Origin: a virus
Strand: one strand, 5' to 3'
IMG/VR virus record: IMGVR_UViG_3300022665_000158
Coordinates: 1-59,537 of that record
DNA: 59,537 nt
Within the stretch, counting starts at the first letter, position 1. Every line of letters begins with the position of its first letter. Position numbers and translations under genes: made by a program. Below, piece after piece: positions 1 through 59,537 of the stretch. Below the pieces are notes generated by a model. It saw only the letters and a program-made list of their open reading frames with translations. It searched no databases and had not been told where the DNA came from.

Positions 1-89
1 TCGCGCCCGACGAATGCGAACCGGCGTATGAGCTGGTGGAACTACTGGACAAAGCAATTGCGAAGCTAACACGCGGAGGCTCAAAATGA
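1..89 (+). CDS. 3' end of an unidentified gene (partial)
   Basis: An open frame enters from the left edge and ends with TGA at 87-89. The visible tail is acidic and helical (for example YELVELLDKAIAKL). The stop overlaps the ATG of the HNH gene at 86 as ATGA, the same coupling used throughout the window. A CGGAGG Shine-Dalgarno for the next gene lies inside this tail. Too little remains to assign a function. Confidence 0.6.
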   Translation, partial: APDECEPAYELVELLDKAIAKLTRGGSK

Positions 90-541
90 GAGGCAAGATT
101 GAAGACCGCCTCCAAAAGCGGCTACTCGTTCTTTCCACTGGGTGCTGGGAATTTCAGGGTTACCGGGATAAAGATGGTTACGGTCAAATTGGGGCGGGCA
201 ACCCGTGCCATATGACACAAGCCCATAGAGAGATGTGGAAGATCGTTTTTGGCCCGATTCCGGACGGTATGTGTGTCCTCCATACTTGCGATAATCCTCC
301 GTGTTGCAATCCAGCGCATTTATGGTTGGGGACGAAGGGGGATAACAGTGCTGATCGGGATGCCAAAGGTAGAACTGCAAAAGGCGAAGAGCAAGGTAGT
401 GCCAAACTAACTGAAGAGCAGGTTCACGCTATACGGGCAGATTCGCGATCTCACCGCGTGATTGCCGCGGAATACGGAATGGGTAAAACCCAAATTGGGC
501 GGATCAAACGAAAAGAACGATGGAAGGAGATGACACTATGA
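86..541 (+). CDS. HNH homing endonuclease (copy 1)
   Basis: This 151-residue protein is one of four related free-standing HNH endonucleases in the window. An N-terminal GCWEFQGYRDKDGYG motif is followed by the HNH core: HR near residue 48, then VLHTCDNPPCCNPAHLWLGT with paired Cys and His residues for zinc, then DN..DRDAKGR. The C-terminal third (LTEEQVHAIRAD, then IAAEYGMGKTQIGRIK) looks like a helix-turn-helix for DNA recognition. Such genes nick or cut DNA and spread by homing. Its start overlaps the preceding stop. Its last codons (TGG AAG GAG) supply the Shine-Dalgarno of the next gene. The N-terminal RLQKRL is not encoded by the palindrome found in copy 3. Confidence 0.92.
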   Translation: MRGKIEDRLQKRLLVLSTGCWEFQGYRDKDGYGQIGAGNPCHMTQAHREMWKIVFGPIPDGMCVLHTCDNPPCCNPAHLWLGTKGDNSADRDAKGRTAKGEEQGSAKLTEEQVHAIRADSRSHRVIAAEYGMGKTQIGRIKRKERWKEMTL

Positions 542-1101
542 GAGGAAAAATTAGGATTCGTGGCGCCTGGGGCCCGCTGTCGCACGTCTACATCGCCGGC
601 GGCCCATGGACGCAAAAACCCAAGGGCTACTTCGGGATCTGCATGGCGCCCGAGGTATTGGGGGGCGACTTCACCCCGTACAAGGGGGCGAACACGCGCC
701 CGAGCGCGCCGCCCATGCCGGATATCACGGTAGACGTGGAGGACTTCTCGACGCCGGACCCGGACGCGATTCGGCTGGCCGCGCTCATGGGCCTACAGCA
801 CGCCCTGCTAGGGATCAAATCCGTCTATGTGGGGTGTGGGTTCGGGATCGGGCGAACGGGGACGCTGCTGGGGCTCATGGCCCGCATCGCGACGCCGTGG
901 ATCCAGAGCCCCGTGGAGTTCGTACGGCGGACCTACTACGCGCAGGCAATCGAGACGCAGGCGCAGCGCGACATGGTCGAAACGCTTGACGTTTCCGAAG
1001 CCAGCGCGACGTACCAGCGCTGGATATGGCGCCGGCGCCGGCTGTGCCGTACCGGCTACGTGATCCGCGAGTCGGACTGGACGGGCCTCCCCAAGGGCTA
1101 A
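538..1101 (+). CDS. Protein-tyrosine-phosphatase-like protein (1)
   Basis: This 187-residue protein carries the Cx5R phosphate-binding loop of the PTP/dual-specificity superfamily, CGFGIGRTG, with Cys100 and Arg106 followed by Thr. About 30 residues upstream, EDFSTPDPDA fits the general-acid loop (Asp near a TP). The expected activity is cysteine-based phosphate removal from protein, RNA 5' ends or another phosphoester; the substrate cannot be read from the sequence. I chose ATG 538 (ATGA overlap, AAGGAG upstream) over ATG 520. A second protein of this type begins at 2257, separated by one unknown gene. Confidence 0.82.
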   Translation: MRGKIRIRGAWGPLSHVYIAGGPWTQKPKGYFGICMAPEVLGGDFTPYKGANTRPSAPPMPDITVDVEDFSTPDPDAIRLAALMGLQHALLGIKSVYVGCGFGIGRTGTLLGLMARIATPWIQSPVEFVRRTYYAQAIETQAQRDMVETLDVSEASATYQRWIWRRRRLCRTGYVIRESDWTGLPKG

Positions 1102-1128
1102 GGTTTTTCACCGGACGGACGATAGGGA
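1098..1128 (+). promoter_or_regulatory. Phage promoter-like element P1
   Basis: CTAAGGTTT (1098-1106), a 16-base spacer and TAGGGA (1123-1128). The left box contains the TAA stop of the preceding gene. The right box ends five bases before ATG 1134. It is a member of the family also seen at 9814, 30790, 34178, 36237 and 38401. Confidence 0.55.
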
Positions 1129-1133
1129 ACTCA

Positions 1134-2270
1134 ATGAGTCTGATCGCATCCCGTAACACGCTGCGCCACCAGCTAGCCCGGCCGCTCTGCGCCAAGCGCG
1201 ATATGACGGCGGCCCGTACGGATGAGGTGTCCAAGGCCTGCGCCACGCGGATCGAAACCTACGAAGAGCTGGGGATGCCCGTCCCCGAGACCGCGGCGCT
1301 TCAATTTTACCTAATGCAGCACGCCATGTCGGATATCCGGCAGCGGTTTGGCCCCGATCAACCGATGGGGGATGTCACAGAGATCGTTGAGTCGTACCAC
1401 AAGTTCGGCGTCGACCTCGGGCAGCGCATGTTCGTCTACCTCATGATGATCTGCACGCGCGAATCGCGACACACTCAGGGCCCGGACTCATTCCACACCA
1501 AGGCCAAGAAGCAGTTCGGCACCGTGTTTAAGGATTCCATCGACCGGATGCGGGGTATGAACCCGGACAGCGCCATTAAAATTTTCCTAGACAAGCCTCC
1601 CAACATGGACCTGGGGACATACTGCAAAGGGATGACGTGGCTGTTCAACAACGGGAAATTCAACGGCGGGTTCGGCGGGCCTCTGTGGGGCAAGATCGCC
1701 GAGCTGCTCTCATGGTTTGTGAGTGGCGAGATCAGCGCCGAGATGATGCTGGACACGGCGTTCACCCTCGCCCACAATGGCGGGCCGATCTTCAATAAGG
1801 GTATGGCGTTCCACGGGTACGACGGCACGAAGCTGCTGCTCGTGTTGAACGTGCAAGCCACCGGACAGATCCCGCATATGATCGGGAGCCTCGGCCACTA
1901 CCCGGAACTCAACACCCACGTCCCCACCGAGGTCGTTCAAGCGTACGAAATATGCCGGGAGAAACTGGGCGACACATTCGGCGGTACGATCGACTGGTTC
2001 AAGGTGGGCAAGCAAGAGGAAGCCAAGGGCTACATCTACCACATGCTGAAGGAACGGCAGGTCGAGATGTTCGGCGTGCCGTCGTGGGTGGCCAAGTCGG
2101 AGATTAAGAAACTCGAATCGGCCAATAAGGCGAAGGCCGAGCAGCTTGCGGTCGCGGTAGACAAAGTGAACGAGAAGGCCAAGCAAAAAGCCATCTTCGA
2201 CGGCGCCCACTTCACCCTTGGGCTGGGTGGGCCGCTCGTGAAGAGCAAGAGGATCCATGTCAAAAAGTAA
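1134..2270 (+). CDS. Unknown phage protein, 378 residues
   Basis: I do not recognise a family. The protein is largely helical and soluble with no membrane segment. Distinct stretches are MFVYLMMICTRESRH near residue 100, GTVFKDSIDRMRGMNPDSA, a Gly-rich FNGGFGGPLWGK, and a charged Lys/Glu/Ala helix near the C terminus (KLESANKAKAEQ). It lies between the two phosphatase-like genes, and its 3' end overlaps the second one by 14 bases, so the three may act together. ATG 1134 sits directly after a promoter-like element; the longer frame from 1026 would run over the preceding gene. Confidence 0.75.
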   Translation: MSLIASRNTLRHQLARPLCAKRDMTAARTDEVSKACATRIETYEELGMPVPETAALQFYLMQHAMSDIRQRFGPDQPMGDVTEIVESYHKFGVDLGQRMFVYLMMICTRESRHTQGPDSFHTKAKKQFGTVFKDSIDRMRGMNPDSAIKIFLDKPPNMDLGTYCKGMTWLFNNGKFNGGFGGPLWGKIAELLSWFVSGEISAEMMLDTAFTLAHNGGPIFNKGMAFHGYDGTKLLLVLNVQATGQIPHMIGSLGHYPELNTHVPTEVVQAYEICREKLGDTFGGTIDWFKVGKQEEAKGYIYHMLKERQVEMFGVPSWVAKSEIKKLESANKAKAEQLAVAVDKVNEKAKQKAIFDGAHFTLGLGGPLVKSKRIHVKK

Positions 2271-2922
2271 AAAGACATTGGCAACGCGGCCGTGTTGGCC
2301 CCATCCGTTGCTGGAGATCCTGCCCGGGACACACCCGGTGGCTGGGAGCGCATCCTCTAATCCTGTCGTGTATGACTACGACATATACATCGGGTTCGAC
2401 CACATGAAACTAACCAGCCGAGGGATGCCCTGGGAGACGGGGACTGAGATCCACTACCCGATTAAAGACATGAGCACGCCCACGGATGTGGCGATGTACC
2501 GGAAGCTGGTAGACTGGACGCTCGCGCAGCTGGAGGGCGGGGCCCGGGTTCATGCCGGCTGCATCGGGGGGCATGGGCGCACGGGTATGTTTTTCGTGGC
2601 GTTGGTGGCCGCGGCGACGGGCCGTAAGGATGCCATCGCCTACGTGCGGGAGCACTACTGCAAGAAGGCGTGCGAGACCGCGACGCAAATAGACTTCCTC
2701 GTCAAGCACTTCGGCGTGGATTCGGTCAAGGCCTCGAAGACCTTCGCGCCAGCCAAGGGCACGTGGACGGAGGGCGGCAACGCCGTGTTCGGCGACGACT
2801 GGCCGGAGGCCTACGGTGATGCTAGTGGTAAGGCGATCGTCCCGCTTGTGAGCAGCACAACGATTTGGGGCGACGCGCTGGACTACGGAGATGGATTCTA
2901 TGGAGACGGGCAAGATGTCTAA
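2257..2922 (+). CDS. Protein-tyrosine-phosphatase-like protein (2)
   Basis: This 221-residue protein has the PTP signature HAGCIGGHGRTGMFF, with Cys102 and Arg108. A candidate general-acid loop (KDMSTPTD, Asp71) lies about 30 residues upstream, the same layout as in the gene at 538. An Ala-rich helix follows the active-site loop, as in true PTPs. The last 50 residues are acidic and Gly-rich and resemble no known domain to me. Two such proteins in one phage suggest either duplication and divergence or two substrates. The 5' end overlaps the preceding gene by 14 bases. Confidence 0.85.
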   Translation: MSKSKKTLATRPCWPHPLLEILPGTHPVAGSASSNPVVYDYDIYIGFDHMKLTSRGMPWETGTEIHYPIKDMSTPTDVAMYRKLVDWTLAQLEGGARVHAGCIGGHGRTGMFFVALVAAATGRKDAIAYVREHYCKKACETATQIDFLVKHFGVDSVKASKTFAPAKGTWTEGGNAVFGDDWPEAYGDASGKAIVPLVSSTTIWGDALDYGDGFYGDGQDV

Positions 2923-3655
2923 AGCTGTCGACAAATTCATTAACGACTTGGAAGAAAACTGGGGCGCGAAACCCAAGGCGGGGAACGTGAGCCCCACGGT
3001 GAAAGTCACGCCGACCGGGGACGGCGGGGTGACCTACACGGCGGACCCGGTGAAAGCCCCCATAGATACCCTAATGGACGCCCTCGACGAGATGGCGGAA
3101 GAACCCACACCCACGCCGATGTACGACCTGGACGCTATGAATGCGGAGCTGGACGAGGGCGAACCTACCTACGAAGAGGAATACGCGGCAGCCCATGGAA
3201 TAACACTGGACGCGGACGATATAACCGAAGAGGAGACGAAAATGACGAAAGCCACGGTACCGAAGGGTACCTTCGACGTGTCGAAACTCATGTCGGCCCC
3301 GACGGTTACGATGCTGCAAGCGACGAAGCTCTACCAGCCCGTGCGCGGGACGAGCAGCGGCAGCCGCTATTTCATCATTGCGCTTAGCCCGGCGCTCAAG
3401 GTGGCCGCGCGATGGAAACAGGCTCCCGCTTCCGAAGGGCTCGCGCTGCGGGTCGAAGGGAAGGGGCTGACGAACCCCTACACCGTCAAGTTGCTTGAGC
3501 AGATCGGGCTCGACAAAAAGAGCGAGGTTCACATGAGCGCCCACCTGACCGTGACGAACGATATCGAAGCGCGCAAGGCAATCGGGGCGCTGCTGTACGC
3601 GATCAACGAACCGTGGACGACGCCTCGCCCGGACCCGGAGGTGATCTGCGTATGA
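2915..3655 (+). CDS. Unknown protein with acidic linker, 246 residues
   Basis: No family recognised. The first ~105 residues are low-complexity and strongly acidic (many Asp, Glu, Pro and Thr). The second half looks like a compact domain starting near VPKGTFDVSKLM. ATG 2915 overlaps the preceding stop by 8 bases; ATG 2891 is an alternative. A strong Shine-Dalgarno (GAGGAG) lies just ahead of an in-frame ATG at 3243, so the C-terminal domain (137 residues) could also be made alone. Confidence 0.7.
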   Translation: MSKAVDKFINDLEENWGAKPKAGNVSPTVKVTPTGDGGVTYTADPVKAPIDTLMDALDEMAEEPTPTPMYDLDAMNAELDEGEPTYEEEYAAAHGITLDADDITEEETKMTKATVPKGTFDVSKLMSAPTVTMLQATKLYQPVRGTSSGSRYFIIALSPALKVAARWKQAPASEGLALRVEGKGLTNPYTVKLLEQIGLDKKSEVHMSAHLTVTNDIEARKAIGALLYAINEPWTTPRPDPEVICV

Positions 3656-4017
3656 CCGAGCGAGCTATTCCGCTGATAAAGCCGATGTTTACCGTCAAGG
3701 AATTGACGGCGCTGCGGGTCGGCGACGTGATCGACACGGGCGCCTTCGTGTTCGAGAACCTGTCCGAGAAGGAATGCGTGACCCTCACCGTCCGACGGCG
3801 CGTGATTAAGAACAAGCTAGTGGAGTTCGAGGTGTCCTACTTCGGGATCAATATCGGCACGTGGATCGCGCAAGTCGCCGTGTCGGATCCGAGGGAGGAA
3901 AGCGGCCCCGACCGTGTGCTGTGGATGGATCAAAATAAATCCCGGGCGGATCGAGAAGCCAAGGGGAAAGAGACCAAAAAGAAAATGGGCGGTAAGCGCG
4001 CCCGGAGGTATCACTAA
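3652..4017 (+). CDS. Unknown small protein, 121 residues
   Basis: The start is fixed by GGAGGTGAT upstream and an ATGA overlap with the previous stop. A beta-rich N-terminal half (VGDVIDTGAFVFENL, then TLTVRRRVIKNK) is followed by a Lys/Arg-rich tail (KGKETKKKMGGKRARR) that could bind nucleic acid. No family recognised. It belongs to the block leading into the DNA polymerase gene, which makes a replication role possible but unproven. Confidence 0.7.
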   Translation: MTERAIPLIKPMFTVKELTALRVGDVIDTGAFVFENLSEKECVTLTVRRRVIKNKLVEFEVSYFGINIGTWIAQVAVSDPREESGPDRVLWMDQNKSRADREAKGKETKKKMGGKRARRYH

Positions 4018-4424
4018 TGCGGGTCCACGTAGCTGAGCGATTCTGCGACGCCCTCGCCATGACGATGTATCTCGAAACCGCGGGCGTCGCTGGTGAGGTC
4101 GTGGTGTTCGTCAACCTGAGCGATGACCTGCGGATCCCGGTCAAGCTGAAGACGATCAGCCACTTCGACGCCGGCGCGGGTAACGACGCCGCGATCCTTC
4201 TGGACGGCCCGGGTGACTTGCTCATGTTTCTGGGGTACTGTAAGAAATCTGATCGACTGCACCTAGCACTCATCGACAGCGCCAAGATGAAGCGCCCCCC
4301 GAAAGAGATCATGAGGTCTAGCAGCTTTGTTAAACTCGCCCTCAAGCAATTCAACGAAGAAGGCGCCGTACGTGGCCGGTGGACGCAGAAGGCCCGTACC
4401 GCGAAGTGGTTGCACGCCGCATAG
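4017..4424 (+). CDS. Unknown protein, 135 residues
   Basis: It starts in a TAATG overlap with the previous gene and ends 12 bases before the polymerase start. It looks soluble and alpha/beta (VAGEVVVFVNLSDDLRIPVKLKTIS, then FVKLALKQF) with a basic C terminus. No motif identifies it. Its position suggests cotranslation with the polymerase. Confidence 0.7.
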   Translation: MRVHVAERFCDALAMTMYLETAGVAGEVVVFVNLSDDLRIPVKLKTISHFDAGAGNDAAILLDGPGDLLMFLGYCKKSDRLHLALIDSAKMKRPPKEIMRSSSFVKLALKQFNEEGAVRGRWTQKARTAKWLHAA

Positions 4425-4436
4425 GGGGATCCCCCC

Positions 4437-6839
4437 GTGCTGGTGATATGGACGAACGCCACCGGCAAAGCCCTCAAGAAATCGGTCAGCGAACCGCTCA
4501 CCGCCCTCGGCGCCAAGTGGGAAGTGATCCCGGTCAGCCACATTCCCAAGGTGGCGCCCGGGGACGTCGTGCTCGCGATGGGGGTGCAAGCGCTTGCACG
4601 TCTGCAATCGTTCAAGATGGTCCCCAAGGGCCGCAGCATCAAGAGCGTCCGCGGGCAGTGCTTCACGGGGCCCAACACCGCGGCCAAGTTTCTGGTGACC
4701 TACGATCCGGGCCTCGTTCACCGCGAGCCCGATAAGGGGCCCATGATCAGCTGGGATGCCCGCCTCGCTCACCGCCTGTACACCACGAAAACGATGGTCC
4801 CCGAGGTCGGCGAGTACGAATGGGTGGATGACCTCAGCGCGCTGATCGCGCAGACGGATCGCCCCGGGCCCATATTCCTCGGCGTCGACGCGGAGACCGA
4901 GAATCTCTTCCCTCACTACCCGGAGCGGCAGATCGTCACCACGCAATGGGCGGTAAAGCCGGGCGAGGCTTACGTGGTCGACCACTTCACGAAGAACGGC
5001 GGCGAGTTGACCCCGTTGCTGCGCGAGCAAATGGAGTACCTGCTACACGAGCCCAAGTTCCGTGTATGGGGCGCAAACCTGAAGTTCGACTTGGGGTGGC
5101 TCCATTACAAATGGGGGCTTACGTGCTCGAATTTCACGTTCGACCTGCTCATAGCCGCGTCGCTGGTAGACGAGAACCGGGTCAACTCGCTGAATGCGCT
5201 GACGAAGGAACTCACCCCCACGCTGGGTGGCTACGATGACGAGTTCGAGCGGACCGCCGATAAGTCCGACATGGCCACGGAGCTGGCGAAAGATCGAGAC
5301 GGGTTCCTGATCTACTCGGGCGGGGATGCAGACGCCACCCTACGCAACGGGCTGAAGCTCCGGAAGATGCTCGCGAGCGACTACGCGCTGACTCGATTCT
5401 TCACGACGATTTCCATGCCGGCCGTGCGGGCCTTCGAGCGCGTCGAACAGCGGGGCGTGCTGGTAGACGTCGCCAAATACAAGGCGCTGGAGATCGAAGC
5501 CAAGGCGGAGCAGAAGCGGCTGACTACAGAGGCCTTCGCGCAGATCCCGCATACGATCAAGGCGAAGCACTACCCCAAGCTGAAGCTCTCGCGCGCGGCC
5601 CTGAAGATCGACTACCTGTTCGGACCGAACGGCCTGGGGCTGACCCCCACGGTCTCCACGGAGAAGACGAAGGACTACCCGCCCGACAAGCAGATTCCCT
5701 CAGTGTCGATCGACGACCATCTGTCCCAATTCGCGGACCACCCCGTGGCGGGTAAGTTCGTGAATTGCCTAAAGGACTTAGGGCAGGTTGAGAAGGTGCT
5801 GTCGACTTACATTGGGACGAAAGACGCGAAGGGCAACTACGTGAAGGGGTTTCTGTCTCACCTGAGGCCCGACAATCGGTTCCACCCGACCTACATGCTG
5901 TATGCCGGCGCTCTCTTCGAAGGCAAGAGCGACGTGGGCGGGACGGTCACCGGGCGCACGAGCGTCAAGAATCCCGCGATGCAGACCCTTCCGAAGCATT
6001 CCGACTGGGGCAAGAAGCTCCGCAAGTGCTACATCTCGCCGGAAGATATGGCGTGCTGGCAACTGGACTTCTCGCAGGGGGAGCTGCGCGTCGCCGCGTG
6101 CCTTGCGGACGAGAAAGACATGATCGCCGCCTACCGGGCCGGGGTCGATATCCACGCGAAGACCGCTGCGCGCATGATCGGCGTGCCGCTGGACGAGTTC
6201 ATGTCGTGGAAGAAGCACGTGGATCCGGAGATGCGAGCCAAGTACGCCAACGGCCGCCAAAAGGCCAAGGCTGTGAACTTCGGGCTCTTGTACAGCATGG
6301 GCGCCAAGGGGCTAGTGTCGTACGCATGGAAAAGTTACAGCGTCGTGTTCACACTGGCCGAGGCTCAGGAAACCCGAGACACGTTTTTCGAGACCTACCC
6401 AAAGCTGGAGGACTGGCACGAGAAGATGCGGATGCTGGCGCACAGGGACAAAGCCGTACGCTCCCCACTCGGGCGGATCCGCCACCTACCCCACATTGAC
6501 AGCACGGACAAGGCGACGGTCGGCCGGGCGGAACGGCAAGCGATCAACTCCCCGGTGCAATCCTGCCTCTCGGACCTGTGCCTGTGGGGATTGGTTGAAG
6601 TCGAGAAACGATTCGAGACGCGGCAAGAGCGCTTCCACACGGTGGGCATGACTCACGACAGTTTGAACGGCTACGGCCACGTGGACACGCTCGAAGCGGA
6701 TCTCGCTGAAGCTGCTAAAGTGGTGGAGGCGCTACCGATTCGCGACACGTTCGAATGGAATCACCAGATCCCGTTTCCGGTCGACGCCGAGATCGGGCCG
6801 ACCATGGGCGAGCTAGAGGAGTTTCCGATAGCCGCGTAG
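4437..6839 (+). CDS. Family A DNA polymerase with 3'-5' exonuclease domain
   Basis: This 800-residue enzyme is the phage replicative polymerase. Exonuclease motifs are present: GVDAETEN (DxE, near residue 150), NLKFD (near 215) and YSGGD (near 290). Polymerase motif A is DFSQGELR (near 543), where DYSQIELR is usual. Motif B is KAVNFGLLYSMGAKG (near 610), with YSMG in place of YG. Motif C is THDSLNG (near 738), where the usual Glu after HD is Ser. The first ~130 residues match no motif I know. The start is GTG. The 5' region carries a perfect copy of the 14-bp palindrome, encoding VQALA. A sliding clamp is encoded at 32131. Confidence 0.96.
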   Translation: MLVIWTNATGKALKKSVSEPLTALGAKWEVIPVSHIPKVAPGDVVLAMGVQALARLQSFKMVPKGRSIKSVRGQCFTGPNTAAKFLVTYDPGLVHREPDKGPMISWDARLAHRLYTTKTMVPEVGEYEWVDDLSALIAQTDRPGPIFLGVDAETENLFPHYPERQIVTTQWAVKPGEAYVVDHFTKNGGELTPLLREQMEYLLHEPKFRVWGANLKFDLGWLHYKWGLTCSNFTFDLLIAASLVDENRVNSLNALTKELTPTLGGYDDEFERTADKSDMATELAKDRDGFLIYSGGDADATLRNGLKLRKMLASDYALTRFFTTISMPAVRAFERVEQRGVLVDVAKYKALEIEAKAEQKRLTTEAFAQIPHTIKAKHYPKLKLSRAALKIDYLFGPNGLGLTPTVSTEKTKDYPPDKQIPSVSIDDHLSQFADHPVAGKFVNCLKDLGQVEKVLSTYIGTKDAKGNYVKGFLSHLRPDNRFHPTYMLYAGALFEGKSDVGGTVTGRTSVKNPAMQTLPKHSDWGKKLRKCYISPEDMACWQLDFSQGELRVAACLADEKDMIAAYRAGVDIHAKTAARMIGVPLDEFMSWKKHVDPEMRAKYANGRQKAKAVNFGLLYSMGAKGLVSYAWKSYSVVFTLAEAQETRDTFFETYPKLEDWHEKMRMLAHRDKAVRSPLGRIRHLPHIDSTDKATVGRAERQAINSPVQSCLSDLCLWGLVEVEKRFETRQERFHTVGMTHDSLNGYGHVDTLEADLAEAAKVVEALPIRDTFEWNHQIPFPVDAEIGPTMGELEEFPIAA
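4585..4598. repeat. 14-bp palindrome TGCAAGCGCTTGCA, copy 1
   Basis: Perfect inverted repeat, extending to 16 bp (GTGCAAGCGCTTGCAC, 4584-4599). It lies inside the DNA polymerase gene and is read as QALA. Confidence 0.9.
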
Positions 6840-6866
6840 GCTCTCTAGATCTGCTAGGATGCGAAG

Positions 6867-8864
6867 ATGGCCATCAAGAAGAAAACCTCCGGCGTGAAGA
6901 AGACCGAACCCACGACCGTAGAGGAGGCCGAACCCACCCCCGTAGAGAAAGATGATTCCACACCCAAGCGGGGCCGAGTGATCGTCTACCAGGGCGGCCC
7001 TAGTCAGTCGCTCAACGTGTTGAACCAGCACACCCCGCCGTCCCCGATCCCCAGGACAAAGGACAAGGCGGACGTGAATCCGGCCGTCGCCGACGTCCAC
7101 GACGCGTTCATCAATTTCCAGACAGTGCCAGGGAGCCGCGATCAACTGCTCCAGCCGCCGTTCAACTTCGATGTCGTCGCCGACCTCGTGAGCAAGAACT
7201 CGATACTGCCCCCGCTGATCGACGCCATGGTCGTGAACATTGATGGCACCGGGGCGGAGATCATCGTCAATGAGAAGTTGATCGATGAGGACAAGGAAGG
7301 CGACGACAGGGTTGCCGCCGACAAGATTGAGAGGAAAGAGAAGGCCGCCATCCAAGAATACTTCGACGAGCCGTTCCCCGGGCAGTCGTTCCTAACCCAA
7401 CGCCGTCAGATGCGGGCCGAGCAGGAGAGCATCGGCAACGCCTACCTCGAAGTGATGCGGAACGCAAAGCAAGAGGTCGTGTTCTGGAAGCCGATCATAC
7501 CCGCCAAGAACATCCGACTCGTGCGGCTGGACGACGCGGTCGACGTCACGAAAACCGTGAAGCGCAACGGTATCGATCAGGAAGTGGTCGTCTCCGTGCG
7601 GGAGCGCCGGTATGTGCAAGCGCTCGGGAAGAACATCGTTTGGTTTAAGGATTTCGGCGTGAGCCGCGACCTCAACAAGGCGAACGGCGAGTGGGCGCCC
7701 CTTGGCACTCTCAACTTTGAAGACCGCGCGAACGAGATCATTCACTACATCAACAAGGCCGATCCGTTCAGCCCGTACGGCCTGCCCCGCTGGTGGAGCA
7801 ACGCCCCCAGCGTCATCGGCTCGCGGCGCGCGGAAGAATTCAATCTCATGTTTTTCGACTCGGGCGGCATCCCGCCCATGATGGTGATCGTATCCGGAGG
7901 CGCGCTCGCGGTGGAAGCCGAGAAGGCACTGCGGGACCACTTCATGGCGACGGGGCCGACGCGACACGCGGCCATTGTGCTGGAGGCCTATGGCACCGGC
8001 GGCGATATCGACAAGCCCTCGAACGTCAAGATTCAGATTGAACGGTTCGGCAGCGAGCGCCAGAGTGATAGCTTCTTCGAGAACTACATCGAACGATGCG
8101 ACCACCGGGTCCAGCGTTCGTTCCGGATCCCGGCCCAATTCCTGGGCATGAGCGACGACTTCACGTTCGCTACCGCCCTGTCGTCGATGATGGTCGTCGA
8201 GGCTCAGGTCTTCTCGTCCGAGCGGGCCGAGTTCGATGAGGCTATCAATCTGAAGCTCATGCCGGAGCTGCCGAACGGCGAGAAGTACATCTACCGATCC
8301 AAGAAGCTCTCGCTCGCGGACGCTGAGAGACAACTCTCGGGCTTGGGCCTGATCAAGACCCTGCTCCCGCCGAAGATCTTGGTTGAGCGCGTCGGGGAAG
8401 TCGTGGGTTGGCCGGACCTCACGCTGAGCGACGAAGAGCTGGAAGAGATCGGCGTGCAGCGGGAGAGGGAGTTCGAGCTGAAGACCCGACTGAGCTTCTT
8501 GAGGGGTTCGAGCCCCAGCCCCGATGACAAGAAACCGGGAGACAAGAAACCGGACGACAAGAAGAAGCCGCCGGTCGACGCCAAGGGCAAGCCGATCAAG
8601 AAGTACGACTTCCTGCCCGGAGTCATCTCGCTCGCGGCTGATATGGGCGAGGTGTTGCAGATTGGTTTCGCGCGGCCGGAAGAGGCCCGCGCATTCCAAG
8701 CACTCCGGAAGAAAGTCGAGACGCTTGACGCCGACTCTCTGGATCAGTTTCGGACGCTGCTGGTGGCGAACCTGCTACCCGCCTTCGAGCATGACCCGAA
8801 CGGCGCTCACGAGCTGATCACGCAGGTCTTCGAGGTGGACCACGAGCGAACAAGGCTGAGCTAA
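6867..8864 (+). CDS. Portal protein (PBSX type)
   Basis: This 665-residue protein matches the PBSX-like portal family. The dodecameric portal is the DNA channel and the docking site for terminase and neck. Diagnostic stretches are the Glu-rich loop before EQESIGNAYLEVMRN (near residue 190), FSPYGLPRWWSN (near 300), and EEFNLMFFDSGGIPPMMV just after it. The N terminus is a Lys/Thr/Pro/Glu-rich tail. The C-terminal part contains a DDKKPGDKKPDDKKK linker before a final helical domain. It sits directly after the polymerase and about 16 kb upstream of the terminase genes, an unusual separation. Confidence 0.93.
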   Translation: MAIKKKTSGVKKTEPTTVEEAEPTPVEKDDSTPKRGRVIVYQGGPSQSLNVLNQHTPPSPIPRTKDKADVNPAVADVHDAFINFQTVPGSRDQLLQPPFNFDVVADLVSKNSILPPLIDAMVVNIDGTGAEIIVNEKLIDEDKEGDDRVAADKIERKEKAAIQEYFDEPFPGQSFLTQRRQMRAEQESIGNAYLEVMRNAKQEVVFWKPIIPAKNIRLVRLDDAVDVTKTVKRNGIDQEVVVSVRERRYVQALGKNIVWFKDFGVSRDLNKANGEWAPLGTLNFEDRANEIIHYINKADPFSPYGLPRWWSNAPSVIGSRRAEEFNLMFFDSGGIPPMMVIVSGGALAVEAEKALRDHFMATGPTRHAAIVLEAYGTGGDIDKPSNVKIQIERFGSERQSDSFFENYIERCDHRVQRSFRIPAQFLGMSDDFTFATALSSMMVVEAQVFSSERAEFDEAINLKLMPELPNGEKYIYRSKKLSLADAERQLSGLGLIKTLLPPKILVERVGEVVGWPDLTLSDEELEEIGVQREREFELKTRLSFLRGSSPSPDDKKPGDKKPDDKKKPPVDAKGKPIKKYDFLPGVISLAADMGEVLQIGFARPEEARAFQALRKKVETLDADSLDQFRTLLVANLLPAFEHDPNGAHELITQVFEVDHERTRLS

Positions 8865-9808
8865 TGGCCTCGAATCGATCGTTCATCACGCTAGAGGAAT
8901 CGCTGGCCCGCAAGCTGTACCTTGACTGGCGCCGGCGCACTGCGAACGAGATCACCGTCAACGCCACGAAGCAAGCCCGCGCCGGGGACTGGGCGGAAGC
9001 CAAGCGCACAATACGCGGACTGACCTTCGCTCCCACCATGGCAGCCAAGGCGGGCCTTATCGATCAGATCGCGCTCGGCGCCTACATGCTCGGCCAAAGT
9101 TTCTTCGTGGACGGCGTCGTGAAGGATGGGGAGCTGGCCCGGGGTAAGGAAGTCGAGCCTATTCAGATCGTCATGGCCGCGGGCATCATGACGGTAGGCC
9201 TTGAACAATCCATTGAGGCTGTACGCCTCAGCGCTATGGACATTCTCGACGAATGGGAGCAGGCGGAGACCGAGAAGAACACGGTTTTCAAGGCGATCAT
9301 CCCGGGGTTCGGGGCCAAGCTCAACTCCGCGGTTGCCAGCGGCAAGGTTGCGATCGACACGGCGGCGAACCTCACGACGTCACGGCTGGCGTCGTTCGGC
9401 GCGCTCTCGCAAGCCTCGGCCCTGGGGGCCGGTACCTATCAAATCTCCGAAGTGCTGGACCTCGTGACGTGCGCGGTATGCCGGCGGATGCACGGGCGGA
9501 CGTTCCAAGTGGCGCCCGCGCTCGACGCCTCGTTCAATACTCTGATGACCGCGAATCCGATGGAGCTGGCGACGTCCGAACCGTGGCCCTCCCAGTCGCG
9601 GGAAGGCATATCTGAGCTGTCAGGCATGTCAGAGGAAGAGCTGGTGGCGGCTCAATGGAACCGGCCGCCCTTTCACCCTCATTGCCGGGGGATCCTAGTC
9701 CCCCAGGGGGTAGTGCCGGGCGGCCAAATGATCGACTTCGCGCCGCTGGCGCTCGGTCTAACGGCCGCTGAGGCCGCGGCAGCCGAAATAGCTGAGGCCC
9801 TGAGCTGA
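8864..9808 (+). CDS. MuF-like minor head morphogenesis protein
   Basis: This 314-residue protein is placed in the SPP1 gp7/MuF family by its C-terminal signature: TCAVCRRMHGRTF near residue 205 and RPPFHPHCRGILVP near residue 270, where Cys and His residues form the conserved core. Members bind the portal, enter the prohead and assist packaging or ejection. The N-terminal two thirds are helical. The ATG overlaps the portal stop (TAATG), and the portal-MuF gene order is typical. Confidence 0.9.
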   Translation: MASNRSFITLEESLARKLYLDWRRRTANEITVNATKQARAGDWAEAKRTIRGLTFAPTMAAKAGLIDQIALGAYMLGQSFFVDGVVKDGELARGKEVEPIQIVMAAGIMTVGLEQSIEAVRLSAMDILDEWEQAETEKNTVFKAIIPGFGAKLNSAVASGKVAIDTAANLTTSRLASFGALSQASALGAGTYQISEVLDLVTCAVCRRMHGRTFQVAPALDASFNTLMTANPMELATSEPWPSQSREGISELSGMSEEELVAAQWNRPPFHPHCRGILVPQGVVPGGQMIDFAPLALGLTAAEAAAAEIAEALS

Positions 9809-9813
9809 ATTCC

Positions 9814-9845
9814 CTAAGGTTTAGGTGAGGGCCTGCCGATAAGTA
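9814..9845 (+). promoter_or_regulatory. Phage promoter-like element P2
   Basis: CTAAGGTTT (9814-9822), a 17-base spacer and TAAGTA (9840-9845) within CCGATAAGT. The left box also forms a small inverted repeat, CCTAA/TTAGG. An ATG lies 4 bases after the right box (9850); a better ribosome-bound ATG lies at 9880. Confidence 0.6.
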
Positions 9846-9879
9846 GAACATGACCACGAAAAACCGAAAGGAATCGAAA

Positions 9880-10071
9880 ATGACAATGACCGGCAGCTAC
9901 GTGCAAGTGATCAACCGCGGACGGGCCTGGGTCGAGAGCGTCGACTTGGACACGCAAATTGCGCGGGTTCGCTTCGACAGCAATCAGGGCCGACGGAGCC
10001 GCGTTCACGAATTCGCCTTCGACGCCATCGACTTCGAGAACCACGTCAACGGCTGGAAGGTGCTGGCATGA
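9880..10071 (+). CDS. Unknown small protein, 63 residues
   Basis: No family recognised. The sequence (VQVINRGRAWVESVD, then IARVRFDS) suggests a small beta-barrel. AAAGGA upstream supports ATG 9880. The in-frame ATG at 9850 would give ten more residues but lies right against the promoter-like element, so it would need a leaderless message. Confidence 0.6.
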   Translation: MTMTGSYVQVINRGRAWVESVDLDTQIARVRFDSNQGRRSRVHEFAFDAIDFENHVNGWKVLA

Positions 10072-10295
10072 CGTTTCGCCCCCTCGCCCCGCGGGTTGCT
10101 ATCACCCACGTCGATACATCCTGGGATCGGGATCGGCGCGGGGAGAATTCGGATGGCGGGTGGACGCTCGTGACCTGTGAGTGCGGTCACGTTTCCAAAT
10201 GCGCCCCCCATTTTTCGTACAAGCTCGGCGAGACGCGCAATTGTTTCTGGTGCCAGGAGGCATTGGACGAGCAAAACGGAGGCCTAAATGGCTGA
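10068..10295 (+). CDS. Small Cys-rich protein, 75 residues
   Basis: Four cysteines in two pairs (CECGHVSKC and CFWC) suggest a small zinc ribbon. The start overlaps the previous stop as ATGA. It is the first of several small zinc-binding candidates between here and 13370. Function unknown. Confidence 0.65.
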   Translation: MTFRPLAPRVAITHVDTSWDRDRRGENSDGGWTLVTCECGHVSKCAPHFSYKLGETRNCFWCQEALDEQNGGLNG

Positions 10296-10428
10296 CTCAA
10301 GCGTGCAACTAGCTGACGACACTCTGGCGCCGCTGACCCGGGGCCGGATCGACGAGATGCTCGAAGAGCTGGGGCAGTACCCCGCGGAGCGCGAGTTGCT
10401 TCTCGCGATCCTACAGGGCCCCCGCTAG
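10288..10428 (+). CDS. Small acidic protein, 46 residues
   Basis: This short gene is opened by GGAGG six bases before ATG 10288 and ends with TAG at 10426-10428. The product is helical and acidic (RIDEMLEELGQYPAERELLLAIL). It overlaps the previous gene by 8 bases, as expected of a cotranslated phage gene. Function unknown. Confidence 0.6.
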   Translation: MADSSVQLADDTLAPLTRGRIDEMLEELGQYPAERELLLAILQGPR

Positions 10429-10453
10429 ACTTATCCCGCGGGTCTGCTAAGAT
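10425..10453 (+). promoter_or_regulatory. Promoter-like element P3
   Basis: CTAGACTTA (10425-10433) and TAAGAT (10448-10453). The spacing is like that of the CTAAGGTTT family but the left box is diverged (6 of 9 match). It precedes the SWIM-DUF488 gene. Confidence 0.4.
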
Positions 10454-10458
10454 TCCGC

Positions 10459-10476
10459 TTCCTTCGGTAAAAGGAA
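10459..10476 (+). promoter_or_regulatory. Hairpin sequestering a Shine-Dalgarno
   Basis: TTCCTT (10459-10464) pairs perfectly with AAGGAA (10471-10476) across a six-base loop. AAGGAA is the only good ribosome-binding site for the TTG start at 10484, seven bases downstream, so translation could be controlled by opening this stem. Confidence 0.5.
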
Positions 10477-10483
10477 ACCCCCA

Positions 10484-11170
10484 TTGTCCATCTACATCGT
10501 CCCCAGCGTATCCACGCCTGAGGTCGCCTACGAAGTCGATACCGAAAAACCGGCCTGTACTTGCCCATCATTTGCGCATAGCCGCGGCCGGCGCTGGTGT
10601 AAACATCTCACCATGGTGGAATCCCGCCCGGACCTGTACGCTTGCATCATACCGGGGCAGGCTGCGATTGGCCCGACGAAAGATGCGGGCCCCGGGCTCT
10701 TCACCATCGGGCATTCAAACCACTCGATAGAGAACTTCCTGTCGCTGCTACGGCAGCACCACATCCGGGCCGTGGTCGACGTTCGCTCGGCGCCCTACTC
10801 CCGCTACTCCCCTCACTTCTGCCGGGACGCCCTGAAGGAACACGTGCGCGGCGCCGGGATCGACTACTACTGGGCGGGGAAAGAGCTGGGGGGACGTGAC
10901 AAGATCCCCGTGGACTCGTCCGCCTTTACTGGAAGGATGTATCAAATCCTTGAGATGGCGGAGCGGATGCGCATCGCGCTCATGTGCTCGGAGGGCAAAC
11001 CCCAAGACTGTCACCGCGCGATGAAGCTCACCGCGTGGATCCATCGGGAGGTCTCGGGCTACGCCCGCCACATACTCCCGGACGGTACGCTCCTCAGCAG
11101 CGAGATCCTAGAGGCGAAGCAGGATGAGGATTGGTTGTGGAAAGACCTAGGGGGCAAGAATGGGCCCTAA
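10484..11170 (+). CDS. SWIM zinc finger-DUF488 fusion protein
   Basis: This 228-residue protein starts with TTG. The N-terminal ~45 residues carry a SWIM-type zinc motif, CTCPSFAHSRGRRWCKHL (CxC...CxH). From about residue 70 it becomes DUF488: GLFTIGHSN, VVDVRSAPYSRYSP, YYWAGKELGG and LMCSEGKPQDCHR, with the conserved CxE and Cys-His residues. DUF488 proteins are widespread, with no agreed biochemical role. The SWIM part suggests nucleic-acid or protein binding. It follows a promoter-like element and a Shine-Dalgarno hairpin, hinting at controlled expression. Confidence 0.85.
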   Translation: MSIYIVPSVSTPEVAYEVDTEKPACTCPSFAHSRGRRWCKHLTMVESRPDLYACIIPGQAAIGPTKDAGPGLFTIGHSNHSIENFLSLLRQHHIRAVVDVRSAPYSRYSPHFCRDALKEHVRGAGIDYYWAGKELGGRDKIPVDSSAFTGRMYQILEMAERMRIALMCSEGKPQDCHRAMKLTAWIHREVSGYARHILPDGTLLSSEILEAKQDEDWLWKDLGGKNGP

Positions 11171-11182
11171 CCCGGAGGTATC

Positions 11183-11368
11183 ATGACGATTACACCGCTC
11201 GAACGAATCATCGGCACGGTTGCCGGCACGGCGCCCCTAGTGGCGTCGGTCACTCTCGACAAGCATTTCGGTTTCGCGATCGGCACCGGGGTGTGGGGGC
11301 TGCTCATCCTAGCATGGGTGTGGAACCTACAGGCGCAGGCGAAGGCGAAGGGCGACGCGGAGAGCTAA
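11183..11368 (+). CDS. Small membrane protein, 61 residues
   Basis: GGAGGT precedes the ATG. There are probably two membrane segments, around GTVAGTAPLVASV and GVWGLLILAWVW, with a short charged tail. It is followed by two more small membrane proteins. This cluster would be a reasonable place for holin or spanin functions, but no family match is visible. Confidence 0.65.
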   Translation: MTITPLERIIGTVAGTAPLVASVTLDKHFGFAIGTGVWGLLILAWVWNLQAQAKAKGDAES

Positions 11369-11581
11369 GTGTCCGGTTTCCAACACATAATCGAACCCGA
11401 GCCGGATCCCGAGCCCGAGACCTACACGGCCGGGCCGCGTGGCAAGGCGACGATCATCCGCGGGCCGGGCAAGTGCAAGCGCTTGCACGCCGACTGGGTG
11501 TGGATTTTCCTAGGGGCACTGGCGGCAAGTGGGCTGGCTCTGGGCGGCGCCTCGCTGTTCCTACTGGCGACGTCGCGATGA
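11369..11581 (+). CDS. Small single-pass membrane protein, 70 residues
   Basis: The GTG start lies directly after the previous stop. A Pro/Glu-rich N terminus is followed by a basic stretch and a C-terminal hydrophobic helix (WVWIFLGALAASG onward). The basic stretch CKRLHA is encoded by a perfect copy of the 14-bp palindrome. Function unknown; it is coupled to membrane-protein genes on both sides. Confidence 0.6.
   Translation: MSGFQHIIEPEPDPEPETYTAGPRGKATIIRGPGKCKRLHADWVWIFLGALAASGLALGGASLFLLATSR
11474..11487. repeat. 14-bp palindrome, copy 2
   Basis: Perfect TGCAAGCGCTTGCA, extending to 16 bp (11473-11488). Inside a small membrane protein gene, read as CKRL. Confidence 0.9.
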
Positions 11582-11838
11582 CTTTCAACTGGGTGACGGC
11601 CACTACGATCTTCGTGGGCTACTGCGCACTGGATTGGCTTTATACGATTTACATCTTCGCCATTGCGGAGCGGCGGAAGCTGCTAGCGGCGAACATCGGA
11701 GCCGGTATCTACACGCTGAGCGCGTACGGCGTGGTCCACTACGTCGCGGATTGGCGCTATGTGGTTCCGATGATCGCGGGCGGGTGGCTGGGGACGTACT
11801 TGTCCGTGTGGCACCAGCAATGGAAGGAAGCGAAATGA
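11578..11838 (+). CDS. Small multi-pass membrane protein, 86 residues
   Basis: About three hydrophobic segments (TIFVGYCALDWLYTIYIFAI, IGAGIYTLSAYGVVHYVA, VVPMIAGGWLGTYLSV) cover nearly the whole protein, and the C terminus is charged. The start overlaps the previous stop (ATGA). A role in lysis or in modifying the host membrane is possible, but no family is recognised with confidence. Confidence 0.65.
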   Translation: MTFNWVTATTIFVGYCALDWLYTIYIFAIAERRKLLAANIGAGIYTLSAYGVVHYVADWRYVVPMIAGGWLGTYLSVWHQQWKEAK

Positions 11839-12248
11839 CGATTTGCTGTTCCTACTGTGGCGATGAGGCCAAGAGGGTGAAAGGCAAGGCGCTCTATCCA
11901 AAGCACAAGTACCTGTGGGGGAAGATCTATTTCAGATGCGAGCCCTGTGATGCACACGTGGGCACGCACGATGGGACGGGCGAACCGCTGGGGACGTTGG
12001 CTAACAAGAGCCTCAGGATGGCGCGGATGGACGCTCATCAAGCCTTCGATCAGATGTGGCGCGAGCACGTGGTACATCGGTCATTTGCGTATCGGTGGCT
12101 GAGGAATCGGATGGGACTCGAACGTGCCGCACACGTCGGGGGAATGACCGAAGAGGAATGTCAGGTCGTGATCGGCTTAGAGGATGAGATCACGGAAAAT
12201 TTGAAAAAGACAAGGCAGATTTGGGAAACATGGAAGGCGTTAGGATGA
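11835..12248 (+). CDS. Zinc-finger protein, DUF3268 type
   Basis: This 137-residue protein opens with CCSYCG and continues with YFRCEPCDAHVGTHDGTGEPLGTLAN, the pattern of the zinc-finger DUF3268 family common in phages. The following LRMARMDAHQAFDQMW also fits that family. The role is unknown, probably nucleic-acid binding. ATGA overlaps join it to genes on both sides. Confidence 0.8.
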   Translation: MTICCSYCGDEAKRVKGKALYPKHKYLWGKIYFRCEPCDAHVGTHDGTGEPLGTLANKSLRMARMDAHQAFDQMWREHVVHRSFAYRWLRNRMGLERAAHVGGMTEEECQVVIGLEDEITENLKKTRQIWETWKALG

Positions 12249-12502
12249 CGATCTGCTGCCAATGCGGCCGGCACCACTGGCCCGGCAAGAAGGAGTGCCC
12301 GGGTCGACCATGTCAAGAGCAACGGCCGACGTGGCACGTGTGCTCGAAGGAGCGATGTGAATCAGACGGCTGCAACCACTTGCCATGCAAGGACTGTGAG
12401 CGATACGATGACGGGTATCCGGACTCGGTACCGATCACAAAGCGGAGCGTTAAGAAAGTCCAGTTGAATTCGAGAATGAAGGCTTTGCTACTTGGGAGAT
12501 AG
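12245..12502 (+). CDS. Cys-rich small protein, 85 residues
   Basis: It contains about ten cysteines with His, for example CCQCGRHH, KECPGRPC, CSKERC and LPCKDC, so at least two zinc sites are likely. ATG 12245 overlaps the previous stop; ATG 12221 is an alternative that runs into the upstream gene. Function unknown. Confidence 0.65.
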   Translation: MTICCQCGRHHWPGKKECPGRPCQEQRPTWHVCSKERCESDGCNHLPCKDCERYDDGYPDSVPITKRSVKKVQLNSRMKALLLGR

Positions 12503-12504
12503 GG

Positions 12505-12726
12505 ATGGGCGAATCGAAAACGGTATGCCACCATTGCAAGCGCAAACCTGGAGAGCGGCACAAGAGGAAGTGCGCCCGAGGCAAGCTCTACTACATCTCC
12601 GCGTCGCTGCGGGCAAGACCGACGACGCCGCGGAGCTACCCTATCGCCAATATATACGATTGTGTGGCGGGGCCGCTGAAACTGAAACCGATTCCGAAAG
12701 GGACGCCGATGAGAGTGAGGCTCTAA
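12505..12726 (+). CDS. Basic Cys-containing protein, 73 residues
   Basis: An N-terminal CHHCKRKPGERHKRKC motif looks like a small zinc knuckle, followed by a basic, Pro-rich body. GGGAGA precedes the ATG. It may bind RNA or DNA. No family assigned. Confidence 0.6.
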   Translation: MGESKTVCHHCKRKPGERHKRKCARGKLYYISASLRARPTTPRSYPIANIYDCVAGPLKLKPIPKGTPMRVRL

Positions 12727-12727
12727 A

Positions 12728-12970
12728 ATGTGGCACGACAGCAAGCTGGCCATAGAGTTGAACGCCGGGATACGCAAGATCGTGAAGGCGAGCAAAAACG
12801 GCTGGCCGTTCATTCGGTACGACAGCCGGGGGAATGAGACCCGCGTGGAATATCGGCGCGGGTGTTACTGCCTGAATCGCGGGCTTATACCCGAGAAAGA
12901 GCGATGCCCGGAGCATGGGACGATCATCGGTAGTCACCCTGTGCGGACGCAGACGGTGATCGATGAGTAG
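12728..12970 (+). CDS. Unknown small protein, 80 residues
   Basis: It starts one base after the previous stop. The C-terminal half has CYC and CPEH, another possible metal site. Otherwise it is soluble and charged. Function unknown. Confidence 0.6.
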   Translation: MWHDSKLAIELNAGIRKIVKASKNGWPFIRYDSRGNETRVEYRRGCYCLNRGLIPEKERCPEHGTIIGSHPVRTQTVIDE

Positions 12971-13370
12971 CGCTTGCGACACGTGCCGGGATCCGGGCTA
13001 CTGCTGCCGGAACTTCACGCTCAGCGTGATTTTCCCGGCGGAGATGCATAGGAAGGAAGTGAACAAACACATCGCGGAAGCGACGGACCCGTGGGACGGA
13101 GAGCGCGACTGGTTCGCGGAGAAGACGCCGTTCATGCACCCGATTCGGATCACGTCGCGGTACGCGTACCGCGGGCAGCACAAGCCGCACGGCGTGAAGT
13201 GGGGTTTCAGCTGCGATCGGCTGGGGGAGGACGGGCGGTGTATGCAGTACGAAGATCGGCCTACTATCTGTCGGTCCTACGAACCGAAGACCGATTTGCT
13301 TTGCATCGAATACGATGGTAACTACAAGGGCTACTTGACCCTGTACCGAGAGGAGAAGACCGATGACTGA
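12963..13370 (+). CDS. YkgJ-family cysteine cluster protein
   Basis: This 135-residue protein has CDTCRDPGYCCRNF at the N terminus and FSCDRLGEDGRCMQYEDRPTICRSYEP in the second half. That is the eight-cysteine pattern of the YkgJ/UPF0153 family, predicted to bind zinc or an iron-sulfur cluster. Its role in phages is unknown. It overlaps the genes before and after it by 8 bases each. Confidence 0.82.
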   Translation: MSSACDTCRDPGYCCRNFTLSVIFPAEMHRKEVNKHIAEATDPWDGERDWFAEKTPFMHPIRITSRYAYRGQHKPHGVKWGFSCDRLGEDGRCMQYEDRPTICRSYEPKTDLLCIEYDGNYKGYLTLYREEKTDD

Positions 13371-16233
13371 AATCAGCTATCGCGCGCGCGTGAGGGAATT
13401 GTCCGGGCAGGTTCACGAGCTGAAGCGGGATAACGAACACGCGGAGCGCACGATCGCGATGTTCGAAAGCGACCTCAAAACGACAGAGAACGCCGCCGTG
13501 GCCATGGAACGAGACCGCGACGAACTACTAGAGACCGTCAATCGGCACGGCTTGACGCCGCTCGGGGAATTGGAAGAGCAGATCCGACTGCTGAAGTTGC
13601 GGCTCGAAGCCAAGGAAGAGGACTTCGAACATCTCGACGTGTTGGCCGACGGCTACAAGGCGCAGCGCGACACGGCGCGGGCCGAGCTACTCGGCGAAGA
13701 GCTGTCCGATACCCAGATACTCGATCTGACGAACGAAGAGGCCGGGCCGGGCGCGCTGCCGGGTACCAAGCCGGTGACGCTCACGCAACCGGGCGAGGAG
13801 ATCGTCCCCTTCCACAGGGAGAAGAGCGGGAAGCTGGTGGCCGGCCACGGCCCTGGCCTGATCGGCGACCACCGCCGGGTCACCGAAGAGCGGGACGACG
13901 CGCGGCGCGCTCGGGACTTGACGCAATGCGAATGCAATCGCCTCACGGAGCAGCTGACCTACTGGGAGAACGTGGCGCCCAATACCCACCCCGAGCTGAT
14001 CGTCTCCACCCTCATGGAGGAGCGCGACGCGTTGCAGAGTGAGCTGGACAAGGCGGAGAACAGAGCCGAAACGATCAGGCTGGAGGGATTGCGAATCCGC
14101 CGATTCGCGGAGTTGGGGCTGGCCGATGCGCGGAACTCGAATAAAAGCCTGAGGGCGGTGATCACGGACTTACACGAAGTGAAGCAAGAGCGGGACGGCA
14201 ACGCGGAGTCGGTTCGGTTCAACGTCGAACGCGTGACCGACTTAGCCGAAGAACTGTCCGAAGTGAAGGCCCAGCGGAACGACAAGGACGTCGTCATCGA
14301 TGCCATGACCGCAAACGCGGAGACGTTGAAAGAGGACGCGGATAGGGCATGGGCTGCTCTGGAGCTATCCGAGGAGAAGCTGGTGGCCACGGAGACCGCC
14401 CTGGAGCTGGCCATCAAGAAGCTGGCGACCCTCGACACCCCAGAGCCGGACCCGGATCCCGATGACGACCCCGAGGATGACCCGACCTCGCCCACGGGCG
14501 GCGCCGGGGGCGGCGACGGATCCACTGGTGGCTCACCTCTGCGAGATGCCATCGCGGAACGCTCTGAGGCGATCGCGGCCGAACAAGTCGCGGCAGCGGG
14601 AAGCCCCCTGAAGATCAAGACCCTTGCGGGACCGGGGCCACGAATCGAAAGCGACGAGGCGGCACCGGAAGCCCCCGAGAAACCCACAACGCCGGGGGCA
14701 CGGCTGCCCGTGGACGCCCCGCCGCTCGACAAGTTCGGGGATGGATTCGTTTGCCGGCTCGGCTACGACTACGGCGAGGAGATATTCTTCGACAGATCGC
14801 GGCCCGTAGAGGGAGAACTGCACGCTGACGGCGGCCCTCTGTACGAAGAATGCGAACCCACAGACGTCGTGGCCGACCTCGAACACCTACTCGGGGAAAC
14901 GCAAATAGGATTGAACGCGGCATCCGCGGAGAACACGGACCTGCACGTGGAGATCACGGATCAGCAAGGGACGATCGCGGACCTGAGGGAGACCATCGAC
15001 ACCTACGAAGTGATGGAGGAAGAGCGAGCCGCGAGCCTATACGCTCAAGTCGCGGACGCCGAGAACGACCGTGAGCGCTTGCACGAGAGTCTGGTGATCC
15101 AGAAAGCCCTGACTGAGGACCGACTCGCCGAACAGCGGCTACTACAGCGAGAGCTGCGGGCAGCGGAGAGGAAGTGCGACGCGTACCAGCTTGAGGTGAT
15201 CACGAGCGACGGTATACTGAACACCGCGGTAACCGAGTTGTCCGAAGAGCGTAGTAAAACCGCGCACTTACGGTCACGCTTGCATCAAGCCATCAAGCAC
15301 ATCGACGATATCACCGCGGCGATCTGCGACGATACCCCCACCCCCCCGAGACCGGGAGGTCTGATCGATGCGGACGATGACGATGAGGAAGAATCAGAGG
15401 CGGAAGCGAGAGCGATGCTCGCGCACTACCGGACACAATTCGTCCGGCTGGCGGAGACGAAGCTCGCATTGGAGAAGCAAGTCGACGAACTACAGGCGAA
15501 ACTCGCTCCCGAAAGTTCGCGCATCGAGTTGGACGAACAGGCCTCCAGGGACGACTTTCAGGGTATACCGCGCGGGCCGACCGATGAGAGCCTAGGCACC
15601 GTGATCGCGGATGCTGTGCTGGACAACGTTGTCGAGGTCTCACGGGAATCGATCGAGACCGGCACGCGGGACGCCACTTTCGCGGAGCAGGTGACCGGCG
15701 ACGCTGAGGAAGAGGCCGGGCCGACGAAGCTGCACGACAGGCACAAGGTGGTAGCGACGGCAATGGATATCCTGAAGCGCGCGAAGTCGCGAGAGCCGCG
15801 AAAGCGTGAATCGGCCGGGATGGAGAATGCCGCGGCGAAGCTGGGGATCACGCCCGAGAAGGTGGTCGAGGTGGGCGTGTCGCTTCTGGAGGCCGCGCCG
15901 GCGCAAGAGCGCATCGTAACGGTTGACGATATCGCGGAGGCCATCGGCGCCAAGATCGTAATGCCGGAGACGAAGATGACGATCACCGGGTCGGTCGCGG
16001 AGATGGACGCAAATGCAAGCGCTTGCACTCGGGTATGGATTGCCCCGGCGGGCGCCTGCCCGGCTCTGGTGAGCGATTCCCACGGCTTCGCGGAACGGGC
16101 TCCAGCGCCCGGATTCTTCCCCGCCCCTTACTGCCCCGCGTGCAACCAAGATTTCGTGGCAGGAGAGCGCCCTGTGGACCCAGACAGGGCATATGTGACG
16201 GTCGAAGAGTCGCGGAGGATGACGGGATCATGA
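13363..16233 (+). CDS. Very long coiled-coil protein, 956 residues
   Basis: This is the second-longest protein here and resembles no named family I know. Residues ~1-355 and ~500-760 are rich in Glu, Arg, Leu and Ala with heptad-like spacing (for example RDELLETVNRHG, ELDKAENRAETIRLEG), indicating long coiled coils. They are separated by an Asp/Pro/Gly-rich linker (near residues 360-390). A Cys-containing tail (YCPACNQDF) may bind zinc. It is not the tape measure, which is at 52874, and it lacks hydrophobic stretches. It may be a scaffold for a phage-built intracellular structure. A perfect palindrome copy lies near its 3' end. Confidence 0.8.
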   Translation: MTEISYRARVRELSGQVHELKRDNEHAERTIAMFESDLKTTENAAVAMERDRDELLETVNRHGLTPLGELEEQIRLLKLRLEAKEEDFEHLDVLADGYKAQRDTARAELLGEELSDTQILDLTNEEAGPGALPGTKPVTLTQPGEEIVPFHREKSGKLVAGHGPGLIGDHRRVTEERDDARRARDLTQCECNRLTEQLTYWENVAPNTHPELIVSTLMEERDALQSELDKAENRAETIRLEGLRIRRFAELGLADARNSNKSLRAVITDLHEVKQERDGNAESVRFNVERVTDLAEELSEVKAQRNDKDVVIDAMTANAETLKEDADRAWAALELSEEKLVATETALELAIKKLATLDTPEPDPDPDDDPEDDPTSPTGGAGGGDGSTGGSPLRDAIAERSEAIAAEQVAAAGSPLKIKTLAGPGPRIESDEAAPEAPEKPTTPGARLPVDAPPLDKFGDGFVCRLGYDYGEEIFFDRSRPVEGELHADGGPLYEECEPTDVVADLEHLLGETQIGLNAASAENTDLHVEITDQQGTIADLRETIDTYEVMEEERAASLYAQVADAENDRERLHESLVIQKALTEDRLAEQRLLQRELRAAERKCDAYQLEVITSDGILNTAVTELSEERSKTAHLRSRLHQAIKHIDDITAAICDDTPTPPRPGGLIDADDDDEEESEAEARAMLAHYRTQFVRLAETKLALEKQVDELQAKLAPESSRIELDEQASRDDFQGIPRGPTDESLGTVIADAVLDNVVEVSRESIETGTRDATFAEQVTGDAEEEAGPTKLHDRHKVVATAMDILKRAKSREPRKRESAGMENAAAKLGITPEKVVEVGVSLLEAAPAQERIVTVDDIAEAIGAKIVMPETKMTITGSVAEMDANASACTRVWIAPAGACPALVSDSHGFAERAPAPGFFPAPYCPACNQDFVAGERPVDPDRAYVTVEESRRMTGS
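16014..16027. repeat. 14-bp palindrome, copy 3
   Basis: Perfect TGCAAGCGCTTGCA near the 3' end of the coiled-coil gene, read as NASAC (the third reading frame). Confidence 0.9.
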
Positions 16234-16236
16234 ATC

Positions 16237-16515
16237 ATGGCTAAGACGGCCAAGGAACGATGCTATCGCGACGTCTATAACGCAGATAAGCAGGGGATAT
16301 CGCCGAAGCAATTGAACAAGTTGCAAGGCTTCATCGCTCGGCTATACAACCGGGGCCTGATCGACTTGGATCAAATGGGCCGATGGCAGAGCAGGGCCGC
16401 GAAAGCCAAGGTGAACGGCGAACCCAAGCGGCCACGAGTTCTGGTGAATCGCCCGGGGCCTGACAAAACGGAGCGAAGAAAGTACGATCGCGGGGAGGAG
16501 CAGGCCCGCCCCTAA
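16237..16515 (+). CDS. Basic small protein, 92 residues
   Basis: A helical N-terminal half (ISPKQLNKLQGFIARLYNRG) and a strongly basic tail suggest nucleic-acid binding. GGAGG lies upstream. No family recognised. Confidence 0.65.
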   Translation: MAKTAKERCYRDVYNADKQGISPKQLNKLQGFIARLYNRGLIDLDQMGRWQSRAAKAKVNGEPKRPRVLVNRPGPDKTERRKYDRGEEQARP

Positions 16516-16538
16516 GGGTATTTTTTGAAGGAGCTATA

Positions 16539-16790
16539 ATGGGTATCAAGATTGAAGCAATCGAAGAGAAACGCGTGTTCGATATCTACTTGGGCACGAT
16601 GGGTGTGGGTAGGGTTTCGGTAGAAACTACTGATGACGACCTGCCCTGCTTAGCTGAATACGACGACAGCCAAGGGCTGTTGATTGAATTGGGATGGTTT
16701 AAAACAGTGAAGCAGGCTGGCCAAGCCCTTATTCGACGACACTGCGGAGAGGGAGACGTAGACGAAGTGAAAAGGATAAAAGCCCCATGA
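16539..16790 (+). CDS. Unknown small protein, 83 residues
   Basis: GAAGGAG lies five bases before the ATG. The protein is acidic and probably alpha/beta. The gene and its leader are lower in GC than their neighbours (a T6 run at 16521-16526), which may mark a recent arrival. It overlaps the RNA ligase start by 4 bases. Function unknown. Confidence 0.65.
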   Translation: MGIKIEAIEEKRVFDIYLGTMGVGRVSVETTDDDLPCLAEYDDSQGLLIELGWFKTVKQAGQALIRRHCGEGDVDEVKRIKAP

Positions 16791-17794
16791 GCTTCAGAAA
16801 ATACGATCATGTGGAACGCCTCGGGAATGAAGAGGTTGAGGGGATCGACTTGGGGGAGGTCTACGTGTTCCCCAAACTGGACGGCACCAACGCCAGCGTG
16901 TGGATTGACTACCCAATGCTGGAGGACGGTAGCCTCGCCGCCCCCTATGTGGGATGCGGTAGCCGCACGCGGGAGTTGAGCGATGAGAACGATAACGCCA
17001 ATTTCTATCGCTGGGTGAACAATGACGACACGTGGCCGCTGTGGCAGGGGCTCATAGGGCACGAGGGTGCCCTGTGGACGCTGTACGGTGAGTGGCTGGT
17101 AACCCACACCCTGAAGACCTACCGATCGGACGCGTGGCGCCGATTCTGGGTGTTCGACGTCTACGACAATCAAGAGCAGCGCTACCTGCCCTATGACCGG
17201 TACGCCCCCACCCTGAATCAGATCGGGTTCGACGTGATCGAGCCCCTGTGCATTATCACGAATCCGACCGAGTTGCAGCTGCGCCAAGAGGTGGAGCAGA
17301 ACACCTATCTGATCTACAACGGCGGCGGGGCGGGCGAGGGCATCGTCATCAAGAACTACGCGTGGACGAATAAGTACGGCCGCCAGCCGTGGGCCAAGAT
17401 CGTCCGCAACGAATTCAAGGAAGAGAACAAGCGCGCTTTCGGCGTGACCGAGAAGACCGGCGAGTTCCAAGTCGAGGCCGCCATCGCCGAGACGTACGTG
17501 ACGCAGGCGGTCGTCGGGAAGGCGCTGGACAAGATCGAGCGGGACGTGTTGAACAATCACGATTTCGGCATACAGGATTGCAGCGTACCTAACCAGATTG
17601 CGCGTACGAAAGCGGTGCTCGAAGGGGCGCGGCCTCAGATCATCCCGCGCCTACTCCAGACCGTGTTCTACGACCTGATCCGCGAAGACCTGTGGGACGG
17701 ACTGAAACGCTACCAGTTTCCGACGGTTGACTTCACCCGCCTGAGACGCCATGCTGTGCTGCGGACGAAGCGATTCGCTCCCGACCTTTTCTGA
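16787..17794 (+). CDS. RNA ligase, Rnl2 type
   Basis: This 335-residue nucleotidyltransferase joins RNA ends using ATP. Motif I is KLDGTN with the AMP-accepting Lys30. Further motifs are GSRTREL (near 58), YGEW (near 100), FWVFDVY (near 120), GEGIVIKN (motif IV, near 183) and WAKIV (motif V, near 202). The C-terminal ~120 residues are a helical extension. In T4-like phages such ligases repair tRNA cut by host anticodon nucleases. A phage tRNA-Asn lies 3 kb downstream, but no Pnkp-type end-healing partner was recognised here. Confidence 0.92.
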   Translation: MSFRKYDHVERLGNEEVEGIDLGEVYVFPKLDGTNASVWIDYPMLEDGSLAAPYVGCGSRTRELSDENDNANFYRWVNNDDTWPLWQGLIGHEGALWTLYGEWLVTHTLKTYRSDAWRRFWVFDVYDNQEQRYLPYDRYAPTLNQIGFDVIEPLCIITNPTELQLRQEVEQNTYLIYNGGGAGEGIVIKNYAWTNKYGRQPWAKIVRNEFKEENKRAFGVTEKTGEFQVEAAIAETYVTQAVVGKALDKIERDVLNNHDFGIQDCSVPNQIARTKAVLEGARPQIIPRLLQTVFYDLIREDLWDGLKRYQFPTVDFTRLRRHAVLRTKRFAPDLF

Positions 17795-17802
17795 GGCCCC
17801 CC

Positions 17803-18045
17803 ATGGCTTACCTGAAACGCATTTCTCTGGTGGTGCTTACACTGACCGGGTTCCTAACGATCGGCTGTATCACGCTCGCGGAATGCACGCGTTCCCCGGA
17901 ACCGACCCCCGACACATGGCGGGAAGGCGCGTGCATTTGGAAATGCGAACCGATCAACGCGGTGCCGCTGTCGCACAGAATGTGGAAGCAGGACAACCGG
18001 TGGCTCTGCGAATGCGGGGACGGCCACATATACGTGATTCACTAG
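17803..18045 (+). CDS. Small exported or lipoprotein-like protein, 80 residues
   Basis: A basic N terminus and hydrophobic core (ISLVVLTLTGFLTIGC) form a signal peptide; LTIGC could be a lipobox. The mature part is Cys-rich (CIWKC, CECG) with disulfide potential. It could be a spanin-like or periplasmic protein. No specific family. Confidence 0.6.
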   Translation: MAYLKRISLVVLTLTGFLTIGCITLAECTRSPEPTPDTWREGACIWKCEPINAVPLSHRMWKQDNRWLCECGDGHIYVIH

Positions 18046-18055
18046 GGAGAAGAGA

Positions 18056-18397
18056 ATGCCGATTGGACACGGGCGGGTAGACGAAGTGATGACGCTGGAC
18101 CCCAACGCGACGAGCTTCGGAGATGTGCAAGCGCGGCTGTACGGGTACGAGACGGGCGCGACGCTCTGGGCTCTGCGCCTGCAAGTGAAGCGGGACGTTG
18201 AGAACGGGCTCGATCACCAGAAGCTCGTGCCTTATAGCGTCGTGCTCGCGTACGCCGAGCAAGTCGGCCAAGAGGCGGTGAAATACCTGGGGGCGAAGAT
18301 GAGGCGGCAAGCCGAACACCTATTCGCCACGCGGGTCTTGTGCGCCTTGCTCGCGCTCGTCGCGGGTGTGGCGACGGCGACGGCGGTGGCGCTATGA
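18056..18397 (+). CDS. Unknown protein with C-terminal membrane anchor, 113 residues
   Basis: A soluble helical N-terminal part is followed by a hydrophobic C-terminal segment (VLCALLALVAGVATATAVAL) that should anchor it in the inner membrane as a tail-anchored protein. AGGGAGA precedes the ATG. Function unknown. Confidence 0.65.
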   Translation: MPIGHGRVDEVMTLDPNATSFGDVQARLYGYETGATLWALRLQVKRDVENGLDHQKLVPYSVVLAYAEQVGQEAVKYLGAKMRRQAEHLFATRVLCALLALVAGVATATAVAL

Positions 18398-18642
18398 AGG
18401 GCCCCTACGTAGACGTCGAAGCCATCAAGAACGAGGGCGCCGAGCTACAGCTCCGCGACGCGCTGCGGATGCACCTGTGGCACATCCGGGACTTGTGTGA
18501 CAAGGCGCGGGTGGACGACTACGTGTCGTTCACCGATCGCATGGACGAGATACTACGTCGGATTGAGGACGCCCGGAAACTCTACGACGCGGCCACGTGG
18601 CCCCACGACACGGCGAATCCCAAGGAGGCCATCCTACCGTGA
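18394..18642 (+). CDS. Unknown helical protein, 82 residues
   Basis: It starts in an ATGA overlap. It is acidic and helical (LRDALRMHLWHIRDL, MDEILRRIEDARKL), probably a small helical bundle. It lies directly ahead of the Fic gene and overlaps it by 4 bases, so a partner or regulator role is conceivable. Confidence 0.65.
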   Translation: MKGPYVDVEAIKNEGAELQLRDALRMHLWHIRDLCDKARVDDYVSFTDRMDEILRRIEDARKLYDAATWPHDTANPKEAILP

Positions 18643-19151
18643 GCTTCTCTACTCCCACGCACAAGCAGGTCGTCGACTTCATGCTCGAATCGAATAAGAT
18701 CGAGGGTATTGAGGGCACGACGGGCGACGAGGTCGCGGCCTTCCAACACTTCATCGGCTTGAGTTCTCTCTACCTGGGAGACGTGCTCAACCTGCTGAAC
18801 CGGGTTGCTCCCGGCCACCTACTGCGCACTGGCGTGGGGCAGGACGTGTATGTGGGGAACTATAAGGCCCCGCCGGGCGGCCCGAACATCATGTTGGCGC
18901 TCTCGGAAATCATGGGAACCATTACCCTGTGGAAGCAGGGGCTACCCGATGCGAACCCGTTCAATGTACATCGGGACTTCGAGAAACTGCATCCGTTCAC
19001 GGATGGCAACGGACGAGTTGGCCGGGTCATATGGGCGTGGCAGATGCTACACGCCCCTGTAGGGACGCGGGAGATCCGGATCGGGCTTGCGCTCGGCTTC
19101 CTTCACGAGTATTACTACCAGTCGCTTCAGGATCGCCCCGGGACGGTATGA
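18639..19151 (+). CDS. Fic-domain protein (nucleotidyl/phospho-transferase)
   Basis: This 170-residue protein has the complete Fic motif HPFTDGNGRVGR (His118 to Arg129), which transfers AMP or a related group to target hydroxyls. Near the N terminus, SNKIEG (Ser18-Glu22-Gly23) fits the (S/T)xxxE(G/N) inhibitory helix, so the active site may be self-blocked until triggered. The GTG start overlaps the previous stop (GTGA). No antitoxin-type partner is evident apart from the small helical gene upstream. A plausible role is modification of a host protein after infection. Confidence 0.88.
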   Translation: MSFSTPTHKQVVDFMLESNKIEGIEGTTGDEVAAFQHFIGLSSLYLGDVLNLLNRVAPGHLLRTGVGQDVYVGNYKAPPGGPNIMLALSEIMGTITLWKQGLPDANPFNVHRDFEKLHPFTDGNGRVGRVIWAWQMLHAPVGTREIRIGLALGFLHEYYYQSLQDRPGTV

Positions 19152-19489
19152 GTTTCTGGACCCCCGACGCGAAGGAAGACGCGTTCATGGCTAGCCGCAA
19201 GGCTGAGGAGAAAAGGCAAATGCGAGTCAACGTGTATGCGGAAGAGACCACCGACCGAATCGAGATCATCTCGAAGACGATCAACGGAACGACCTTCACC
19301 GGCCTGCGCTTCTACTTGGAGCTGCCCGCCACTGTGAGAGGAATACAATATCAGGGGCCATTCATGCACGGCGTCGACGATGACGACAGCGCCGCGGTGA
19401 CCTTCTGGGGCAAAAAGGACATGCGAGACGCTTTCCGGAAGGCGCTTGTACTGCTGGACGATCACTACGACTCCAAGCGGACGGTGTAG
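19148..19489 (+). CDS. Unknown protein, 113 residues
   Basis: It starts in an ATGA overlap with the Fic gene. A charged N-terminal helix precedes a probable alpha/beta domain (RVNVYAEETTDRIEIISK, then FTGLRFYLELP). Cotranslation with fic suggests a link. No family recognised. Confidence 0.65.
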   Translation: MSFWTPDAKEDAFMASRKAEEKRQMRVNVYAEETTDRIEIISKTINGTTFTGLRFYLELPATVRGIQYQGPFMHGVDDDDSAAVTFWGKKDMRDAFRKALVLLDDHYDSKRTV

Positions 19490-19839
19490 TGGGCGCCTGC
19501 AAAACCTGCGGTGGCGACGCTCAACTACTCACCGCCCTTGAGTGTCGGGACTGCGAGGGCACCGGCTTCGAACGGGAGGCGAAGATGGGACACCACATCG
19601 ACAGCGAGGGGCGATTCCAGAGCGACAAGTTCCCAGATCTGCCGCCCGATACGTTCCTGCTCAGCCTCAAGGATCCGGAGGCCCGCGCCGCGATCAGCAC
19701 CTACGTGACGATCTGTAAGGATCGCGAGCTGGCCACCGATCTGATCCAGCGGATGCGCGTGCTCCGATTTGGCGCCCATGACGAGATACACAAAGTGGCC
19801 AAGGCGTTCGACGCGCTGGTACATGACCGCGATGGGTGA
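19489..19839 (+). CDS. Small protein with CxxCxG motifs, 116 residues
   Basis: The N terminus has CKTCGG and CRDCEGTG, a single DnaJ-like zinc-binding repeat pair. The rest is helical. The GTG start overlaps the preceding stop (TAGTG). An internal ATG at 19588 with a good Shine-Dalgarno could make a form lacking the zinc motif. Function unknown. Confidence 0.65.
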   Translation: MGACKTCGGDAQLLTALECRDCEGTGFEREAKMGHHIDSEGRFQSDKFPDLPPDTFLLSLKDPEARAAISTYVTICKDRELATDLIQRMRVLRFGAHDEIHKVAKAFDALVHDRDG

Positions 19840-20107
19840 TATGCGGGGAGATGACACCTGTCGGATGAAGTCCGGCCTCCGTCGCGTAGACGGACGCTGG
19901 TATGTTGTCGTGTCGATATGGGACAATGAAGACGCCTCGGGTCCGCCCGTACAGGAATACGTTGGGCCCAATGGTGGCTTCGCGACGGAGAACGAGGCCC
20001 TCGCCTCGCATCACGAGAAGGTCCGGCCGATAACGGCGAAGATGATCGCGGAGGCCGAGGCGGATGGCGTCGAAGTCGAAACCATACTCAAGCCTACCTT
20101 GCACTGA
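19832..20107 (+). CDS. Unknown protein, 91 residues
   Basis: The best-looking domain starts near ATG 19865 (LRRVDGRWYVVVSIWDNEDASG). ATG 19832 or 19841 would add a short N terminus and overlap the previous gene. It looks soluble and alpha/beta. No family recognised. Confidence 0.6.
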   Translation: MGDMRGDDTCRMKSGLRRVDGRWYVVVSIWDNEDASGPPVQEYVGPNGGFATENEALASHHEKVRPITAKMIAEAEADGVEVETILKPTLH

Positions 20108-20165
20108 CCAGTCTCCGCGCTACTCTCCCGACAGACCGATAGACAAACAGACAAGGGAGAACGAC

Positions 20166-20501
20166 ATGGCAACGCTGAAGATCTGTACGCACGACCGGAC
20201 CCGATGGATCACCGACGTCCAAGAAGTGTGGATTGCCGAGAGTTTCGCGGTAACCCATTTCGACGACCCGCTGGCAGACTGCCGCGGGCCACACGCTACC
20301 TTGCGTGGAGACGGCATACGTGCGACGACCGTAGTGGACTTCCAAAAACCAAATCACGATGAGGGTGTGAGGGGCGACGAAATCGGCCACGTGCTGTGCG
20401 TGACTCGGTCGGACAAGCCCGATTATACCTACTTGTTCGTGGTGCCCGCGAGATCGTGCTTTTTGATGTCGGACGCTGGGAAGACCATAGACCGGATCTG
20501 A
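20166..20501 (+). CDS. Unknown protein, 111 residues
   Basis: AAGGGAGAACGAC precedes the ATG. The 58-base leader has a GACAGAC-type repeat (around 20131-20153). The protein looks beta-rich with scattered Cys and His. No family recognised. Confidence 0.65.
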   Translation: MATLKICTHDRTRWITDVQEVWIAESFAVTHFDDPLADCRGPHATLRGDGIRATTVVDFQKPNHDEGVRGDEIGHVLCVTRSDKPDYTYLFVVPARSCFLMSDAGKTIDRI

Positions 20502-20594
20502 GGTACAGTATCCACATGAAGAAGTGGAAGAGGTGCATTCTACGAAAAGGAGGCCACGGTGATAATCCCTAGTTAATTACAGGGAGGGGTCACC

Positions 20595-20762
20595 ATGGTG
20601 CTTCAGAAACTCAAAGCGGTCCGCTGGCACACGAACGCCAGCGCGGTCAATGCATTCTTCAAGATTCCCAGGGGCTGGCTGCACAGCGGGCTGTTCTACA
20701 CCGGGCCCACGCTGCACTTCGGGCACGTGCCCTCGCCCAAAAAGGGCAAGAAGAAGGGATAG
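20595..20762 (+). CDS. Small basic protein, 55 residues
   Basis: GGGAGGGG precedes ATG 20595, and TAG closes the frame at 20760-20762, eight bases before the tRNA. The tail is very basic (KKGKKKG). The region 20502-20594 before it holds only an 18-codon frame and an inverted repeat, TCCCT/AGGGA, next to the Shine-Dalgarno. Function unknown. Confidence 0.6.
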   Translation: MVLQKLKAVRWHTNASAVNAFFKIPRGWLHSGLFYTGPTLHFGHVPSPKKGKKKG

Positions 20763-20769
20763 GATCTAC

Positions 20770-20845
20770 TCCCTGGTAGCTCAGCTGGAAGAGCGAGCGG
20801 CTGTTAACCGCTAGGTCGCAGGTTCAAGTCCTGCCCGGGGAGCCA
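20770..20845 (+). tRNA. tRNA-Asn (anticodon GTT)
   Basis: A complete cloverleaf is visible. The acceptor stem is TCCCTGG with CCGGGGA, the D arm contains GCTCAGCTGG, and the anticodon stem is AGCGG/CCGCT around CTGTTAA with anticodon GTT. The T arm is GCAGG TTCAAGT CCTGC. The CCA end is encoded (20843-20845). The acceptor stem has one G-U pair. It is the only tRNA found. A 14-bp palindrome copy lies 13 bases after it. Confidence 0.95.
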
Positions 20846-20858
20846 TATCCTACGGGAA

Positions 20859-20872
20859 TGCAAGCGCTTGCA
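20859..20872. repeat. 14-bp palindrome, copy 4
   Basis: Perfect core, extending to 18 bp (AATGCAAGCGCTTGCATT, 20857-20874). It lies between tRNA-Asn and the next gene, so this copy is probably non-coding. Confidence 0.92.
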
Positions 20873-20905
20873 TTTGCGGTACCCTTGAGAGATGAGGGGG
20901 TGCCT

Positions 20906-21214
20906 ATGAGGCTCTTGTTCGCGATCATGATGGTGTCTGTGCTGGGATGCGCGGCCTACGCCGCAGAATGGCAATACGGCACGTCGGCCCTGGGGGGCGA
21001 TATCACCCAGAACTCCAACCTCATGGAGGCGATGCCCTTCTATGAAATGCCTACGAAGCTGCACGCGGTGGATCGGTCGCACGGCGAGACGATCACGCAA
21101 TTCATGGTCCTGCCGAACGACTTCCAAGTGTGTGCTTGCACCGTGCGGGGCGAGTTCCTCAGCTGCTACTGCACTCAGCCGGAGATCGGCATTTGCGCCG
21201 AGCACCGCCTCTAG
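20906..21214 (+). CDS. Exported small protein, 102 residues
   Basis: A signal peptide (MRLLFAIMMVSVLGCAAYAA) has either a signal-peptidase I site after AYA or a lipobox at VLGC. The mature part contains several cysteines (CACTV, CYC, GICA). ATG 20858, inside the palindrome, is an alternative start that would bury the signal peptide, so 20906 is preferred. Function unknown. Confidence 0.65.
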   Translation: MRLLFAIMMVSVLGCAAYAAEWQYGTSALGGDITQNSNLMEAMPFYEMPTKLHAVDRSHGETITQFMVLPNDFQVCACTVRGEFLSCYCTQPEIGICAEHRL

Positions 21215-21218
21215 CGCC

Positions 21219-21728
21219 ATGTACCTGAAAAAGGTGACGCCGAAGCGCACGGTCGTACAGGGCGGCACCTCACAGAAAGCGGCGTACGCCTGGGTCAACT
21301 ACTTGAACGAAGTGCTGACGATGGACCGCGGATTCCTGTCCGAGCTAGTACAAACGCGCGTGAAGTGCGGGGCCGAGATCGCGATGCACCCCACCTTACA
21401 GGTGATCAACCTGAATCAAATGGACGACGCGCTGGCGCCCCCACCCCCGCCTGAGCCCGAGCCCGATCCTATGCTCCCGATCAAGGGGACGGATCCGCTG
21501 GGCCGCGATTGGTCCTCACCCTACCCGACAGTACCGCCGAGCGGGAACGTGAAGGACTTGGATGACCTTCCACAGCCCCGCTGGGTGGCGGGCGTGCTCG
21601 GCCTGATCAACGGGTTCATCGGTATCAGCGAACACGGAAAGGGCCCGGTTGACGCCGTCGTAAACCTTGAGACTAAACTGATCGAGGAGTTCGTGGTGTC
21701 CGAGCCCTACAAGAAGCGGAACGATTGA
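21219..21728 (+). CDS. Unknown protein with Pro-rich linker, 169 residues
   Basis: A helical N-terminal domain is joined by a Pro/Glu linker (PPPPPEPEPDP) to a C-terminal part with a moderately hydrophobic stretch (WVAGVLGLINGFIGI). No family recognised. Its stop codon overlaps a sigma70-like -35 box. Confidence 0.65.
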   Translation: MYLKKVTPKRTVVQGGTSQKAAYAWVNYLNEVLTMDRGFLSELVQTRVKCGAEIAMHPTLQVINLNQMDDALAPPPPPEPEPDPMLPIKGTDPLGRDWSSPYPTVPPSGNVKDLDDLPQPRWVAGVLGLINGFIGISEHGKGPVDAVVNLETKLIEEFVVSEPYKKRND

Positions 21729-21752
21729 CGCCGGTGGTGGGCATGGTACCGT
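21725..21752 (+). promoter_or_regulatory. Sigma70-like promoter candidate
   Basis: TTGACG (21725-21730), a 16-base spacer and TACCGT (21747-21752), upstream of the methyltransferase gene. Confidence 0.45.
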
Positions 21753-21757
21753 GTAGT

Positions 21758-21821
21758 TCCTGGGATCGTCTATTCAGGACACCTCGCCTTTAAGCGGGGA
21801 GAGGTCAGTAGAGTCTGACTC
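21758..21821 (+). promoter_or_regulatory. Structured leader of the methyltransferase gene
   Basis: Three consecutive stem-loops can be drawn: TCCTG/CAGGA (21758-21779), ACCTC/GAGGT (21781-21805, with an inner CTCGC/GCGGG alternative) and GAGT/ACTC (21811-21821). GAGGAG then precedes ATG 21850. No known riboswitch consensus is recognised. Confidence 0.35.
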
Positions 21822-21849
21822 CTAGGCCCATTTTGCACGAGGAGCCAAG

Positions 21850-23055
21850 ATGGATTCCCTCCACATCGAAGAGCGCCCGGTCGGCTCTCTTACGCCGTAT
21901 TCGAGGAATGCGAGAACCCACTCCGAGAAACAGATCCAACAGATCGCGGCCTCAATCAAGACGTTCGGCTTCACGAACCCCATTCTCATCGATGCGGCTG
22001 GGATAATCATCGCTGGCCACGGGCGGCTGCGCGCTGCCCAGCAGCTAGGGATGGAGACGGTCCCGACGATCTGCCTCAAGCACCTATCCGAGCAGCAAGC
22101 CCGTGCCCTCGTGATCGCCGATAACAAGCTCGCCGAACTCGCAGGGTGGGATGAGGATATGCTCGCGCTTGAGCTACAGAGTCTCACAGAGATGGCGCTG
22201 GAGATGGATCTTGATTTCGATTTGAGTGTCATTGGCTTTGACGAGGGCGAGCTTGAACGGCTGCTTCAGCAGGAGCATGAAGGCGCGATCGATGACGATG
22301 ACGTACCCAGCGATATCGAGAAGCGCTGCAAGGTGGGCGATCTGTGGAAGCTCGGTGATCACCGCCTGCTGTGCGGGGATGCGACGAAGGCCGAGGATGT
22401 GGCCCGCTTGCTCAACGGCGAGAAGGTCGATCTTGTGTTCACCGATCCGCCCTACGGCATGGGACTGACGCCGGTCAAGAATTACGCCTCGAAGAAGGAA
22501 CGCAAAAAGCGCGAGGAGTACGAGCCGGTTCTCGGCGATGACAAACCATTCGACGCTAGCGTACTCGTGTCGATGATCGATTGCGATCGCTGGTACATAT
22601 GGGGCGCAGACTACTTCCTTTCCTCGATTCCGAACTACACGGACGGCAGCCTAATCGTGTGGGCGAAGCGCATGAGCGAGGAAGAGAGCGACAAGGTATT
22701 CGGCAGCGCATTCGAGATCTGCTGGACGCTACCGAGAACGAAGAAGGTGATCTGGTTCGAACGGGCAATCAACCAGTCGTCGGAACGGCTCGGGCTGCAT
22801 CCGACCCAGAAGCCGACCGCCCTCGCCATTCGTGCATTCGAGAGGAGTTCCAAGCGCGGCGCACTTGTCGTAGACCTATACGCGGGAAGCGGAACGACGA
22901 TCATCGCGGCCGAGAAATATGATCGCCGCTGCTTCGCAATGGAAATCTCCCCCGAATACTGCGATGTGATCCTGCAACGTTGGGAGCGGTTCACCGAGCG
23001 CAAGGCGGAGATCGTGACGGAGCACCTAGACACAGAGGAGAAGGCCGATGGCTAA
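21850..23055 (+). CDS. ParB-domain DNA methyltransferase
   Basis: This 401-residue two-domain protein begins with a ParB/Srx-like domain (residues ~1-110, with GHGRLRAAQQLG). The second domain is an amino-methyltransferase of the permuted beta type, with TDPPYG (catalytic motif IV, near residue 198) ahead of the SAM-binding DLYAGSGTT (motif I, near 340). It should methylate adenine N6 or cytosine N4 in phage DNA, protecting it from host restriction or marking it for packaging. No restriction partner is seen. It is followed by genes leading to the terminase. Confidence 0.93.
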   Translation: MDSLHIEERPVGSLTPYSRNARTHSEKQIQQIAASIKTFGFTNPILIDAAGIIIAGHGRLRAAQQLGMETVPTICLKHLSEQQARALVIADNKLAELAGWDEDMLALELQSLTEMALEMDLDFDLSVIGFDEGELERLLQQEHEGAIDDDDVPSDIEKRCKVGDLWKLGDHRLLCGDATKAEDVARLLNGEKVDLVFTDPPYGMGLTPVKNYASKKERKKREEYEPVLGDDKPFDASVLVSMIDCDRWYIWGADYFLSSIPNYTDGSLIVWAKRMSEEESDKVFGSAFEICWTLPRTKKVIWFERAINQSSERLGLHPTQKPTALAIRAFERSSKRGALVVDLYAGSGTTIIAAEKYDRRCFAMEISPEYCDVILQRWERFTERKAEIVTEHLDTEEKADG

Positions 23056-23794
23056 GGAACCGACGAAGCCACCTGAGGGTATTAAGAAACCTACGCCGCC
23101 TCGGAGCCCGTTCAGCGGGCGGCGGCTGGACGGCCTGCCGGAATCGGTGCCGACGGCGGCATTCGTCGGCCACACGTCAGACCCCGATTTCAACCCGCCC
23201 GATCGGAAGTCGGGGCCCGACAATGAGGTGGTATTCTCGGAGGCGGTGACCTGCACAGAGCATGAGGACTGCATGACGGTCACGACGCAGCTGGGCTCCG
23301 ATACCAGCCGAACGAACGACCCCGGGTACGAGCCCCCGAGCCGTACCGCGGACGAAAACCCGAATGGGATCGGCGTCACGCCTACCTATGTGCCGCCGCC
23401 ATTTGAGCCGGTGTCATTCGACGGGGCCGGTGGTCTGTATTGGGATATCCCGGACGCCGTGCTGGCCGGCAGCGACGAGCCACTCGATCGCCCGTATGCG
23501 ATCATTGAAGATATGGGCACCCTATTCCGCGAGTTGATCGATGACGTACTGGACGCCACGGCCAAGCTGCGCTCAGCGGCCCTCAGGTACGCCTGTCGCT
23601 TGATTGCTGGCGTGTTCGGGGTGGTGATCTTCGGCCTACTGATCGTCGGCGGTGTGGGCGTAGTGCTGGCGGTGTGGCTCTTCAAGGCCATGGACAAGGC
23701 AGAGCTGATCTACTGGGAAAACCGGGAAGAGAGGCAGCACCGGCACAGCCGGAAGACGGCTCAACGCATGAATCACATAAGGAAAAAGCCATGA
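23048..23794 (+). CDS. Single-pass membrane protein, 248 residues
   Basis: A long Pro-rich, probably disordered N-terminal region (residues ~1-165) precedes one strong membrane helix (LIAGVFGVVIFGLLIVGGVGVVL, near residues 197-219) and a charged tail (REERQHRHSRKTAQ). GAGGAG precedes the ATG. No family recognised. Confidence 0.7.
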   Translation: MAKEPTKPPEGIKKPTPPRSPFSGRRLDGLPESVPTAAFVGHTSDPDFNPPDRKSGPDNEVVFSEAVTCTEHEDCMTVTTQLGSDTSRTNDPGYEPPSRTADENPNGIGVTPTYVPPPFEPVSFDGAGGLYWDIPDAVLAGSDEPLDRPYAIIEDMGTLFRELIDDVLDATAKLRSAALRYACRLIAGVFGVVIFGLLIVGGVGVVLAVWLFKAMDKAELIYWENREERQHRHSRKTAQRMNHIRKKP

Positions 23795-23988
23795 AAGAGG
23801 AACTTCCGAAACCGCCCGTGAAGACGGAAGTGGCTGACGGCCTGATCTCAGCTATGCTCGACAGAGTCAAGATGCAAGCGCTTGCACCCGCGACCCCCAA
23901 GCGGAAGCGTAAGCGGGACAGCAAGCACGCGGCGAAGCACATCGTTCGGAAGAGGGTAAAGGCAGCCCGCCAACGAAACCGCCGCTAG
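23791..23988 (+). CDS. Lys/Arg-rich small protein, 65 residues
   Basis: The C-terminal half is highly basic (PKRKRKRDSKHAAKH, VRKRVKAARQRNRR) and probably binds nucleic acid. It starts in an ATGA overlap. The middle residues MQALAP are encoded by a palindrome copy. Function unknown. Confidence 0.65.
   Translation: MKEELPKPPVKTEVADGLISAMLDRVKMQALAPATPKRKRKRDSKHAAKHIVRKRVKAARQRNRR
23873..23886. repeat. 14-bp palindrome, copy 5
   Basis: Perfect TGCAAGCGCTTGCA inside the small basic protein gene, read as QALA. Confidence 0.9.
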
Positions 23989-24023
23989 GACAAGGCCACG
24001 ACGGCCGGCGGGGGGCTCGCGTA

Positions 24024-24602
24024 ATGGCGGGGAAGAAGAATCCGAAAAAGCACAAGCCCAAGATCGACTGGGACGCAATCCGAGAGGACTACCTAGTCCG
24101 GAACCTCGATAACTCTAAAACCAAGAAATACTCGGTCAACATGCTTGCAAAGACGTGGGGTATCAGCCGCACATCCATCGACAGGCACGTCAAGGCAGAG
24201 GATTGGAATGGCGAGCTGCGCCGGCGCACGCAGGCGATCGCGGATGCCCGGATAGAGATCCACCAGGACAGCATCATCGAGGCCCAGAAAGAGATCCGGG
24301 AACGCCATGCTCTGGTAGCGAGAAGCGCTATCAAGGTGGCGTCTAAGAAACTGGCCACCCTGAAAAAGCCCGAGAAAGAGCTGACGGTCGACCAAATGGT
24401 GAAGATGCTGGCGTTCGGTATGGCAGCCGAGCGCGACGCCGCGGGGATGCCTAAGTACATTCAGATCGAAGATGTGACGCCGATGGACCCGGCGCGCGAG
24501 TTTGAGACCCCCCTCATGCGCATGGAGCGACGTCGCGTACAGCGGGAGGTCGAGGCGGACCTAGCCGAGGTCCACGAGAGGCTGCACGGTGGCTCTGACT
24601 GA
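24024..24602 (+). CDS. Probable terminase small subunit
   Basis: This 192-residue protein lies immediately upstream of, and overlaps, the large terminase gene. A basic N terminus is followed by a helix-turn-helix (YSVNMLAKTWGISRTSIDRHV, near residues 36-56) that would bind the packaging start site. Long charged helices follow, suited to forming a ring. Assignment rests on the HTH, size and position rather than on close sequence identity. Confidence 0.75.
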   Translation: MAGKKNPKKHKPKIDWDAIREDYLVRNLDNSKTKKYSVNMLAKTWGISRTSIDRHVKAEDWNGELRRRTQAIADARIEIHQDSIIEAQKEIRERHALVARSAIKVASKKLATLKKPEKELTVDQMVKMLAFGMAAERDAAGMPKYIQIEDVTPMDPAREFETPLMRMERRRVQREVEADLAEVHERLHGGSD

Positions 24603-26535
24603 GGCGGAGTATGACGAATACGTCAAGGTGGGGACGGACCGCGGGTACTCGCCCTCGGAGTTCGAGCCTTACCTAGACCCATCCCTGCGCGGCATCACGG
24701 ATGTGTATGATGGGGATCGGCGCGAGCGCCTGATGACCCCACGTGAATTCTTCACGAACCCCCATTACACAGGGACGGTGGGCGCTTACATATGGCCAAA
24801 GGTGCTGAAAGAGATCGAGGAGATGAACAACGGCAACTACGTCGAGGCGGTGCTAACTGGGGGCATCGGGGCAGCTAAGACCTCGGCCGCGATTTCCTCG
24901 CAGCTCTACCAGCTGTACAACCTCATGACGTTCTACAACCCCCACGTGCCGTTCGGGCTGAAGCCCACCGACGAGATCGTCATCATATTCCAGAGCATGA
25001 AATTCAGCCAAGCGAAAGAGGTGGCGTATGACCGCTTCAAGGCGATGGTTGATGAGTGCCCTTACTTCACGGGGAAGTTCGGTTACGACAAGGACGTTAA
25101 GAGCCAGCTACGATTCCAGAATCACATAAGTGTGAAGCCCGTTGCCGGTAACGAGGCGGCGACCATCGGCCAGAACGTCATCGGCGGGATCTTGGACGAG
25201 GTTAACTTCATGGAGTCGATCGAGAAGTCCAAGAAGGATGCGGACGGGGGCATGTATGAGCAGGCGGTCACGCTGTACAACTCGATCGCTCGACGGCGGG
25301 AGTCGCGGTTCATGACCCGGGGGCAACTGCCCGGGCTGCTGTGCCTCGTGTCATCGAAGCGCTACCGCGGGCAATTCACCGACGTGAAGAGTGAAGAGGC
25401 GGTAACGAACAAGCGCATCTACGTCTACGACAAGCGCATATGGGACGTGGTGTCGCCCGAGAAGTTTGAGATGATGTACACCGATAAGTGGTTCGATGTG
25501 TTCGTGGGCGACGAGCACCGCAAGCCCTACATGATCGACGAGGCCCACCCGGCGCCGGAGGGCGACAAGGAATTGATCATGGCCATCCCGGTGGAGCACG
25601 AGCACGACTTCTCTGTCGATCTGCTGAAGGCCCTACGCGATATAGCGGGCATCTCTACCACCGCCCTGCATCCGTTCATCATGGACCCGGCGCGCGTGGT
25701 GGAATCGTTCGACGCGCACAATTCGATCTTCAGCCGTGAGGAGTGCGACTTCGACACGCTGGGGCTCAAGGTCTATCCCAAGGAATTCGTGAACCCGAAG
25801 GAGCCGCGGTTCATCCATATCGACCTCGCCATCTCGCGGGACAGCTGCGGCTTCGCTATTGGGCACGTGACGGGCTTCGAGCCGGTGAGGCGGGGCCCGA
25901 CGCCGCGCATCGGGGATGACGGTAAGCCCGTGAAGGATGAGCGCCCTGTCGAGATGCTCCCGCGGATCCACATCGACGGGCTTCTGGAGATCCGGCCGCC
26001 GCGCGGGGGGGAGATATCATTCGCTAAAATCAGGGATATCATCTACTTGCTGACGAAGTTGGGGCTCAATGTGCAATGGATCACCTTCGACTCATTCCAG
26101 TCGACCGACTCCAAGCAGATCCTCAATCAGCGCGGCTACAAGACGGGCGATGCGACGCTGGACAAGGACACGGCCGGATACGAGATGCTGAAAACCGCTT
26201 TCTACGACGGGCGGATTGACCTGCCCCCGCATGTGAAATGCCTACGGGAGTTGCTGCGTTTGGAGAGGGACGAGAAGAAGGATAAGGTTGACCACAGGGC
26301 GAACGAATCCAAGGACGTCGCGGATGCGGTGGCGGGTGTGGTCTACGGCCTCACCCGACGGATGGAGATATGGCACCGCTTCAAGATCCCCATCCGGGAG
26401 ATCCCGCAGTCGATTGTGCAGACACGACAGGACGCGCGGGAAGAGGCGCCGCCCGAGAGGCAGGGGAGGGTGCTCAAACCCGGGCACCGACACGGCGCGT
26501 TCAACCGCGTGAAGCGGGACGGAAGGAAACAATGA
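24589..26535 (+). CDS. Terminase large subunit (packaging ATPase-nuclease)
   Basis: This 648-residue motor protein has a Walker A loop, TGGIGAAKTS (near residue 90), and a Walker B, IGGILDEVNF (near 200). The C-terminal RNase H-like nuclease shows HIDLAISRDSCG (near 409), TFDSFQSTD (near 500) and NESKDVADAVAG (near 572), supplying acidic metal ligands. It pumps DNA through the portal and cuts concatemers. The GTG start is preceded by GAGAGG and overlaps the small subunit by 14 bases. A Pro/Arg-rich tail follows the nuclease. Confidence 0.95.
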   Translation: MALTEAEYDEYVKVGTDRGYSPSEFEPYLDPSLRGITDVYDGDRRERLMTPREFFTNPHYTGTVGAYIWPKVLKEIEEMNNGNYVEAVLTGGIGAAKTSAAISSQLYQLYNLMTFYNPHVPFGLKPTDEIVIIFQSMKFSQAKEVAYDRFKAMVDECPYFTGKFGYDKDVKSQLRFQNHISVKPVAGNEAATIGQNVIGGILDEVNFMESIEKSKKDADGGMYEQAVTLYNSIARRRESRFMTRGQLPGLLCLVSSKRYRGQFTDVKSEEAVTNKRIYVYDKRIWDVVSPEKFEMMYTDKWFDVFVGDEHRKPYMIDEAHPAPEGDKELIMAIPVEHEHDFSVDLLKALRDIAGISTTALHPFIMDPARVVESFDAHNSIFSREECDFDTLGLKVYPKEFVNPKEPRFIHIDLAISRDSCGFAIGHVTGFEPVRRGPTPRIGDDGKPVKDERPVEMLPRIHIDGLLEIRPPRGGEISFAKIRDIIYLLTKLGLNVQWITFDSFQSTDSKQILNQRGYKTGDATLDKDTAGYEMLKTAFYDGRIDLPPHVKCLRELLRLERDEKKDKVDHRANESKDVADAVAGVVYGLTRRMEIWHRFKIPIREIPQSIVQTRQDAREEAPPERQGRVLKPGHRHGAFNRVKRDGRKQ

Positions 26536-26804
26536 GCGAAGAGGCGGGCGGCGTCGTGCGCGGACACCATCGCTTCCCCTCGCCGGGCTCGCTCGCGGCG
26601 CTCAAGAAGGGCTGTATTTGCCCAGCCCAGGTCAACTCCATGGGGCGCGGGAACATCGAGTTGAACGAACAGCAGCCTGGACAACGGTGGATATATAGCC
26701 GAGACTGCACCTACCACGTGATCCCCACGGAGTGTGCTACGGTCGGCGTCGACGAACACAACGATTGGGTGATCCTTGAAAATCCGGGAGACGAAGATGG
26801 ATAA
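26532..26804 (+). CDS. Unknown small protein, 90 residues
   Basis: GGAAGGAAAC precedes the ATG, which overlaps the terminase stop (ATGA). The sequence has two Cys and several His (KKGCICPAQ, RDCTYHV) and looks beta-rich. Small proteins of this type often follow terminase in phages, with no known role. Confidence 0.65.
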   Translation: MSEEAGGVVRGHHRFPSPGSLAALKKGCICPAQVNSMGRGNIELNEQQPGQRWIYSRDCTYHVIPTECATVGVDEHNDWVILENPGDEDG

Positions 26805-27165
26805 TCCCTTCATAAAGGGAGTACAAGTGGACGCGAGTAAGCGAGTGATTCCGATGAAGGCCCTGCGCGCACTGGCCGACGACATTCTGGAGCACATCGA
26901 AGAGATCACCGACCCCGACAAGCGGCGGGAGCATCTCGTCGACCACCTCGCCGGCGCGATCGATGCGCACTGCGTTTTACTTCAGCGCGCACTTTGCGTA
27001 CACTGCGGCAATGGCGTCCCGCTCGTTTACGTCAAGAAGTGGGACGAGCACCTTCACAATGGTGAGCTGACGTGCATAGCCGGAAATGCTCGCAAGATCA
27101 TGGGCATAGAACCCGAAACGCAGCACATTCTACAGGGGTCAAAGCATGGACGCCCGCTTTCATAG
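26797..27165 (+). CDS. Unknown protein, 122 residues
   Basis: GGGAGACGAAG precedes ATG 26797; ATG 26776 is an alternative. A helical N-terminal part (MKALRALADDILEHIEEI) is followed by CVHCG and other Cys/His. No family recognised. Confidence 0.65.
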   Translation: MDNPFIKGVQVDASKRVIPMKALRALADDILEHIEEITDPDKRREHLVDHLAGAIDAHCVLLQRALCVHCGNGVPLVYVKKWDEHLHNGELTCIAGNARKIMGIEPETQHILQGSKHGRPLS

Positions 27166-27349
27166 CGACACCGCGCTAGAGAACTTCAAGGACGAGGCCG
27201 AGCTGGTGGGTTACGAAGTGAAGCACAGGGATCAAGGCACGCGGGACGTGACGATTCTGGGGAATGACAATGACGAGACGCTACGGGCGCTCGTCTACCT
27301 CAATGGCGGCGACGTGCTCGACTCACCTTTCCGCAAGAGGAAATCATGA
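27146..27349 (+). CDS. Unknown small protein, 67 residues
   Basis: It overlaps the previous gene by 20 bases and the next by 4. It is charged and soluble, probably a small alpha/beta fold (AELVGYEVKHRDQG). Function unknown. Confidence 0.6.
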   Translation: MDARFHSDTALENFKDEAELVGYEVKHRDQGTRDVTILGNDNDETLRALVYLNGGDVLDSPFRKRKS

Positions 27350-27600
27350 CCTTGCGAAATGCAAGCGCTTGCATTTTGATCCTACTTTTCGTCGGCTGCG
27401 CGGGGCTCATCCCCCAAAAGACCGTCCATGAGCGGACCTGCGCGACCGTAGAGACCATGTGGGATGCGGACGCGCAAGACATTGTGATTATTGAGCATGG
27501 CTGTACTATGGAGCAGCTGGAGGAACACGGATTCGGGTGGAAGGAAATCGCCGGCTCGATTGGCGGCGTGCTTCTGCTACTGCTGCCACTACTACTCTAG
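27346..27600 (+). CDS. Small lipoprotein with C-terminal membrane helix, 84 residues
   Basis: An N-terminal signal (MTLRNASACILILLFVGCAG) ends in a lipobox-like FVGC, and the C terminus is a hydrophobic helix (GSIGGVLLLLLPLLL). A lipidated N end with a membrane-spanning C end is the topology of a unimolecular spanin, although 84 residues is short for one, so this is only a candidate. The signal peptide codons contain the longest palindrome copy. Confidence 0.65.
   Translation: MTLRNASACILILLFVGCAGLIPQKTVHERTCATVETMWDADAQDIVIIEHGCTMEQLEEHGFGWKEIAGSIGGVLLLLLPLLL
27360..27373. repeat. 14-bp palindrome, copy 6 (20-bp version)
   Basis: Perfect core, extending to a 20-bp palindrome AAATGCAAGCGCTTGCATTT (27357-27376). 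It lies in the signal-peptide codons of the lipoprotein gene, read as NASAC. Confidence 0.93.
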
Positions 27601-27610
27601 GAGAGCCACC

Positions 27611-28060
27611 ATGTTCGACCTACCTGACTACGTCAACGGGGCGTTCGAGATCCTCGGCGCCGTGGCGATTGCTGGACACGTCCGCCAAGTGCTGAAGGAT
27701 AAGGCGGTGGCAGGTGTGTCCATCATGTCTGTGATTTTCTTCGCCTCGTGGGGCTTCTGGAATCTCTACTACTACCCGCATCTCGGCCAGTGGGCGTCGT
27801 TCGCCGGCGGCATTGCGATTGTACTCGACAATTGCTGCTGGATCGCCGGCATGGTCTACTACACACGACACCCAAAACTTGCTACCTTCGGCCCGAAGGA
27901 AACCGATATCCCCCTCGTGTACGCGCTGAAAGAGTACATCGAAGTGCTAGGCGACGAGGTTGAAGATCTGACATTGTTCGCCCACGTCCATGGTTTGAAG
28001 TCGACTCGCATTGAGGCGGGCCAACGCTGCCGGGACAAGATCGCAAGACTGGAGGCATGA
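27611..28060 (+). CDS. PQ-loop/SemiSWEET-like membrane protein, 149 residues
   Basis: AGGAGAGCCACC precedes the ATG. Three membrane helices fill residues ~8-85. The pattern VRQVLKDKAVAGVSIMSV followed by FFASWGFWNLYYYP resembles a single PQ-loop triple-helix unit, as in SemiSWEET transporters. A soluble ~60-residue tail follows. The transport role is inferred from the pattern only. Confidence 0.6.
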   Translation: MFDLPDYVNGAFEILGAVAIAGHVRQVLKDKAVAGVSIMSVIFFASWGFWNLYYYPHLGQWASFAGGIAIVLDNCCWIAGMVYYTRHPKLATFGPKETDIPLVYALKEYIEVLGDEVEDLTLFAHVHGLKSTRIEAGQRCRDKIARLEA

Positions 28061-28061
28061 G

Positions 28062-28406
28062 ATGGGAAAGCGAGGAGCCACGACACGAGAGGACGTCTAC
28101 GCAGCGGTAGATGGCGAGCGGACCTACCAGAAGTCGAAGTGGGGCGAGGATCAGGAGACTGAGATCAACTCGTTCATCCTCTACATGGAGCACCACCTAC
28201 AGCGGGCCCGGGAGATCGCCAGCACGGCGGTGGACGGGAACAACTTTTTCGGCGCCAAGGGCCCGAACAGCCTCGACTGCATTCGGAAGGTCGTCGCTCT
28301 AGGCGTCGCCTGCATGGAGAGGAACGGCGCCCCGAAACGCGCCGCGCCCGGCTGCGAACACGTGTCCGGTCCGACGCGCTGCTCCGATTGCGCTTACGAG
28401 TCCTAA
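28062..28406 (+). CDS. Phage protein with an ER.YQ..KWG motif, 114 residues
   Basis: GGAGGCATGAG precedes ATG 28062. The pattern VDGERTYQKSKWGED, then YMEHHLQRARE and DCIRKVVALGVACMERNG, resembles small phage proteins sometimes placed near MazG-like all-alpha nucleotide pyrophosphohydrolases. The full set of metal ligands for that activity is not clear, so I leave function open. The C terminus has C..C residues (CEHVSGPTRCSDC). Confidence 0.6.
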   Translation: MGKRGATTREDVYAAVDGERTYQKSKWGEDQETEINSFILYMEHHLQRAREIASTAVDGNNFFGAKGPNSLDCIRKVVALGVACMERNGAPKRAAPGCEHVSGPTRCSDCAYES

Positions 28407-28407
28407 G

Positions 28408-28728
28408 ATGGACCGGCCGAGCGAAGAGTACCTAGTACGGATCCGGGTCAAGTTCGCGGATTTGAAGCAACTGACGGCCTTCAGTGCGTCGGAGTCTCTC
28501 ATGGCCGAGCGCTGTCGCTTCGATCTCGCGGAAGGGTACGTTCGGGAGATCTTCGACGATCACGGGTGCTGCGAGATCGACGTTGTATTCCCCGCCGAGA
28601 TCTACTTCGCCGAGGGATCGGGCGGCTTGCAAGAGATCCAAGCCGACCTGAATGCTGCGCGGCAATGCGGCGCCGAGATTGAATTGAAAATGGGATGGAT
28701 GAAGGAAGATGGAGCGTTACAAGGCTAA
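28408..28728 (+). CDS. Small acidic protein, paralog of 29196 gene, 106 residues
   Basis: It starts one base after the previous stop. The C-terminal part (AARQCGAEIELKMGWMK) matches the end of the gene at 29196 (AAVNCGAEFTLDLKWV), and both begin with a beta strand and helix of similar pattern. They are probably ferredoxin-like small proteins arising by duplication. Function unknown. Confidence 0.65.
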   Translation: MDRPSEEYLVRIRVKFADLKQLTAFSASESLMAERCRFDLAEGYVREIFDDHGCCEIDVVFPAEIYFAEGSGGLQEIQADLNAARQCGAEIELKMGWMKEDGALQG

Positions 28729-28996
28729 ACCCGTTTACGTCGACGCGGTGCAGATCACCGATGAGATGATCGACGCCACGCCTCCGAGCCCGCTACACGT
28801 CAAGGGCATACGGTACGATCCCATCAATCGTACGGTCCACATTCATAGCGGGGGCATCGGTGTGGTCGGGTACTGGATAGTGCGGGGCGAAGATGGGTGG
28901 TTGACACTCTGGGGCGACGCGCTATTCAACGGCCTGTACGAGAAGGTCGGCGGACCCATTCTAGCCCACGAATACACCGAACGGGAGAAGAACTAA
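28709..28996 (+). CDS. Conserved-type phage protein, 95 residues
   Basis: GAAGGAAG precedes the ATG. The opening MERYKAKPVYVDAVQITDEM and the later GYWIVRGEDGW, then FNGLYEKV, follow a pattern I associate with a widespread small phage protein of unknown role. It overlaps its neighbours at both ends. Confidence 0.65.
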   Translation: MERYKAKPVYVDAVQITDEMIDATPPSPLHVKGIRYDPINRTVHIHSGGIGVVGYWIVRGEDGWLTLWGDALFNGLYEKVGGPILAHEYTEREKN

Positions 28997-29199
28997 TGCT
29001 CAAGCGATATCGAAGCAAGGTCATTCGGTTCAAGGGCGATGACGGTAGGCGTGCTCGGGTTAAGTTCGTCGGAGGGATACGGCCATATTTTTGGATCGGG
29101 GACAAGTACGTGTTCCTGGGATGGATCGATAACTCAAGAGATGTTCGCCGTCTGCGCCAATGCTGCGACGAGTACCTCGAAGCAAAGGAGAAGTCATGA
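28996..29199 (+). CDS. Small basic protein, 67 residues
   Basis: It starts in a TAATG overlap. It is basic, aromatic and beta-rich (VIRFKGDDGRRARVKFVGG), perhaps an RNA- or DNA-binding small barrel. Function unknown. Confidence 0.6.
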   Translation: MLKRYRSKVIRFKGDDGRRARVKFVGGIRPYFWIGDKYVFLGWIDNSRDVRRLRQCCDEYLEAKEKS

Positions 29200-29495
29200 A
29201 CAAGAAGGGACACAACTACGTGGCGAACGTCGTGGTGAGTTTCGATTCACTGGAGCAGGCAGAGAACTTCGCCCTCAAGGGCACCCTGATCGGGAAGACG
29301 GTCGCCGAAGATCTCAAAGCCGAGACCGACGACGAACTCAACGCTCTCGACGACCTTTTCGCCTCAGGCGATGGCGTGGCGTGCGAGGTGGACTTCGAGG
29401 ACGGGTTCACCGAAGCCGTGCAGAAGGAATTGGACGCGGCCGTGAATTGCGGAGCTGAGTTCACGCTGGACCTCAAGTGGGTGCCGAACGACTAA
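29196..29495 (+). CDS. Small acidic protein, paralog of 28408 gene, 99 residues
   Basis: It starts in an ATGA overlap. It shares the final CGAE..L...W motif and overall strand-helix order with the gene at 28408. The insert between is Asp/Glu-rich (AETDDELNALDDLF). Its acidic, DNA-mimic-like composition is noticeable, but function is unknown. Confidence 0.65.
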   Translation: MNKKGHNYVANVVVSFDSLEQAENFALKGTLIGKTVAEDLKAETDDELNALDDLFASGDGVACEVDFEDGFTEAVQKELDAAVNCGAEFTLDLKWVPND

Positions 29496-30073
29496 TGGCT
29501 ATCCATCGCAAGATCCCCTGGGATGACGAGGCACACAAGCGCCAAGTCAAGAAGCGGCAGATGCTGCCGGAGAACACTCTCTACGCCTCTGCGGCGGACC
29601 CGAGCGCGCGACGCGACATGATGCTCCTCACGGTCATGTTCTGGATCGCGCTCGATACGATGCAGCACAAAGTGCTGAAGACGCACGGCTGGGAGATGAG
29701 CGCCGAGATCCCCGATCACGTGTTCCGATCGTTCCAAGTCATGATGAAGAACGTCCCGAAGGACGAGCGCAAGCTGCTACAGCGCGTACTGTACCATGAC
29801 GCCGACACGTGCTTGAAGGCGTCGCTGTCCGATAGCGCGGTCGGCGCCACGCTGGCCATGGCTCACCTGATTTGCAAGCTGACGGACGAGGGGCTCATCG
29901 CTGACCCGCAGAGTAACGTGGTGATCGCCGCGCTCGGGATCATGCACGAGTCGATCGAAGAGGGCCTACAAGGCCCCTGGCGCTATCTCGAAACGGAGGT
30001 AACATCGGCCGCTGAAGCGATATGGACACGGGCGCAACTGGCGGGCTATCTGAGCGCGTCGGTCAAACACTAG
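29495..30073 (+). CDS. Unknown helical protein, 192 residues
   Basis: It starts in a TAATG overlap. It is predominantly helical with no membrane segment (MLLTVMFWIALDTMQHKVL is amphipathic, not spanning). No motif recognised. It precedes the P-loop protein by 11 bases. Confidence 0.65.
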   Translation: MAIHRKIPWDDEAHKRQVKKRQMLPENTLYASAADPSARRDMMLLTVMFWIALDTMQHKVLKTHGWEMSAEIPDHVFRSFQVMMKNVPKDERKLLQRVLYHDADTCLKASLSDSAVGATLAMAHLICKLTDEGLIADPQSNVVIAALGIMHESIEEGLQGPWRYLETEVTSAAEAIWTRAQLAGYLSASVKH

Positions 30074-30084
30074 AAGGGAGCACC

Positions 30085-30780
30085 ATGATCATTCAGTTCA
30101 CCGGATGCGGCGGCACGGGCAAGACCACCACGAAGGATCTATTCCTAGCCTCCGAGATCGGTCAGACGTTCAAGACGATCCCTTCCAGCGCGCGGGAGGT
30201 CTCGAAGGAATGGGGCCTCGAAACGGAGGACGCTCAGGACAAGCTGACGGTTCAGGAGTTCCTGAATTTCCAGCGCCACGTCACAACGCGGTTCATCGCC
30301 GACGTCAACGCACTGGTAGCCCGCGGCGAGAACGTGATCACGGAGCGCAGTATGGTCGACCACTGCGGCTATACCATCCTCAAGTGGGCCCGGCGCTCGG
30401 ACACGCTCACCCCGGCCGAAGAGAACGACGTGCTCGATTTTCAGGAGTGGATGCACGACGCGGCGGTAGAGGAGCTGCGCAAGACCAACATCCTGGCATT
30501 CTTCCCGAGTGGGATTTTCACGCCTCCGACCGACGCGTTCCGTACGAACCGCGAGACGGAGCGGGTGGCGGTCGACGCCATATTCCGAGGCCTGCTGTGG
30601 AAGTTCCAACAGATCATCGGGGGGCAATCCTTCCCGATCGCCACCATGAACGTGACGGACGCCACCGTACGCGGCAAGCACCTCATCGGACTGGCAGTAA
30701 GGGTGCAAGAAGAGCTGGAGGCGGAAAATTTCAACACGGCTGCAATTCTACCGGGCGCTCCGGGCCCCTCAGCCGCCTAG
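30085..30780 (+). CDS. P-loop NTPase, kinase-like (AAA_28/NadR type)
   Basis: This 231-residue protein has a Walker A, GCGGTGKTTT, at residues 7-16. VITERSMVDHCGYTILKW (near 90) resembles the Walker B/DRS region of thymidylate-kinase-like and NadR-like kinases. NILAFFPSGIFTP and RTNRETERVAVDAI (near 140-170) fit substrate- and phosphate-binding elements. It probably phosphorylates a nucleotide or related small molecule. GAAGGGAGCACC precedes ATG 30085. Confidence 0.8.
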   Translation: MIIQFTGCGGTGKTTTKDLFLASEIGQTFKTIPSSAREVSKEWGLETEDAQDKLTVQEFLNFQRHVTTRFIADVNALVARGENVITERSMVDHCGYTILKWARRSDTLTPAEENDVLDFQEWMHDAAVEELRKTNILAFFPSGIFTPPTDAFRTNRETERVAVDAIFRGLLWKFQQIIGGQSFPIATMNVTDATVRGKHLIGLAVRVQEELEAENFNTAAILPGAPGPSAA

Positions 30781-30789
30781 CCGGAAGGG

Positions 30790-30820
30790 CTCAAGTCCCT
30801 GCGCCGGTGGCCGATAAGTC
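30790..30820 (+). promoter_or_regulatory. Phage promoter-like element P4
   Basis: CTCAAGTCC (30790-30798), a 16-base spacer and TAAGTC (30815-30820) within CCGATAAGT. The right box ends four bases before ATG 30825. Confidence 0.5.
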
Positions 30821-30824
30821 TAAC

Positions 30825-31061
30825 ATGAGCAAACGACGGATACTGGAATACGGGGCGGTGGAGCTGGAAACCCACGACGTCGACGCACTGCGGCACGTAC
30901 AGCAAATGCGAGCGAATTCGATGGATGACAGCTTCACCGACGAGCAGCGGATCGCGTCGAAAGACGCGGCGGACCGCTTGGAGCGGCAGTTGAAGCTAGA
31001 AGTCGATCTCCTGAACGACCCCGAGCGCTGGTTCCGCATTCATGGGAGATTCCGAGTATGA
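30825..31061 (+). CDS. Unknown helical protein, 78 residues
   Basis: It begins just after a promoter-like element and has no clear Shine-Dalgarno, so a leaderless message is possible. The body is charged and helical (EQRIASKDAADRLERQLKLEVDLL). Function unknown. Confidence 0.6.
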   Translation: MSKRRILEYGAVELETHDVDALRHVQQMRANSMDDSFTDEQRIASKDAADRLERQLKLEVDLLNDPERWFRIHGRFRV

Positions 31062-31231
31062 GCGCAAAATTCGTGAAGCTGCCCGCCTTGGGGCGAGCAC
31101 TCAACGAGATCGGCCTTGAGTTCGAGGCGCTGGATCGGATCACCTGCCGCAACTGCAAGCGCGAGACCGCGGCCTGTGAACTGAAGACCCACGACGGGCA
31201 GTGCATGTGCTGCCACCAGTACCGGAAGTAA
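31058..31231 (+). CDS. Small zinc-finger-like protein, 57 residues
   Basis: ATG 31058 overlaps the previous stop and TAA closes at 31229-31231. Five cysteines in the second half (CRNCKRETAACEL, then CMCC) suggest a zinc site. Function unknown. Confidence 0.6.
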   Translation: MSAKFVKLPALGRALNEIGLEFEALDRITCRNCKRETAACELKTHDGQCMCCHQYRK

Positions 31232-31235
31232 CGCC

Positions 31236-31454
31236 ATGGGTGACACGACTCCGAGCCTATTGACTCGCATTCGGGAAGCGGAAGCGGCCCGGATTGTCGA
31301 GATCGTCGAAGCGCACGCCGACATGGATGAGCGCGGGAACCGCGTGCTTGTCGATCTGATCATCGACGAGATCGGCGGCGGATCCGAGACGCGGAAGGCG
31401 TCGCTTGGAACGGACGCTCACTTGCGCCCGATCGATCCGGATCGGAAGCTGTAA
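31236..31454 (+). CDS. Unknown small protein, 72 residues
   Basis: It is acidic and helical (LLTRIREAEAARIVEIVEAHADMDERG). It starts 4 bases after the previous stop and shares a TAATG overlap with the next. Function unknown. Confidence 0.6.
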   Translation: MGDTTPSLLTRIREAEAARIVEIVEAHADMDERGNRVLVDLIIDEIGGGSETRKASLGTDAHLRPIDPDRKL

Positions 31455-31555
31455 TGCCAAACTGGATCGACACCATGACGTGGTACAACTGGGTGGGCAT
31501 GGCTGCGGTCGTCGCGACGTACTGCGTGTGCGCGTACCGCATAGGGAGAGCGTAA
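31454..31555 (+). CDS. Very small membrane protein, 33 residues
   Basis: The ATG overlaps the previous stop and the TAA overlaps the next ATG, so it sits exactly between two genes. It is a single hydrophobic helix (WVGMAAVVATYCVCAY) with a basic end. Precise coupling is the main support. Confidence 0.5.
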   Translation: MPNWIDTMTWYNWVGMAAVVATYCVCAYRIGRA

Positions 31556-31857
31556 TGCGAAAGAAACGGGAATTCGAAGTAACCCTCAAGGTGAAGGTCG
31601 AGTGCCTGAGCCTCGAGCAAGCCAACACAATCGCCAACGGCATCGTCGAGGATCTGAAGCGCTGCGGGGAATACTACATCGACCGGCCGATCAATGATGT
31701 GCGCTGGAGCGCGATCTGTCCGGTGTTCGATCAGACGCTGCCTACCGAGATCGAGGTGGCCAACGCCGTGGACGACGCCGTGGCTGCCGTGAACCTCGCG
31801 ATGGATCAGTCGGATGCGATCGACTACCGCGATCAGCCGAACGACGTGGACCTATAA
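31555..31857 (+). CDS. Unknown small protein, 100 residues
   Basis: Opening strand-helix (EFEVTLKVKVECLSLEQANTIANG) recalls the paralogs at 28408 and 29196, but the rest differs. The C-terminal half is acidic. Function unknown. Confidence 0.6.
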   Translation: MRKKREFEVTLKVKVECLSLEQANTIANGIVEDLKRCGEYYIDRPINDVRWSAICPVFDQTLPTEIEVANAVDDAVAAVNLAMDQSDAIDYRDQPNDVDL

Positions 31858-32141
31858 TGGGGATGCCTGCGCGGGAAGTGATGGTGGTCTGCGAGACCAC
31901 GGCGGCGATTGTTCTCCACCTGAGGGACGTGGGTGACGGGCAGATCAACTACTCGGGGCGCGACGCGTACGCGAAGACGCTGTGTGGCGCCGACGTCGGG
32001 TGGGATACGAAGAATGACCTAGCCGAGTCGAATTGCCGCCACTGCTTGATGGTCGTATCGAGTCGGGCCGCGAAGACGGCCGCGTACGTGGCCAAGCAAG
32101 CGCGTGCGAAAGCGCAGGGAGAAACGGAAAATGAAATTTAG
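31857..32141 (+). CDS. Unknown small protein, 94 residues
   Basis: It starts in a TAATG overlap. A Cys/His cluster (LCGADVG, then CRHCLMV) may bind metal. A basic Ala/Lys-rich helix ends it. It overlaps the sliding clamp gene by 11 bases. Confidence 0.6.
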   Translation: MGMPAREVMVVCETTAAIVLHLRDVGDGQINYSGRDAYAKTLCGADVGWDTKNDLAESNCRHCLMVVSSRAAKTAAYVAKQARAKAQGETENEI

Positions 32142-33240
32142 CCTCGATGCGGTGCTACTTGTAAAGGCGCTCCGAAGGGTGAAGGGCGCTATGTCGAAGA
32201 GAGTCACGATGCCGATCCTGGGTTCGGTGGTGATCGAAGCCCGTAAGGGTAAGGTGACCTTCAGAGCTACCGATTTGGAGACCGGGGTTGAAATCACGGA
32301 ACGCGGGGCGGTTGTGGAGAAGCACGGCGTGGTCGTACTCCCCCTCGACAAGGCGCTCAAGCTAATACGCAAACTCAAGGGCCAAGTTTCGTTGGAGTCG
32401 GGTGACGCCTTCGCCACTGTGATCCGATGCCCGGATCGGAAATCGAAGACGACGCTGGCGGGGCATCCTGTCGATGAGTTCCCCACCCTGCCGAGCGTGC
32501 TTGAGAATTCGTTGGAGATTGACGCCGGGGCATTTGGCACGGCAGTCGCAACCGTTCTACACGCGACTTCAAAAGACGAGACGCGGTACAACCTCAACGG
32601 GGTGTATATCGACGCAGGCTCCAAGAAGAAGAGCGTTCAGGTGGTTGCGACCGACGGCCATCGCCTTGCGGTGGCGGATATGGGGTCGATCAAACTCCCG
32701 TGGGAGGGTGGGATCATCGTTCCACTCAAGGGCGCGAAATACCTCACCGATTTCCTGAAAGGCGAGGATACGGTGACGATCGCTCACGAGAAGAACGCGC
32801 TCTGTGTGTCGGGCGTCTCCTGGGTGGTGAGTATCAGGTTGATCGACGGCGAGTACCCGGACTACAAGAAGGTGATCCCGAAAAAGGGTGGCGAGACGCT
32901 GACCGCAGACCAGAAGGAATTCAGCGAAGCCCTCGCAACGGCGAATGAGATGGCACTCGAACGAACCCGGACGGTCAAGCTGGTGCTCGACGGCGGCCTT
33001 GAACTCCACACATCGAACCCGGATCTCGGCGATTCGGTGGTTGAGTGCCCCTGCGAGTGGTCGGGCACGGAGGCCCGGAAGCTGGCGTTCAACGGCCGGT
33101 ACCTGACCGAGGCGATCGCGGCCGTATGTGACGGCCGGGTGCGGATTGAGTTTGCGCCCGACAACGCCGAATTGAGCCCCATACGGATCTCGGGTAGCAA
33201 GAAGTTCCCCTTCGCTGTCGTTATGCCGATGCGCGTATGA
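32131..33240 (+). CDS. dnaN: DNA polymerase III beta subunit-type sliding clamp
   Basis: At 369 residues it is the length of bacterial DnaN (about 366). It shows the beta-clamp pattern: KALRRVKGAMSKRVTMPILGSVVIEA at the start, NLNGVYID and ATDGHRLAVA in the middle domain, and the C-terminal FPFAVVMPMRV that shapes the binding pocket. The ring would encircle DNA and tether a polymerase, perhaps the phage family A enzyme, which is unusual because most phages borrow or do without a bacterial-type clamp. No clamp loader was recognised in this window. Confidence 0.93.
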   Translation: MKFSLDAVLLVKALRRVKGAMSKRVTMPILGSVVIEARKGKVTFRATDLETGVEITERGAVVEKHGVVVLPLDKALKLIRKLKGQVSLESGDAFATVIRCPDRKSKTTLAGHPVDEFPTLPSVLENSLEIDAGAFGTAVATVLHATSKDETRYNLNGVYIDAGSKKKSVQVVATDGHRLAVADMGSIKLPWEGGIIVPLKGAKYLTDFLKGEDTVTIAHEKNALCVSGVSWVVSIRLIDGEYPDYKKVIPKKGGETLTADQKEFSEALATANEMALERTRTVKLVLDGGLELHTSNPDLGDSVVECPCEWSGTEARKLAFNGRYLTEAIAAVCDGRVRIEFAPDNAELSPIRISGSKKFPFAVVMPMRV

Positions 33241-33428
33241 AACGCCTTCCCGGCAACTGGGCCGTGCGCAAGGGTGGCCTCTGCAAGCCGCGCTGGTGGC
33301 AGGTCATCGAAAATGGTACCGTACTGGACGCACGCCCCTCGGCTGCAAGCGCGTGCCGGCGGGCTCACGCGATCATCGAAGAGCGGCGCAAGCGGCGCAT
33401 TTGGGCGCTCGCGGGGGTGTACCGATGA
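33237..33428 (+). CDS. Small basic protein, 63 residues
   Basis: It starts in an ATGA overlap with the clamp gene. It is basic and Trp-rich (NWAVRKGGLCKPRWWQ, RRAHAIIEERRKRR). A diverged half of the palindrome (CTGCAAGCGCGTGCC) falls at 33343. Function unknown. Confidence 0.6.
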   Translation: MKRLPGNWAVRKGGLCKPRWWQVIENGTVLDARPSAASACRRAHAIIEERRKRRIWALAGVYR

Positions 33429-33718
33429 TATGGAACGATCGGACGATCTCTGTGCGGCGCTTTCTGGAGGATTGCATGATCCGCAAACGGCTACGACTCC
33501 CGCCCCTGCCCCCGGCGCCTACGCCCCAGGAGCACCATGATAACGTCGAATTCATGGCCGAGGCCTTGCGGGTGGGGTTCCCGCGTGGGCGCCCGGCGAT
33601 ACTGATTGCCGCGTCGAAGAAGAAGACCGTGTTCGACTGCATCGGCCCCGATGGCCGGATCAGCGACGCGGGGTGGGAATTGCTCGACTTGGACAACCCG
33701 CACACGCGGTACCATTGA
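33425..33718 (+). CDS. Unknown protein, 97 residues
   Basis: It starts in an ATGA overlap. A Pro-rich segment (LRLPPLPPAPTPQ) separates a basic N terminus from a small alpha/beta C-terminal half. No family recognised. Confidence 0.6.
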   Translation: MIWNDRTISVRRFLEDCMIRKRLRLPPLPPAPTPQEHHDNVEFMAEALRVGFPRGRPAILIAASKKKTVFDCIGPDGRISDAGWELLDLDNPHTRYH

Positions 33719-34002
33719 TGCGGATCCGCTGGCCGTTCACGCGAAACACCCACTGGGAAGACATGAGCGACCTCGAGTGGCTGGATACCGTGATTCGAAA
33801 CGTCCGCCGCGTGAGGTGTGGCGAGACCCCGAACGAGGATGAGGGAAAGCTGATTTGCGACTTGGCCCTGCACGGGCACTTTACTGTGGGTATGACGGTG
33901 AACACCCTGCAAGAGCTAGTCGCGCGCGGGCGGACGTACGAAAGCGAGAAGCTCGTGTGGAAGGGCCGAAAACGAAAATGGAGGTTCCGATGGCGAAGGT
34001 GA
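33718..34002 (+). CDS. Unknown protein, 94 residues
   Basis: It starts in a TGATG overlap. It is helical with a strongly basic tail (KGRKRKWRFRWRR) that may bind nucleic acid. Function unknown. Confidence 0.6.
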   Translation: MRIRWPFTRNTHWEDMSDLEWLDTVIRNVRRVRCGETPNEDEGKLICDLALHGHFTVGMTVNTLQELVARGRTYESEKLVWKGRKRKWRFRWRR

Positions 34003-34181
34003 AACTGAGAGCGACGCTCACGGTGACGGTGGACTACGAGGTGGCCGACGACTATGACGGCTGCGAGAACCTCTCTTCGCTGATACGCCACGAGGAGACC
34101 GCGATCCGGAACGACCCCACGGACTTCGTGGACGTCCCCAAGGCGAAAATCGAGATCAAGGTTGAGAAGCGCGGGGGCTAA
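33990..34181 (+). CDS. Unknown small protein, 63 residues
   Basis: GGAGG precedes ATG 33990. It is a strand-rich small protein (VKLRATLTVTVDYEV, then KIEIKVEK) whose opening resembles the gene at 31555. Function unknown. Confidence 0.6.
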   Translation: MAKVKLRATLTVTVDYEVADDYDGCENLSSLIRHEETAIRNDPTDFVDVPKAKIEIKVEKRGG

Positions 34182-34208
34182 TGTTCCTGCGGCGTTCGCC
34201 GATAGGCT
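34178..34208 (+). promoter_or_regulatory. Phage promoter-like element P5
   Basis: CTAATGTTC (34178-34186), a 16-base spacer and TAGGCT (34203-34208). The left box includes the TAA stop of the preceding gene. The right box ends four bases before ATG 34213. Confidence 0.5.
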
Positions 34209-34212
34209 GGGT

Positions 34213-34317
34213 ATGAGAGACAAGCACGGAAACGACTGGACCCCGCCGGGTGACCCGCTCGAGTCAGAGCGATGCGAGACCCCTGGGTGCCCGACGCGGC
34301 GTATGGCAGCGCGATGA
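34213..34317 (+). CDS. Very small protein, 34 residues
   Basis: The frame from ATG 34213, directly after a promoter-like element, ends with TGA at 34315-34317 and overlaps ATG 34314. It contains CETPGC. Its only support is the promoter, the short spacing and the ATGA coupling. Confidence 0.4.
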   Translation: MRDKHGNDWTPPGDPLESERCETPGCPTRRMAAR

Positions 34318-34472
34318 TGATCATGCTGCTGAAGCTGCGCGCGTCGCTCGAGCGAAAGCTGACGACGTACAACGTGCCGTCTGCGGATCTCGAGGAGACC
34401 ATCTACGGGTACGCGGACGTCGAGGCGATGATCCTGCAAGCGGGCGGTGACCCGCACGGCCTCACGCACTGA
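34314..34472 (+). CDS. Small helical protein, 52 residues
   Basis: ATG 34314 gives a product beginning MMIMLLKLRASLERKL; an in-frame ATG at 34272 would extend it to 66 residues. It is amphipathic and helical with an acidic middle. Function unknown. Confidence 0.55.
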   Translation: MMIMLLKLRASLERKLTTYNVPSADLEETIYGYADVEAMILQAGGDPHGLTH

Positions 34473-34482
34473 GGAGAGCGCT

Positions 34483-34692
34483 ATGATGCCCAGCTACACA
34501 GTATCCTATTCGTGGAGCGCTCACCGCCAAAAGCATGACCGCTTCACAGATCGTTTCACGATTAACCCCGGCAGCCAAGTTTCTATCTGGCTGTTCGGTT
34601 GGGTCATTTGCTACACGGGCAAGAGCAGCAAGTACCCACCTGAGACGAAGCCCAAGTTTCAACCTTGGCGCGACGCACTGAGGAGAGGTTGA
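34483..34692 (+). CDS. Unknown small protein, 69 residues
   Basis: GAGGAG precedes the ATG. It is aromatic and beta-rich (SYTVSYSWSAHRQ, VSIWLFGWVICYTG). The segment IWLFGWVICY could be a buried strand rather than a membrane helix. It overlaps the RapZ-like gene (TGATG). Confidence 0.6.
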   Translation: MMPSYTVSYSWSAHRQKHDRFTDRFTINPGSQVSIWLFGWVICYTGKSSKYPPETKPKFQPWRDALRRG

Positions 34693-35063
34693 TGGGCGTA
34701 CAGATCATCGCGTGGGGGACGAAGCACGGCCCCGCACCCGCCAACGATTTCGAGTTTAATCTGAGGGGGCTGCGCAACCCCTACCGCCTCAAAAACCTCC
34801 GCTATCTGACGGGGCACGACGAACTGGTACGTCAGAATGTGTGGGATTCCCCGCACGTGGAAGAGCGGTACGCTCACATAATTCGCAAGGTGTCCGAGCA
34901 TGTTCGTAGCGGGCGGGACACGACGGTGGTATTCACTTGCTTTGCCGGGCGGCATCGGTCTGTGACCTTTGCGTACCGGCTGGCTGAAGACATGCGGGCG
35001 ATGGGCGTCGAGACGAAACTCGAAACCCCGTTCGCACGAGGAGAAGACCATGAACGTGGGTGA
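34692..35063 (+). CDS. Stand-alone RapZ C-terminal-domain protein (1)
   Basis: This 123-residue protein matches the RapZ C-terminal domain: AWGTKHGPAPAN, FNLRGLRNPYR, LTGHDELV, and VVFTCFAGRHRSVTFAYRL. In bacteria this domain binds the small RNAs GlmY and GlmZ and glucosamine-6-phosphate; here the N-terminal kinase-like domain is absent. The HRSV loop, conserved in the family, is intact, but the usual GC.GG has become TCFAG. It overlaps its neighbours at both ends. A second copy lies at 40066. It may act on host or phage RNA. Confidence 0.8.
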   Translation: MGVQIIAWGTKHGPAPANDFEFNLRGLRNPYRLKNLRYLTGHDELVRQNVWDSPHVEERYAHIIRKVSEHVRSGRDTTVVFTCFAGRHRSVTFAYRLAEDMRAMGVETKLETPFARGEDHERG

Positions 35064-35280
35064 CCTACGCAAGAAGCTGGAAGGCGTGGCGGACGAGATG
35101 GTGGTAGTTCACGTGAACGACTTCGGCTACGGTGAGATCGTTTCCGACTCGGGAGCGATCGGTGTGGATCTGCGACAAGTCTGCGACCCGGAGAATCCGT
35201 GGAACGTGAACTGTCTAACCGACCCGAAGAACGTGTTCGTGCTCCCCGAGACGTTCCTACAATGGACGTCGGGGGATTGA
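35050..35280 (+). CDS. Small conserved-type phage protein, 76 residues
   Basis: The opening MNVGDLRKKLEGVADEMVVVHV, then FGYGEIVSD, follows a pattern seen in many phage small proteins of unknown role. It overlaps the RapZ-like gene by 14 bases. Confidence 0.65.
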   Translation: MNVGDLRKKLEGVADEMVVVHVNDFGYGEIVSDSGAIGVDLRQVCDPENPWNVNCLTDPKNVFVLPETFLQWTSGD

Positions 35281-35281
35281 C

Positions 35282-35797
35282 GTGCCGCGCCGTCCGAGTT
35301 ACAGACTCATGGACTCCGCTGAGTTCTGTCAGCTGCACGAGGTCGCGCAAATCAATATGGTCGCGGCGGGTGAGGTGAGAAACGGAATTATGTCGGTACC
35401 CGATCATGACGCTCCCCTGCGCATGTGCTTCTGGTGTGGTGAGATGATCGAGATTCTCTTGATCGGGAACCTCACCGCGAAACAGAAGAAGACCTTCGAC
35501 GCCCACAATGAGATCGACGCGCAAGCGCCCCTCATGCTCGTGACCGATCACGAACCCTGTCCCGAATGCGCGGAGAAGATGGGCCGCGGCATTTGCATCA
35601 TGGAGGCCGAAGGCAAGGGCGCCCGGGCGATTGCCACCGGCCGCTACTGGGTGTTCACCGCCTCAACGATCGAGACGCTCATCGCCGACCCCAAGGTACG
35701 CGAAAGCATCCTGCGAAAGCGGCGGGCGCTCATCGACAAGGAAACCGCGCGGGCGCTCGGCTTCTACGACATGGAACCCCCGGAGCGGCTCAATTGA
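35282..35797 (+). CDS. Unknown protein with two CxxC motifs, 171 residues
   Basis: Likely start GTG 35282; ATG 35309 is an alternative. CFWC (near 43) and CPEC (near 87) may form one zinc site. The second half (RAIATGRYWVFTAS) is alpha/beta. No family recognised. Confidence 0.65.
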   Translation: MPRRPSYRLMDSAEFCQLHEVAQINMVAAGEVRNGIMSVPDHDAPLRMCFWCGEMIEILLIGNLTAKQKKTFDAHNEIDAQAPLMLVTDHEPCPECAEKMGRGICIMEAEGKGARAIATGRYWVFTASTIETLIADPKVRESILRKRRALIDKETARALGFYDMEPPERLN

Positions 35798-35997
35798 TGC
35801 CCGTCTACAACTACCTCTGCGAGAAGGGCCACAAATTCGAGCGGGAGCATTCGGTCACGGATTCGGTGATCTTCAAGTGCCCGATGTGGATGACCGCGAG
35901 CAGCCGCCAGTGCGGAAAGCCCGTCAAGCGGCAGATCAGCGAGGGCACGTCGTTCAGTCTGAAGGGCGGCGGATGGGCGAAGGATGGATACTCATGA
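35797..35997 (+). CDS. FmdB-like zinc ribbon protein, 66 residues
   Basis: It opens MPVYNYLCEKGHKFEREHS, the pattern of FmdB/CxxC-type zinc ribbon regulators, with further cysteines at KCP and QCGK. It starts in a TGATG overlap. It could be a small nucleic-acid-binding regulator. Confidence 0.7.
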   Translation: MPVYNYLCEKGHKFEREHSVTDSVIFKCPMWMTASSRQCGKPVKRQISEGTSFSLKGGGWAKDGYS

Positions 35998-36128
35998 GAC
36001 GCAACTGCGAATTCTGTAACCGATTCTGGCGGTGGGTGGCTACCTTCGCCCTGCCGCTTCTAAGCATCATCATGGCGGGTTTCGTGGCCGGCTGCCTGAT
36101 CGCCTTCCAATGGGCCTCAACGCGGTGA
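35994..36128 (+). CDS. Small membrane protein, 44 residues
   Basis: ATG 35994 overlaps the previous stop. CEFC near the N terminus precedes one membrane helix (FALPLLSIIMAGFVAGCLIAF). Function unknown. Confidence 0.55.
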   Translation: MRRNCEFCNRFWRWVATFALPLLSIIMAGFVAGCLIAFQWASTR

Positions 36129-36412
36129 GACACCTCACCCTGCCTACCCGCGTGGGATCGGTCACCCTGAGCGCGTCTAGCATCGCTGCGATCGAATCCA
36201 CGGGCGAGCGCGCCTGCAAGATACACCTGAAAAGCGCTAATGTTTCTGACCCGTCGACCGATAAGTACCACCATGAAGGCTACAGCGCCCCGGAGCACCA
36301 CAACACGTTCGAAGTCAAATGGGACGCGGACGCCCTGCGGAACGTCATCGCACACATGCCCGACGGGGATCACTTCGACCCCTGGAATTTGGAGACTCTC
36401 GAAGATGAGTGA
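36125..36412 (+). CDS. Unknown protein, 95 residues
   Basis: GTG 36125 overlaps the previous stop (GTGA); ATG 36110 is an alternative. It is alpha/beta and His-rich in the middle (KYHHEGYSAPEHHN). A promoter-like element (36237-36267) lies inside it. Function unknown. Confidence 0.6.
   Translation: MRHLTLPTRVGSVTLSASSIAAIESTGERACKIHLKSANVSDPSTDKYHHEGYSAPEHHNTFEVKWDADALRNVIAHMPDGDHFDPWNLETLEDE
36237..36267 (+). promoter_or_regulatory. Phage promoter-like element P6
   Basis: CTAATGTTT (36237-36245), a 16-base spacer and TAAGTA (36262-36267) within CCGATAAGT, inside the preceding gene. It could drive the genes from 36405 onward. An ATG at 36273 lies five bases after the right box. Confidence 0.5.
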
Positions 36413-36611
36413 CACACGGCTGGAGGTAACGCCGGCGGATGCGTTCGTGACCCTGCACGCGCTGGCCATTAAATACGCGCTCACGGAAGACGAGGTGGCT
36501 CAAGACCCCGAGCGACTCGCGGCCCGTCGAGAAGAAGAACAGACCTCGTTCGATATCGTCGAGGAGTTCCTACAGACTCACCTGTACGGGGACTGCAAGC
36601 CATGCGAATAG
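36405..36611 (+). CDS. Unknown small protein, 68 residues
   Basis: ATG 36405 overlaps the previous stop by 8 bases. It is helical and acidic (LTEDEVAQDPERLAARREEEQ) with a CKPC end. A leaderless start at 36273 would add 44 Ser/Thr/Arg-rich residues that look non-native. Function unknown. Confidence 0.6.
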   Translation: MSDTRLEVTPADAFVTLHALAIKYALTEDEVAQDPERLAARREEEQTSFDIVEEFLQTHLYGDCKPCE

Positions 36612-37018
36612 CACTCGACTTCGACGGGACGGTGGTGGAGCGGGGCAGCTACCCGAAAATCGGGGAAGACCTGGGGGCGATCCCCACCCTGCTACGGATC
36701 CAAGAACTCGGCGCCAAGATATTCCTGTGGACGTGCCGGGGGCAAAAAGAGCTGGCCGAGGCCGAGCAATACCTAGAGCAGCGGGGGATCAACCTGCACG
36801 CGCCCGAGTACCTACAGGGGGCCGCGAAGCCGGTGGCTGACCTCTACATCGACGACCGCGGGCTCGGCGCCCCGCTCACCGTGTATGGGCTGGACTGGAA
36901 GGCGGTGAGCCCTAGACTGATCGAGGCAATGGAATCGCTACGACGTGCGGAGGCGGGACGGATACCGCCTCAAGAGGCCGACTCACCCCGGTCTCGACAA
37001 GGGGACGGGGAATCCTGA
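36602..37018 (+). CDS. HAD-like phosphatase, 138 residues
   Basis: The N terminus RIALDFDGTVVE supplies the two HAD catalytic aspartates (DFDGT). LWTCRGQKEL (near 42) fits the Thr/Ser motif II, and LYIDDRGLG (near 81) gives the late acidic pair. It is short, with no cap domain. Phage HAD proteins of this kind dephosphorylate nucleotides or small metabolites. The C terminus is a disordered charged tail. Confidence 0.8.
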   Translation: MRIALDFDGTVVERGSYPKIGEDLGAIPTLLRIQELGAKIFLWTCRGQKELAEAEQYLEQRGINLHAPEYLQGAAKPVADLYIDDRGLGAPLTVYGLDWKAVSPRLIEAMESLRRAEAGRIPPQEADSPRSRQGDGES

Positions 37019-37064
37019 GACGCGGCAGTGCTCGCCGACGTCTCACCCCGCCCTTCGCACGGCG

Positions 37065-37093
37065 TTGTAAGGTATCAAAAGAGTCACTTTAAT
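37065..37093 (+). promoter_or_regulatory. Sigma70-like promoter candidate
   Basis: TTGTAA (37065-37070), a 17-base spacer and TTTAAT (37088-37093), in a 104-base intergenic region that is AT-richer than its surroundings. Confidence 0.5.
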
Positions 37094-37096
37094 AGC

Positions 37097-37113
37097 CCTT
37101 ATGGGCCATAAGG
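37097..37113 (+). promoter_or_regulatory. 17-base inverted repeat covering a Shine-Dalgarno
   Basis: CCTTATGG, G, CCATAAGG is a perfect inverted repeat. Its right arm contains the start of the AAGGAA Shine-Dalgarno for ATG 37123. It could be an operator near the transcription start or an RNA hairpin blocking translation. Confidence 0.5.
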
Positions 37114-37122
37114 AACAGTATC

Positions 37123-37386
37123 ATGCGTTTTATCCCCCGCGGCCTTTTCAGCAAGAAGCCGAAGCAGTCGAACGAGTTCCGCTACGGCGACGACGGTACG
37201 ATCCACCACACCGGACACGTTGACGTCGAACTCGGGCCGACCGGCACGGTCGTCGCGGTGTGGTTCCGATGCCGGATGCTGCCGTTCTCACAGAGCGTCG
37301 TAGCCGACTCGCGCGTCCAGTCGATGCTGGAGAACCCGTCAGCCGCCGATATCAAAGCGATCATATTCGAGGAGCCCCCGGTATGA
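37123..37386 (+). CDS. Unknown protein, 87 residues
   Basis: It is the first gene after a promoter and inverted repeat. It looks alpha/beta (HTGHVDVELGPTGTVVAVWFRCRMLPF). No family recognised with confidence. Confidence 0.65.
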   Translation: MRFIPRGLFSKKPKQSNEFRYGDDGTIHHTGHVDVELGPTGTVVAVWFRCRMLPFSQSVVADSRVQSMLENPSAADIKAIIFEEPPV

Positions 37387-37739
37387 CCGAATTCCCCACG
37401 AAGAAAGGAATGACTCTACGGCGTTTCGCGCACAAGATGCATTTCGTCTGCACGTGCTGCGACGGCTCGAAGTATTCCAAGTTCCGAGCCGATACGCCCG
37501 ACGGCGTGATCTGCAATCGCTGCTACGGGCGGAAGTTACAGGGCGCCCCGCCGGTGAAGGAAGCAGAGGCCCCTCTCGTATTGAGCGGGACGGTAACCGG
37601 GCGCACTGCGAGCGGGAAGTTGCCTGTGCTACAGATCAAGTTCAATCGCACGCCCCCGCAAATGGGCCTGCGCGGATGCAAGCGCTTGCATTTGACTTCG
37701 GGCAAATGCGGAAAGGAGTTCGGATGCGAATCAGGCTAG
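37383..37739 (+). CDS. Zinc-ribbon protein, 118 residues
   Basis: GAGGAG precedes ATG 37383. CTCC and CNRC (near 22-47) form a likely zinc ribbon. The 3' end, encoding GCKRLH, carries a perfect palindrome copy, and the last residues overlap the next gene. Function unknown. Confidence 0.65.
   Translation: MTEFPTKKGMTLRRFAHKMHFVCTCCDGSKYSKFRADTPDGVICNRCYGRKLQGAPPVKEAEAPLVLSGTVTGRTASGKLPVLQIKFNRTPPQMGLRGCKRLHLTSGKCGKEFGCESG
37677..37690. repeat. 14-bp palindrome, copy 7
   Basis: Perfect core, extending to 16 bp (ATGCAAGCGCTTGCAT, 37676-37691). Near the 3' end of the zinc-ribbon gene, read as CKRL. Confidence 0.9.
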
Positions 37740-38248
37740 TTATCGACCTCATGTACCCGGGCGTGACGTCCGCGGCGGACGAAGAGCTAATAAAGCACCG
37801 ACTGTCGGCGCAGGTACTGGCCGCGGCGCGGACGAAGCAATTCAACGTGCTGGCGCAGGACGAGCGGGAGACGATCAAGGTGGAGGAGATCATGGTCGGC
37901 TGTGCCCGGGTGGAGGACACGGAGCCCGTGGTGGCCACGCAGACCGTAGACCCGGGGCTCCCGGAACATCGGGTGAGTCCCTGTGACTGTGACGAGGATC
38001 CCCACGTCTACGGGGACGAAGACGGGGATTACTGGTTTGCCTCCGGCCACCTAACGGTGGACGAGATGACGGCCGCGGTACTCGCCTGGGAGGCTGAAGT
38101 AGCCGACGAGATACCGTCCGGGGATGTGAATCGGCTCACTCACTCCCACTACTTCGTGATAGAAGACCCGGAGAACAGCGAGATGTACAAGCTCGTCGAG
38201 GGCGATGTTCAAGGGGCGCAGCCCATGACGAGCATTCGGAGGGCGTAA
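37724..38248 (+). CDS. Unknown acidic protein, 174 residues
   Basis: AAAGGAG precedes ATG 37724. An N-terminal alpha/beta part is followed by a very acidic middle (CDCDEDPHVYGDEDGDYWF). No family recognised. Confidence 0.65.
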   Translation: MRIRLVIDLMYPGVTSAADEELIKHRLSAQVLAAARTKQFNVLAQDERETIKVEEIMVGCARVEDTEPVVATQTVDPGLPEHRVSPCDCDEDPHVYGDEDGDYWFASGHLTVDEMTAAVLAWEAEVADEIPSGDVNRLTHSHYFVIEDPENSEMYKLVEGDVQGAQPMTSIRRA

Positions 38249-38388
38249 TGGCGAAGGAAACGGCCCTACAGCGGAACCGGCGCCTGAGGCGGATCAAACG
38301 GCCCCGATGGAACTCCAAGCGGAAACAGCGCGCGCGGGCGTGGCCTGTAAAGGCACCACAGCCCTCCACAGAGATTATTTTGCCTTAG
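38248..38388 (+). CDS. Very basic small protein, 46 residues
   Basis: ATG 38248 overlaps the previous stop (TAATG). The product is dominated by Arg and Lys (RRLRRIKRPRWNSKRKQRARA) and should bind nucleic acid. Its stop lies in the left arm of a hairpin. Confidence 0.55.
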   Translation: MAKETALQRNRRLRRIKRPRWNSKRKQRARAWPVKAPQPSTEIILP

Positions 38389-38410
38389 GCCCCATTTTTC
38401 CTAAGGTTTT
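38383..38410 (+). terminator. Hairpin with T-tract, possible terminator
   Basis: CCTTAGG (38383-38389) pairs with CCTAAGG (38400-38406) across ten bases and is followed by TTTT. Its right arm is also the left box of promoter element P7, so termination and re-initiation would share the same bases. Confidence 0.4.
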
Positions 38411-38431
38411 CGGCCGGTTATCCGATATACT
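38401..38431 (+). promoter_or_regulatory. Phage promoter-like element P7
   Basis: CTAAGGTTT (38401-38409), a 16-base spacer and TATACT (38426-38431). This is the best right box of the family, and it leaves a 22-base gap to ATG 38454. Confidence 0.6.
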
Positions 38432-38453
38432 GAAGGACACCACGGGGGTACCA

Positions 38454-39368
38454 ATGAAGATCATGACCGCGAAGTACAAGGGCAAATGCTACGCTTGCGA
38501 CGTCCGGATCAAGGTGGGTGAGCAGATTCAATGGGACGCGATCACGGGCTCCAAGCACGTGGACTGCGCGCTCGCCTGCTCACAGCAGACCGAAGCCGAC
38601 AAGCGGGAGCGCGAAAGCATCACGCAGCTGGGCGACTTCACTGACGTCTACGCCCTGTTCGAAGTGGCCGCCAAGGGCGGCAAGTGGCCGCGGATTACGA
38701 TCAACGCCGACGGCTACGAATTCTACCTCTACATCTCCGGAGCCAAGGCGATGATCCCGAACGTGATTAACGTCAAGGCTCACGACGGCATGGGGACCGA
38801 CGTGAAGAGCTGGTTCGGCCGGATCACCGCGGACGGCGCCTGGGATCAACGCCACAAGGAAGTGGACGAGCGCATGGCCGACGCGCTGTCGAAGCTGGCG
38901 ATGGACCCGGTGGGCACGGTCGCGATGTACGGGCGCCTGTCGGGTAAGTGCTGCTTCTGCAAGAAACAACTGACCGACGCCCCCTCCGTGGACGCGGGCT
39001 ACGGCCCCGTCTGCGCGAAGCGCTGGGGGCTGGCCTGGGGCGGCAAGCACGGGCCTGCGGACCTCGGGCCCATAATCCAAACGGTGACCGATCCCCCGGA
39101 GGTGCTCAACTCGTTTGTGCAAGCGGCGAATGGCGACGCGGTATTCGGCACGTCGCCGCAACTGCCGTCGAAGGCGATTTCCTACCCGAACGGGCCGCCG
39201 GTTGAACCGGTAGTAAACATGCCGGAGTGGAACCCGGACGCGGCTCCGATCAACCTGTCGGCGTTGCTAAAGCAGGTAGAGGCGGATGCGGCGGCGCCCA
39301 AGAAAACGGTGACCTTGAAGACGAAGATGGTAACGGCCAAGGTGAACCTCCCGGAGTGCTACGACTGA
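38454..39368 (+). CDS. DUF6011-type zinc-binding protein, 304 residues
   Basis: The N-terminal part (CYACDVRIKVGEQIQWD, then KHVDCALAC) resembles a PARP-type zinc finger. Near residue 164, CCFCKKQLTDAPSVDAGYGPVCAKRWG fits DUF6011, a zinc ribbon often found in phage proteins. Between them lies an alpha/beta region (ITINADGYEFYLYISG). The tail is Pro-rich. It may bind DNA or RNA. It has its own promoter-like element. Confidence 0.75.
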   Translation: MKIMTAKYKGKCYACDVRIKVGEQIQWDAITGSKHVDCALACSQQTEADKRERESITQLGDFTDVYALFEVAAKGGKWPRITINADGYEFYLYISGAKAMIPNVINVKAHDGMGTDVKSWFGRITADGAWDQRHKEVDERMADALSKLAMDPVGTVAMYGRLSGKCCFCKKQLTDAPSVDAGYGPVCAKRWGLAWGGKHGPADLGPIIQTVTDPPEVLNSFVQAANGDAVFGTSPQLPSKAISYPNGPPVEPVVNMPEWNPDAAPINLSALLKQVEADAAAPKKTVTLKTKMVTAKVNLPECYD

Positions 39369-39369
39369 A

Positions 39370-39636
39370 ATGGCGTTCCGTAACCTCGCCATCGCGAGCC
39401 ACGTGGAAGACGTCGCCACGACATGGGCCCGCGAAATGAACGAAGCGATCGAAGCGTCTCGAATGACACGGCGCCGGGTGAGCATCAAGGCCGGGCACGA
39501 CAAGGGTTGGGCATCTCGGCAACTGACTCGCGGCCGTAACTTGCGACTACGCAATATGGCGAGACTGGCGTACGCGGCCGGCTACCGCCTCAGAGTGACT
39601 CTGGAGAGAATCGAGTGCGATGACCCAGTTATATGA
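39370..39636 (+). CDS. Helix-turn-helix DNA-binding protein, 88 residues
   Basis: The segment MNEAIEASRMTRRRVSIKAG, then GWASRQLTRGRN and ARLAYAAGYRLRV, has the layout of a Cro/CI-type (XRE) HTH. It is a candidate transcription regulator, and the only clear Cro/CI-type HTH protein seen here. It starts one base after the previous stop and overlaps HNH copy 2 by 17 bases. Confidence 0.7.
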   Translation: MAFRNLAIASHVEDVATTWAREMNEAIEASRMTRRRVSIKAGHDKGWASRQLTRGRNLRLRNMARLAYAAGYRLRVTLERIECDDPVI

Positions 39637-40075
39637 CCGCCTGTGTAAGCGCTTGCAGGTCATACCCAATGGCTGTTGGGAGTGGCAGGGGTACTGCATT
39701 TCCGACGGTTACGGGCAGATTACTGTGGACGGGGCGCCGAAGCGTGTCCATCGTGTGATGTTTGAGGAGATGGTCGGACCGATTCCCGAAGGGATGTGCG
39801 TACTACACTCTTGCGACAACCCACCATGCGCAAACCCCGCCCATCTGTGGTTAGGGACGCACGCCGATAACATGGCGGATCGGGACGCGAAAGGCCGACA
39901 AGGGGCTGCGAGGGGCGAGAAAAATGGAAGATCCAAATTGACCTGGGAGCAGGTTGAGGCAATTCGAATGGATACCCGTTTACAATATGTAATCGCCTCT
40001 GACTACGGGGTGAGCTACCAGTTAATTTCGAAGATTAAAGCCAAGAAGTATTGGAAGGAGCCAAAATGCGAATAG
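39620..40075 (+). CDS. HNH homing endonuclease (copy 2)
   Basis: This 151-residue protein has the same layout as the gene at 86: GCWEWQGY, HRVMFEEMVGPIPEG, VLHSCDNPPCANPAHLWLGT, DRDAKGR, then an HTH-like end (VIASDYGVSYQLISKIK). Near its start, RLCKRL is encoded by a palindrome copy with one mismatch. It is inserted between the HTH gene and a RapZ-like gene. Its last codons (TGG AAG GAG) act as the Shine-Dalgarno of the latter. Confidence 0.92.
   Translation: MTQLYDRLCKRLQVIPNGCWEWQGYCISDGYGQITVDGAPKRVHRVMFEEMVGPIPEGMCVLHSCDNPPCANPAHLWLGTHADNMADRDAKGRQGAARGEKNGRSKLTWEQVEAIRMDTRLQYVIASDYGVSYQLISKIKAKKYWKEPKCE
39644..39657. repeat. Palindrome copy with one mismatch
   Basis: TGTAAGCGCTTGCA, one base off the 14-bp palindrome, at the 5' end of HNH copy 2. 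Confidence 0.75.
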
Positions 40076-40434
40076 AGGTGATCAGCTTCGGGTTCAAGCA
40101 CGGCATTCCGCTGAATGCCAATTTCGTGTTCGACGTCCGCGGCCTACACAACCCCCACAAGAACCCCCACATGCGCCGGCTGACCGGATTCGACAAAGCC
40201 GTGCAACACGAAGTATTCAGCAATGAGGGCGGCGAGTTCATGTTCAACACCATCGCGATCGCGCTGTGGGGCTTCCTACGCGGCGAGACCCGGGACATAC
40301 GGGTCGCGATCGGCTGCATCGGTGGACGCCACCGCAGCGTGGCGGTGGTAGAGCGGCTGTCGGCGATGCTCCGGGACAAATACACCCCCGAGTTGGATCA
40401 GGTTCTCGTGACTCACCGGGAGTTGCACCCATGA
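40066..40434 (+). CDS. Stand-alone RapZ C-terminal-domain protein (2)
   Basis: This 122-residue protein is closer to bacterial RapZ than the copy at 34692: ISFGFKHGIPLNANFVFDVRG, LTGFDKAVQ, IGCIGGRHRSVAVVERL, and a final THRE. In RapZ this domain binds small RNAs and glucosamine-6-phosphate. GGAAGGAGCC, supplied by the HNH gene, precedes ATG 40066. It may interfere with RNA-based control of the host cell wall precursor pathway; that is inference. Confidence 0.87.
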   Translation: MRIEVISFGFKHGIPLNANFVFDVRGLHNPHKNPHMRRLTGFDKAVQHEVFSNEGGEFMFNTIAIALWGFLRGETRDIRVAIGCIGGRHRSVAVVERLSAMLRDKYTPELDQVLVTHRELHP

Positions 40435-40628
40435 GATCCGAACGCGAAGAGGGTCGGCGCGACGGCCTGCATGAGGCCGCGATGCTCATGGACGAGATGT
40501 GGGAGGAGCAGGTCAAGAATCGGCCGCGGGATAACTACCTCTACGCCGGCCTGCACTCCGCGTTCCGGGGCGCTGCGCTGAGGCTGCGCCAGCTGGCTGA
40601 CCCCCAGGAAACGGGACCGAAGCTATGA
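40431..40628 (+). CDS. Unknown helical protein, 65 residues
   Basis: It starts in an ATGA overlap. It is charged and helical (EAAMLMDEMWEEQVKNRPRDN). Function unknown. Confidence 0.6.
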   Translation: MRSEREEGRRDGLHEAAMLMDEMWEEQVKNRPRDNYLYAGLHSAFRGAALRLRQLADPQETGPKL

Positions 40629-40888
40629 CCGACCAGCAGCGTTCCGAGCGGGCGCGGCTGTGCGAGGAGCGGGTCAAGCGGCGCTGGCGCCAAGAGCAGG
40701 CGACGCGCAAGTGCAAGCGCGTGCGCGACTGCACGAAGCCGCCGCGTGTGCTGCTCACGCCGGAAGCGCGGGCGGCTATCTCGCGATCCAATCTGAAAAT
40801 CGCTAACCTGTCGCGGCAATCGACGCGCGGGACGCCGGAGGCGATCAGCACGGTGTGGTGGTCGAATCGGGAGAGACGCGGTGAATGA
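40625..40888 (+). CDS. Basic small protein, 87 residues
   Basis: It starts in an ATGA overlap. It is rich in Arg and Lys with three Cys (RLCEERV, KCKRVRDC) and probably binds nucleic acid. It contains a diverged palindrome relative (40712-40725). Confidence 0.6.
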   Translation: MTDQQRSERARLCEERVKRRWRQEQATRKCKRVRDCTKPPRVLLTPEARAAISRSNLKIANLSRQSTRGTPEAISTVWWSNRERRGE

Positions 40889-41030
40889 CCTCGTGAATTC
40901 CTTTCTGATCGGCGGACTTGCCGCGCACGCGCTCGTGCATGAGATCCCGTTAGCGGTTCTGGGCGTGTTTGCTATCTGCAAAGCCTGCAAGCGGCGCTGG
41001 TGCAAAGGGCACGACACCGACGGCGCGTGA
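40881..41030 (+). CDS. Small membrane protein with Cys motif, 49 residues
   Basis: GTG 40881 overlaps the previous stop by 8 bases and TGA closes at 41028-41030. One or two hydrophobic stretches (LIGGLAAHALVHEIPLAVLGVFAI) precede a CKACKRRWC tail. Function unknown. Confidence 0.5.
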   Translation: MNDLVNSFLIGGLAAHALVHEIPLAVLGVFAICKACKRRWCKGHDTDGA

Positions 41031-41042
41031 CCCCCTCCTCGG

Positions 41043-41071
41043 TTGCACCCGATGCACCGCTACGGTAAGCT
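41043..41071 (+). promoter_or_regulatory. Sigma70-like promoter candidate
   Basis: TTGCAC (41043-41048), a 17-base spacer and TAAGCT (41066-41071), 30 bases before the metallophosphoesterase start, with AGAGGAG between. Confidence 0.55.
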
Positions 41072-41101
41072 CCTCTTGTCCATTCAGAGGAGTGCGCCCG
41101 C

Positions 41102-42664
41102 ATGGCTACTGGTTTGCGTTGTGAGTATTGCGGGTCGACGGACACACAGCGCAGGGGCACCCGAAACGGGAAACTGCGGATCCACTGCAACGGCTGCCTC
41201 AAGAATCCCACCATCCCCGTACCCGAGGTCACCGATGCGGACCTCGACTTCACACCGACGAAGAAAGCGATCGACAAACTCACCAGCAAGAAGTACCACC
41301 TAATCACGTCCGCCCAGAACAACACACCGATCGACAAGAACGTGTGGCGTACGATCCTCCGAATGAAAGAGGAAATGGGCGCGTCGCTGTACGTGCTCCC
41401 CACCCTCTACAAGAACCCGACGAGCCGGCTTGACCCGCAGGCAGAGGACGACGGGGTGTGGTACCCCGCGGAAGTACTGCCTTATTTGGTCGAGGGCGAC
41501 ATACGGTTGCACCAGCATCTACGGATCCTGGGGCACGTGCGCATTCAAGCTACGGCCGCGAGCCCACTCACGGGGCTGGAGGGAATCAGCCAGTCGCAGT
41601 CGGGTATCGTTGGCCATGCCCAGATCCAAATGCGCGTGATCGCGACGCCGCAACGCTCGCTCCCCAAGATGATGATTACAACGGGCAGTGTCAGCAAGAA
41701 GAACTACTCCAAGACGAAGGCGGGGATCAAGGCCGACTTTCACCATAGTGCCGGCGTGGTTGTGGTAGAAATTCAAGATAAGGGCATCTTCCATATGCGG
41801 AGCTGCGTAGCCGATTCCAAGGGGACGATCTGCGACCTCGACAAGTGGTACTCGCCTACGGGCGTGAAGCCCACGGGCCGATGGCCGGCGCTGATCGTCG
41901 GGGACGAGCACGCGCTATTCGCCGACCCGTCTATCAAGGCGGCCACCTACACGGACGTGGCGAGCATGACCGCGATCGGGCGCCCCAAGGTGATCGTCCG
42001 GCACGACATTCTCGATTCCTACGCGGTGTCGCACTGGCACAAGCACAACGTGCTGACCCGCTATGTGAAATCCCAGAAGGGGTTCGACTCGCTCACCCAG
42101 GAGATGGCGCTGACTTATCAACACGTGGACGAGACCACGCCGCCCAACACTCAGAACCTCATCGTCGCCTCGAATCATGACGACCACGTGTGGCGGTGGA
42201 TGAACGAAGTGGAGTGGCGAAACGATCTATCGAACGCCCAGGTCTACCATGAGCTGTGGGCCGAGGTACTGGCACAGGCGGAATGGGATCCCAGCTACGG
42301 TGCCGCGGACCCGGAGTCGCCCTTCGCTTTGTGGGCTAGCAAGAGAATGGTGAGCAACACGCGATTCCTGAAGCGCGATGAGAATCGGACCATCATGGGG
42401 ATCATTGTCTCGCTGCACGGCGACCGGGGCCCGAACGGCGCCTGGGGCTCCATCGTCAACCTGTCGAAGATGGGCGTGAAGGCGGTCATCGGACACACAC
42501 ACACGCCGGGGGTCGAGAAGGGCTGCTATCAAGTGGGCGTGTCGACCGGCACCCTCAGCTACGCGAGGGGCTCGCCGTCCTCATGGCTCCCATGCAATTG
42601 CGTAATACAACCAAATGGTAAGAGGCAACTTGTGCCGATCATCAATGGCCGATATTGTGCCTGA
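41102..42664 (+). CDS. Zinc-finger metallophosphoesterase, 520 residues
   Basis: The N terminus has a transposase-like zinc finger, CEYCGSTDTQRRG...KLRIHCNGC. From about residue 255, calcineurin-like metallophosphoesterase motifs appear in order: VGDEHALF, SNHDDHVWRWM (GNHD-like) and, near residue 460, VIGHTHTP (GHxH). The fold may be a nuclease (SbcD/Mre11-like) or another phosphodiesterase. The zinc finger suggests DNA binding. A long middle region (~60-250) is unassigned. Its 3' end is overlapped by 20 bases by HNH copy 3. It has its own sigma70-like promoter. Confidence 0.85.
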   Translation: MATGLRCEYCGSTDTQRRGTRNGKLRIHCNGCLKNPTIPVPEVTDADLDFTPTKKAIDKLTSKKYHLITSAQNNTPIDKNVWRTILRMKEEMGASLYVLPTLYKNPTSRLDPQAEDDGVWYPAEVLPYLVEGDIRLHQHLRILGHVRIQATAASPLTGLEGISQSQSGIVGHAQIQMRVIATPQRSLPKMMITTGSVSKKNYSKTKAGIKADFHHSAGVVVVEIQDKGIFHMRSCVADSKGTICDLDKWYSPTGVKPTGRWPALIVGDEHALFADPSIKAATYTDVASMTAIGRPKVIVRHDILDSYAVSHWHKHNVLTRYVKSQKGFDSLTQEMALTYQHVDETTPPNTQNLIVASNHDDHVWRWMNEVEWRNDLSNAQVYHELWAEVLAQAEWDPSYGAADPESPFALWASKRMVSNTRFLKRDENRTIMGIIVSLHGDRGPNGAWGSIVNLSKMGVKAVIGHTHTPGVEKGCYQVGVSTGTLSYARGSPSSWLPCNCVIQPNGKRQLVPIINGRYCA

Positions 42665-43094
42665 GAAACGCGGGCCTAAGCCGATCCCCTTGATTGAGCG
42701 CTTGTGCAAGCGCTTGCATGTAGCCCCCGGTGGTTGTTTGGAATTCCAAGGCTACCGGGACAAGGGCGGGTATGGGAGAATTGGTGAGGGGGGCTACAAC
42801 TGCAAGAAAATCCTCACCCATCGGGTGGTATGGGAGGATGCGTTCGGTCCGATCCCCGCCGGCTTTTGTGTCCTCCATCGGTGTGATAACCCGCCTTGCT
42901 GTAACCCGTGGCACTTGTTCCTGGGGACGCGTGGGGACAATGCGGCCGACCGGGACGCCAAGGGGCGGACGCACAAGAAACTAACCCGGGAGCAAGTCCA
43001 AGCGATACGGGCAGATGGCCGGGTGCAGCGCATTGTCGCCCTTGATTTTGGAATCCATCAAGCTACGGTATCGCGAATTCGGAGGATTGCATGA
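42645..43094 (+). CDS. HNH homing endonuclease (copy 3)
   Basis: This 149-residue protein is of the same family as copies 1, 2 and 4: GCLEFQGYRDKGGYG, HRVVWEDAFGPIPAG, VLHRCDNPPCCNPWHLFLGT, DRDAKGR, and an HTH-like C terminus. It begins inside the last codons of the metallophosphoesterase gene. RLCKRLH at residues ~18-24 is encoded by a perfect 14-bp palindrome. The end supplies CGGAGG for the next gene. Confidence 0.92.
   Translation: MADIVPEKRGPKPIPLIERLCKRLHVAPGGCLEFQGYRDKGGYGRIGEGGYNCKKILTHRVVWEDAFGPIPAGFCVLHRCDNPPCCNPWHLFLGTRGDNAADRDAKGRTHKKLTREQVQAIRADGRVQRIVALDFGIHQATVSRIRRIA
42705..42718. repeat. 14-bp palindrome, copy 8
   Basis: Perfect TGCAAGCGCTTGCA in the 5' part of HNH copy 3, read as CKRL. 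Confidence 0.9.
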
Positions 43095-43276
43095 GTTGCC
43101 CCGACTGCGAGATCGACTGGGCGGCGGTAGCGCGGCTGGCCTACGGGTCGATTCCCAAGGATGGGCCCTTGATGACCGGGAAGCAGATTCAGCGGTTAGC
43201 TCTCCGGACCATTGAGGACGCACTGAAAATACCCACGCTACTCGGAGACCGAAATGGGACGCCACGCGGTAGCTGA
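43091..43276 (+). CDS. Unknown small protein, 61 residues
   Basis: It starts in an ATGA overlap with HNH copy 3. CPDC near the N terminus is followed by a helical region. It overlaps the protease gene by 23 bases. Function unknown. Confidence 0.6.
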   Translation: MSCPDCEIDWAAVARLAYGSIPKDGPLMTGKQIQRLALRTIEDALKIPTLLGDRNGTPRGS

Positions 43277-43871
43277 TCTGCTTAGCGCCATGTTCGAGTA
43301 CGGCATCGACCTCGCCAAGCGGCGGGTATTCCTACAGTGCGGGATCGAGGAGCACACGAACCCCGGCCAGAACATCGCGGAGCTGGTGACCCGAGGGCTC
43401 CTATTCCTAGACAAGACCGAGGGCGAGATCGAGTTGTGGATCAACACGCCGGGCGGGGACGTCGATGATATGTTCGCCATCTACGACGTGATCCAGTCGT
43501 GTGAGAACGACATTGTGACGGTCGGGCACGGGCAGATCGCCTCCGCGGGGGGCTTGATCCTCGCCGCCGGGTCGAAAGACCTTCGCTACGCCACCGCCAA
43601 CGCCGAGTTCATGTGCCACGAATTCCAAGACGGGGTCACTTCCCGCGGCACCCGGCTCCAGAAGATCCACTTGGAGCAGAAGGAACGGCTCGAAGAGAAG
43701 TGGGCCAAGCTCATGGGGCGCGCGAGCGGGCGCAAGCGGACCGCCGCTTTCTGGCTCAACAAGATACAGACCGAGCCGGAGTACTGGCTGGACGCCAAGG
43801 GCATGAAAACTCACGGTGTGGTTGACTGCGTGTGGCCGCCGGATCCGGACGATGAGGACGAAGACGAGTAG
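43254..43871 (+). CDS. ClpP-like prohead maturation protease
   Basis: This 205-residue serine protease has a ClpP fold. IELWINTPGGDVDDMFAIYD (near 59-78) is the oligomer/oxyanion region. GQIASAGGLILAAG places the catalytic Ser at residue 97, and EFMCHEFQDG gives His122. The C-terminal EPEYWLDAKGMKTHGVVD is the usual family ending, and a very acidic tail follows. Phages use such enzymes to cleave scaffold and capsid precursor. Position just ahead of XkdF-like, scaffold and capsid genes supports this. Confidence 0.9.
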   Translation: MGRHAVADLLSAMFEYGIDLAKRRVFLQCGIEEHTNPGQNIAELVTRGLLFLDKTEGEIELWINTPGGDVDDMFAIYDVIQSCENDIVTVGHGQIASAGGLILAAGSKDLRYATANAEFMCHEFQDGVTSRGTRLQKIHLEQKERLEEKWAKLMGRASGRKRTAAFWLNKIQTEPEYWLDAKGMKTHGVVDCVWPPDPDDEDEDE

Positions 43872-43882
43872 CCCTCGCGAAA

Positions 43883-43896
43883 TGCAAGCGCTTGCA
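43883..43896. repeat. 14-bp palindrome, copy 9
   Basis: Perfect core preceded by AAA (AAATGCAAGCGCTTGCAC). Intergenic, between the protease gene and the LAGLIDADG gene. Confidence 0.9.
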
Positions 43897-43930
43897 CGAG
43901 CGGCTATGCTCCCACCCAGGGGGCGAGCTG

Positions 43931-44434
43931 GTGCCTGTAAAATCCTGTCAACGCAACGGAAAAGGCGGCTGGGATCGGGCTGATTTAGCCTGGGCCGCTG
44001 GACTACTTGAAGGTGAGGGTTGTTTCCACGCAACGGGTGGACGCCCACGTATCTCCGTAAACATGACCGATGAGGATGTGCTGCTACGGCTCCAGAAGGT
44101 ACTGGGATGTGGGCGACTGTTTGGGCCACATGATAATGGGCCCGGGAACAAATTCGTTTGGAGGTATGACTTGTCGCGGATGGATCAGGCCTACGCGATC
44201 ACAGCTGCGGTGTATTCCCAGCTAGGAGAACGGCGAAGAACCCAAGCTAGAAAGCTCATTGAGCTATACGCATCCAAGCCCGCACGTGAACCCAATAGGC
44301 CCAACGTTAAATTGACGTGCCGTACGTGTGAGGTGGAATTCTCTAGATACGCGTCGCAAGTGCGGCCCGGAAACGTATATTGTTCACAGAGTTGCGCCGG
44401 GACAGCGATTGGGGGATTGTCACCATGCCGGTAA
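43931..44434 (+). CDS. LAGLIDADG homing endonuclease with duplicated host-gene start
   Basis: This 167-residue protein contains LAWAAGLLEGEGCF (near residue 20), a LAGLIDADG motif, followed by an alpha/beta core typical of single-motif members that act as dimers. The C-terminal CRTCEVEFSRYASQ...YCSQSC is a zinc finger. The first residues, PVKSCQRNGKGGW, repeat the start of the next gene (PVKKCQRNGVAGW), so this gene appears to have entered at the 5' end of the XkdF-like gene and captured its start. GTG 43931 is chosen for that reason; TTG 43892 is the longest alternative. Confidence 0.82.
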   Translation: MPVKSCQRNGKGGWDRADLAWAAGLLEGEGCFHATGGRPRISVNMTDEDVLLRLQKVLGCGRLFGPHDNGPGNKFVWRYDLSRMDQAYAITAAVYSQLGERRRTQARKLIELYASKPAREPNRPNVKLTCRTCEVEFSRYASQVRPGNVYCSQSCAGTAIGGLSPCR

Positions 44435-45327
44435 AAAAGTGTCAGCGTAATGGGGTGGCAGGGTGGAAGTGGGGCGACGCCGGCAAGTGCTTCATTGGCT
44501 CCGGGGCCAAGGCGCGAGCCCTCGCTGTAGGCAGGGCTATCGCCGCCCAGCGGAACAAGCACGACTCCGAGGAAGCGTGGTCGTCCCAGGGGGACTTCGA
44601 GGAGCTGATAGTCAAGCTCTCCGATGAGGCGGTCAACGCGGCACTCGTCGAGCTGCCGTTCCTACCCGAAGAGCACTGCGCCTCGTGGGTGAAGAAGGCC
44701 GACGAGGAGATGCGCGTCGTTTGGGGCGAGGTCTACATCCCCGATATCCCCGACACGCAAGACGACTTCATGACTGCCGTGGAAATTGAGAAAATGGCTC
44801 ACCTGTTCCTCATGGACGGGCTCTCGGTCGGCGCGGTCGACGTCCAGCATGACGGGGAGATTCGGAAGGGCTGCTTCATCGTCGAGAGCTTCATCGCCCG
44901 CAAGAGCGACCCTGAGTTCATCGAAGGCGCCTGGGTGGTCGCGATGAAGATCTGTGACGACGAGCTGTGGGAGGACGTCAAGACAGGGAAGCTCAACGGA
45001 TTCTCCATGCAGGCTCAGGTCTACGTCACCGATCGCATGGTGACCCTGGAAATTCCTGATCAAGTTGAGGGACTTACACAGAAAGCCTCGAATGGGGAAG
45101 ACCACCGCCACCAGTATCTCGTACGCTTTGATTCCAACGGGGACTTCGTGGGCGGCGTCTCGAACGTCGTCAACGGCCACAAGCACGTGATCCGGCGCCG
45201 ATCGATCACAGAGATGTCAGCGGACCCGGTTGGGAAAGAGATGGCAGACGGGCATTTCCATCGCTATACGTTACTGGACAAGCTAGCAGGACGCGTTGAA
45301 GAAGAGGTGCCTGGGGGGATTGGTTGA
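44425..45327 (+). CDS. XkdF-like head protein
   Basis: This 300-residue protein has a KKCQRNGVAGWKWGDAGKCF start followed by an Ala/Arg-rich helix, a common XkdF-type opening. The central part (VWGEVYIPDIPDTQDDFMTAVEIEKMAH, VDVQHDG, FIVESFI, WVVAMKICDDELWEDVKTGKLNGFS) matches the XkdF family, proposed to be a protease or head assembly factor. His-rich segments (EDHRHQYL, GHFHRY) near the end could bind metal. It overlaps the LAGLIDADG gene by 10 bases. Confidence 0.85.
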   Translation: MPVKKCQRNGVAGWKWGDAGKCFIGSGAKARALAVGRAIAAQRNKHDSEEAWSSQGDFEELIVKLSDEAVNAALVELPFLPEEHCASWVKKADEEMRVVWGEVYIPDIPDTQDDFMTAVEIEKMAHLFLMDGLSVGAVDVQHDGEIRKGCFIVESFIARKSDPEFIEGAWVVAMKICDDELWEDVKTGKLNGFSMQAQVYVTDRMVTLEIPDQVEGLTQKASNGEDHRHQYLVRFDSNGDFVGGVSNVVNGHKHVIRRRSITEMSADPVGKEMADGHFHRYTLLDKLAGRVEEEVPGGIG

Positions 45328-46562
45328 TGCAGATCAAGAAAGAGCTGGCGGAAATGCATGATGGCAGGGTACAATTGATCTCATTGGTCGAGACTGGTGC
45401 CAATGCAGCGCCGTTCAAGAAGTTGAAATCAGAAAATCCTGAGGGGGATACCGACGTGTTCAGAGCCGAAAAACTCACCGCAGCCAAAGCCGATGGGCCG
45501 ACACTGATCGCGCTCGCTGTATCGCCCAAGGGCGACGTAAAGGCAGCCGAGGCAATTGCCAAGGCAGCCGGAATCGAAATTCAGGACACTCGCGAAGTGG
45601 AGGGCGACGACGGTACGACCACACTCCTGCTCGCGCGCAAGCAAGACCGCGTCAACACCGCCGACCCGCAGCAAGTGCAGGTCCAGCTCGACGATGAGCT
45701 GATCGCGGTATGCCGGGTCGAGAAGATGTTCATGCCGTTCAACGGCGAGACGTCATTCAGCGAGGCGATCAAGGCGCAGGGATTCTTCCCGCAGCTGCAC
45801 AACGCGCTGGACGTGTTCCACGAGGTGGCCTTTCAAATTCTGGACTCCGTCGACTCTCCCGCGGAAGCGGCCACGAAAATCAAGGAATCGGGCGACGAGC
45901 TGGTTTCGTTGCTGACCCTGATGACGAAGGCGCTTCCCAAGGAAACCTTCAAGATGGCCGAGGTGCTCAAGACCCTGAAGGCTGAGGGGACCGAGTCGCT
46001 GATCGGCAAGAAAGACGACAATGGCGACGAGGCCGCAGTCAAGGAAAAGGCTGATGCTGATGCCAAGGAAAAGGCCGACGCGGATGCCAAGGCCGAAGGC
46101 GACGAGAAGGTCACGGCCGAGAAGGAAGGCGACCACAAGTCGGACGCCAAGGCTGACGACAAGGTCGAGACCGAGAAGGCCGTCCATGTGGACGACGATG
46201 AGGAAGAGGACGAGAAGGGCAAGAAGAACAAGAAGGGCAAGAAAAAGGAAGATGCCCCGTCTGACCTCGACAAGGTTCTCGAAGCAATCGCGGGGCTCAC
46301 CGCTACCGTCGTCAAGCAAGGCGAAGTGACGGACGACTTGAAAGAGCAGATCGCCACCGTGGCCGCCAAGGCGGACGAAGCGGAAGCGACTGCGAAGGCA
46401 GCTGACGACAAGGCGGATGCGACGGATCAGGCTGTGACTGGCCGGGTGTCCACGACGCCGGCCGGAGACGGACGCGGTCGAAGTGAACGCAAATCCAAGG
46501 GCGCTCCTCCGCTCATGGATACGGGCATGTCCCGCTACCGCGCAAGAGGTGGCGCGAACTAG
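45327..46562 (+). CDS. Scaffold-like head protein, 411 residues
   Basis: The N-terminal part (RVQLISLVETGANAAPFKKLK) is a short conserved opening often seen next to XkdF. Residues ~235-315 are highly charged repeats (KEKADADAKEKADADAK, then an Asp/Glu run and KKNKKGKKK). A coiled coil rich in Ala, Asp and Lys follows. That composition and the place between protease and capsid fit a scaffold that is degraded on maturation. It starts in a TGATG overlap. Confidence 0.75.
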   Translation: MQIKKELAEMHDGRVQLISLVETGANAAPFKKLKSENPEGDTDVFRAEKLTAAKADGPTLIALAVSPKGDVKAAEAIAKAAGIEIQDTREVEGDDGTTTLLLARKQDRVNTADPQQVQVQLDDELIAVCRVEKMFMPFNGETSFSEAIKAQGFFPQLHNALDVFHEVAFQILDSVDSPAEAATKIKESGDELVSLLTLMTKALPKETFKMAEVLKTLKAEGTESLIGKKDDNGDEAAVKEKADADAKEKADADAKAEGDEKVTAEKEGDHKSDAKADDKVETEKAVHVDDDEEEDEKGKKNKKGKKKEDAPSDLDKVLEAIAGLTATVVKQGEVTDDLKEQIATVAAKADEAEATAKAADDKADATDQAVTGRVSTTPAGDGRGRSERKSKGAPPLMDTGMSRYRARGGAN

Positions 46563-46589
46563 GGGAGCGGGGCTACGCTTTGCAATGAC

Positions 46590-46603
46590 GTCGGGCAACC
46601 GAC
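46590..46603 (+). other. GNRA-type hairpin in capsid gene leader
   Basis: GTCGG (46590-46594), tetraloop GCAA and CCGAC (46599-46603), 32 bases before the capsid ATG. It may stabilise this message; function untested. Confidence 0.35.
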
Positions 46604-46634
46604 ACGAACAGTTTCCTGAGGGGGGAATGGAACG

Positions 46635-47642
46635 ATGGCTTCAAACAGACAACTCGTCGAAAAGGCTGACTTCGCAAATGCCGATCTGGTAACAGCGGGT
46701 CTAGTCAATCCGGAGCAAGCGAACCGCTTCTTCCGTCGACTGATCAACGAGCCCACGATGCTCCGCGACATTCGCTCGGTAGAGATGGATTCGCCCACGC
46801 GAAACATCAATCGCCTCCAGTTCAACAAGAGAATCCTCCGTGCCGGTACCAGCGCAGTCGCGCTCGACACCGCCGCGGCTGCTTCTTCGGCCCCGTTCGA
46901 TCCGATCGCGGAAAACACGAGCCGAGGCAAGCCCGAGACCTCGCAGGTCGTTCTCAACACCACGGAAGTCATTGCGGAAGTCGACCTTCCCTATGACGTG
47001 ATCGAAGACAACGTGGAGCTGGGGAACATCGGCGAGATGCGCGACGTTGGCGGCGCCCCTGCGGGCGGCGGCTTCATCGACACCGTCTTGGAGTTGATGG
47101 CAGAGCGCGCGGCGCTCGACCTCGAAGAGCTGCTTCTGCTCGGCGACGTCGACCTGGGTGCGGCCGATACCTACCTCGACCTTCAGGACGGCGTTCTGGA
47201 GATCGTTCGGGACGGCGGAAACATCAACGACGAGGTCGGGGCACTCGTGTCCAAGACCACATTCAAGAATGGCAAGAAAACCATGCCGGATCAGTACCTC
47301 AGGAACATCAATTCCATGAGGCACTACATCTCGCACGATCAGGAGACGGAGTACAGGGACACGGTCGCAGACCGCGCCACTGGCTACGGTGACGCGACCT
47401 TGCAGGGCGATGCCCCGCTGCGCGCGTTCGGTTCCGCGGTCGTAGCGAATGCCACGATCCCCGACGATGAGGGGCTCTTCACGAACCCCCAGAACATCAT
47501 CTGGGGCTTGCAGCGGAAGATGCTGCTGGAGTGGGATAAGCTGATTCGCGAGCGGGTGCTGCTGATCGTTCTCTCGGCGCGAGTCGCCGTGCAGGTTGAG
47601 GACGCGGCGGGCGCGGTAATCCACACAAACCTGGGCGTCTAG
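46635..47642 (+). CDS. Major capsid protein
   Basis: This 335-residue protein in the capsid position has features of HK97-fold major capsid proteins: a helical N-arm, LLRDIR-like strand region (MLRDIRSVEMDSP), a long helix with ERAALDLEELLLLGD (near 155-170), YLDLQDGV, and a C-terminal beta region (NPQNIIWGLQRKMLLEWDK). It is preceded by GAGGGGGGAATGG and followed by a strong terminator, as expected for the most abundant protein. Assignment rests on position and pattern. Confidence 0.9.
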   Translation: MASNRQLVEKADFANADLVTAGLVNPEQANRFFRRLINEPTMLRDIRSVEMDSPTRNINRLQFNKRILRAGTSAVALDTAAAASSAPFDPIAENTSRGKPETSQVVLNTTEVIAEVDLPYDVIEDNVELGNIGEMRDVGGAPAGGGFIDTVLELMAERAALDLEELLLLGDVDLGAADTYLDLQDGVLEIVRDGGNINDEVGALVSKTTFKNGKKTMPDQYLRNINSMRHYISHDQETEYRDTVADRATGYGDATLQGDAPLRAFGSAVVANATIPDDEGLFTNPQNIIWGLQRKMLLEWDKLIRERVLLIVLSARVAVQVEDAAGAVIHTNLGV

Positions 47643-47674
47643 TAGCGAGGCCCAAATGACAGCGAAGTGATTTG

Positions 47675-47707
47675 AAGGCGGTCTCTCAGGGAGTGGGACC
47701 GCCTTTT
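47675..47707 (+). terminator. Rho-independent terminator after capsid gene
   Basis: A nine-base perfect stem, AAGGCGGTC (47675-47683) with GACCGCCTT (47697-47705), is closed by a 13-base loop, and its 3' arm runs into TTTT (47704-47707). It lies 33 bases after the capsid stop and should reduce transcription into the neck genes. Confidence 0.88.
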
Positions 47708-47741
47708 CATTGAGACACGACTCCCACGGAGGGATGCCAAG

Positions 47742-48050
47742 ATGGCAACCAAAGTAGCAAAGACGCGTGAAGCTGTGATGCTGAAGCGAGGGCGCAGGTA
47801 CCGCCACAAGGGCGTGACCTACTTCCGGAATGTTCCGCGGATCGTCGACGACGAAACCTCGGAATACCTCATTGAGGACACCGGGTTTTTCCGACGGGTC
47901 CGGCTGGACTCCAAGGGAAAAGCGATCATGCCGAAGGCGCGAGTTCGCCGGGCGCGGGGTCGACGTTCTCGGATCCACGGGGCCGACGTGCCCGAGCTGG
48001 CGGATTCCGGGGTCGATGCACCCAACACGGAGGGAGCCGAGGGGGTCTAG
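47742..48050 (+). CDS. Small basic head-region protein, 102 residues
   Basis: GGAGGG precedes the ATG. VMLKRGRRYRHKGVTYFRNVP, then VDDETSEYLIEDTGFF, is a pattern seen in small proteins after phage capsid genes; the role is unknown. The middle is very basic (RVRRARGRRSR). Confidence 0.65.
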   Translation: MATKVAKTREAVMLKRGRRYRHKGVTYFRNVPRIVDDETSEYLIEDTGFFRRVRLDSKGKAIMPKARVRRARGRRSRIHGADVPELADSGVDAPNTEGAEGV

Positions 48051-48053
48051 CAA

Positions 48054-48779
48054 ATGCCGTTGATCCGGAGCGTGGAGAGTACGCGTGAGCGTCTCGGGTT
48101 CGGTGTCGATGCTGACCGCGATGCGGCTTTCGAGTCTCATCTTGAAACTGCCGTCGAGACGATTTCCGATCGAATACGTAGCGAACTGACACGCGTGGAC
48201 GTGATAGACACGTTTTTCGTGAGGTTCACGCTACGATCGCCGATCGGCACGGGGGGCCGGAAGCGGCCTGCGACGTCCAGAAACACGGGCATCGCGGTTG
48301 CGGGCTCCTCTACGACCACGCTCCTGCTCAGCCGGGGTTTCGTGTCCGATATTGGTTCCGGAATGACGATTTTCGCCGCCGGGACGGAGGACGCGCTGGA
48401 CGACTCGGCGGTACGCTCCGACCTGAAGTCCGTATCCTCCATCGACCACACCCTGATTGAGGCCGAGCGCGGCGTCGTGCGGGTGCAGGACTTCGGGCTG
48501 GACGGCGTCTACGTGCGGGTCAGCTACCGGGCGGGCTTCTTGGACGACGGCGCTACGCCTGCCGTATTCCAGAGCACGCCGGATTGGCTGGTACGGGCGA
48601 ACGACTTGGAGACCCGTATCCTCGTGAATTCGGATGCGGTGTTCGGGCGCGACAAAGTCGAGAAGGATGAGCAAGACCGGCTGGAGATGCGGTTGAACAG
48701 CATCCTCTACAAGCACGCCCGTTACATCCCCACCGCGGAGAAGCCGATCCACAGCGTGGAAACCGCCTCATCCATATAA
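48054..48779 (+). CDS. Probable head-tail connector (neck) protein, 241 residues
   Basis: It follows the capsid genes and precedes tail-completion genes, the usual place for a head-tail adaptor. The N-terminal helix (FESHLETAVETISDRIRSEL) and later WLVRANDLETRILVNSDAVFG are consistent with an adaptor-like helical bundle with a beta insert. The family assignment is tentative. Confidence 0.6.
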   Translation: MPLIRSVESTRERLGFGVDADRDAAFESHLETAVETISDRIRSELTRVDVIDTFFVRFTLRSPIGTGGRKRPATSRNTGIAVAGSSTTTLLLSRGFVSDIGSGMTIFAAGTEDALDDSAVRSDLKSVSSIDHTLIEAERGVVRVQDFGLDGVYVRVSYRAGFLDDGATPAVFQSTPDWLVRANDLETRILVNSDAVFGRDKVEKDEQDRLEMRLNSILYKHARYIPTAEKPIHSVETASSI

Positions 48780-48787
48780 GGGGGTCG

Positions 48788-48801
48788 TGCAAGCGCTTGC
48801 A
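48788..48801. repeat. 14-bp palindrome, copy 10
   Basis: Perfect core, extending to 16 bp (GTGCAAGCGCTTGCAC, 48787-48802). Just upstream of ATG 48811, or read as QALA if GTG 48787 is the start. Confidence 0.9.
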
Positions 48802-48810
48802 CAAGCAGCC

Positions 48811-49467
48811 ATGGCCGAAACCGAATTCAGACTCAATCTTGACGTGGGCGGAAAGCGCTTTGAAAACGCGGCCATTGGGCTGCGATTCCTCGCCTTGCGC
48901 TCCGAGAGCGCGATCCTCAGCTTGACCCCGATTGCCCGCCGCGAAATGATCGATATCCTCGACACGGTGGTCGATGCCATGCGGCAACGCCACAGTTCGC
49001 GCTGGAGGTGGGGAAGACGGCTACCCAAGGGCGCGAGTCAGGGGAGGCTAGCAAAGCGCTCAGGCGCGAGCCTGCGTGCGCTCAAGCCTAAAATAAAGGA
49101 CCGCGCAGAGGAAGTGACCGGAACCATCGTTGTTCCGTTCCCTTTGAGCGTCCATGAAACGGGTGCCACCATCCGCTCGCGGGGCAAATTGCTGGCGATC
49201 CCGCTGCAAGCGGCCCTTGATGGCCGAGGCATCCCCAAGAAACGCGGCCCGCGCGCGTGGCGGAACACTTTCGTAGCCCGGAGCAAGAAGGGCAACCTAC
49301 TGATATTCCAGAAGCAATTTGGAGAGATCATCCCGCTGTACGTCCTCAAGGATCAGGTCAAGATCCCGAAGAGGCTGGGGCTCGGCCTCACAATGAAAAA
49401 AGCCGCCCCGATCTATATCGAACGGTTGTTCGATAAGGCCGTGCGGCAACTCGTGAAGGCGCTGTAG
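48811..49467 (+). CDS. Probable neck/tail-completion protein, 218 residues
   Basis: ATG 48811 is chosen; GTG 48787, inside the palindrome, would add eight residues (MQALAQAA). An N-terminal domain (GGKRFENAAIGLRFLAL) is followed by a basic middle and a C-terminal IPLYVLKDQVKIPKRLGL segment of the kind seen in tail-completion proteins between connector and tail terminator. The exact family is not certain. Confidence 0.6.
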   Translation: MAETEFRLNLDVGGKRFENAAIGLRFLALRSESAILSLTPIARREMIDILDTVVDAMRQRHSSRWRWGRRLPKGASQGRLAKRSGASLRALKPKIKDRAEEVTGTIVVPFPLSVHETGATIRSRGKLLAIPLQAALDGRGIPKKRGPRAWRNTFVARSKKGNLLIFQKQFGEIIPLYVLKDQVKIPKRLGLGLTMKKAAPIYIERLFDKAVRQLVKAL

Positions 49468-49469
49468 CC

Positions 49470-49979
49470 ATGGCCCTATTCGTAGCGACGGCAGATTCGA
49501 TCCGGGAGCGGATCCTTGTGGAGCTGAGACGGCTCTACGACACCCAGCTCAAGGGCGTGAACGGCCACCTCTTCGCCTGGGAGACCGTGATCCGGGCGCC
49601 ACTGCTGGAGGGCAACCGGCGGAAGAATTACGAGATGGCGATCATCGACCGTGGCCAGCTGAAGGAAATTCAGATCCAGACGCAGCACGCAACGCTAGAG
49701 GTCGATCTCGAATGGAGTTCCCTGCTAGGGCGGGACGATGAGCCGTCGATCCGGGCGAACGAGATCATCCTCTCGCTGGAACGCCGGTTGAACGAGAACG
49801 TCATGTTGTTCGAGGGCGGAGATGAGCAAACCGATCAGCAACTCGCCCTGCGCGCGTGGAGCATTGGGGACGAGTGGAACGCCGACAATGACAATGATCG
49901 GAGGATCGAAGGCACCATGTTCGTCCGCGTACTGTACAAGCACGCCGTGGCTGACCCGCGGAAGCAGATCGGTCCGTAA
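49470..49979 (+). CDS. Probable tail terminator protein, 169 residues
   Basis: It begins two bases after the previous stop. Size, alpha/beta pattern (SIRERILVELRRLYDTQ, YEMAIIDRG, ATLEVDLEW) and position before the tail tube gene fit a tail terminator that caps the tube. Assigned mainly by position. Confidence 0.6.
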   Translation: MALFVATADSIRERILVELRRLYDTQLKGVNGHLFAWETVIRAPLLEGNRRKNYEMAIIDRGQLKEIQIQTQHATLEVDLEWSSLLGRDDEPSIRANEIILSLERRLNENVMLFEGGDEQTDQQLALRAWSIGDEWNADNDNDRRIEGTMFVRVLYKHAVADPRKQIGP

Positions 49980-50036
49980 TGGTTAGCGCATTGGGTAGGA
50001 GACGGGCTATTGTCTGAGTATCAGAGGAGGGGGCTC

Positions 50037-50219
50037 ATGCCGCGAAAGAAGCTGAGTGCTGATATCGATGTGGACGTGTCCGAGGATGAGGGCACCGAAG
50101 TGGTCGAGGTAGAGCAGGTGCCGGAAGAGGCGCCCGTAGCATCCCCCGAAGTAAAGCCCGCCCCTAGAGGCGTGGGCGGAGAATACATCACGCGAGACGG
50201 GAAACTGACTCAGTCGTAG
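50037..50219 (+). CDS. Small acidic protein, 60 residues
   Basis: GAGGAGGGGGCTC precedes ATG 50037. After a basic start (PRKK) it is very acidic (VDVSEDEGTEVVEVEQVPEEAP). It is probably disordered and lies just before the tube gene. Function unknown. Confidence 0.6.
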   Translation: MPRKKLSADIDVDVSEDEGTEVVEVEQVPEEAPVASPEVKPAPRGVGGEYITRDGKLTQS

Positions 50220-50229
50220 GGGGATCGTA

Positions 50230-51831
50230 ATGTCATTGCTGACAAATCTGACGCTCGTGAACGCCAAGCTGGAGGCGGTGTTCCGCACGGACTCCCAGCC
50301 CAATCAGACGCTTCAGAAGACCACCAGCATCGACTCAACGGCCGACGTTGACGCGGCCACTGAACAGATCACCGAGACGGCCCACGGCTACACGACGGGC
50401 ACTGGCCCCGTGCAATTGACGATCCTCACTGGCGCACTGCCCACCGGCCTTCTCGTCCTCACCGACTACTGGGTGGTCCGGGTTGATGACAATGATTTCC
50501 AATTGGCACTCAGCCGCGCGGATGCGATTGCGAGCCCCGCTGTGGTGATCGATTTGACGGTTGCGGTCGGTACGTTCACGATGCAGCTTCAGCAGTCGGA
50601 CGCATTCCTCGTGATCGATCCGGACTACAGCCCGGATATCACGATTTTGGACCGTGACGTTGTGGCCTCTCACCTTTCCGAGGTGGCCGGAGCCACGGGC
50701 CGCAAGCTGGGTGTCATGACCTTTCAGACTGAGGTCCGAAGCAACGGCGGAACCGATGGGGTTCTGGCGCCTGCCACTGGAGTTCTGCTCCGCGGCTGCG
50801 GCATGTCTCAGACCAAGTACGGAGAGACCGGAAACGAAACGGAGACGATCATCGATGATCTCGCGATTCCGGTCAATGACCCGACAGGCGCGTTCACCTA
50901 CACGAAGGGCGTGGGATACGCAGGTACGCGACCCCGCGTGGTCGTGCTTCGCTGTACCACTGGCGGCGGCAGCGGCGTGGCCGCATTCACGGTCTACAGT
51001 CCGCCCGTCGGAAGTCAGGCGGGGGTGTTGACCTCGGCCGTTGTCATGACGGATGCCGGCGCCTTCGTGTTGGCTGAGTCTGCCTCAATTACGCCGACCA
51101 TTACCACGGACTTCGCGATTGGGGACACCTTCGTGATCAACCTCGCCCCGGCTGGCCACTTCTACCTGCCGGTGTCGAGCGATGCCGAGTCGCTCTCTTT
51201 GGAGATGTTTTTCGCCGGTCTGAAGCATTCGATGACGGGCGCTCGCGGCACCTTCACCTCAGAAGGCGAGGCGGGAGCCTTTGGTACATTCAGCTGGACG
51301 TTCACAGGTGACTTCGTGACGCCGATCGATGAGGCGTTGCCTACCGATCAGGTGTTCGAGACGCAGATTCCGCAGCAGGTCGAATTGGCCAATGTCTCGG
51401 CGCTGGGTGGGCAGGACTTCCCGGTCGTCACTTCGCTGACTGATCCGATTCCGACAGAGTTCGCACTCTGCGCGCAGGCGTTCAGCTTCGACATCGGGAA
51501 CGATGTTCAACCGAGAGAGTGCATCAACGGGGCGAATTCGCTGGAGGGGGCCGTGATCACCGATCGGTCGGCTTCGGCGACGTTCAATCCGGAGTCTGAG
51601 CTGGTGGCGGCTCACCCGTTCTGGACGATCTTGGAGAACGCGGATCGGATTTTCTTCGCCTTGAGAGTCGGGATTACGCAGGGCAACGTGGTTCAATTCC
51701 ATGGGCTCTTCGCTCAGTACACGGGGATCTCTTACTCGGACCGGGCCAACATCCGAGCGAACGACATGACGTTGAGACTGGCGGCATCCACGGATGCCGG
51801 TAACGATGAGTTGCGTATCATCTTCTGCTAG
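50230..51831 (+). CDS. Tail tube protein with inserted beta domains
   Basis: This 533-residue protein is much longer than a minimal tube subunit. A tube-like core is suggested by DPDYSPDITILDRDVV, GVMTFQTEVRSNGG and LLRGCGMSQT (near 130-200), with a final AANDMTL-type strand region. An insert near residues 45-110 (TAHGYTTGTGPVQLT, then TDYWVVRVDDNDFQLALS) is a beta domain also used in other phage structural proteins. A second Gly/Thr-rich insert lies near 235-290. Such inserts would decorate the outside of the tail. Confidence 0.8.
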   Translation: MSLLTNLTLVNAKLEAVFRTDSQPNQTLQKTTSIDSTADVDAATEQITETAHGYTTGTGPVQLTILTGALPTGLLVLTDYWVVRVDDNDFQLALSRADAIASPAVVIDLTVAVGTFTMQLQQSDAFLVIDPDYSPDITILDRDVVASHLSEVAGATGRKLGVMTFQTEVRSNGGTDGVLAPATGVLLRGCGMSQTKYGETGNETETIIDDLAIPVNDPTGAFTYTKGVGYAGTRPRVVVLRCTTGGGSGVAAFTVYSPPVGSQAGVLTSAVVMTDAGAFVLAESASITPTITTDFAIGDTFVINLAPAGHFYLPVSSDAESLSLEMFFAGLKHSMTGARGTFTSEGEAGAFGTFSWTFTGDFVTPIDEALPTDQVFETQIPQQVELANVSALGGQDFPVVTSLTDPIPTEFALCAQAFSFDIGNDVQPRECINGANSLEGAVITDRSASATFNPESELVAAHPFWTILENADRIFFALRVGITQGNVVQFHGLFAQYTGISYSDRANIRANDMTLRLAASTDAGNDELRIIFC

Positions 51832-51976
51832 TCGACAACCCTGCGGGGTGCGCTAACGTAACTACCAGAGCCTAGAGTTCTGGGACCACGCTGCTGTGGC
51901 TGGAATTACTGGGGGGGATTCCACCGCGGCGCGTGGGCAGTATGCGCACTCCCCCCACCCCGAGGAGACCGCCAAG
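51832..51976 (+). other. Leader of the tail chaperone gene
   Basis: 145 bases without a convincing gene. They hold several small inverted repeats: ACCC/GGGT after the tube stop, CCAC/GTGG, and GGAAT/ATTCC. GAGGAG precedes ATG 51977. A frame from GTG 51896 is open but has a disordered look. Confidence 0.4.
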
Positions 51977-52408
51977 ATGGCGATTCAGACACTCAACCTA
52001 GACGCCGAATGGGATTTCAAGTCGAAGTTCGACCCGGACCGTGACGGCGAGAACGCTACGGTATTCACGCTCGGCACCCTGTCCAACCGGCTGCTGTCCT
52101 ATCTGCAAGACAAGGCTACGACGTTCAAGGGCACGAGCGAGGAGAACGTGGAAGCGAGTATCATGAATGCCTCGCTGGCGATCGAAGTCGTACGCTACGG
52201 ATTGCGCGGCACGAAGAATCTTCAGGATGCCGATGGTAATCCCGTGGAGTTTGAGGTGCAGCGCCAGAACGTGCATGGCATGGACGTCAAAGCCGTGAAG
52301 CCTTCCATCGTCAACGTGATCCCGAAGGCTGTGATCATGGAATTGGCGGAAGAGCTACAGAAGCGGAACGAGCTATCCGAGGCAGAAGCAAAAAACTCCG
52401 AAGGGTAG
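51977..52408 (+). CDS. Tail assembly chaperone (gpG-like)
   Basis: This 143-residue protein is encoded just ahead of the tape measure gene. Its last codons contain the slippery heptamer A AAA AAC (52390-52396). A -1 shift there opens directly into the next frame, as in lambda gpG/gpGT. The product would coat the tape measure and recruit tube subunits. The body is alpha/beta (NLDAEWDFKSKFDPD at the start, PKAVIMELAEELQKRNELSEAEAK at the end). Confidence 0.85.
   Translation: MAIQTLNLDAEWDFKSKFDPDRDGENATVFTLGTLSNRLLSYLQDKATTFKGTSEENVEASIMNASLAIEVVRYGLRGTKNLQDADGNPVEFEVQRQNVHGMDVKAVKPSIVNVIPKAVIMELAEELQKRNELSEAEAKNSEG
52390..52396 (+). other. Programmed -1 frameshift site A AAA AAC
   Basis: In the zero frame the codons are GCA AAA AAC, giving a consensus slippery heptamer. 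After slippage the codons CTC CGA AGG GTA GTT CTT GCG ATG run without a stop into the gene at 52417, giving a predicted fusion of about 280 residues. A downstream stem, CTCCTG (52423-52428) with CAGGAG (52453-52458), could stimulate it, though the gap is long. Confidence 0.82.
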
Positions 52409-52416
52409 TTCTTGCG

Positions 52417-52818
52417 ATGCGGCTCCTGCCCGAGCGGGACTGCACTGACTGCCAGGAGACAGACCGCATTCGGTGGGGCTGCGAGGCTGATGCCAGCCCT
52501 CCCATGCCGATCAACTTTGACGGCGAGCGCACGCTCCGCTGCCCGCGGAAGCCCTACCTCGATAACCCAGGTTGGTATAATCGCTTGCTAGAATTCTACG
52601 GATGGAGGGAGAAGGGGTTCCTGCCGAACCCGGGGACGTGGCGCGATCAGGATCAACGGTTCGTTATGATCTGCGCCGTGATAGACAAGGCGAAGTCGGA
52701 CGCCGACGCTGAAGAGGCCAAGGTACGCGACGCCAAGCAGGCGCAGATGGACGCGCACGGGCGACGTGGCGCCGGCGGTGGGGCGAAGAAACACCCCTCC
52801 CGCCACTGGGGTGACTAG
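52417..52818 (+). CDS. Tail assembly chaperone extension (gpT-like frame)
   Basis: A 133-residue frame starts at ATG 52417, but the -1 frame is open from the slippery site, so it is probably made mainly as the C-terminal part of a gpGT-like fusion. It is Cys-containing (CTDCQETDRIRWGC) with an Ala/Lys/Asp helix at the end. The ATG has no good Shine-Dalgarno, which supports expression by frameshift. Confidence 0.78.
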   Translation: MRLLPERDCTDCQETDRIRWGCEADASPPMPINFDGERTLRCPRKPYLDNPGWYNRLLEFYGWREKGFLPNPGTWRDQDQRFVMICAVIDKAKSDADAEEAKVRDAKQAQMDAHGRRGAGGGAKKHPSRHWGD

Positions 52819-52873
52819 AGAAGAAATTTCCCCCAGCTATGCTACGTTGAACGCGTAACTGCCGGAGGGGTCC

Positions 52874-55800
52874 GTGCCGAACCGCGATATCATATTCACG
52901 CTCAAGTTCCGGAATCAGGCCGGCCAAGTCATCCGCAAGTTCGGCGGTCAGCTGAAGAATCTCGGGACGAGGAGCAAGGTTGCCGGAAGGGGTTTGGACA
53001 AGCTCGCCAAGAAGTTCCAGAAGCTGGGCGACGCTACGGTCAAGGCTGGGCGCCGGATCAAATCCGCCGGGGCTGCCATCCGCGAAGCTGGCACGAACAT
53101 CGCCTTCTCCATCGGGGTGCCGATCGCCGCGGCCGTCGCGATATCGGTCAAAGCCTTCGCTGATTTCGACCTTGCACTGGCCGGGGTCCAGAAGACCGTC
53201 CAAGGCACGCCGGAGCAATTGGCTGGGTTGGAGGAGGAGTTCGTTAGACTAAGCAATCAGATCCCCATTGCCTCTACGCAGCTGGCGTCCATCGGTCAGA
53301 CCGCCGGTCAGTTGGGCGTCGCGATCCCGGATATCATCGCCTTCACAGAGACCATCGCTAAGGTCGGCGTCGCCACGAAACTGAGCACTGAGCAAGCAGC
53401 CTTTGGCCTTGCGCGATTGTCGAACATCTTGCAGCTCCCAACGTCATCGGTCAATAATTTGGCCTCATCTCTGATCGCCTTGGGCAATAACTTCGAAGCA
53501 ACTGAAGAAGAAATCCTCTCCTTGTCCCTGAGGCTCGCCGGTGCCGGTAAAATCGTTGGTTTGACCGCGGGCGAAGTCTTGGGCTTCTCGTCCGCCTTGG
53601 CCGCCGTCGGAGTCCGGGCGCGGGCCGGCGGTACAGCGATTTCGAAGGCTTTCATTAAAATCGCGAATGAGGTAGCCAGTGGTGGCGAGAAGGTTCGTCA
53701 ATTCGCCGAGATCGCGGGCGTTAGCGTTGACGAGTTCACCAAGCTATTTCGAGAAGATGCGGCCGGGGCGCTGACGCTTTTCATTAAGGGTTTGGGCAAT
53801 GCCCAGAAAGCTGGCGTCAACGTCTTCAAGGTGTTGGAAGACCTGGAGTTGCAGGAAGTCCGGACTCGGGACGCGCTCCTTCGTTTGTCGTTGGCGGGCG
53901 ATTCGTTGGCGCGGGCCCTAGACCTAGGCAATGTAGCATTCCGTGAGAACACGGCGCTGAACAAGGAAGCCGCGATTTTCTTCGCTGCGCTGTCCAGCCA
54001 GATGGTGATCCTGAGAAACCGTTTCCAGAATGCCGCGGCGACCCTCGGCAAGGCATTCGGTCCGGTGATAGTCGAGATCATAGAAAAGTTGGGAGCCTTC
54101 GCGTTGAAGCTACAGGACTTCGCTAGACGGATGGCAGACCTGCCGATCGCTACGAAGAGATGGATCGTTGTACTACTTGGGGCGTTGATTGCCCTCGGCC
54201 CGTTGCTGATTGGCCTCGGGTCATTCGTTCTTATCATCGGGGCGACGGTGGCGGCGTTCGGCCCCTTCGTGAAGGGTTTGGGCATTTTTATTAAATTCGT
54301 AAGAGCCGCGGCTGTAGCCATGAGAGTGCTTACGGCAGCCATGCTCACGAATCCATTTGTTTTGGCTGCCGTAGCTGTGGCGGCGTTGATTGCGATATTC
54401 CTGAAATTCAAGGATTCGGTGATCGAAGTCGGCGGGAAGATGCAGACGGTGATGGATTTCACTATCGGTCTGTTCGAGGCGCTGAGGCAGAAGATTGGGG
54501 AGGTTCTAGCGGGGCCCTTGGAGTTGTTGCAGAAGGTGTGGACTAAGATCGCGAACGCCGCGATCGTCGCCTTTAATTTTCTCACGCCCATCTTCGCCAA
54601 TGTGTTCAACTTTTTGAAAGACATATCCGTCAAGGCATTTGTTGCCATGGGCGTTGTCGCGAAGGGCACGATTAACGCCATGATCAAAGGCATACAGCTG
54701 GCCGCGCTTGCCTTCCGTACAGCCTTTAAGATAATCACGATCCTGGTTTCAAACGCGTTCGGCATCATCTCGGGCAATATAGACAATATGATCAGCGTGG
54801 TTGTCGATCTCGCGGCACCTTTCATTAGTGTGTTCCAGAATATCGGGGGATTCATAAAGGATCAATTTGAGCTAATTACCGGCACCGTGGGGAAATTCTT
54901 CGGGGTAGTTAAAGACGGCCTAGATGACATGGCTGGGCGCGCGAAAGGGAAGGCGGTTGCCGGTCTTGAAAAGCTACGCGCTGGAATAGTAAAAATGGCA
55001 GAGGCCGCAGACGACACGAAGCTCCTCAAAGGGATACCCGATGCGATACAGGAGGGGGTCGAAGAGGCACAAAAGATTTTGGCAAGCGACCCGTTCGGCG
55101 ATTTCCTTGCCTTGGCCGCCGATATTGGCGGGGCGCGCTTTGCAGCACGGCTGGAGGCGATGATCGAAGAGGAGGCGCCGGTCTCGAAGGGTTTGGAGAA
55201 GGATCTGGCAAAGGCCCTGGACGACTTCGATAGTAAGGTACCCCCGCTCGTAAAGACGTTCAATGAGTTGTTCAATATTGGCCTGGGGAAGGCGTTGGAC
55301 ACGTTCACAAAGCAAGCACAGGATATCGCCCAGTTGACTGAGAACGCGTTTACTAATGCCTTCAAAAATATCGAAGACGGCTTGCTTGATTTTATTGAGA
55401 CCGGGAAGTTCAACTTCCGGGACTTCGTATCGAGCATCCTGAAGGAGTTCAATCGGATCGCGATCAAGAGCATCTTGGGCGATATCGCCCTGAAGCTACA
55501 AGGCAAGGAAACCTCGAAGTCCGGAATACTGGCGCAGCTGGGGAGTATATTAGGAGGGAAGGGGGCGTTCGGTGAAACGGGTGGGCAGGTTGGCCCGGCA
55601 GAAGCCGGCAAGGAAGAGGCCGGAGGTGGGATCATCGGGGCGGTAACCGCCGGCACCACGGCCATTGGAGGATTTTTCTCTAACCTAGGAACAAAGTTCA
55701 CCGACGGCCTTAGTGGCTTGGGGAATCTTTTCATGGACGGGTTGACTGGGTTGGGAAACATATTCTCGTCCATCGGTGGGTTCTTCTCTGGCGGCAGTGG

Positions 55801-56176
55801 GAGCAGCGGCGCAAGCGGCGGTGCAATTGCAGGAATAGGTAAGCTCTTGGTCGGTTTAGCGGCAGAAGGCGGGATATCAGATTCGCTGAGTAACAAGAAG
55901 ATGGTTCCGTTGTCTGCATTCGCCAATGCTAAGCGCTTTGCGCAGGGCGGGGTTACCTCTGGATCTGATCGCATTCCCGCGCTACTGTCCCCGAATGAAG
56001 CGGTAGTCCCGCTGTCCCGGAACCGGGCTATCCCGGTTGAAGGGATGGGCGGAGGGACTACCAACATCACGTTCAACATTGAGACGTCCGACGCCGAGTC
56101 GTTCAAGCAGTCGCGCTCACAGATGCTCGCCCGGGTGGGCGCTGCCACCGCGCTCGCCCAACGGCGTACCACGTAG
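52874..56176 (+). CDS. Tail tape measure protein
   Basis: This 1100-residue protein sets tail length. Known tape measures run about 0.15 nm per residue, so a tail of roughly 160 nm is inferred. The first ~350 residues match the TP901-like family (ADFDLALAGVQKTVQGTPEQL, IGQTAGQLGVAIPDIIAFTETIAKVGV, GLTAGEVLGFSSALAAVGVRARAGGTAISKAF). Hydrophobic helices follow (near 435-510). The C-terminal part is Gly/Ser-rich (GGSGSSGASGG). The GTG start is preceded by GGAGGGG. Confidence 0.93.
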   Translation: MPNRDIIFTLKFRNQAGQVIRKFGGQLKNLGTRSKVAGRGLDKLAKKFQKLGDATVKAGRRIKSAGAAIREAGTNIAFSIGVPIAAAVAISVKAFADFDLALAGVQKTVQGTPEQLAGLEEEFVRLSNQIPIASTQLASIGQTAGQLGVAIPDIIAFTETIAKVGVATKLSTEQAAFGLARLSNILQLPTSSVNNLASSLIALGNNFEATEEEILSLSLRLAGAGKIVGLTAGEVLGFSSALAAVGVRARAGGTAISKAFIKIANEVASGGEKVRQFAEIAGVSVDEFTKLFREDAAGALTLFIKGLGNAQKAGVNVFKVLEDLELQEVRTRDALLRLSLAGDSLARALDLGNVAFRENTALNKEAAIFFAALSSQMVILRNRFQNAAATLGKAFGPVIVEIIEKLGAFALKLQDFARRMADLPIATKRWIVVLLGALIALGPLLIGLGSFVLIIGATVAAFGPFVKGLGIFIKFVRAAAVAMRVLTAAMLTNPFVLAAVAVAALIAIFLKFKDSVIEVGGKMQTVMDFTIGLFEALRQKIGEVLAGPLELLQKVWTKIANAAIVAFNFLTPIFANVFNFLKDISVKAFVAMGVVAKGTINAMIKGIQLAALAFRTAFKIITILVSNAFGIISGNIDNMISVVVDLAAPFISVFQNIGGFIKDQFELITGTVGKFFGVVKDGLDDMAGRAKGKAVAGLEKLRAGIVKMAEAADDTKLLKGIPDAIQEGVEEAQKILASDPFGDFLALAADIGGARFAARLEAMIEEEAPVSKGLEKDLAKALDDFDSKVPPLVKTFNELFNIGLGKALDTFTKQAQDIAQLTENAFTNAFKNIEDGLLDFIETGKFNFRDFVSSILKEFNRIAIKSILGDIALKLQGKETSKSGILAQLGSILGGKGAFGETGGQVGPAEAGKEEAGGGIIGAVTAGTTAIGGFFSNLGTKFTDGLSGLGNLFMDGLTGLGNIFSSIGGFFSGGSGSSGASGGAIAGIGKLLVGLAAEGGISDSLSNKKMVPLSAFANAKRFAQGGVTSGSDRIPALLSPNEAVVPLSRNRAIPVEGMGGGTTNITFNIETSDAESFKQSRSQMLARVGAATALAQRRTT

Positions 56177-56185
56177 GAGAAACCC

Positions 56186-56629
56186 ATGCAGACCCCGATC
56201 ATGGAACGCCTGTGCAAGCGGCTGCTACCCGGGCCCAATGGCTGCTTGGAATTCCAGGGCTCCCGTAATAGCGACGGGTACGGGCACATTAGAAAAGGCG
56301 GGGATGTGGGTGGGGTGATAGATACCCACCGCGTGGCCTACGAAGCCGCGTTCGGCCCGATCCCCGACGGCCTTCACGTCCTCCATACCTGCGATAACCC
56401 CCCGTGTTGCGAGCCGGGGCACTTGTTCCTGGGAACGCATGGCGATAATATGGCCGATGCGGCGGCCAAGGGGCGGATGCGCGGCCGGGGTCGGGCCAAA
56501 CTGACCGTAGAGCAGGTAATTTCAATCCGGGCCGATGATCGTTTTCAACGCGTGATAGCCGCGGACTACGGCGTTGCGCGTAAGACGATTTCGATGATTA
56601 AGTGCCGGAAAAACTGGAAGGAAATATAA
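56186..56629 (+). CDS. HNH homing endonuclease (copy 4)
   Basis: This 147-residue protein has the family layout: GCLEFQGSRNSDGYG, HRVAYEAAFGPIPDG, VLHTCDNPPCCEPGHLFLGT, then an HTH-like end (VIAADYGVARKTISMIK). RLCKRL near the start is encoded by a diverged palindrome (TGCAAGCGGCTGCT at 56213). It splits the tape measure gene from DUF2460, which normally follow closely. Its last codons (TGG AAG GAA) serve as the Shine-Dalgarno for the next gene. Confidence 0.92.
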   Translation: MQTPIMERLCKRLLPGPNGCLEFQGSRNSDGYGHIRKGGDVGGVIDTHRVAYEAAFGPIPDGLHVLHTCDNPPCCEPGHLFLGTHGDNMADAAAKGRMRGRGRAKLTVEQVISIRADDRFQRVIAADYGVARKTISMIKCRKNWKEI

Positions 56630-57604
56630 ATGCCGTCGATCAAGATTCCCTCATTCATAGAGAAGGAGTTTCCGAAGGATATCAACTTCGGGTTCTCGGG
56701 CGGGCCTGTATTCTTCACCCAGATCTCGGCCACAACGGCCGGGTTCGAGCAGCGCCAGTTGAATTGGGAGTTTGCCCGGCACCGCTATCAGGCGTCGCAC
56801 GAGGTCAAGAATCGGGCGGAGCTGGAGACGCTGCTGGATTTTTTCTTCTCCGTGCGGGGCATGGCCGTGGGATTCCGGTTCGTGGATTGGAACGATTGGT
56901 CGAGCGACGTAGAGGCGAATCAGGGGATTGAGTACCCGGCGCTTGCCGCCGCGGCCGACATGACGTCCCACGCGATGCTGAACATCGGGAGCGGAGCGAT
57001 CGGCGTGGGCGACGGGGCGCAGGTCACCTTTCAGACGCAGAAGCTATACACGGCGGAGGTGGTCGTAGGCAACTTCCTGGGCCCCGACTCGATCACGTTC
57101 ACCGCCGCGACGGGCATTATCGCGAGGACGGTGGGCAACTGGACCACGGACGGCTTCGTGGTCGGGGACCACGTCTACGTGTCCGGGACGCTAGCGAATC
57201 TGAATGACGGGACGGCGGGCAAGATCACGGCGGTGACCGCGTTGGACCTCACCGTGGATGGTGCGCTCGTCGACGAGCTGACCCCTCGGTTGAACGTCCG
57301 GGTATTCTCCCAGGATAATGACGTTCCGCTATACCTCCGGGAGATCAATAAATTGGTGACAATCCGGGTCATAGTGGACGGCACCGTTTGGGCCGAGGCG
57401 CCGAGCGGGGTCGATACCTACACTGTGGATCTGAACACGGGCATCATTACGGCCAACACGGCGCCGCCGGCGGGGAAGCTCGTGGAGGCGGACTTCGTCT
57501 ACAACGTACCGGTCCGGTTCGAAAAGGATGATTGGCTTCAACAGCTCCAGCATTTCAATGTCGGGGACGTGGCTGACATAGAGCTGATTGAGATCAGGAT
57601 CTAG
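56630..57604 (+). CDS. DUF2460 distal tail protein
   Basis: This 324-residue protein carries the DUF2460 pattern (GTA gp12 type): FPKDINFGFSGGPVFFTQI, ERRQLNWEFARHRY-like region (EQRQLNWEFARHRYQ), FFFSVRGMAVGFRFVDWNDWS, and a conserved end (PVRFEKDDWLQQLQ). It forms the distal tail ring. An insert near residues 150-210 (TRTVGNW-type motif ARTVGNWTTDGFVVGDHVYVSGT) is a beta domain that reappears at the end of the next gene. Confidence 0.88.
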   Translation: MPSIKIPSFIEKEFPKDINFGFSGGPVFFTQISATTAGFEQRQLNWEFARHRYQASHEVKNRAELETLLDFFFSVRGMAVGFRFVDWNDWSSDVEANQGIEYPALAAAADMTSHAMLNIGSGAIGVGDGAQVTFQTQKLYTAEVVVGNFLGPDSITFTAATGIIARTVGNWTTDGFVVGDHVYVSGTLANLNDGTAGKITAVTALDLTVDGALVDELTPRLNVRVFSQDNDVPLYLREINKLVTIRVIVDGTVWAEAPSGVDTYTVDLNTGIITANTAPPAGKLVEADFVYNVPVRFEKDDWLQQLQHFNVGDVADIELIEIRI

Positions 57605-57607
57605 AAA

Positions 57608-59287
57608 ATGGCCAAGACTATCTCGGCAAAGATGACTACCCTCATCCAGAGCGAAGTGCTCACCCTGGCGACGTGCTGGAAGGTAACACGCACGGACGGA
57701 GTCAAGACCTTCATTACGGACCATGACACCGATATCGTGTTCGCCGGGGACACCTACGTAGCGGCATCGGGGATCGCGCGCACCGCGATTGAATCATCGG
57801 CCGACATGAGCGTTGACAACCTCGACGTCGTCGGAATCTTCGGGGGCATCTTCAGCCGAAACGACATGGATGCCGGATTCTACGACTTCGCGGAGATCGA
57901 TATATTCAGCATCGACTGGCAAGACCCCGATGGCACCGGCGCCCTACAGCACCGGTTCGGTACGATTGGGGAAGTGCAGACAAAGGATGGCGGTTATATC
58001 GCTGAGATGCGGGGCCTGATGCAACTGTTAGAGCGGCGGCGTGGAAAGGTGTGGTCACCGGATTGTCGGACGGATCTGTTCAGCCCTCTAGTCAATGCGT
58101 TTTCCGGTCGGGCTGACGGTTGCGGGCTGTCGGCTGCGGCCTTCGAGGAGTTCGGAGTAGTCACGGCGGTGACCGACGACCGCAAGGTGACGGTGGGGGA
58201 GTTCTCGCGACTGAAGCTGGAGCCCAAGTACGCCGGGGAGTTCGGCGACGTCCAGGGCGTCCACGAGGTCGATGGGAAGGTCGAGATGGTGCTCACTATT
58301 TCCGACCTATCGCCGATGCGGCCTAAAGTGATCACAACGAAGGCCGAGCTTCAGGCAATGGAAGACGACCTCAATGGCTACTACGTGTTGGGGAACGAGA
58401 TCCTGGTGGGTACGTGGGCGACTCCTATTGGGACTAACGCCAATCCGTTCCGCGGTACGTTCGACGGGCGGGGGTTCAAGCTGCGCGACGTGTTTGCGGA
58501 TACGAACGCTGGCGGAGGGGCACCGGCCGGTCTATTTGGGGTGTGTACCGGCACGATTCGGCGGGGTCATATCGCGCGCTTCAATTCAAGATCCTCGGCG
58601 ACAGAGTGGTCCGGGTCTATCTGTGGTCGGCTACTTGGAATTGACGCCGGGAACCACCCGCTCGGCGGGGCGGGCCGGGTTGAGCAGTGTCAAGCAACCG
58701 CAGGGATTCAAATCACCGACGGTGATAAGTCCGGGGGTTTGATAGGGGAAGTCGGAGATGATACGATCGTACGTGATAACTTCGTTTCGGCCCTTAGGAA
58801 TGGGGCGGAAGGGCCCGATACAGGCGGCTGCGTCGGACGCTCGGCTGGCACGAATGTCATAGCGAAAGACAACTTCTGCAATACCGATGAATGGGCGTCG
58901 ATAGATCTGGGCAATATCACCGGCGGCGGCGTCGGAGGCTACTTTGGGCAGGTTGAGGCGGACTGGCCTACTCAAAGCAATTGGACTTTCCCATTTACAG
59001 ACAAGCGCGTGATGAACGTCATCGCGAGTACGGCCGCAACGCTATCATTCACAGCCGGGGTGACGATCGAGCGGACGGTGGGCAGCTTCATTGATGACGG
59101 CATGGAAGACAACGACCACATTACGATCACAGGATCGGCTAGCAATGATGGGGTTATTATTGTTAGGCGGGTTATTAGCACCGGATTGAGGCTCGTGACC
59201 GCCACCGCGGTTGTCACGGAACCGGCGGTGGCGATCACCTATACTGCCGCCGGCGGACCGAAGCCCCTAAGCCCGGGAAGGTTCTAG
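57608..59287 (+). CDS. DUF2163 tail-tip protein with GLUG-like region
   Basis: This 559-residue protein has an N-terminal ~165-residue DUF2163 domain (GTA gp13 type), seen in ATCWKVTRTDGVKTFITDHD, YVAASGIARTAIE and FSIDWQDPDGTG. From ~245 to 440 it has GLUG-like repeats: FRGTFDGRGFKLRDVF, AGLFGVCTGTIRRG, GGLIGEVGDDTIVRDN and GGYFGQV, which in adhesins form beta-solenoids. The last ~80 residues hold the beta domain shared with the DUF2460 protein (ERTVGSFIDDGM...HITITGS). It may be a receptor-binding or tip protein. Confidence 0.85.
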   Translation: MAKTISAKMTTLIQSEVLTLATCWKVTRTDGVKTFITDHDTDIVFAGDTYVAASGIARTAIESSADMSVDNLDVVGIFGGIFSRNDMDAGFYDFAEIDIFSIDWQDPDGTGALQHRFGTIGEVQTKDGGYIAEMRGLMQLLERRRGKVWSPDCRTDLFSPLVNAFSGRADGCGLSAAAFEEFGVVTAVTDDRKVTVGEFSRLKLEPKYAGEFGDVQGVHEVDGKVEMVLTISDLSPMRPKVITTKAELQAMEDDLNGYYVLGNEILVGTWATPIGTNANPFRGTFDGRGFKLRDVFADTNAGGGAPAGLFGVCTGTIRRGHIARFNSRSSATEWSGSICGRLLGIDAGNHPLGGAGRVEQCQATAGIQITDGDKSGGLIGEVGDDTIVRDNFVSALRNGAEGPDTGGCVGRSAGTNVIAKDNFCNTDEWASIDLGNITGGGVGGYFGQVEADWPTQSNWTFPFTDKRVMNVIASTAATLSFTAGVTIERTVGSFIDDGMEDNDHITITGSASNDGVIIVRRVISTGLRLVTATAVVTEPAVAITYTAAGGPKPLSPGRF

Positions 59288-59288
59288 A

Positions 59289-59537
59289 ATGGCGACCATT
59301 GCTATCGTTGCAGACGACACTACGTGGTTCGGAATAGATTATTTCGATGACTTGATCCAAGGATTGGGCCATACCTTGACCCGGTTTGATGAGCTAGCCG
59401 TGACGGCCTCAAACCTGAGCACCTTCGCCTTGATCGTTCACTTCGCTGTATTCGACGTGAATACTACAACGCTCGCCGGGTTCTACGAAGGCTACATGAC
59501 GGTCGATGGAATCCCGCTTCTGTTCCTGTCAGATTTT
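59289..59537 (+). CDS. Unknown tail-region gene (partial, 3' end missing)
   Basis: GGGAAGG precedes ATG 59289 and the frame is open to the window edge (83 codons). A Rossmann-like opening (ATIAIVADDTTWFG, then FALIVHFAVF) hints at an amidotransferase- or ThuA-like fold, which would be odd in a tail gene. Too little is present to decide. Confidence 0.6.
   Translation, partial: MATIAIVADDTTWFGIDYFDDLIQGLGHTLTRFDELAVTASNLSTFALIVHFAVFDVNTTTLAGFYEGYMTVDGIPLLFLSDF

Follow-up and report, generated by a model that had tools for sequence, protein, structure and literature searches.

Iterated palindromes have been described in phage genomes before. In the cluster O mycobacteriophages (Corndog), the palindrome TGTTCGG-N3-CCGAACA occurs in 34 copies to which no function has been assigned (PMC4351075). 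This is the closest published parallel that we found: there too an invariant palindrome recurs along the phage genome, both inside genes and in short gaps between them, but the sequence differs from ours, the layout is 7+3+7 as compared to 6+2+6, and the hosts are mycobacterial. A literature search for the 14-mer reported here returned no paper. The stoperators of cluster A mycobacteriophages likewise serve a single phage protein at many scattered positions; they are 13 bp long, asymmetric and oriented with transcription, whereas the sites described here are perfect palindromes. HIP1, to which the 14-mer had been likened, is also a highly iterated palindrome but a host-genome feature of cyanobacteria, and the bacterial genomes we sampled hold single copies of the 14-mer.

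ParB-type proteins offer a further comparison. Noc with its NBS sites and ParB with parS (Spo0J, Caulobacter ParB) join a ParB-type helix-turn-helix (HTH) DNA-binding domain to 2-fold symmetric palindromes, and the NBS sites are dispersed as the phage sites are; in the candidate phage protein discussed below, the HTH is a predicted one. The parS and NBS sites are 16 bp long as compared to 14 bp, and unlike the phage sites in sequence; we detected no CTP-binding domain in the phage protein, and the phage sites evenly cover a small genome. Within ParB and Noc domains, a few residues can switch specificity (PMC7383237). KorB of RK2 is a ParB-type repressor acting from dispersed operators on a mobile replicon (PMC11790492). 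Its DNA-binding domain is among the structural matches of the phage protein model, but KorB has a partner, KorA, and a CTPase clamp domain that was not detected in the phage protein. We know of no report of even spacing for KorB operators.

The stretch analysed here, a window of 59.5 kb, is a fragment of a tailed-phage genome with DNA polymerase A, portal, terminase, capsid and tape measure genes, and part of it gave no match by megablast against phages. By direct search it holds ten exact copies of TGCAAGCGCTTGCA and one copy with a single mismatch (TGTAAGCGCTTGCA, at 39644), all where the original prediction had placed them. Chance had been expected to give essentially none, and Markov chains of order 1-5 indeed predict 0.0002-0.012 copies. 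Among palindromes of at least 12 bp in the window the 14-mer alone recurs, every other one occurring at most once.

The copies (listed without strand) are distributed as follows. The first exact copy (4585-4598) lies within the DNA polymerase A gene (4437-6839) and is read as QALA, the second (11474-11487) is in or near the start of an ORF at 11131-11838, and the third (16014-16027), read as NASAC, is within a long ORF (13363-16233). Another exact copy (20859-20872) stands 13 bp past a tRNA-Asn gene (20770-20845) and ahead of an ORF at 21042, followed by one (23873-23886) between the end of ORF 23048-23794 and ORF 24024. At 27357-27376, at the start of ORF 27346-27600 and again read as NASAC, an exact core (27360-27373) sits in a symmetry that reaches 20 bp (AAATGCAAGCGCTTGCATTT), an extension that had been correctly noted. 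The next exact copy (37677-37690) lies in ORF 37454-38248, just upstream of an in-frame RBS and ATG at about 37724. The one-mismatch copy (39644-39657) and the exact copy at 42705-42718 are each found at the N-terminus of an HNH endonuclease gene (39620-40075 and 42615-43094, respectively) and read as CKRL. The last two exact copies lie 11 bp past the stop codon of a protease gene (43883-43896; gene 43254-43871) and at the junction of ORF 48054-48779 with the next gene, which starts at GTG 48787 or ATG 48811 (48788-48801). Genic copies are thus read in three frames, as first claimed.

The two HNH genes are paralogous, with the copies at an equivalent position and the peptide RLCKRL at both N-termini, so that these two copies are not fully independent; nine remain without them. 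A third HNH gene (56186) also encodes RLCKRL, but its DNA there is TGCAAGCGGCTGCT. The window's four HNH genes (the two above, 86-541 and 56186-56629) have a common N-terminal KRL motif, which reads RLQKRL in the first and RLCKRL in the other three, with the palindrome in frame in two and diverged in one. Complete relatives are about 80-100 kb long and the window is a fragment, and the full genome should therefore carry more copies. Among its other genes are a ParB-like N-terminal domain fused to a DNA methyltransferase (phrog_498; 21850-23055), possibly a modification enzyme; a homologue of the phage T5 A1 DNA transfer protein (41102-42664), found also in many unrelated phages and in a Xanthomonas jumbo phage; and an RNA ligase gene (16787-17794), which together with the tRNA-Asn gene perhaps points to a link with tRNA repair.

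Selection on the sites was assessed by comparing the relative DLP5 with DLP3 (17.4% divergent) and Summit (10.0%). Between DLP5 and DLP3, one of 103 third codon positions inside sites had changed as compared to 305 of 1007 in the flanks (P=3.5e-14), and between DLP5 and Summit none of 108 as compared to 198 of 1035. The palindrome arms were intact in 28 of 30 cases for DLP3 and 30 of 30 for Summit, versus 19% and 40%, respectively, of same-phase neighbouring 14-mers. The palindromes, almost unchanged, are under strong selection acting on the DNA. The earlier claim that selection is on DNA and not on protein is borne out, since conservation of the sites far exceeds what the synonymous rate would give, and both outcomes that the original prediction had named as counting against it went the other way: the palindromes are not lost at the synonymous rate, and Markov models do not account for their number.

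Starting from the major capsid protein (phrog_1623; gene at 46635-47642, + strand, outside the repeat), a search for the phage family led us to fetch 80 loci together with named phages. The cultured relatives are phages of Pseudomonas, Stenotrophomonas, Rhizobium, Agrobacterium, Rhodobacter and Vibrio. Several viral contigs scanned for the 14-mer have 3-7 copies, and many of the contigs that bear it encode distant homologues of window proteins. Relatives as distant as 25-62% in protein identity have about 8-47 sites, either TGCAA-N4-TTGCA or a different palindrome with the 6+2+6 layout. For instance, PaMx31 (Samunavirus, P. aeruginosa) has the exact 14-mer seven times and TGCAA-N4-TTGCA (TGCAARCGYTTGCA-type) 30 times, and TGCAAT-N2-ATTGCA occurs 27 times in DLP5, 26 times in phage set G060 and 47 times in G057, and is also present in G054 and G065. 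By classes assigned from counts in the genomes, the palindrome would be of the TTGCAAACGTTTGCAA type in JP1 (33 copies), TGCAATCGATTGCA in RcTiptonus (19), CGACCCCGGGGTCG in G051 (24), GCACTNNAGTGC in G052 (19) and G072 (11), TGCAGTNNACTGCA in G059 (14), GTGCAAYAWRTTGCAC-like in TM16 and Y1_11, TGATCTTGAGATCA in G058 and TTTGACCACGTGGTCAAA in G063; SIO-2 has degenerate sites only, 26 of them within one mismatch of GCAATNNATTGC as compared to 2.8 expected. The iterated palindrome is a family trait. The site sequence itself turns over, since G051, the window's nearest relative by core genes, has another palindrome, and phages that share the palindrome of the window are more distantly related to it. 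Two variants were also seen: G064 (L302-L304) iterates another motif, an imperfect one (TTTGATACTAAGRTCAAA) that may belong to the same system but with the spacer lengthened, and L088 has a longer perfect palindrome (at least 58 bp) centred on the 14-mer, possibly an assembly artefact.

Sites are concentrated between genes, with 22 of 33 intergenic in JP1 (6% expected), 15 of 30 in PA_L9 and 9 of 31 in DLP5, where expectation is 4-8% overall; many lie 1-7 bp past a stop codon or 8-25 bp ahead of a start. Strong -10 hexamers are mildly enriched next to them (8 of 33 in JP1 as compared to about 4 expected, 3 of 31 in DLP5 and 3 of 30 in PA_L9). A promoter-linked operator was considered and set aside: JP1 was positive with TANNNT, a pattern confounded by stop codons, and the stricter -10 match left a weak signal. 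The coefficient of variation of spacing is mostly 0.4-0.7, versus about 0.95 for random placement (combined P ~5e-20, 18 phages), G065 and RcZahn being exceptions, and in three annotated phages the spacing is still even when the gap structure is kept (P=2-4e-4). Such regularity suggests a structural role across the whole genome, and not one tied solely to promoters.

As for the protein that reads the sites, co-occurrence and predicted fold make the near-universal family phrog_17202, a protein of unknown function (DLP5_067 and homologues; in DLP5 at L239:7752-8564), the most likely candidate. It was found in 25 phage sets, and only the window and G067 are without it among the longer ones; the gene follows those for RecA, a Cas4-like exonuclease and RuvC in a replication-recombination module. 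G066 encodes phrog_17202 and has no clear palindrome, and G067 has neither the protein nor the sites; both contigs may be incomplete. Loci fetched by phrog_17202 profile scans, which used narrower alignments than the 24-row set, mostly have TGCAA-N4-TTGCA-type sites nearby, often degenerate. No reader had been seen in the window, and the phrog_17202 gene is indeed not found in this genome fragment; its presence in relatives offers a partial explanation, that part of the genome lying outside the fragment. Two other DLP5 genes, the ParB_N gene DLP5_107 and the ParB-like DLP5_003, were rejected as readers, the family of each being missing from several palindrome-bearing phages. In PaMx31 (L235:8319-9668) and RcTiptonus (L265:8031-9326), which form a subgroup in this respect, the candidate has alanine-, proline- and lysine-rich tails like those of histone H1-type proteins.

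In phrog_17202, the substitution K116R is found in both G052 and G072, which lie on different branches and have both moved to GCACTNNAGTGC. Where the GCAA core of the site has been lost, 7 of 9 proteins have R116, as compared to 0 of 41 others. Column 116 was picked after looking, independent changes are few and only two independent pairs are on well-supported branches, so this covariation of residue and site is suggestive only. The predicted recognition helix hardly varies even between phages whose palindromes differ, and it did not stand out when mutual information was computed between the columns of the protein and the half-site class.

AlphaFold models of the G041 protein, whose phage has the window's palindrome, and of DLP5_067 both have confident helical cores. 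The top VIA-align rows for the two models are the DNA-binding domains of ParB, Spo0J, Noc and KorB (Z 8.9, 8.8 and 8.7 for one model and 9.8, 9.2, 9.0, 8.0 and 6.8 for the other), together with Raf1; by match these scores include Spo0J-parS (9.8), ParB-parS (9.2, 8.8), Noc-NBS (9.0, 8.7) and KorB-operator (6.8), and the best unrelated fold reached 4.2 or 3.9. It is the predicted structure that places a ParB-type HTH DNA-binding domain in phrog_17202; sequence searches found no relative in the PDB. Foldseek alone gave no significant PDB match. Raf1 is a Rubisco assembly protein, so the fold alone does not prove DNA binding, and with helical models a Z of 8-10 can arise from nothing more than a common arrangement. 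No Pfam hit to the ParB_N CTPase domain was obtained in 24 members, and a crude scan for CTPase motifs found little: G024, PaMx31 and L386 alone matched, and only by the loosest of three patterns. As the CTPase domain was not found and palindrome binding is a prediction, we do not file phrog_17202 as a full ParB.

The explanation that we consider probable, though well short of assured, is that the palindromes are dispersed sites akin to parS, NBS or KorB operators for phrog_17202 as a candidate CTPase-less ParB-type protein, which would organise, partition or silence the phage genome. The original idea of a dispersed protein-binding site for genome organisation is thus still the best reading, without the host protein that it allowed as reader. 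On this model the palindrome would be an evenly spaced, sequence-specific site for a protein encoded by the phage family, a phrog_17202 dimer would bind the 2-fold symmetric 14-mer, and with one site per ~2-6 kb the protein might mark or coat the whole genome in the manner of Noc at NBS sites or KorB at RK2 operators. The genome might as a result be organised for segregation as a plasmid prophage, silenced, or kept orderly in replication or recombination. We infer both the binding and its effect. A phagemid prophage state has been reported for DLP5 (PMC5834331) and is presumed for DLP3 lysogens (PMC7326821), a lifestyle that fits partition or prophage silencing; since UF_RH6, another family member, has been called lytic (PMC10281142), partition cannot be the sole role.

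Alternatively, a phage repressor might use the palindromes as operators or stoperators and keep transcription from starting or elongating throughout the genome, as in cluster A mycobacteriophages; this repressor might be phrog_17202, acting mainly in silencing, or another HTH protein (MerR-like DLP5_060/JP1_076 or XRE-like JP1_104). DLP3 and DLP5 are temperate (PMC7326821, PMC5834331), HTH proteins are encoded in the phages, and sites cluster in gaps just ahead of genes, all of which would suit a repressor; we nevertheless regard it as unlikely, given that many sites lie a few bp past a stop codon within co-directional gene runs, that the enrichment of strong -10 hexamers is only mild, that the symmetric sites are evenly spaced over structural and other genes, and that the MerR-like family is not common to all members. 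Rather less probable still is that the sites are self-DNA marks for replication, recombination or packaging, serving as Chi-like marks or roadblocks read by a module containing phrog_17202. The position of its gene after the RecA, Cas4-like and RuvC genes would agree with this, as would even spacing over the whole genome, but Chi-type marks are asymmetric and oriented, unlike perfect palindromes.

A host protein, whether of LacI/GalR type or of a nucleoid or methylation system, might instead read a palindrome that the phage has borrowed. In favour of this, the 14-mer looks like an operator of the LacI family, and many bacteria have it in a single copy. Single copies are also almost all that the bacterial genome scan gave among the matches listed, and eight bacterial genomes of 2.7-7.1 Mb have one copy each, so that the sampled genomes are not enriched; moreover, RcZahn and RcTiptonus infect one Rhodobacter host strain and carry different palindromes, and JP1 and TM16, whose hosts are related, likewise differ from each other. 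These observations make a host reader very improbable and indicate that the reader is probably phage-encoded, and the proposed likeness to a host-read or HIP1-like element finds no support in the genomes sampled. The suggested LacI/GalR operator fares no better: in relatives the layout is kept but the palindromes are unrelated, promoters are missing at most sites, and no LacI-family repressor was found among the 30 proteins scanned in the window, itself a genome fragment. Chance, coding constraint or an RNA hairpin is scarcely credible, for although two of the copies are in HNH genes that encode a common CKRL peptide, this account is already contradicted by a Markov expectation below 0.02 and by frozen third positions, and the use of three frames and a centre that is palindromic too, which an RNA loop does not need, also speak against it.

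Returning to phrog_17202 as the candidate reader, we advance more tentatively, as a proposal about as apt to fail as to hold and perhaps slightly more so, that a CTPase-less ParB-type protein and ~10-50 evenly spaced palindromes form a widespread means of marking whole tailed-phage genomes, with the specificities of site and protein drifting together by lineage, and act as a phage nucleoid or as a segregation system that works without a sliding clamp. The iterated palindromes of Corndog were left without explanation in the paper describing them (PMC4351075), and the same design recurs here in phages of many Proteobacteria, cultured ones included, with a candidate reader. If our reading is true, a near-universal protein of unknown function would gain a function, the principle of ParB, Noc and KorB would extend to whole phage genomes, and the family would provide natural site-protein pairs for studying the evolution of DNA specificity.
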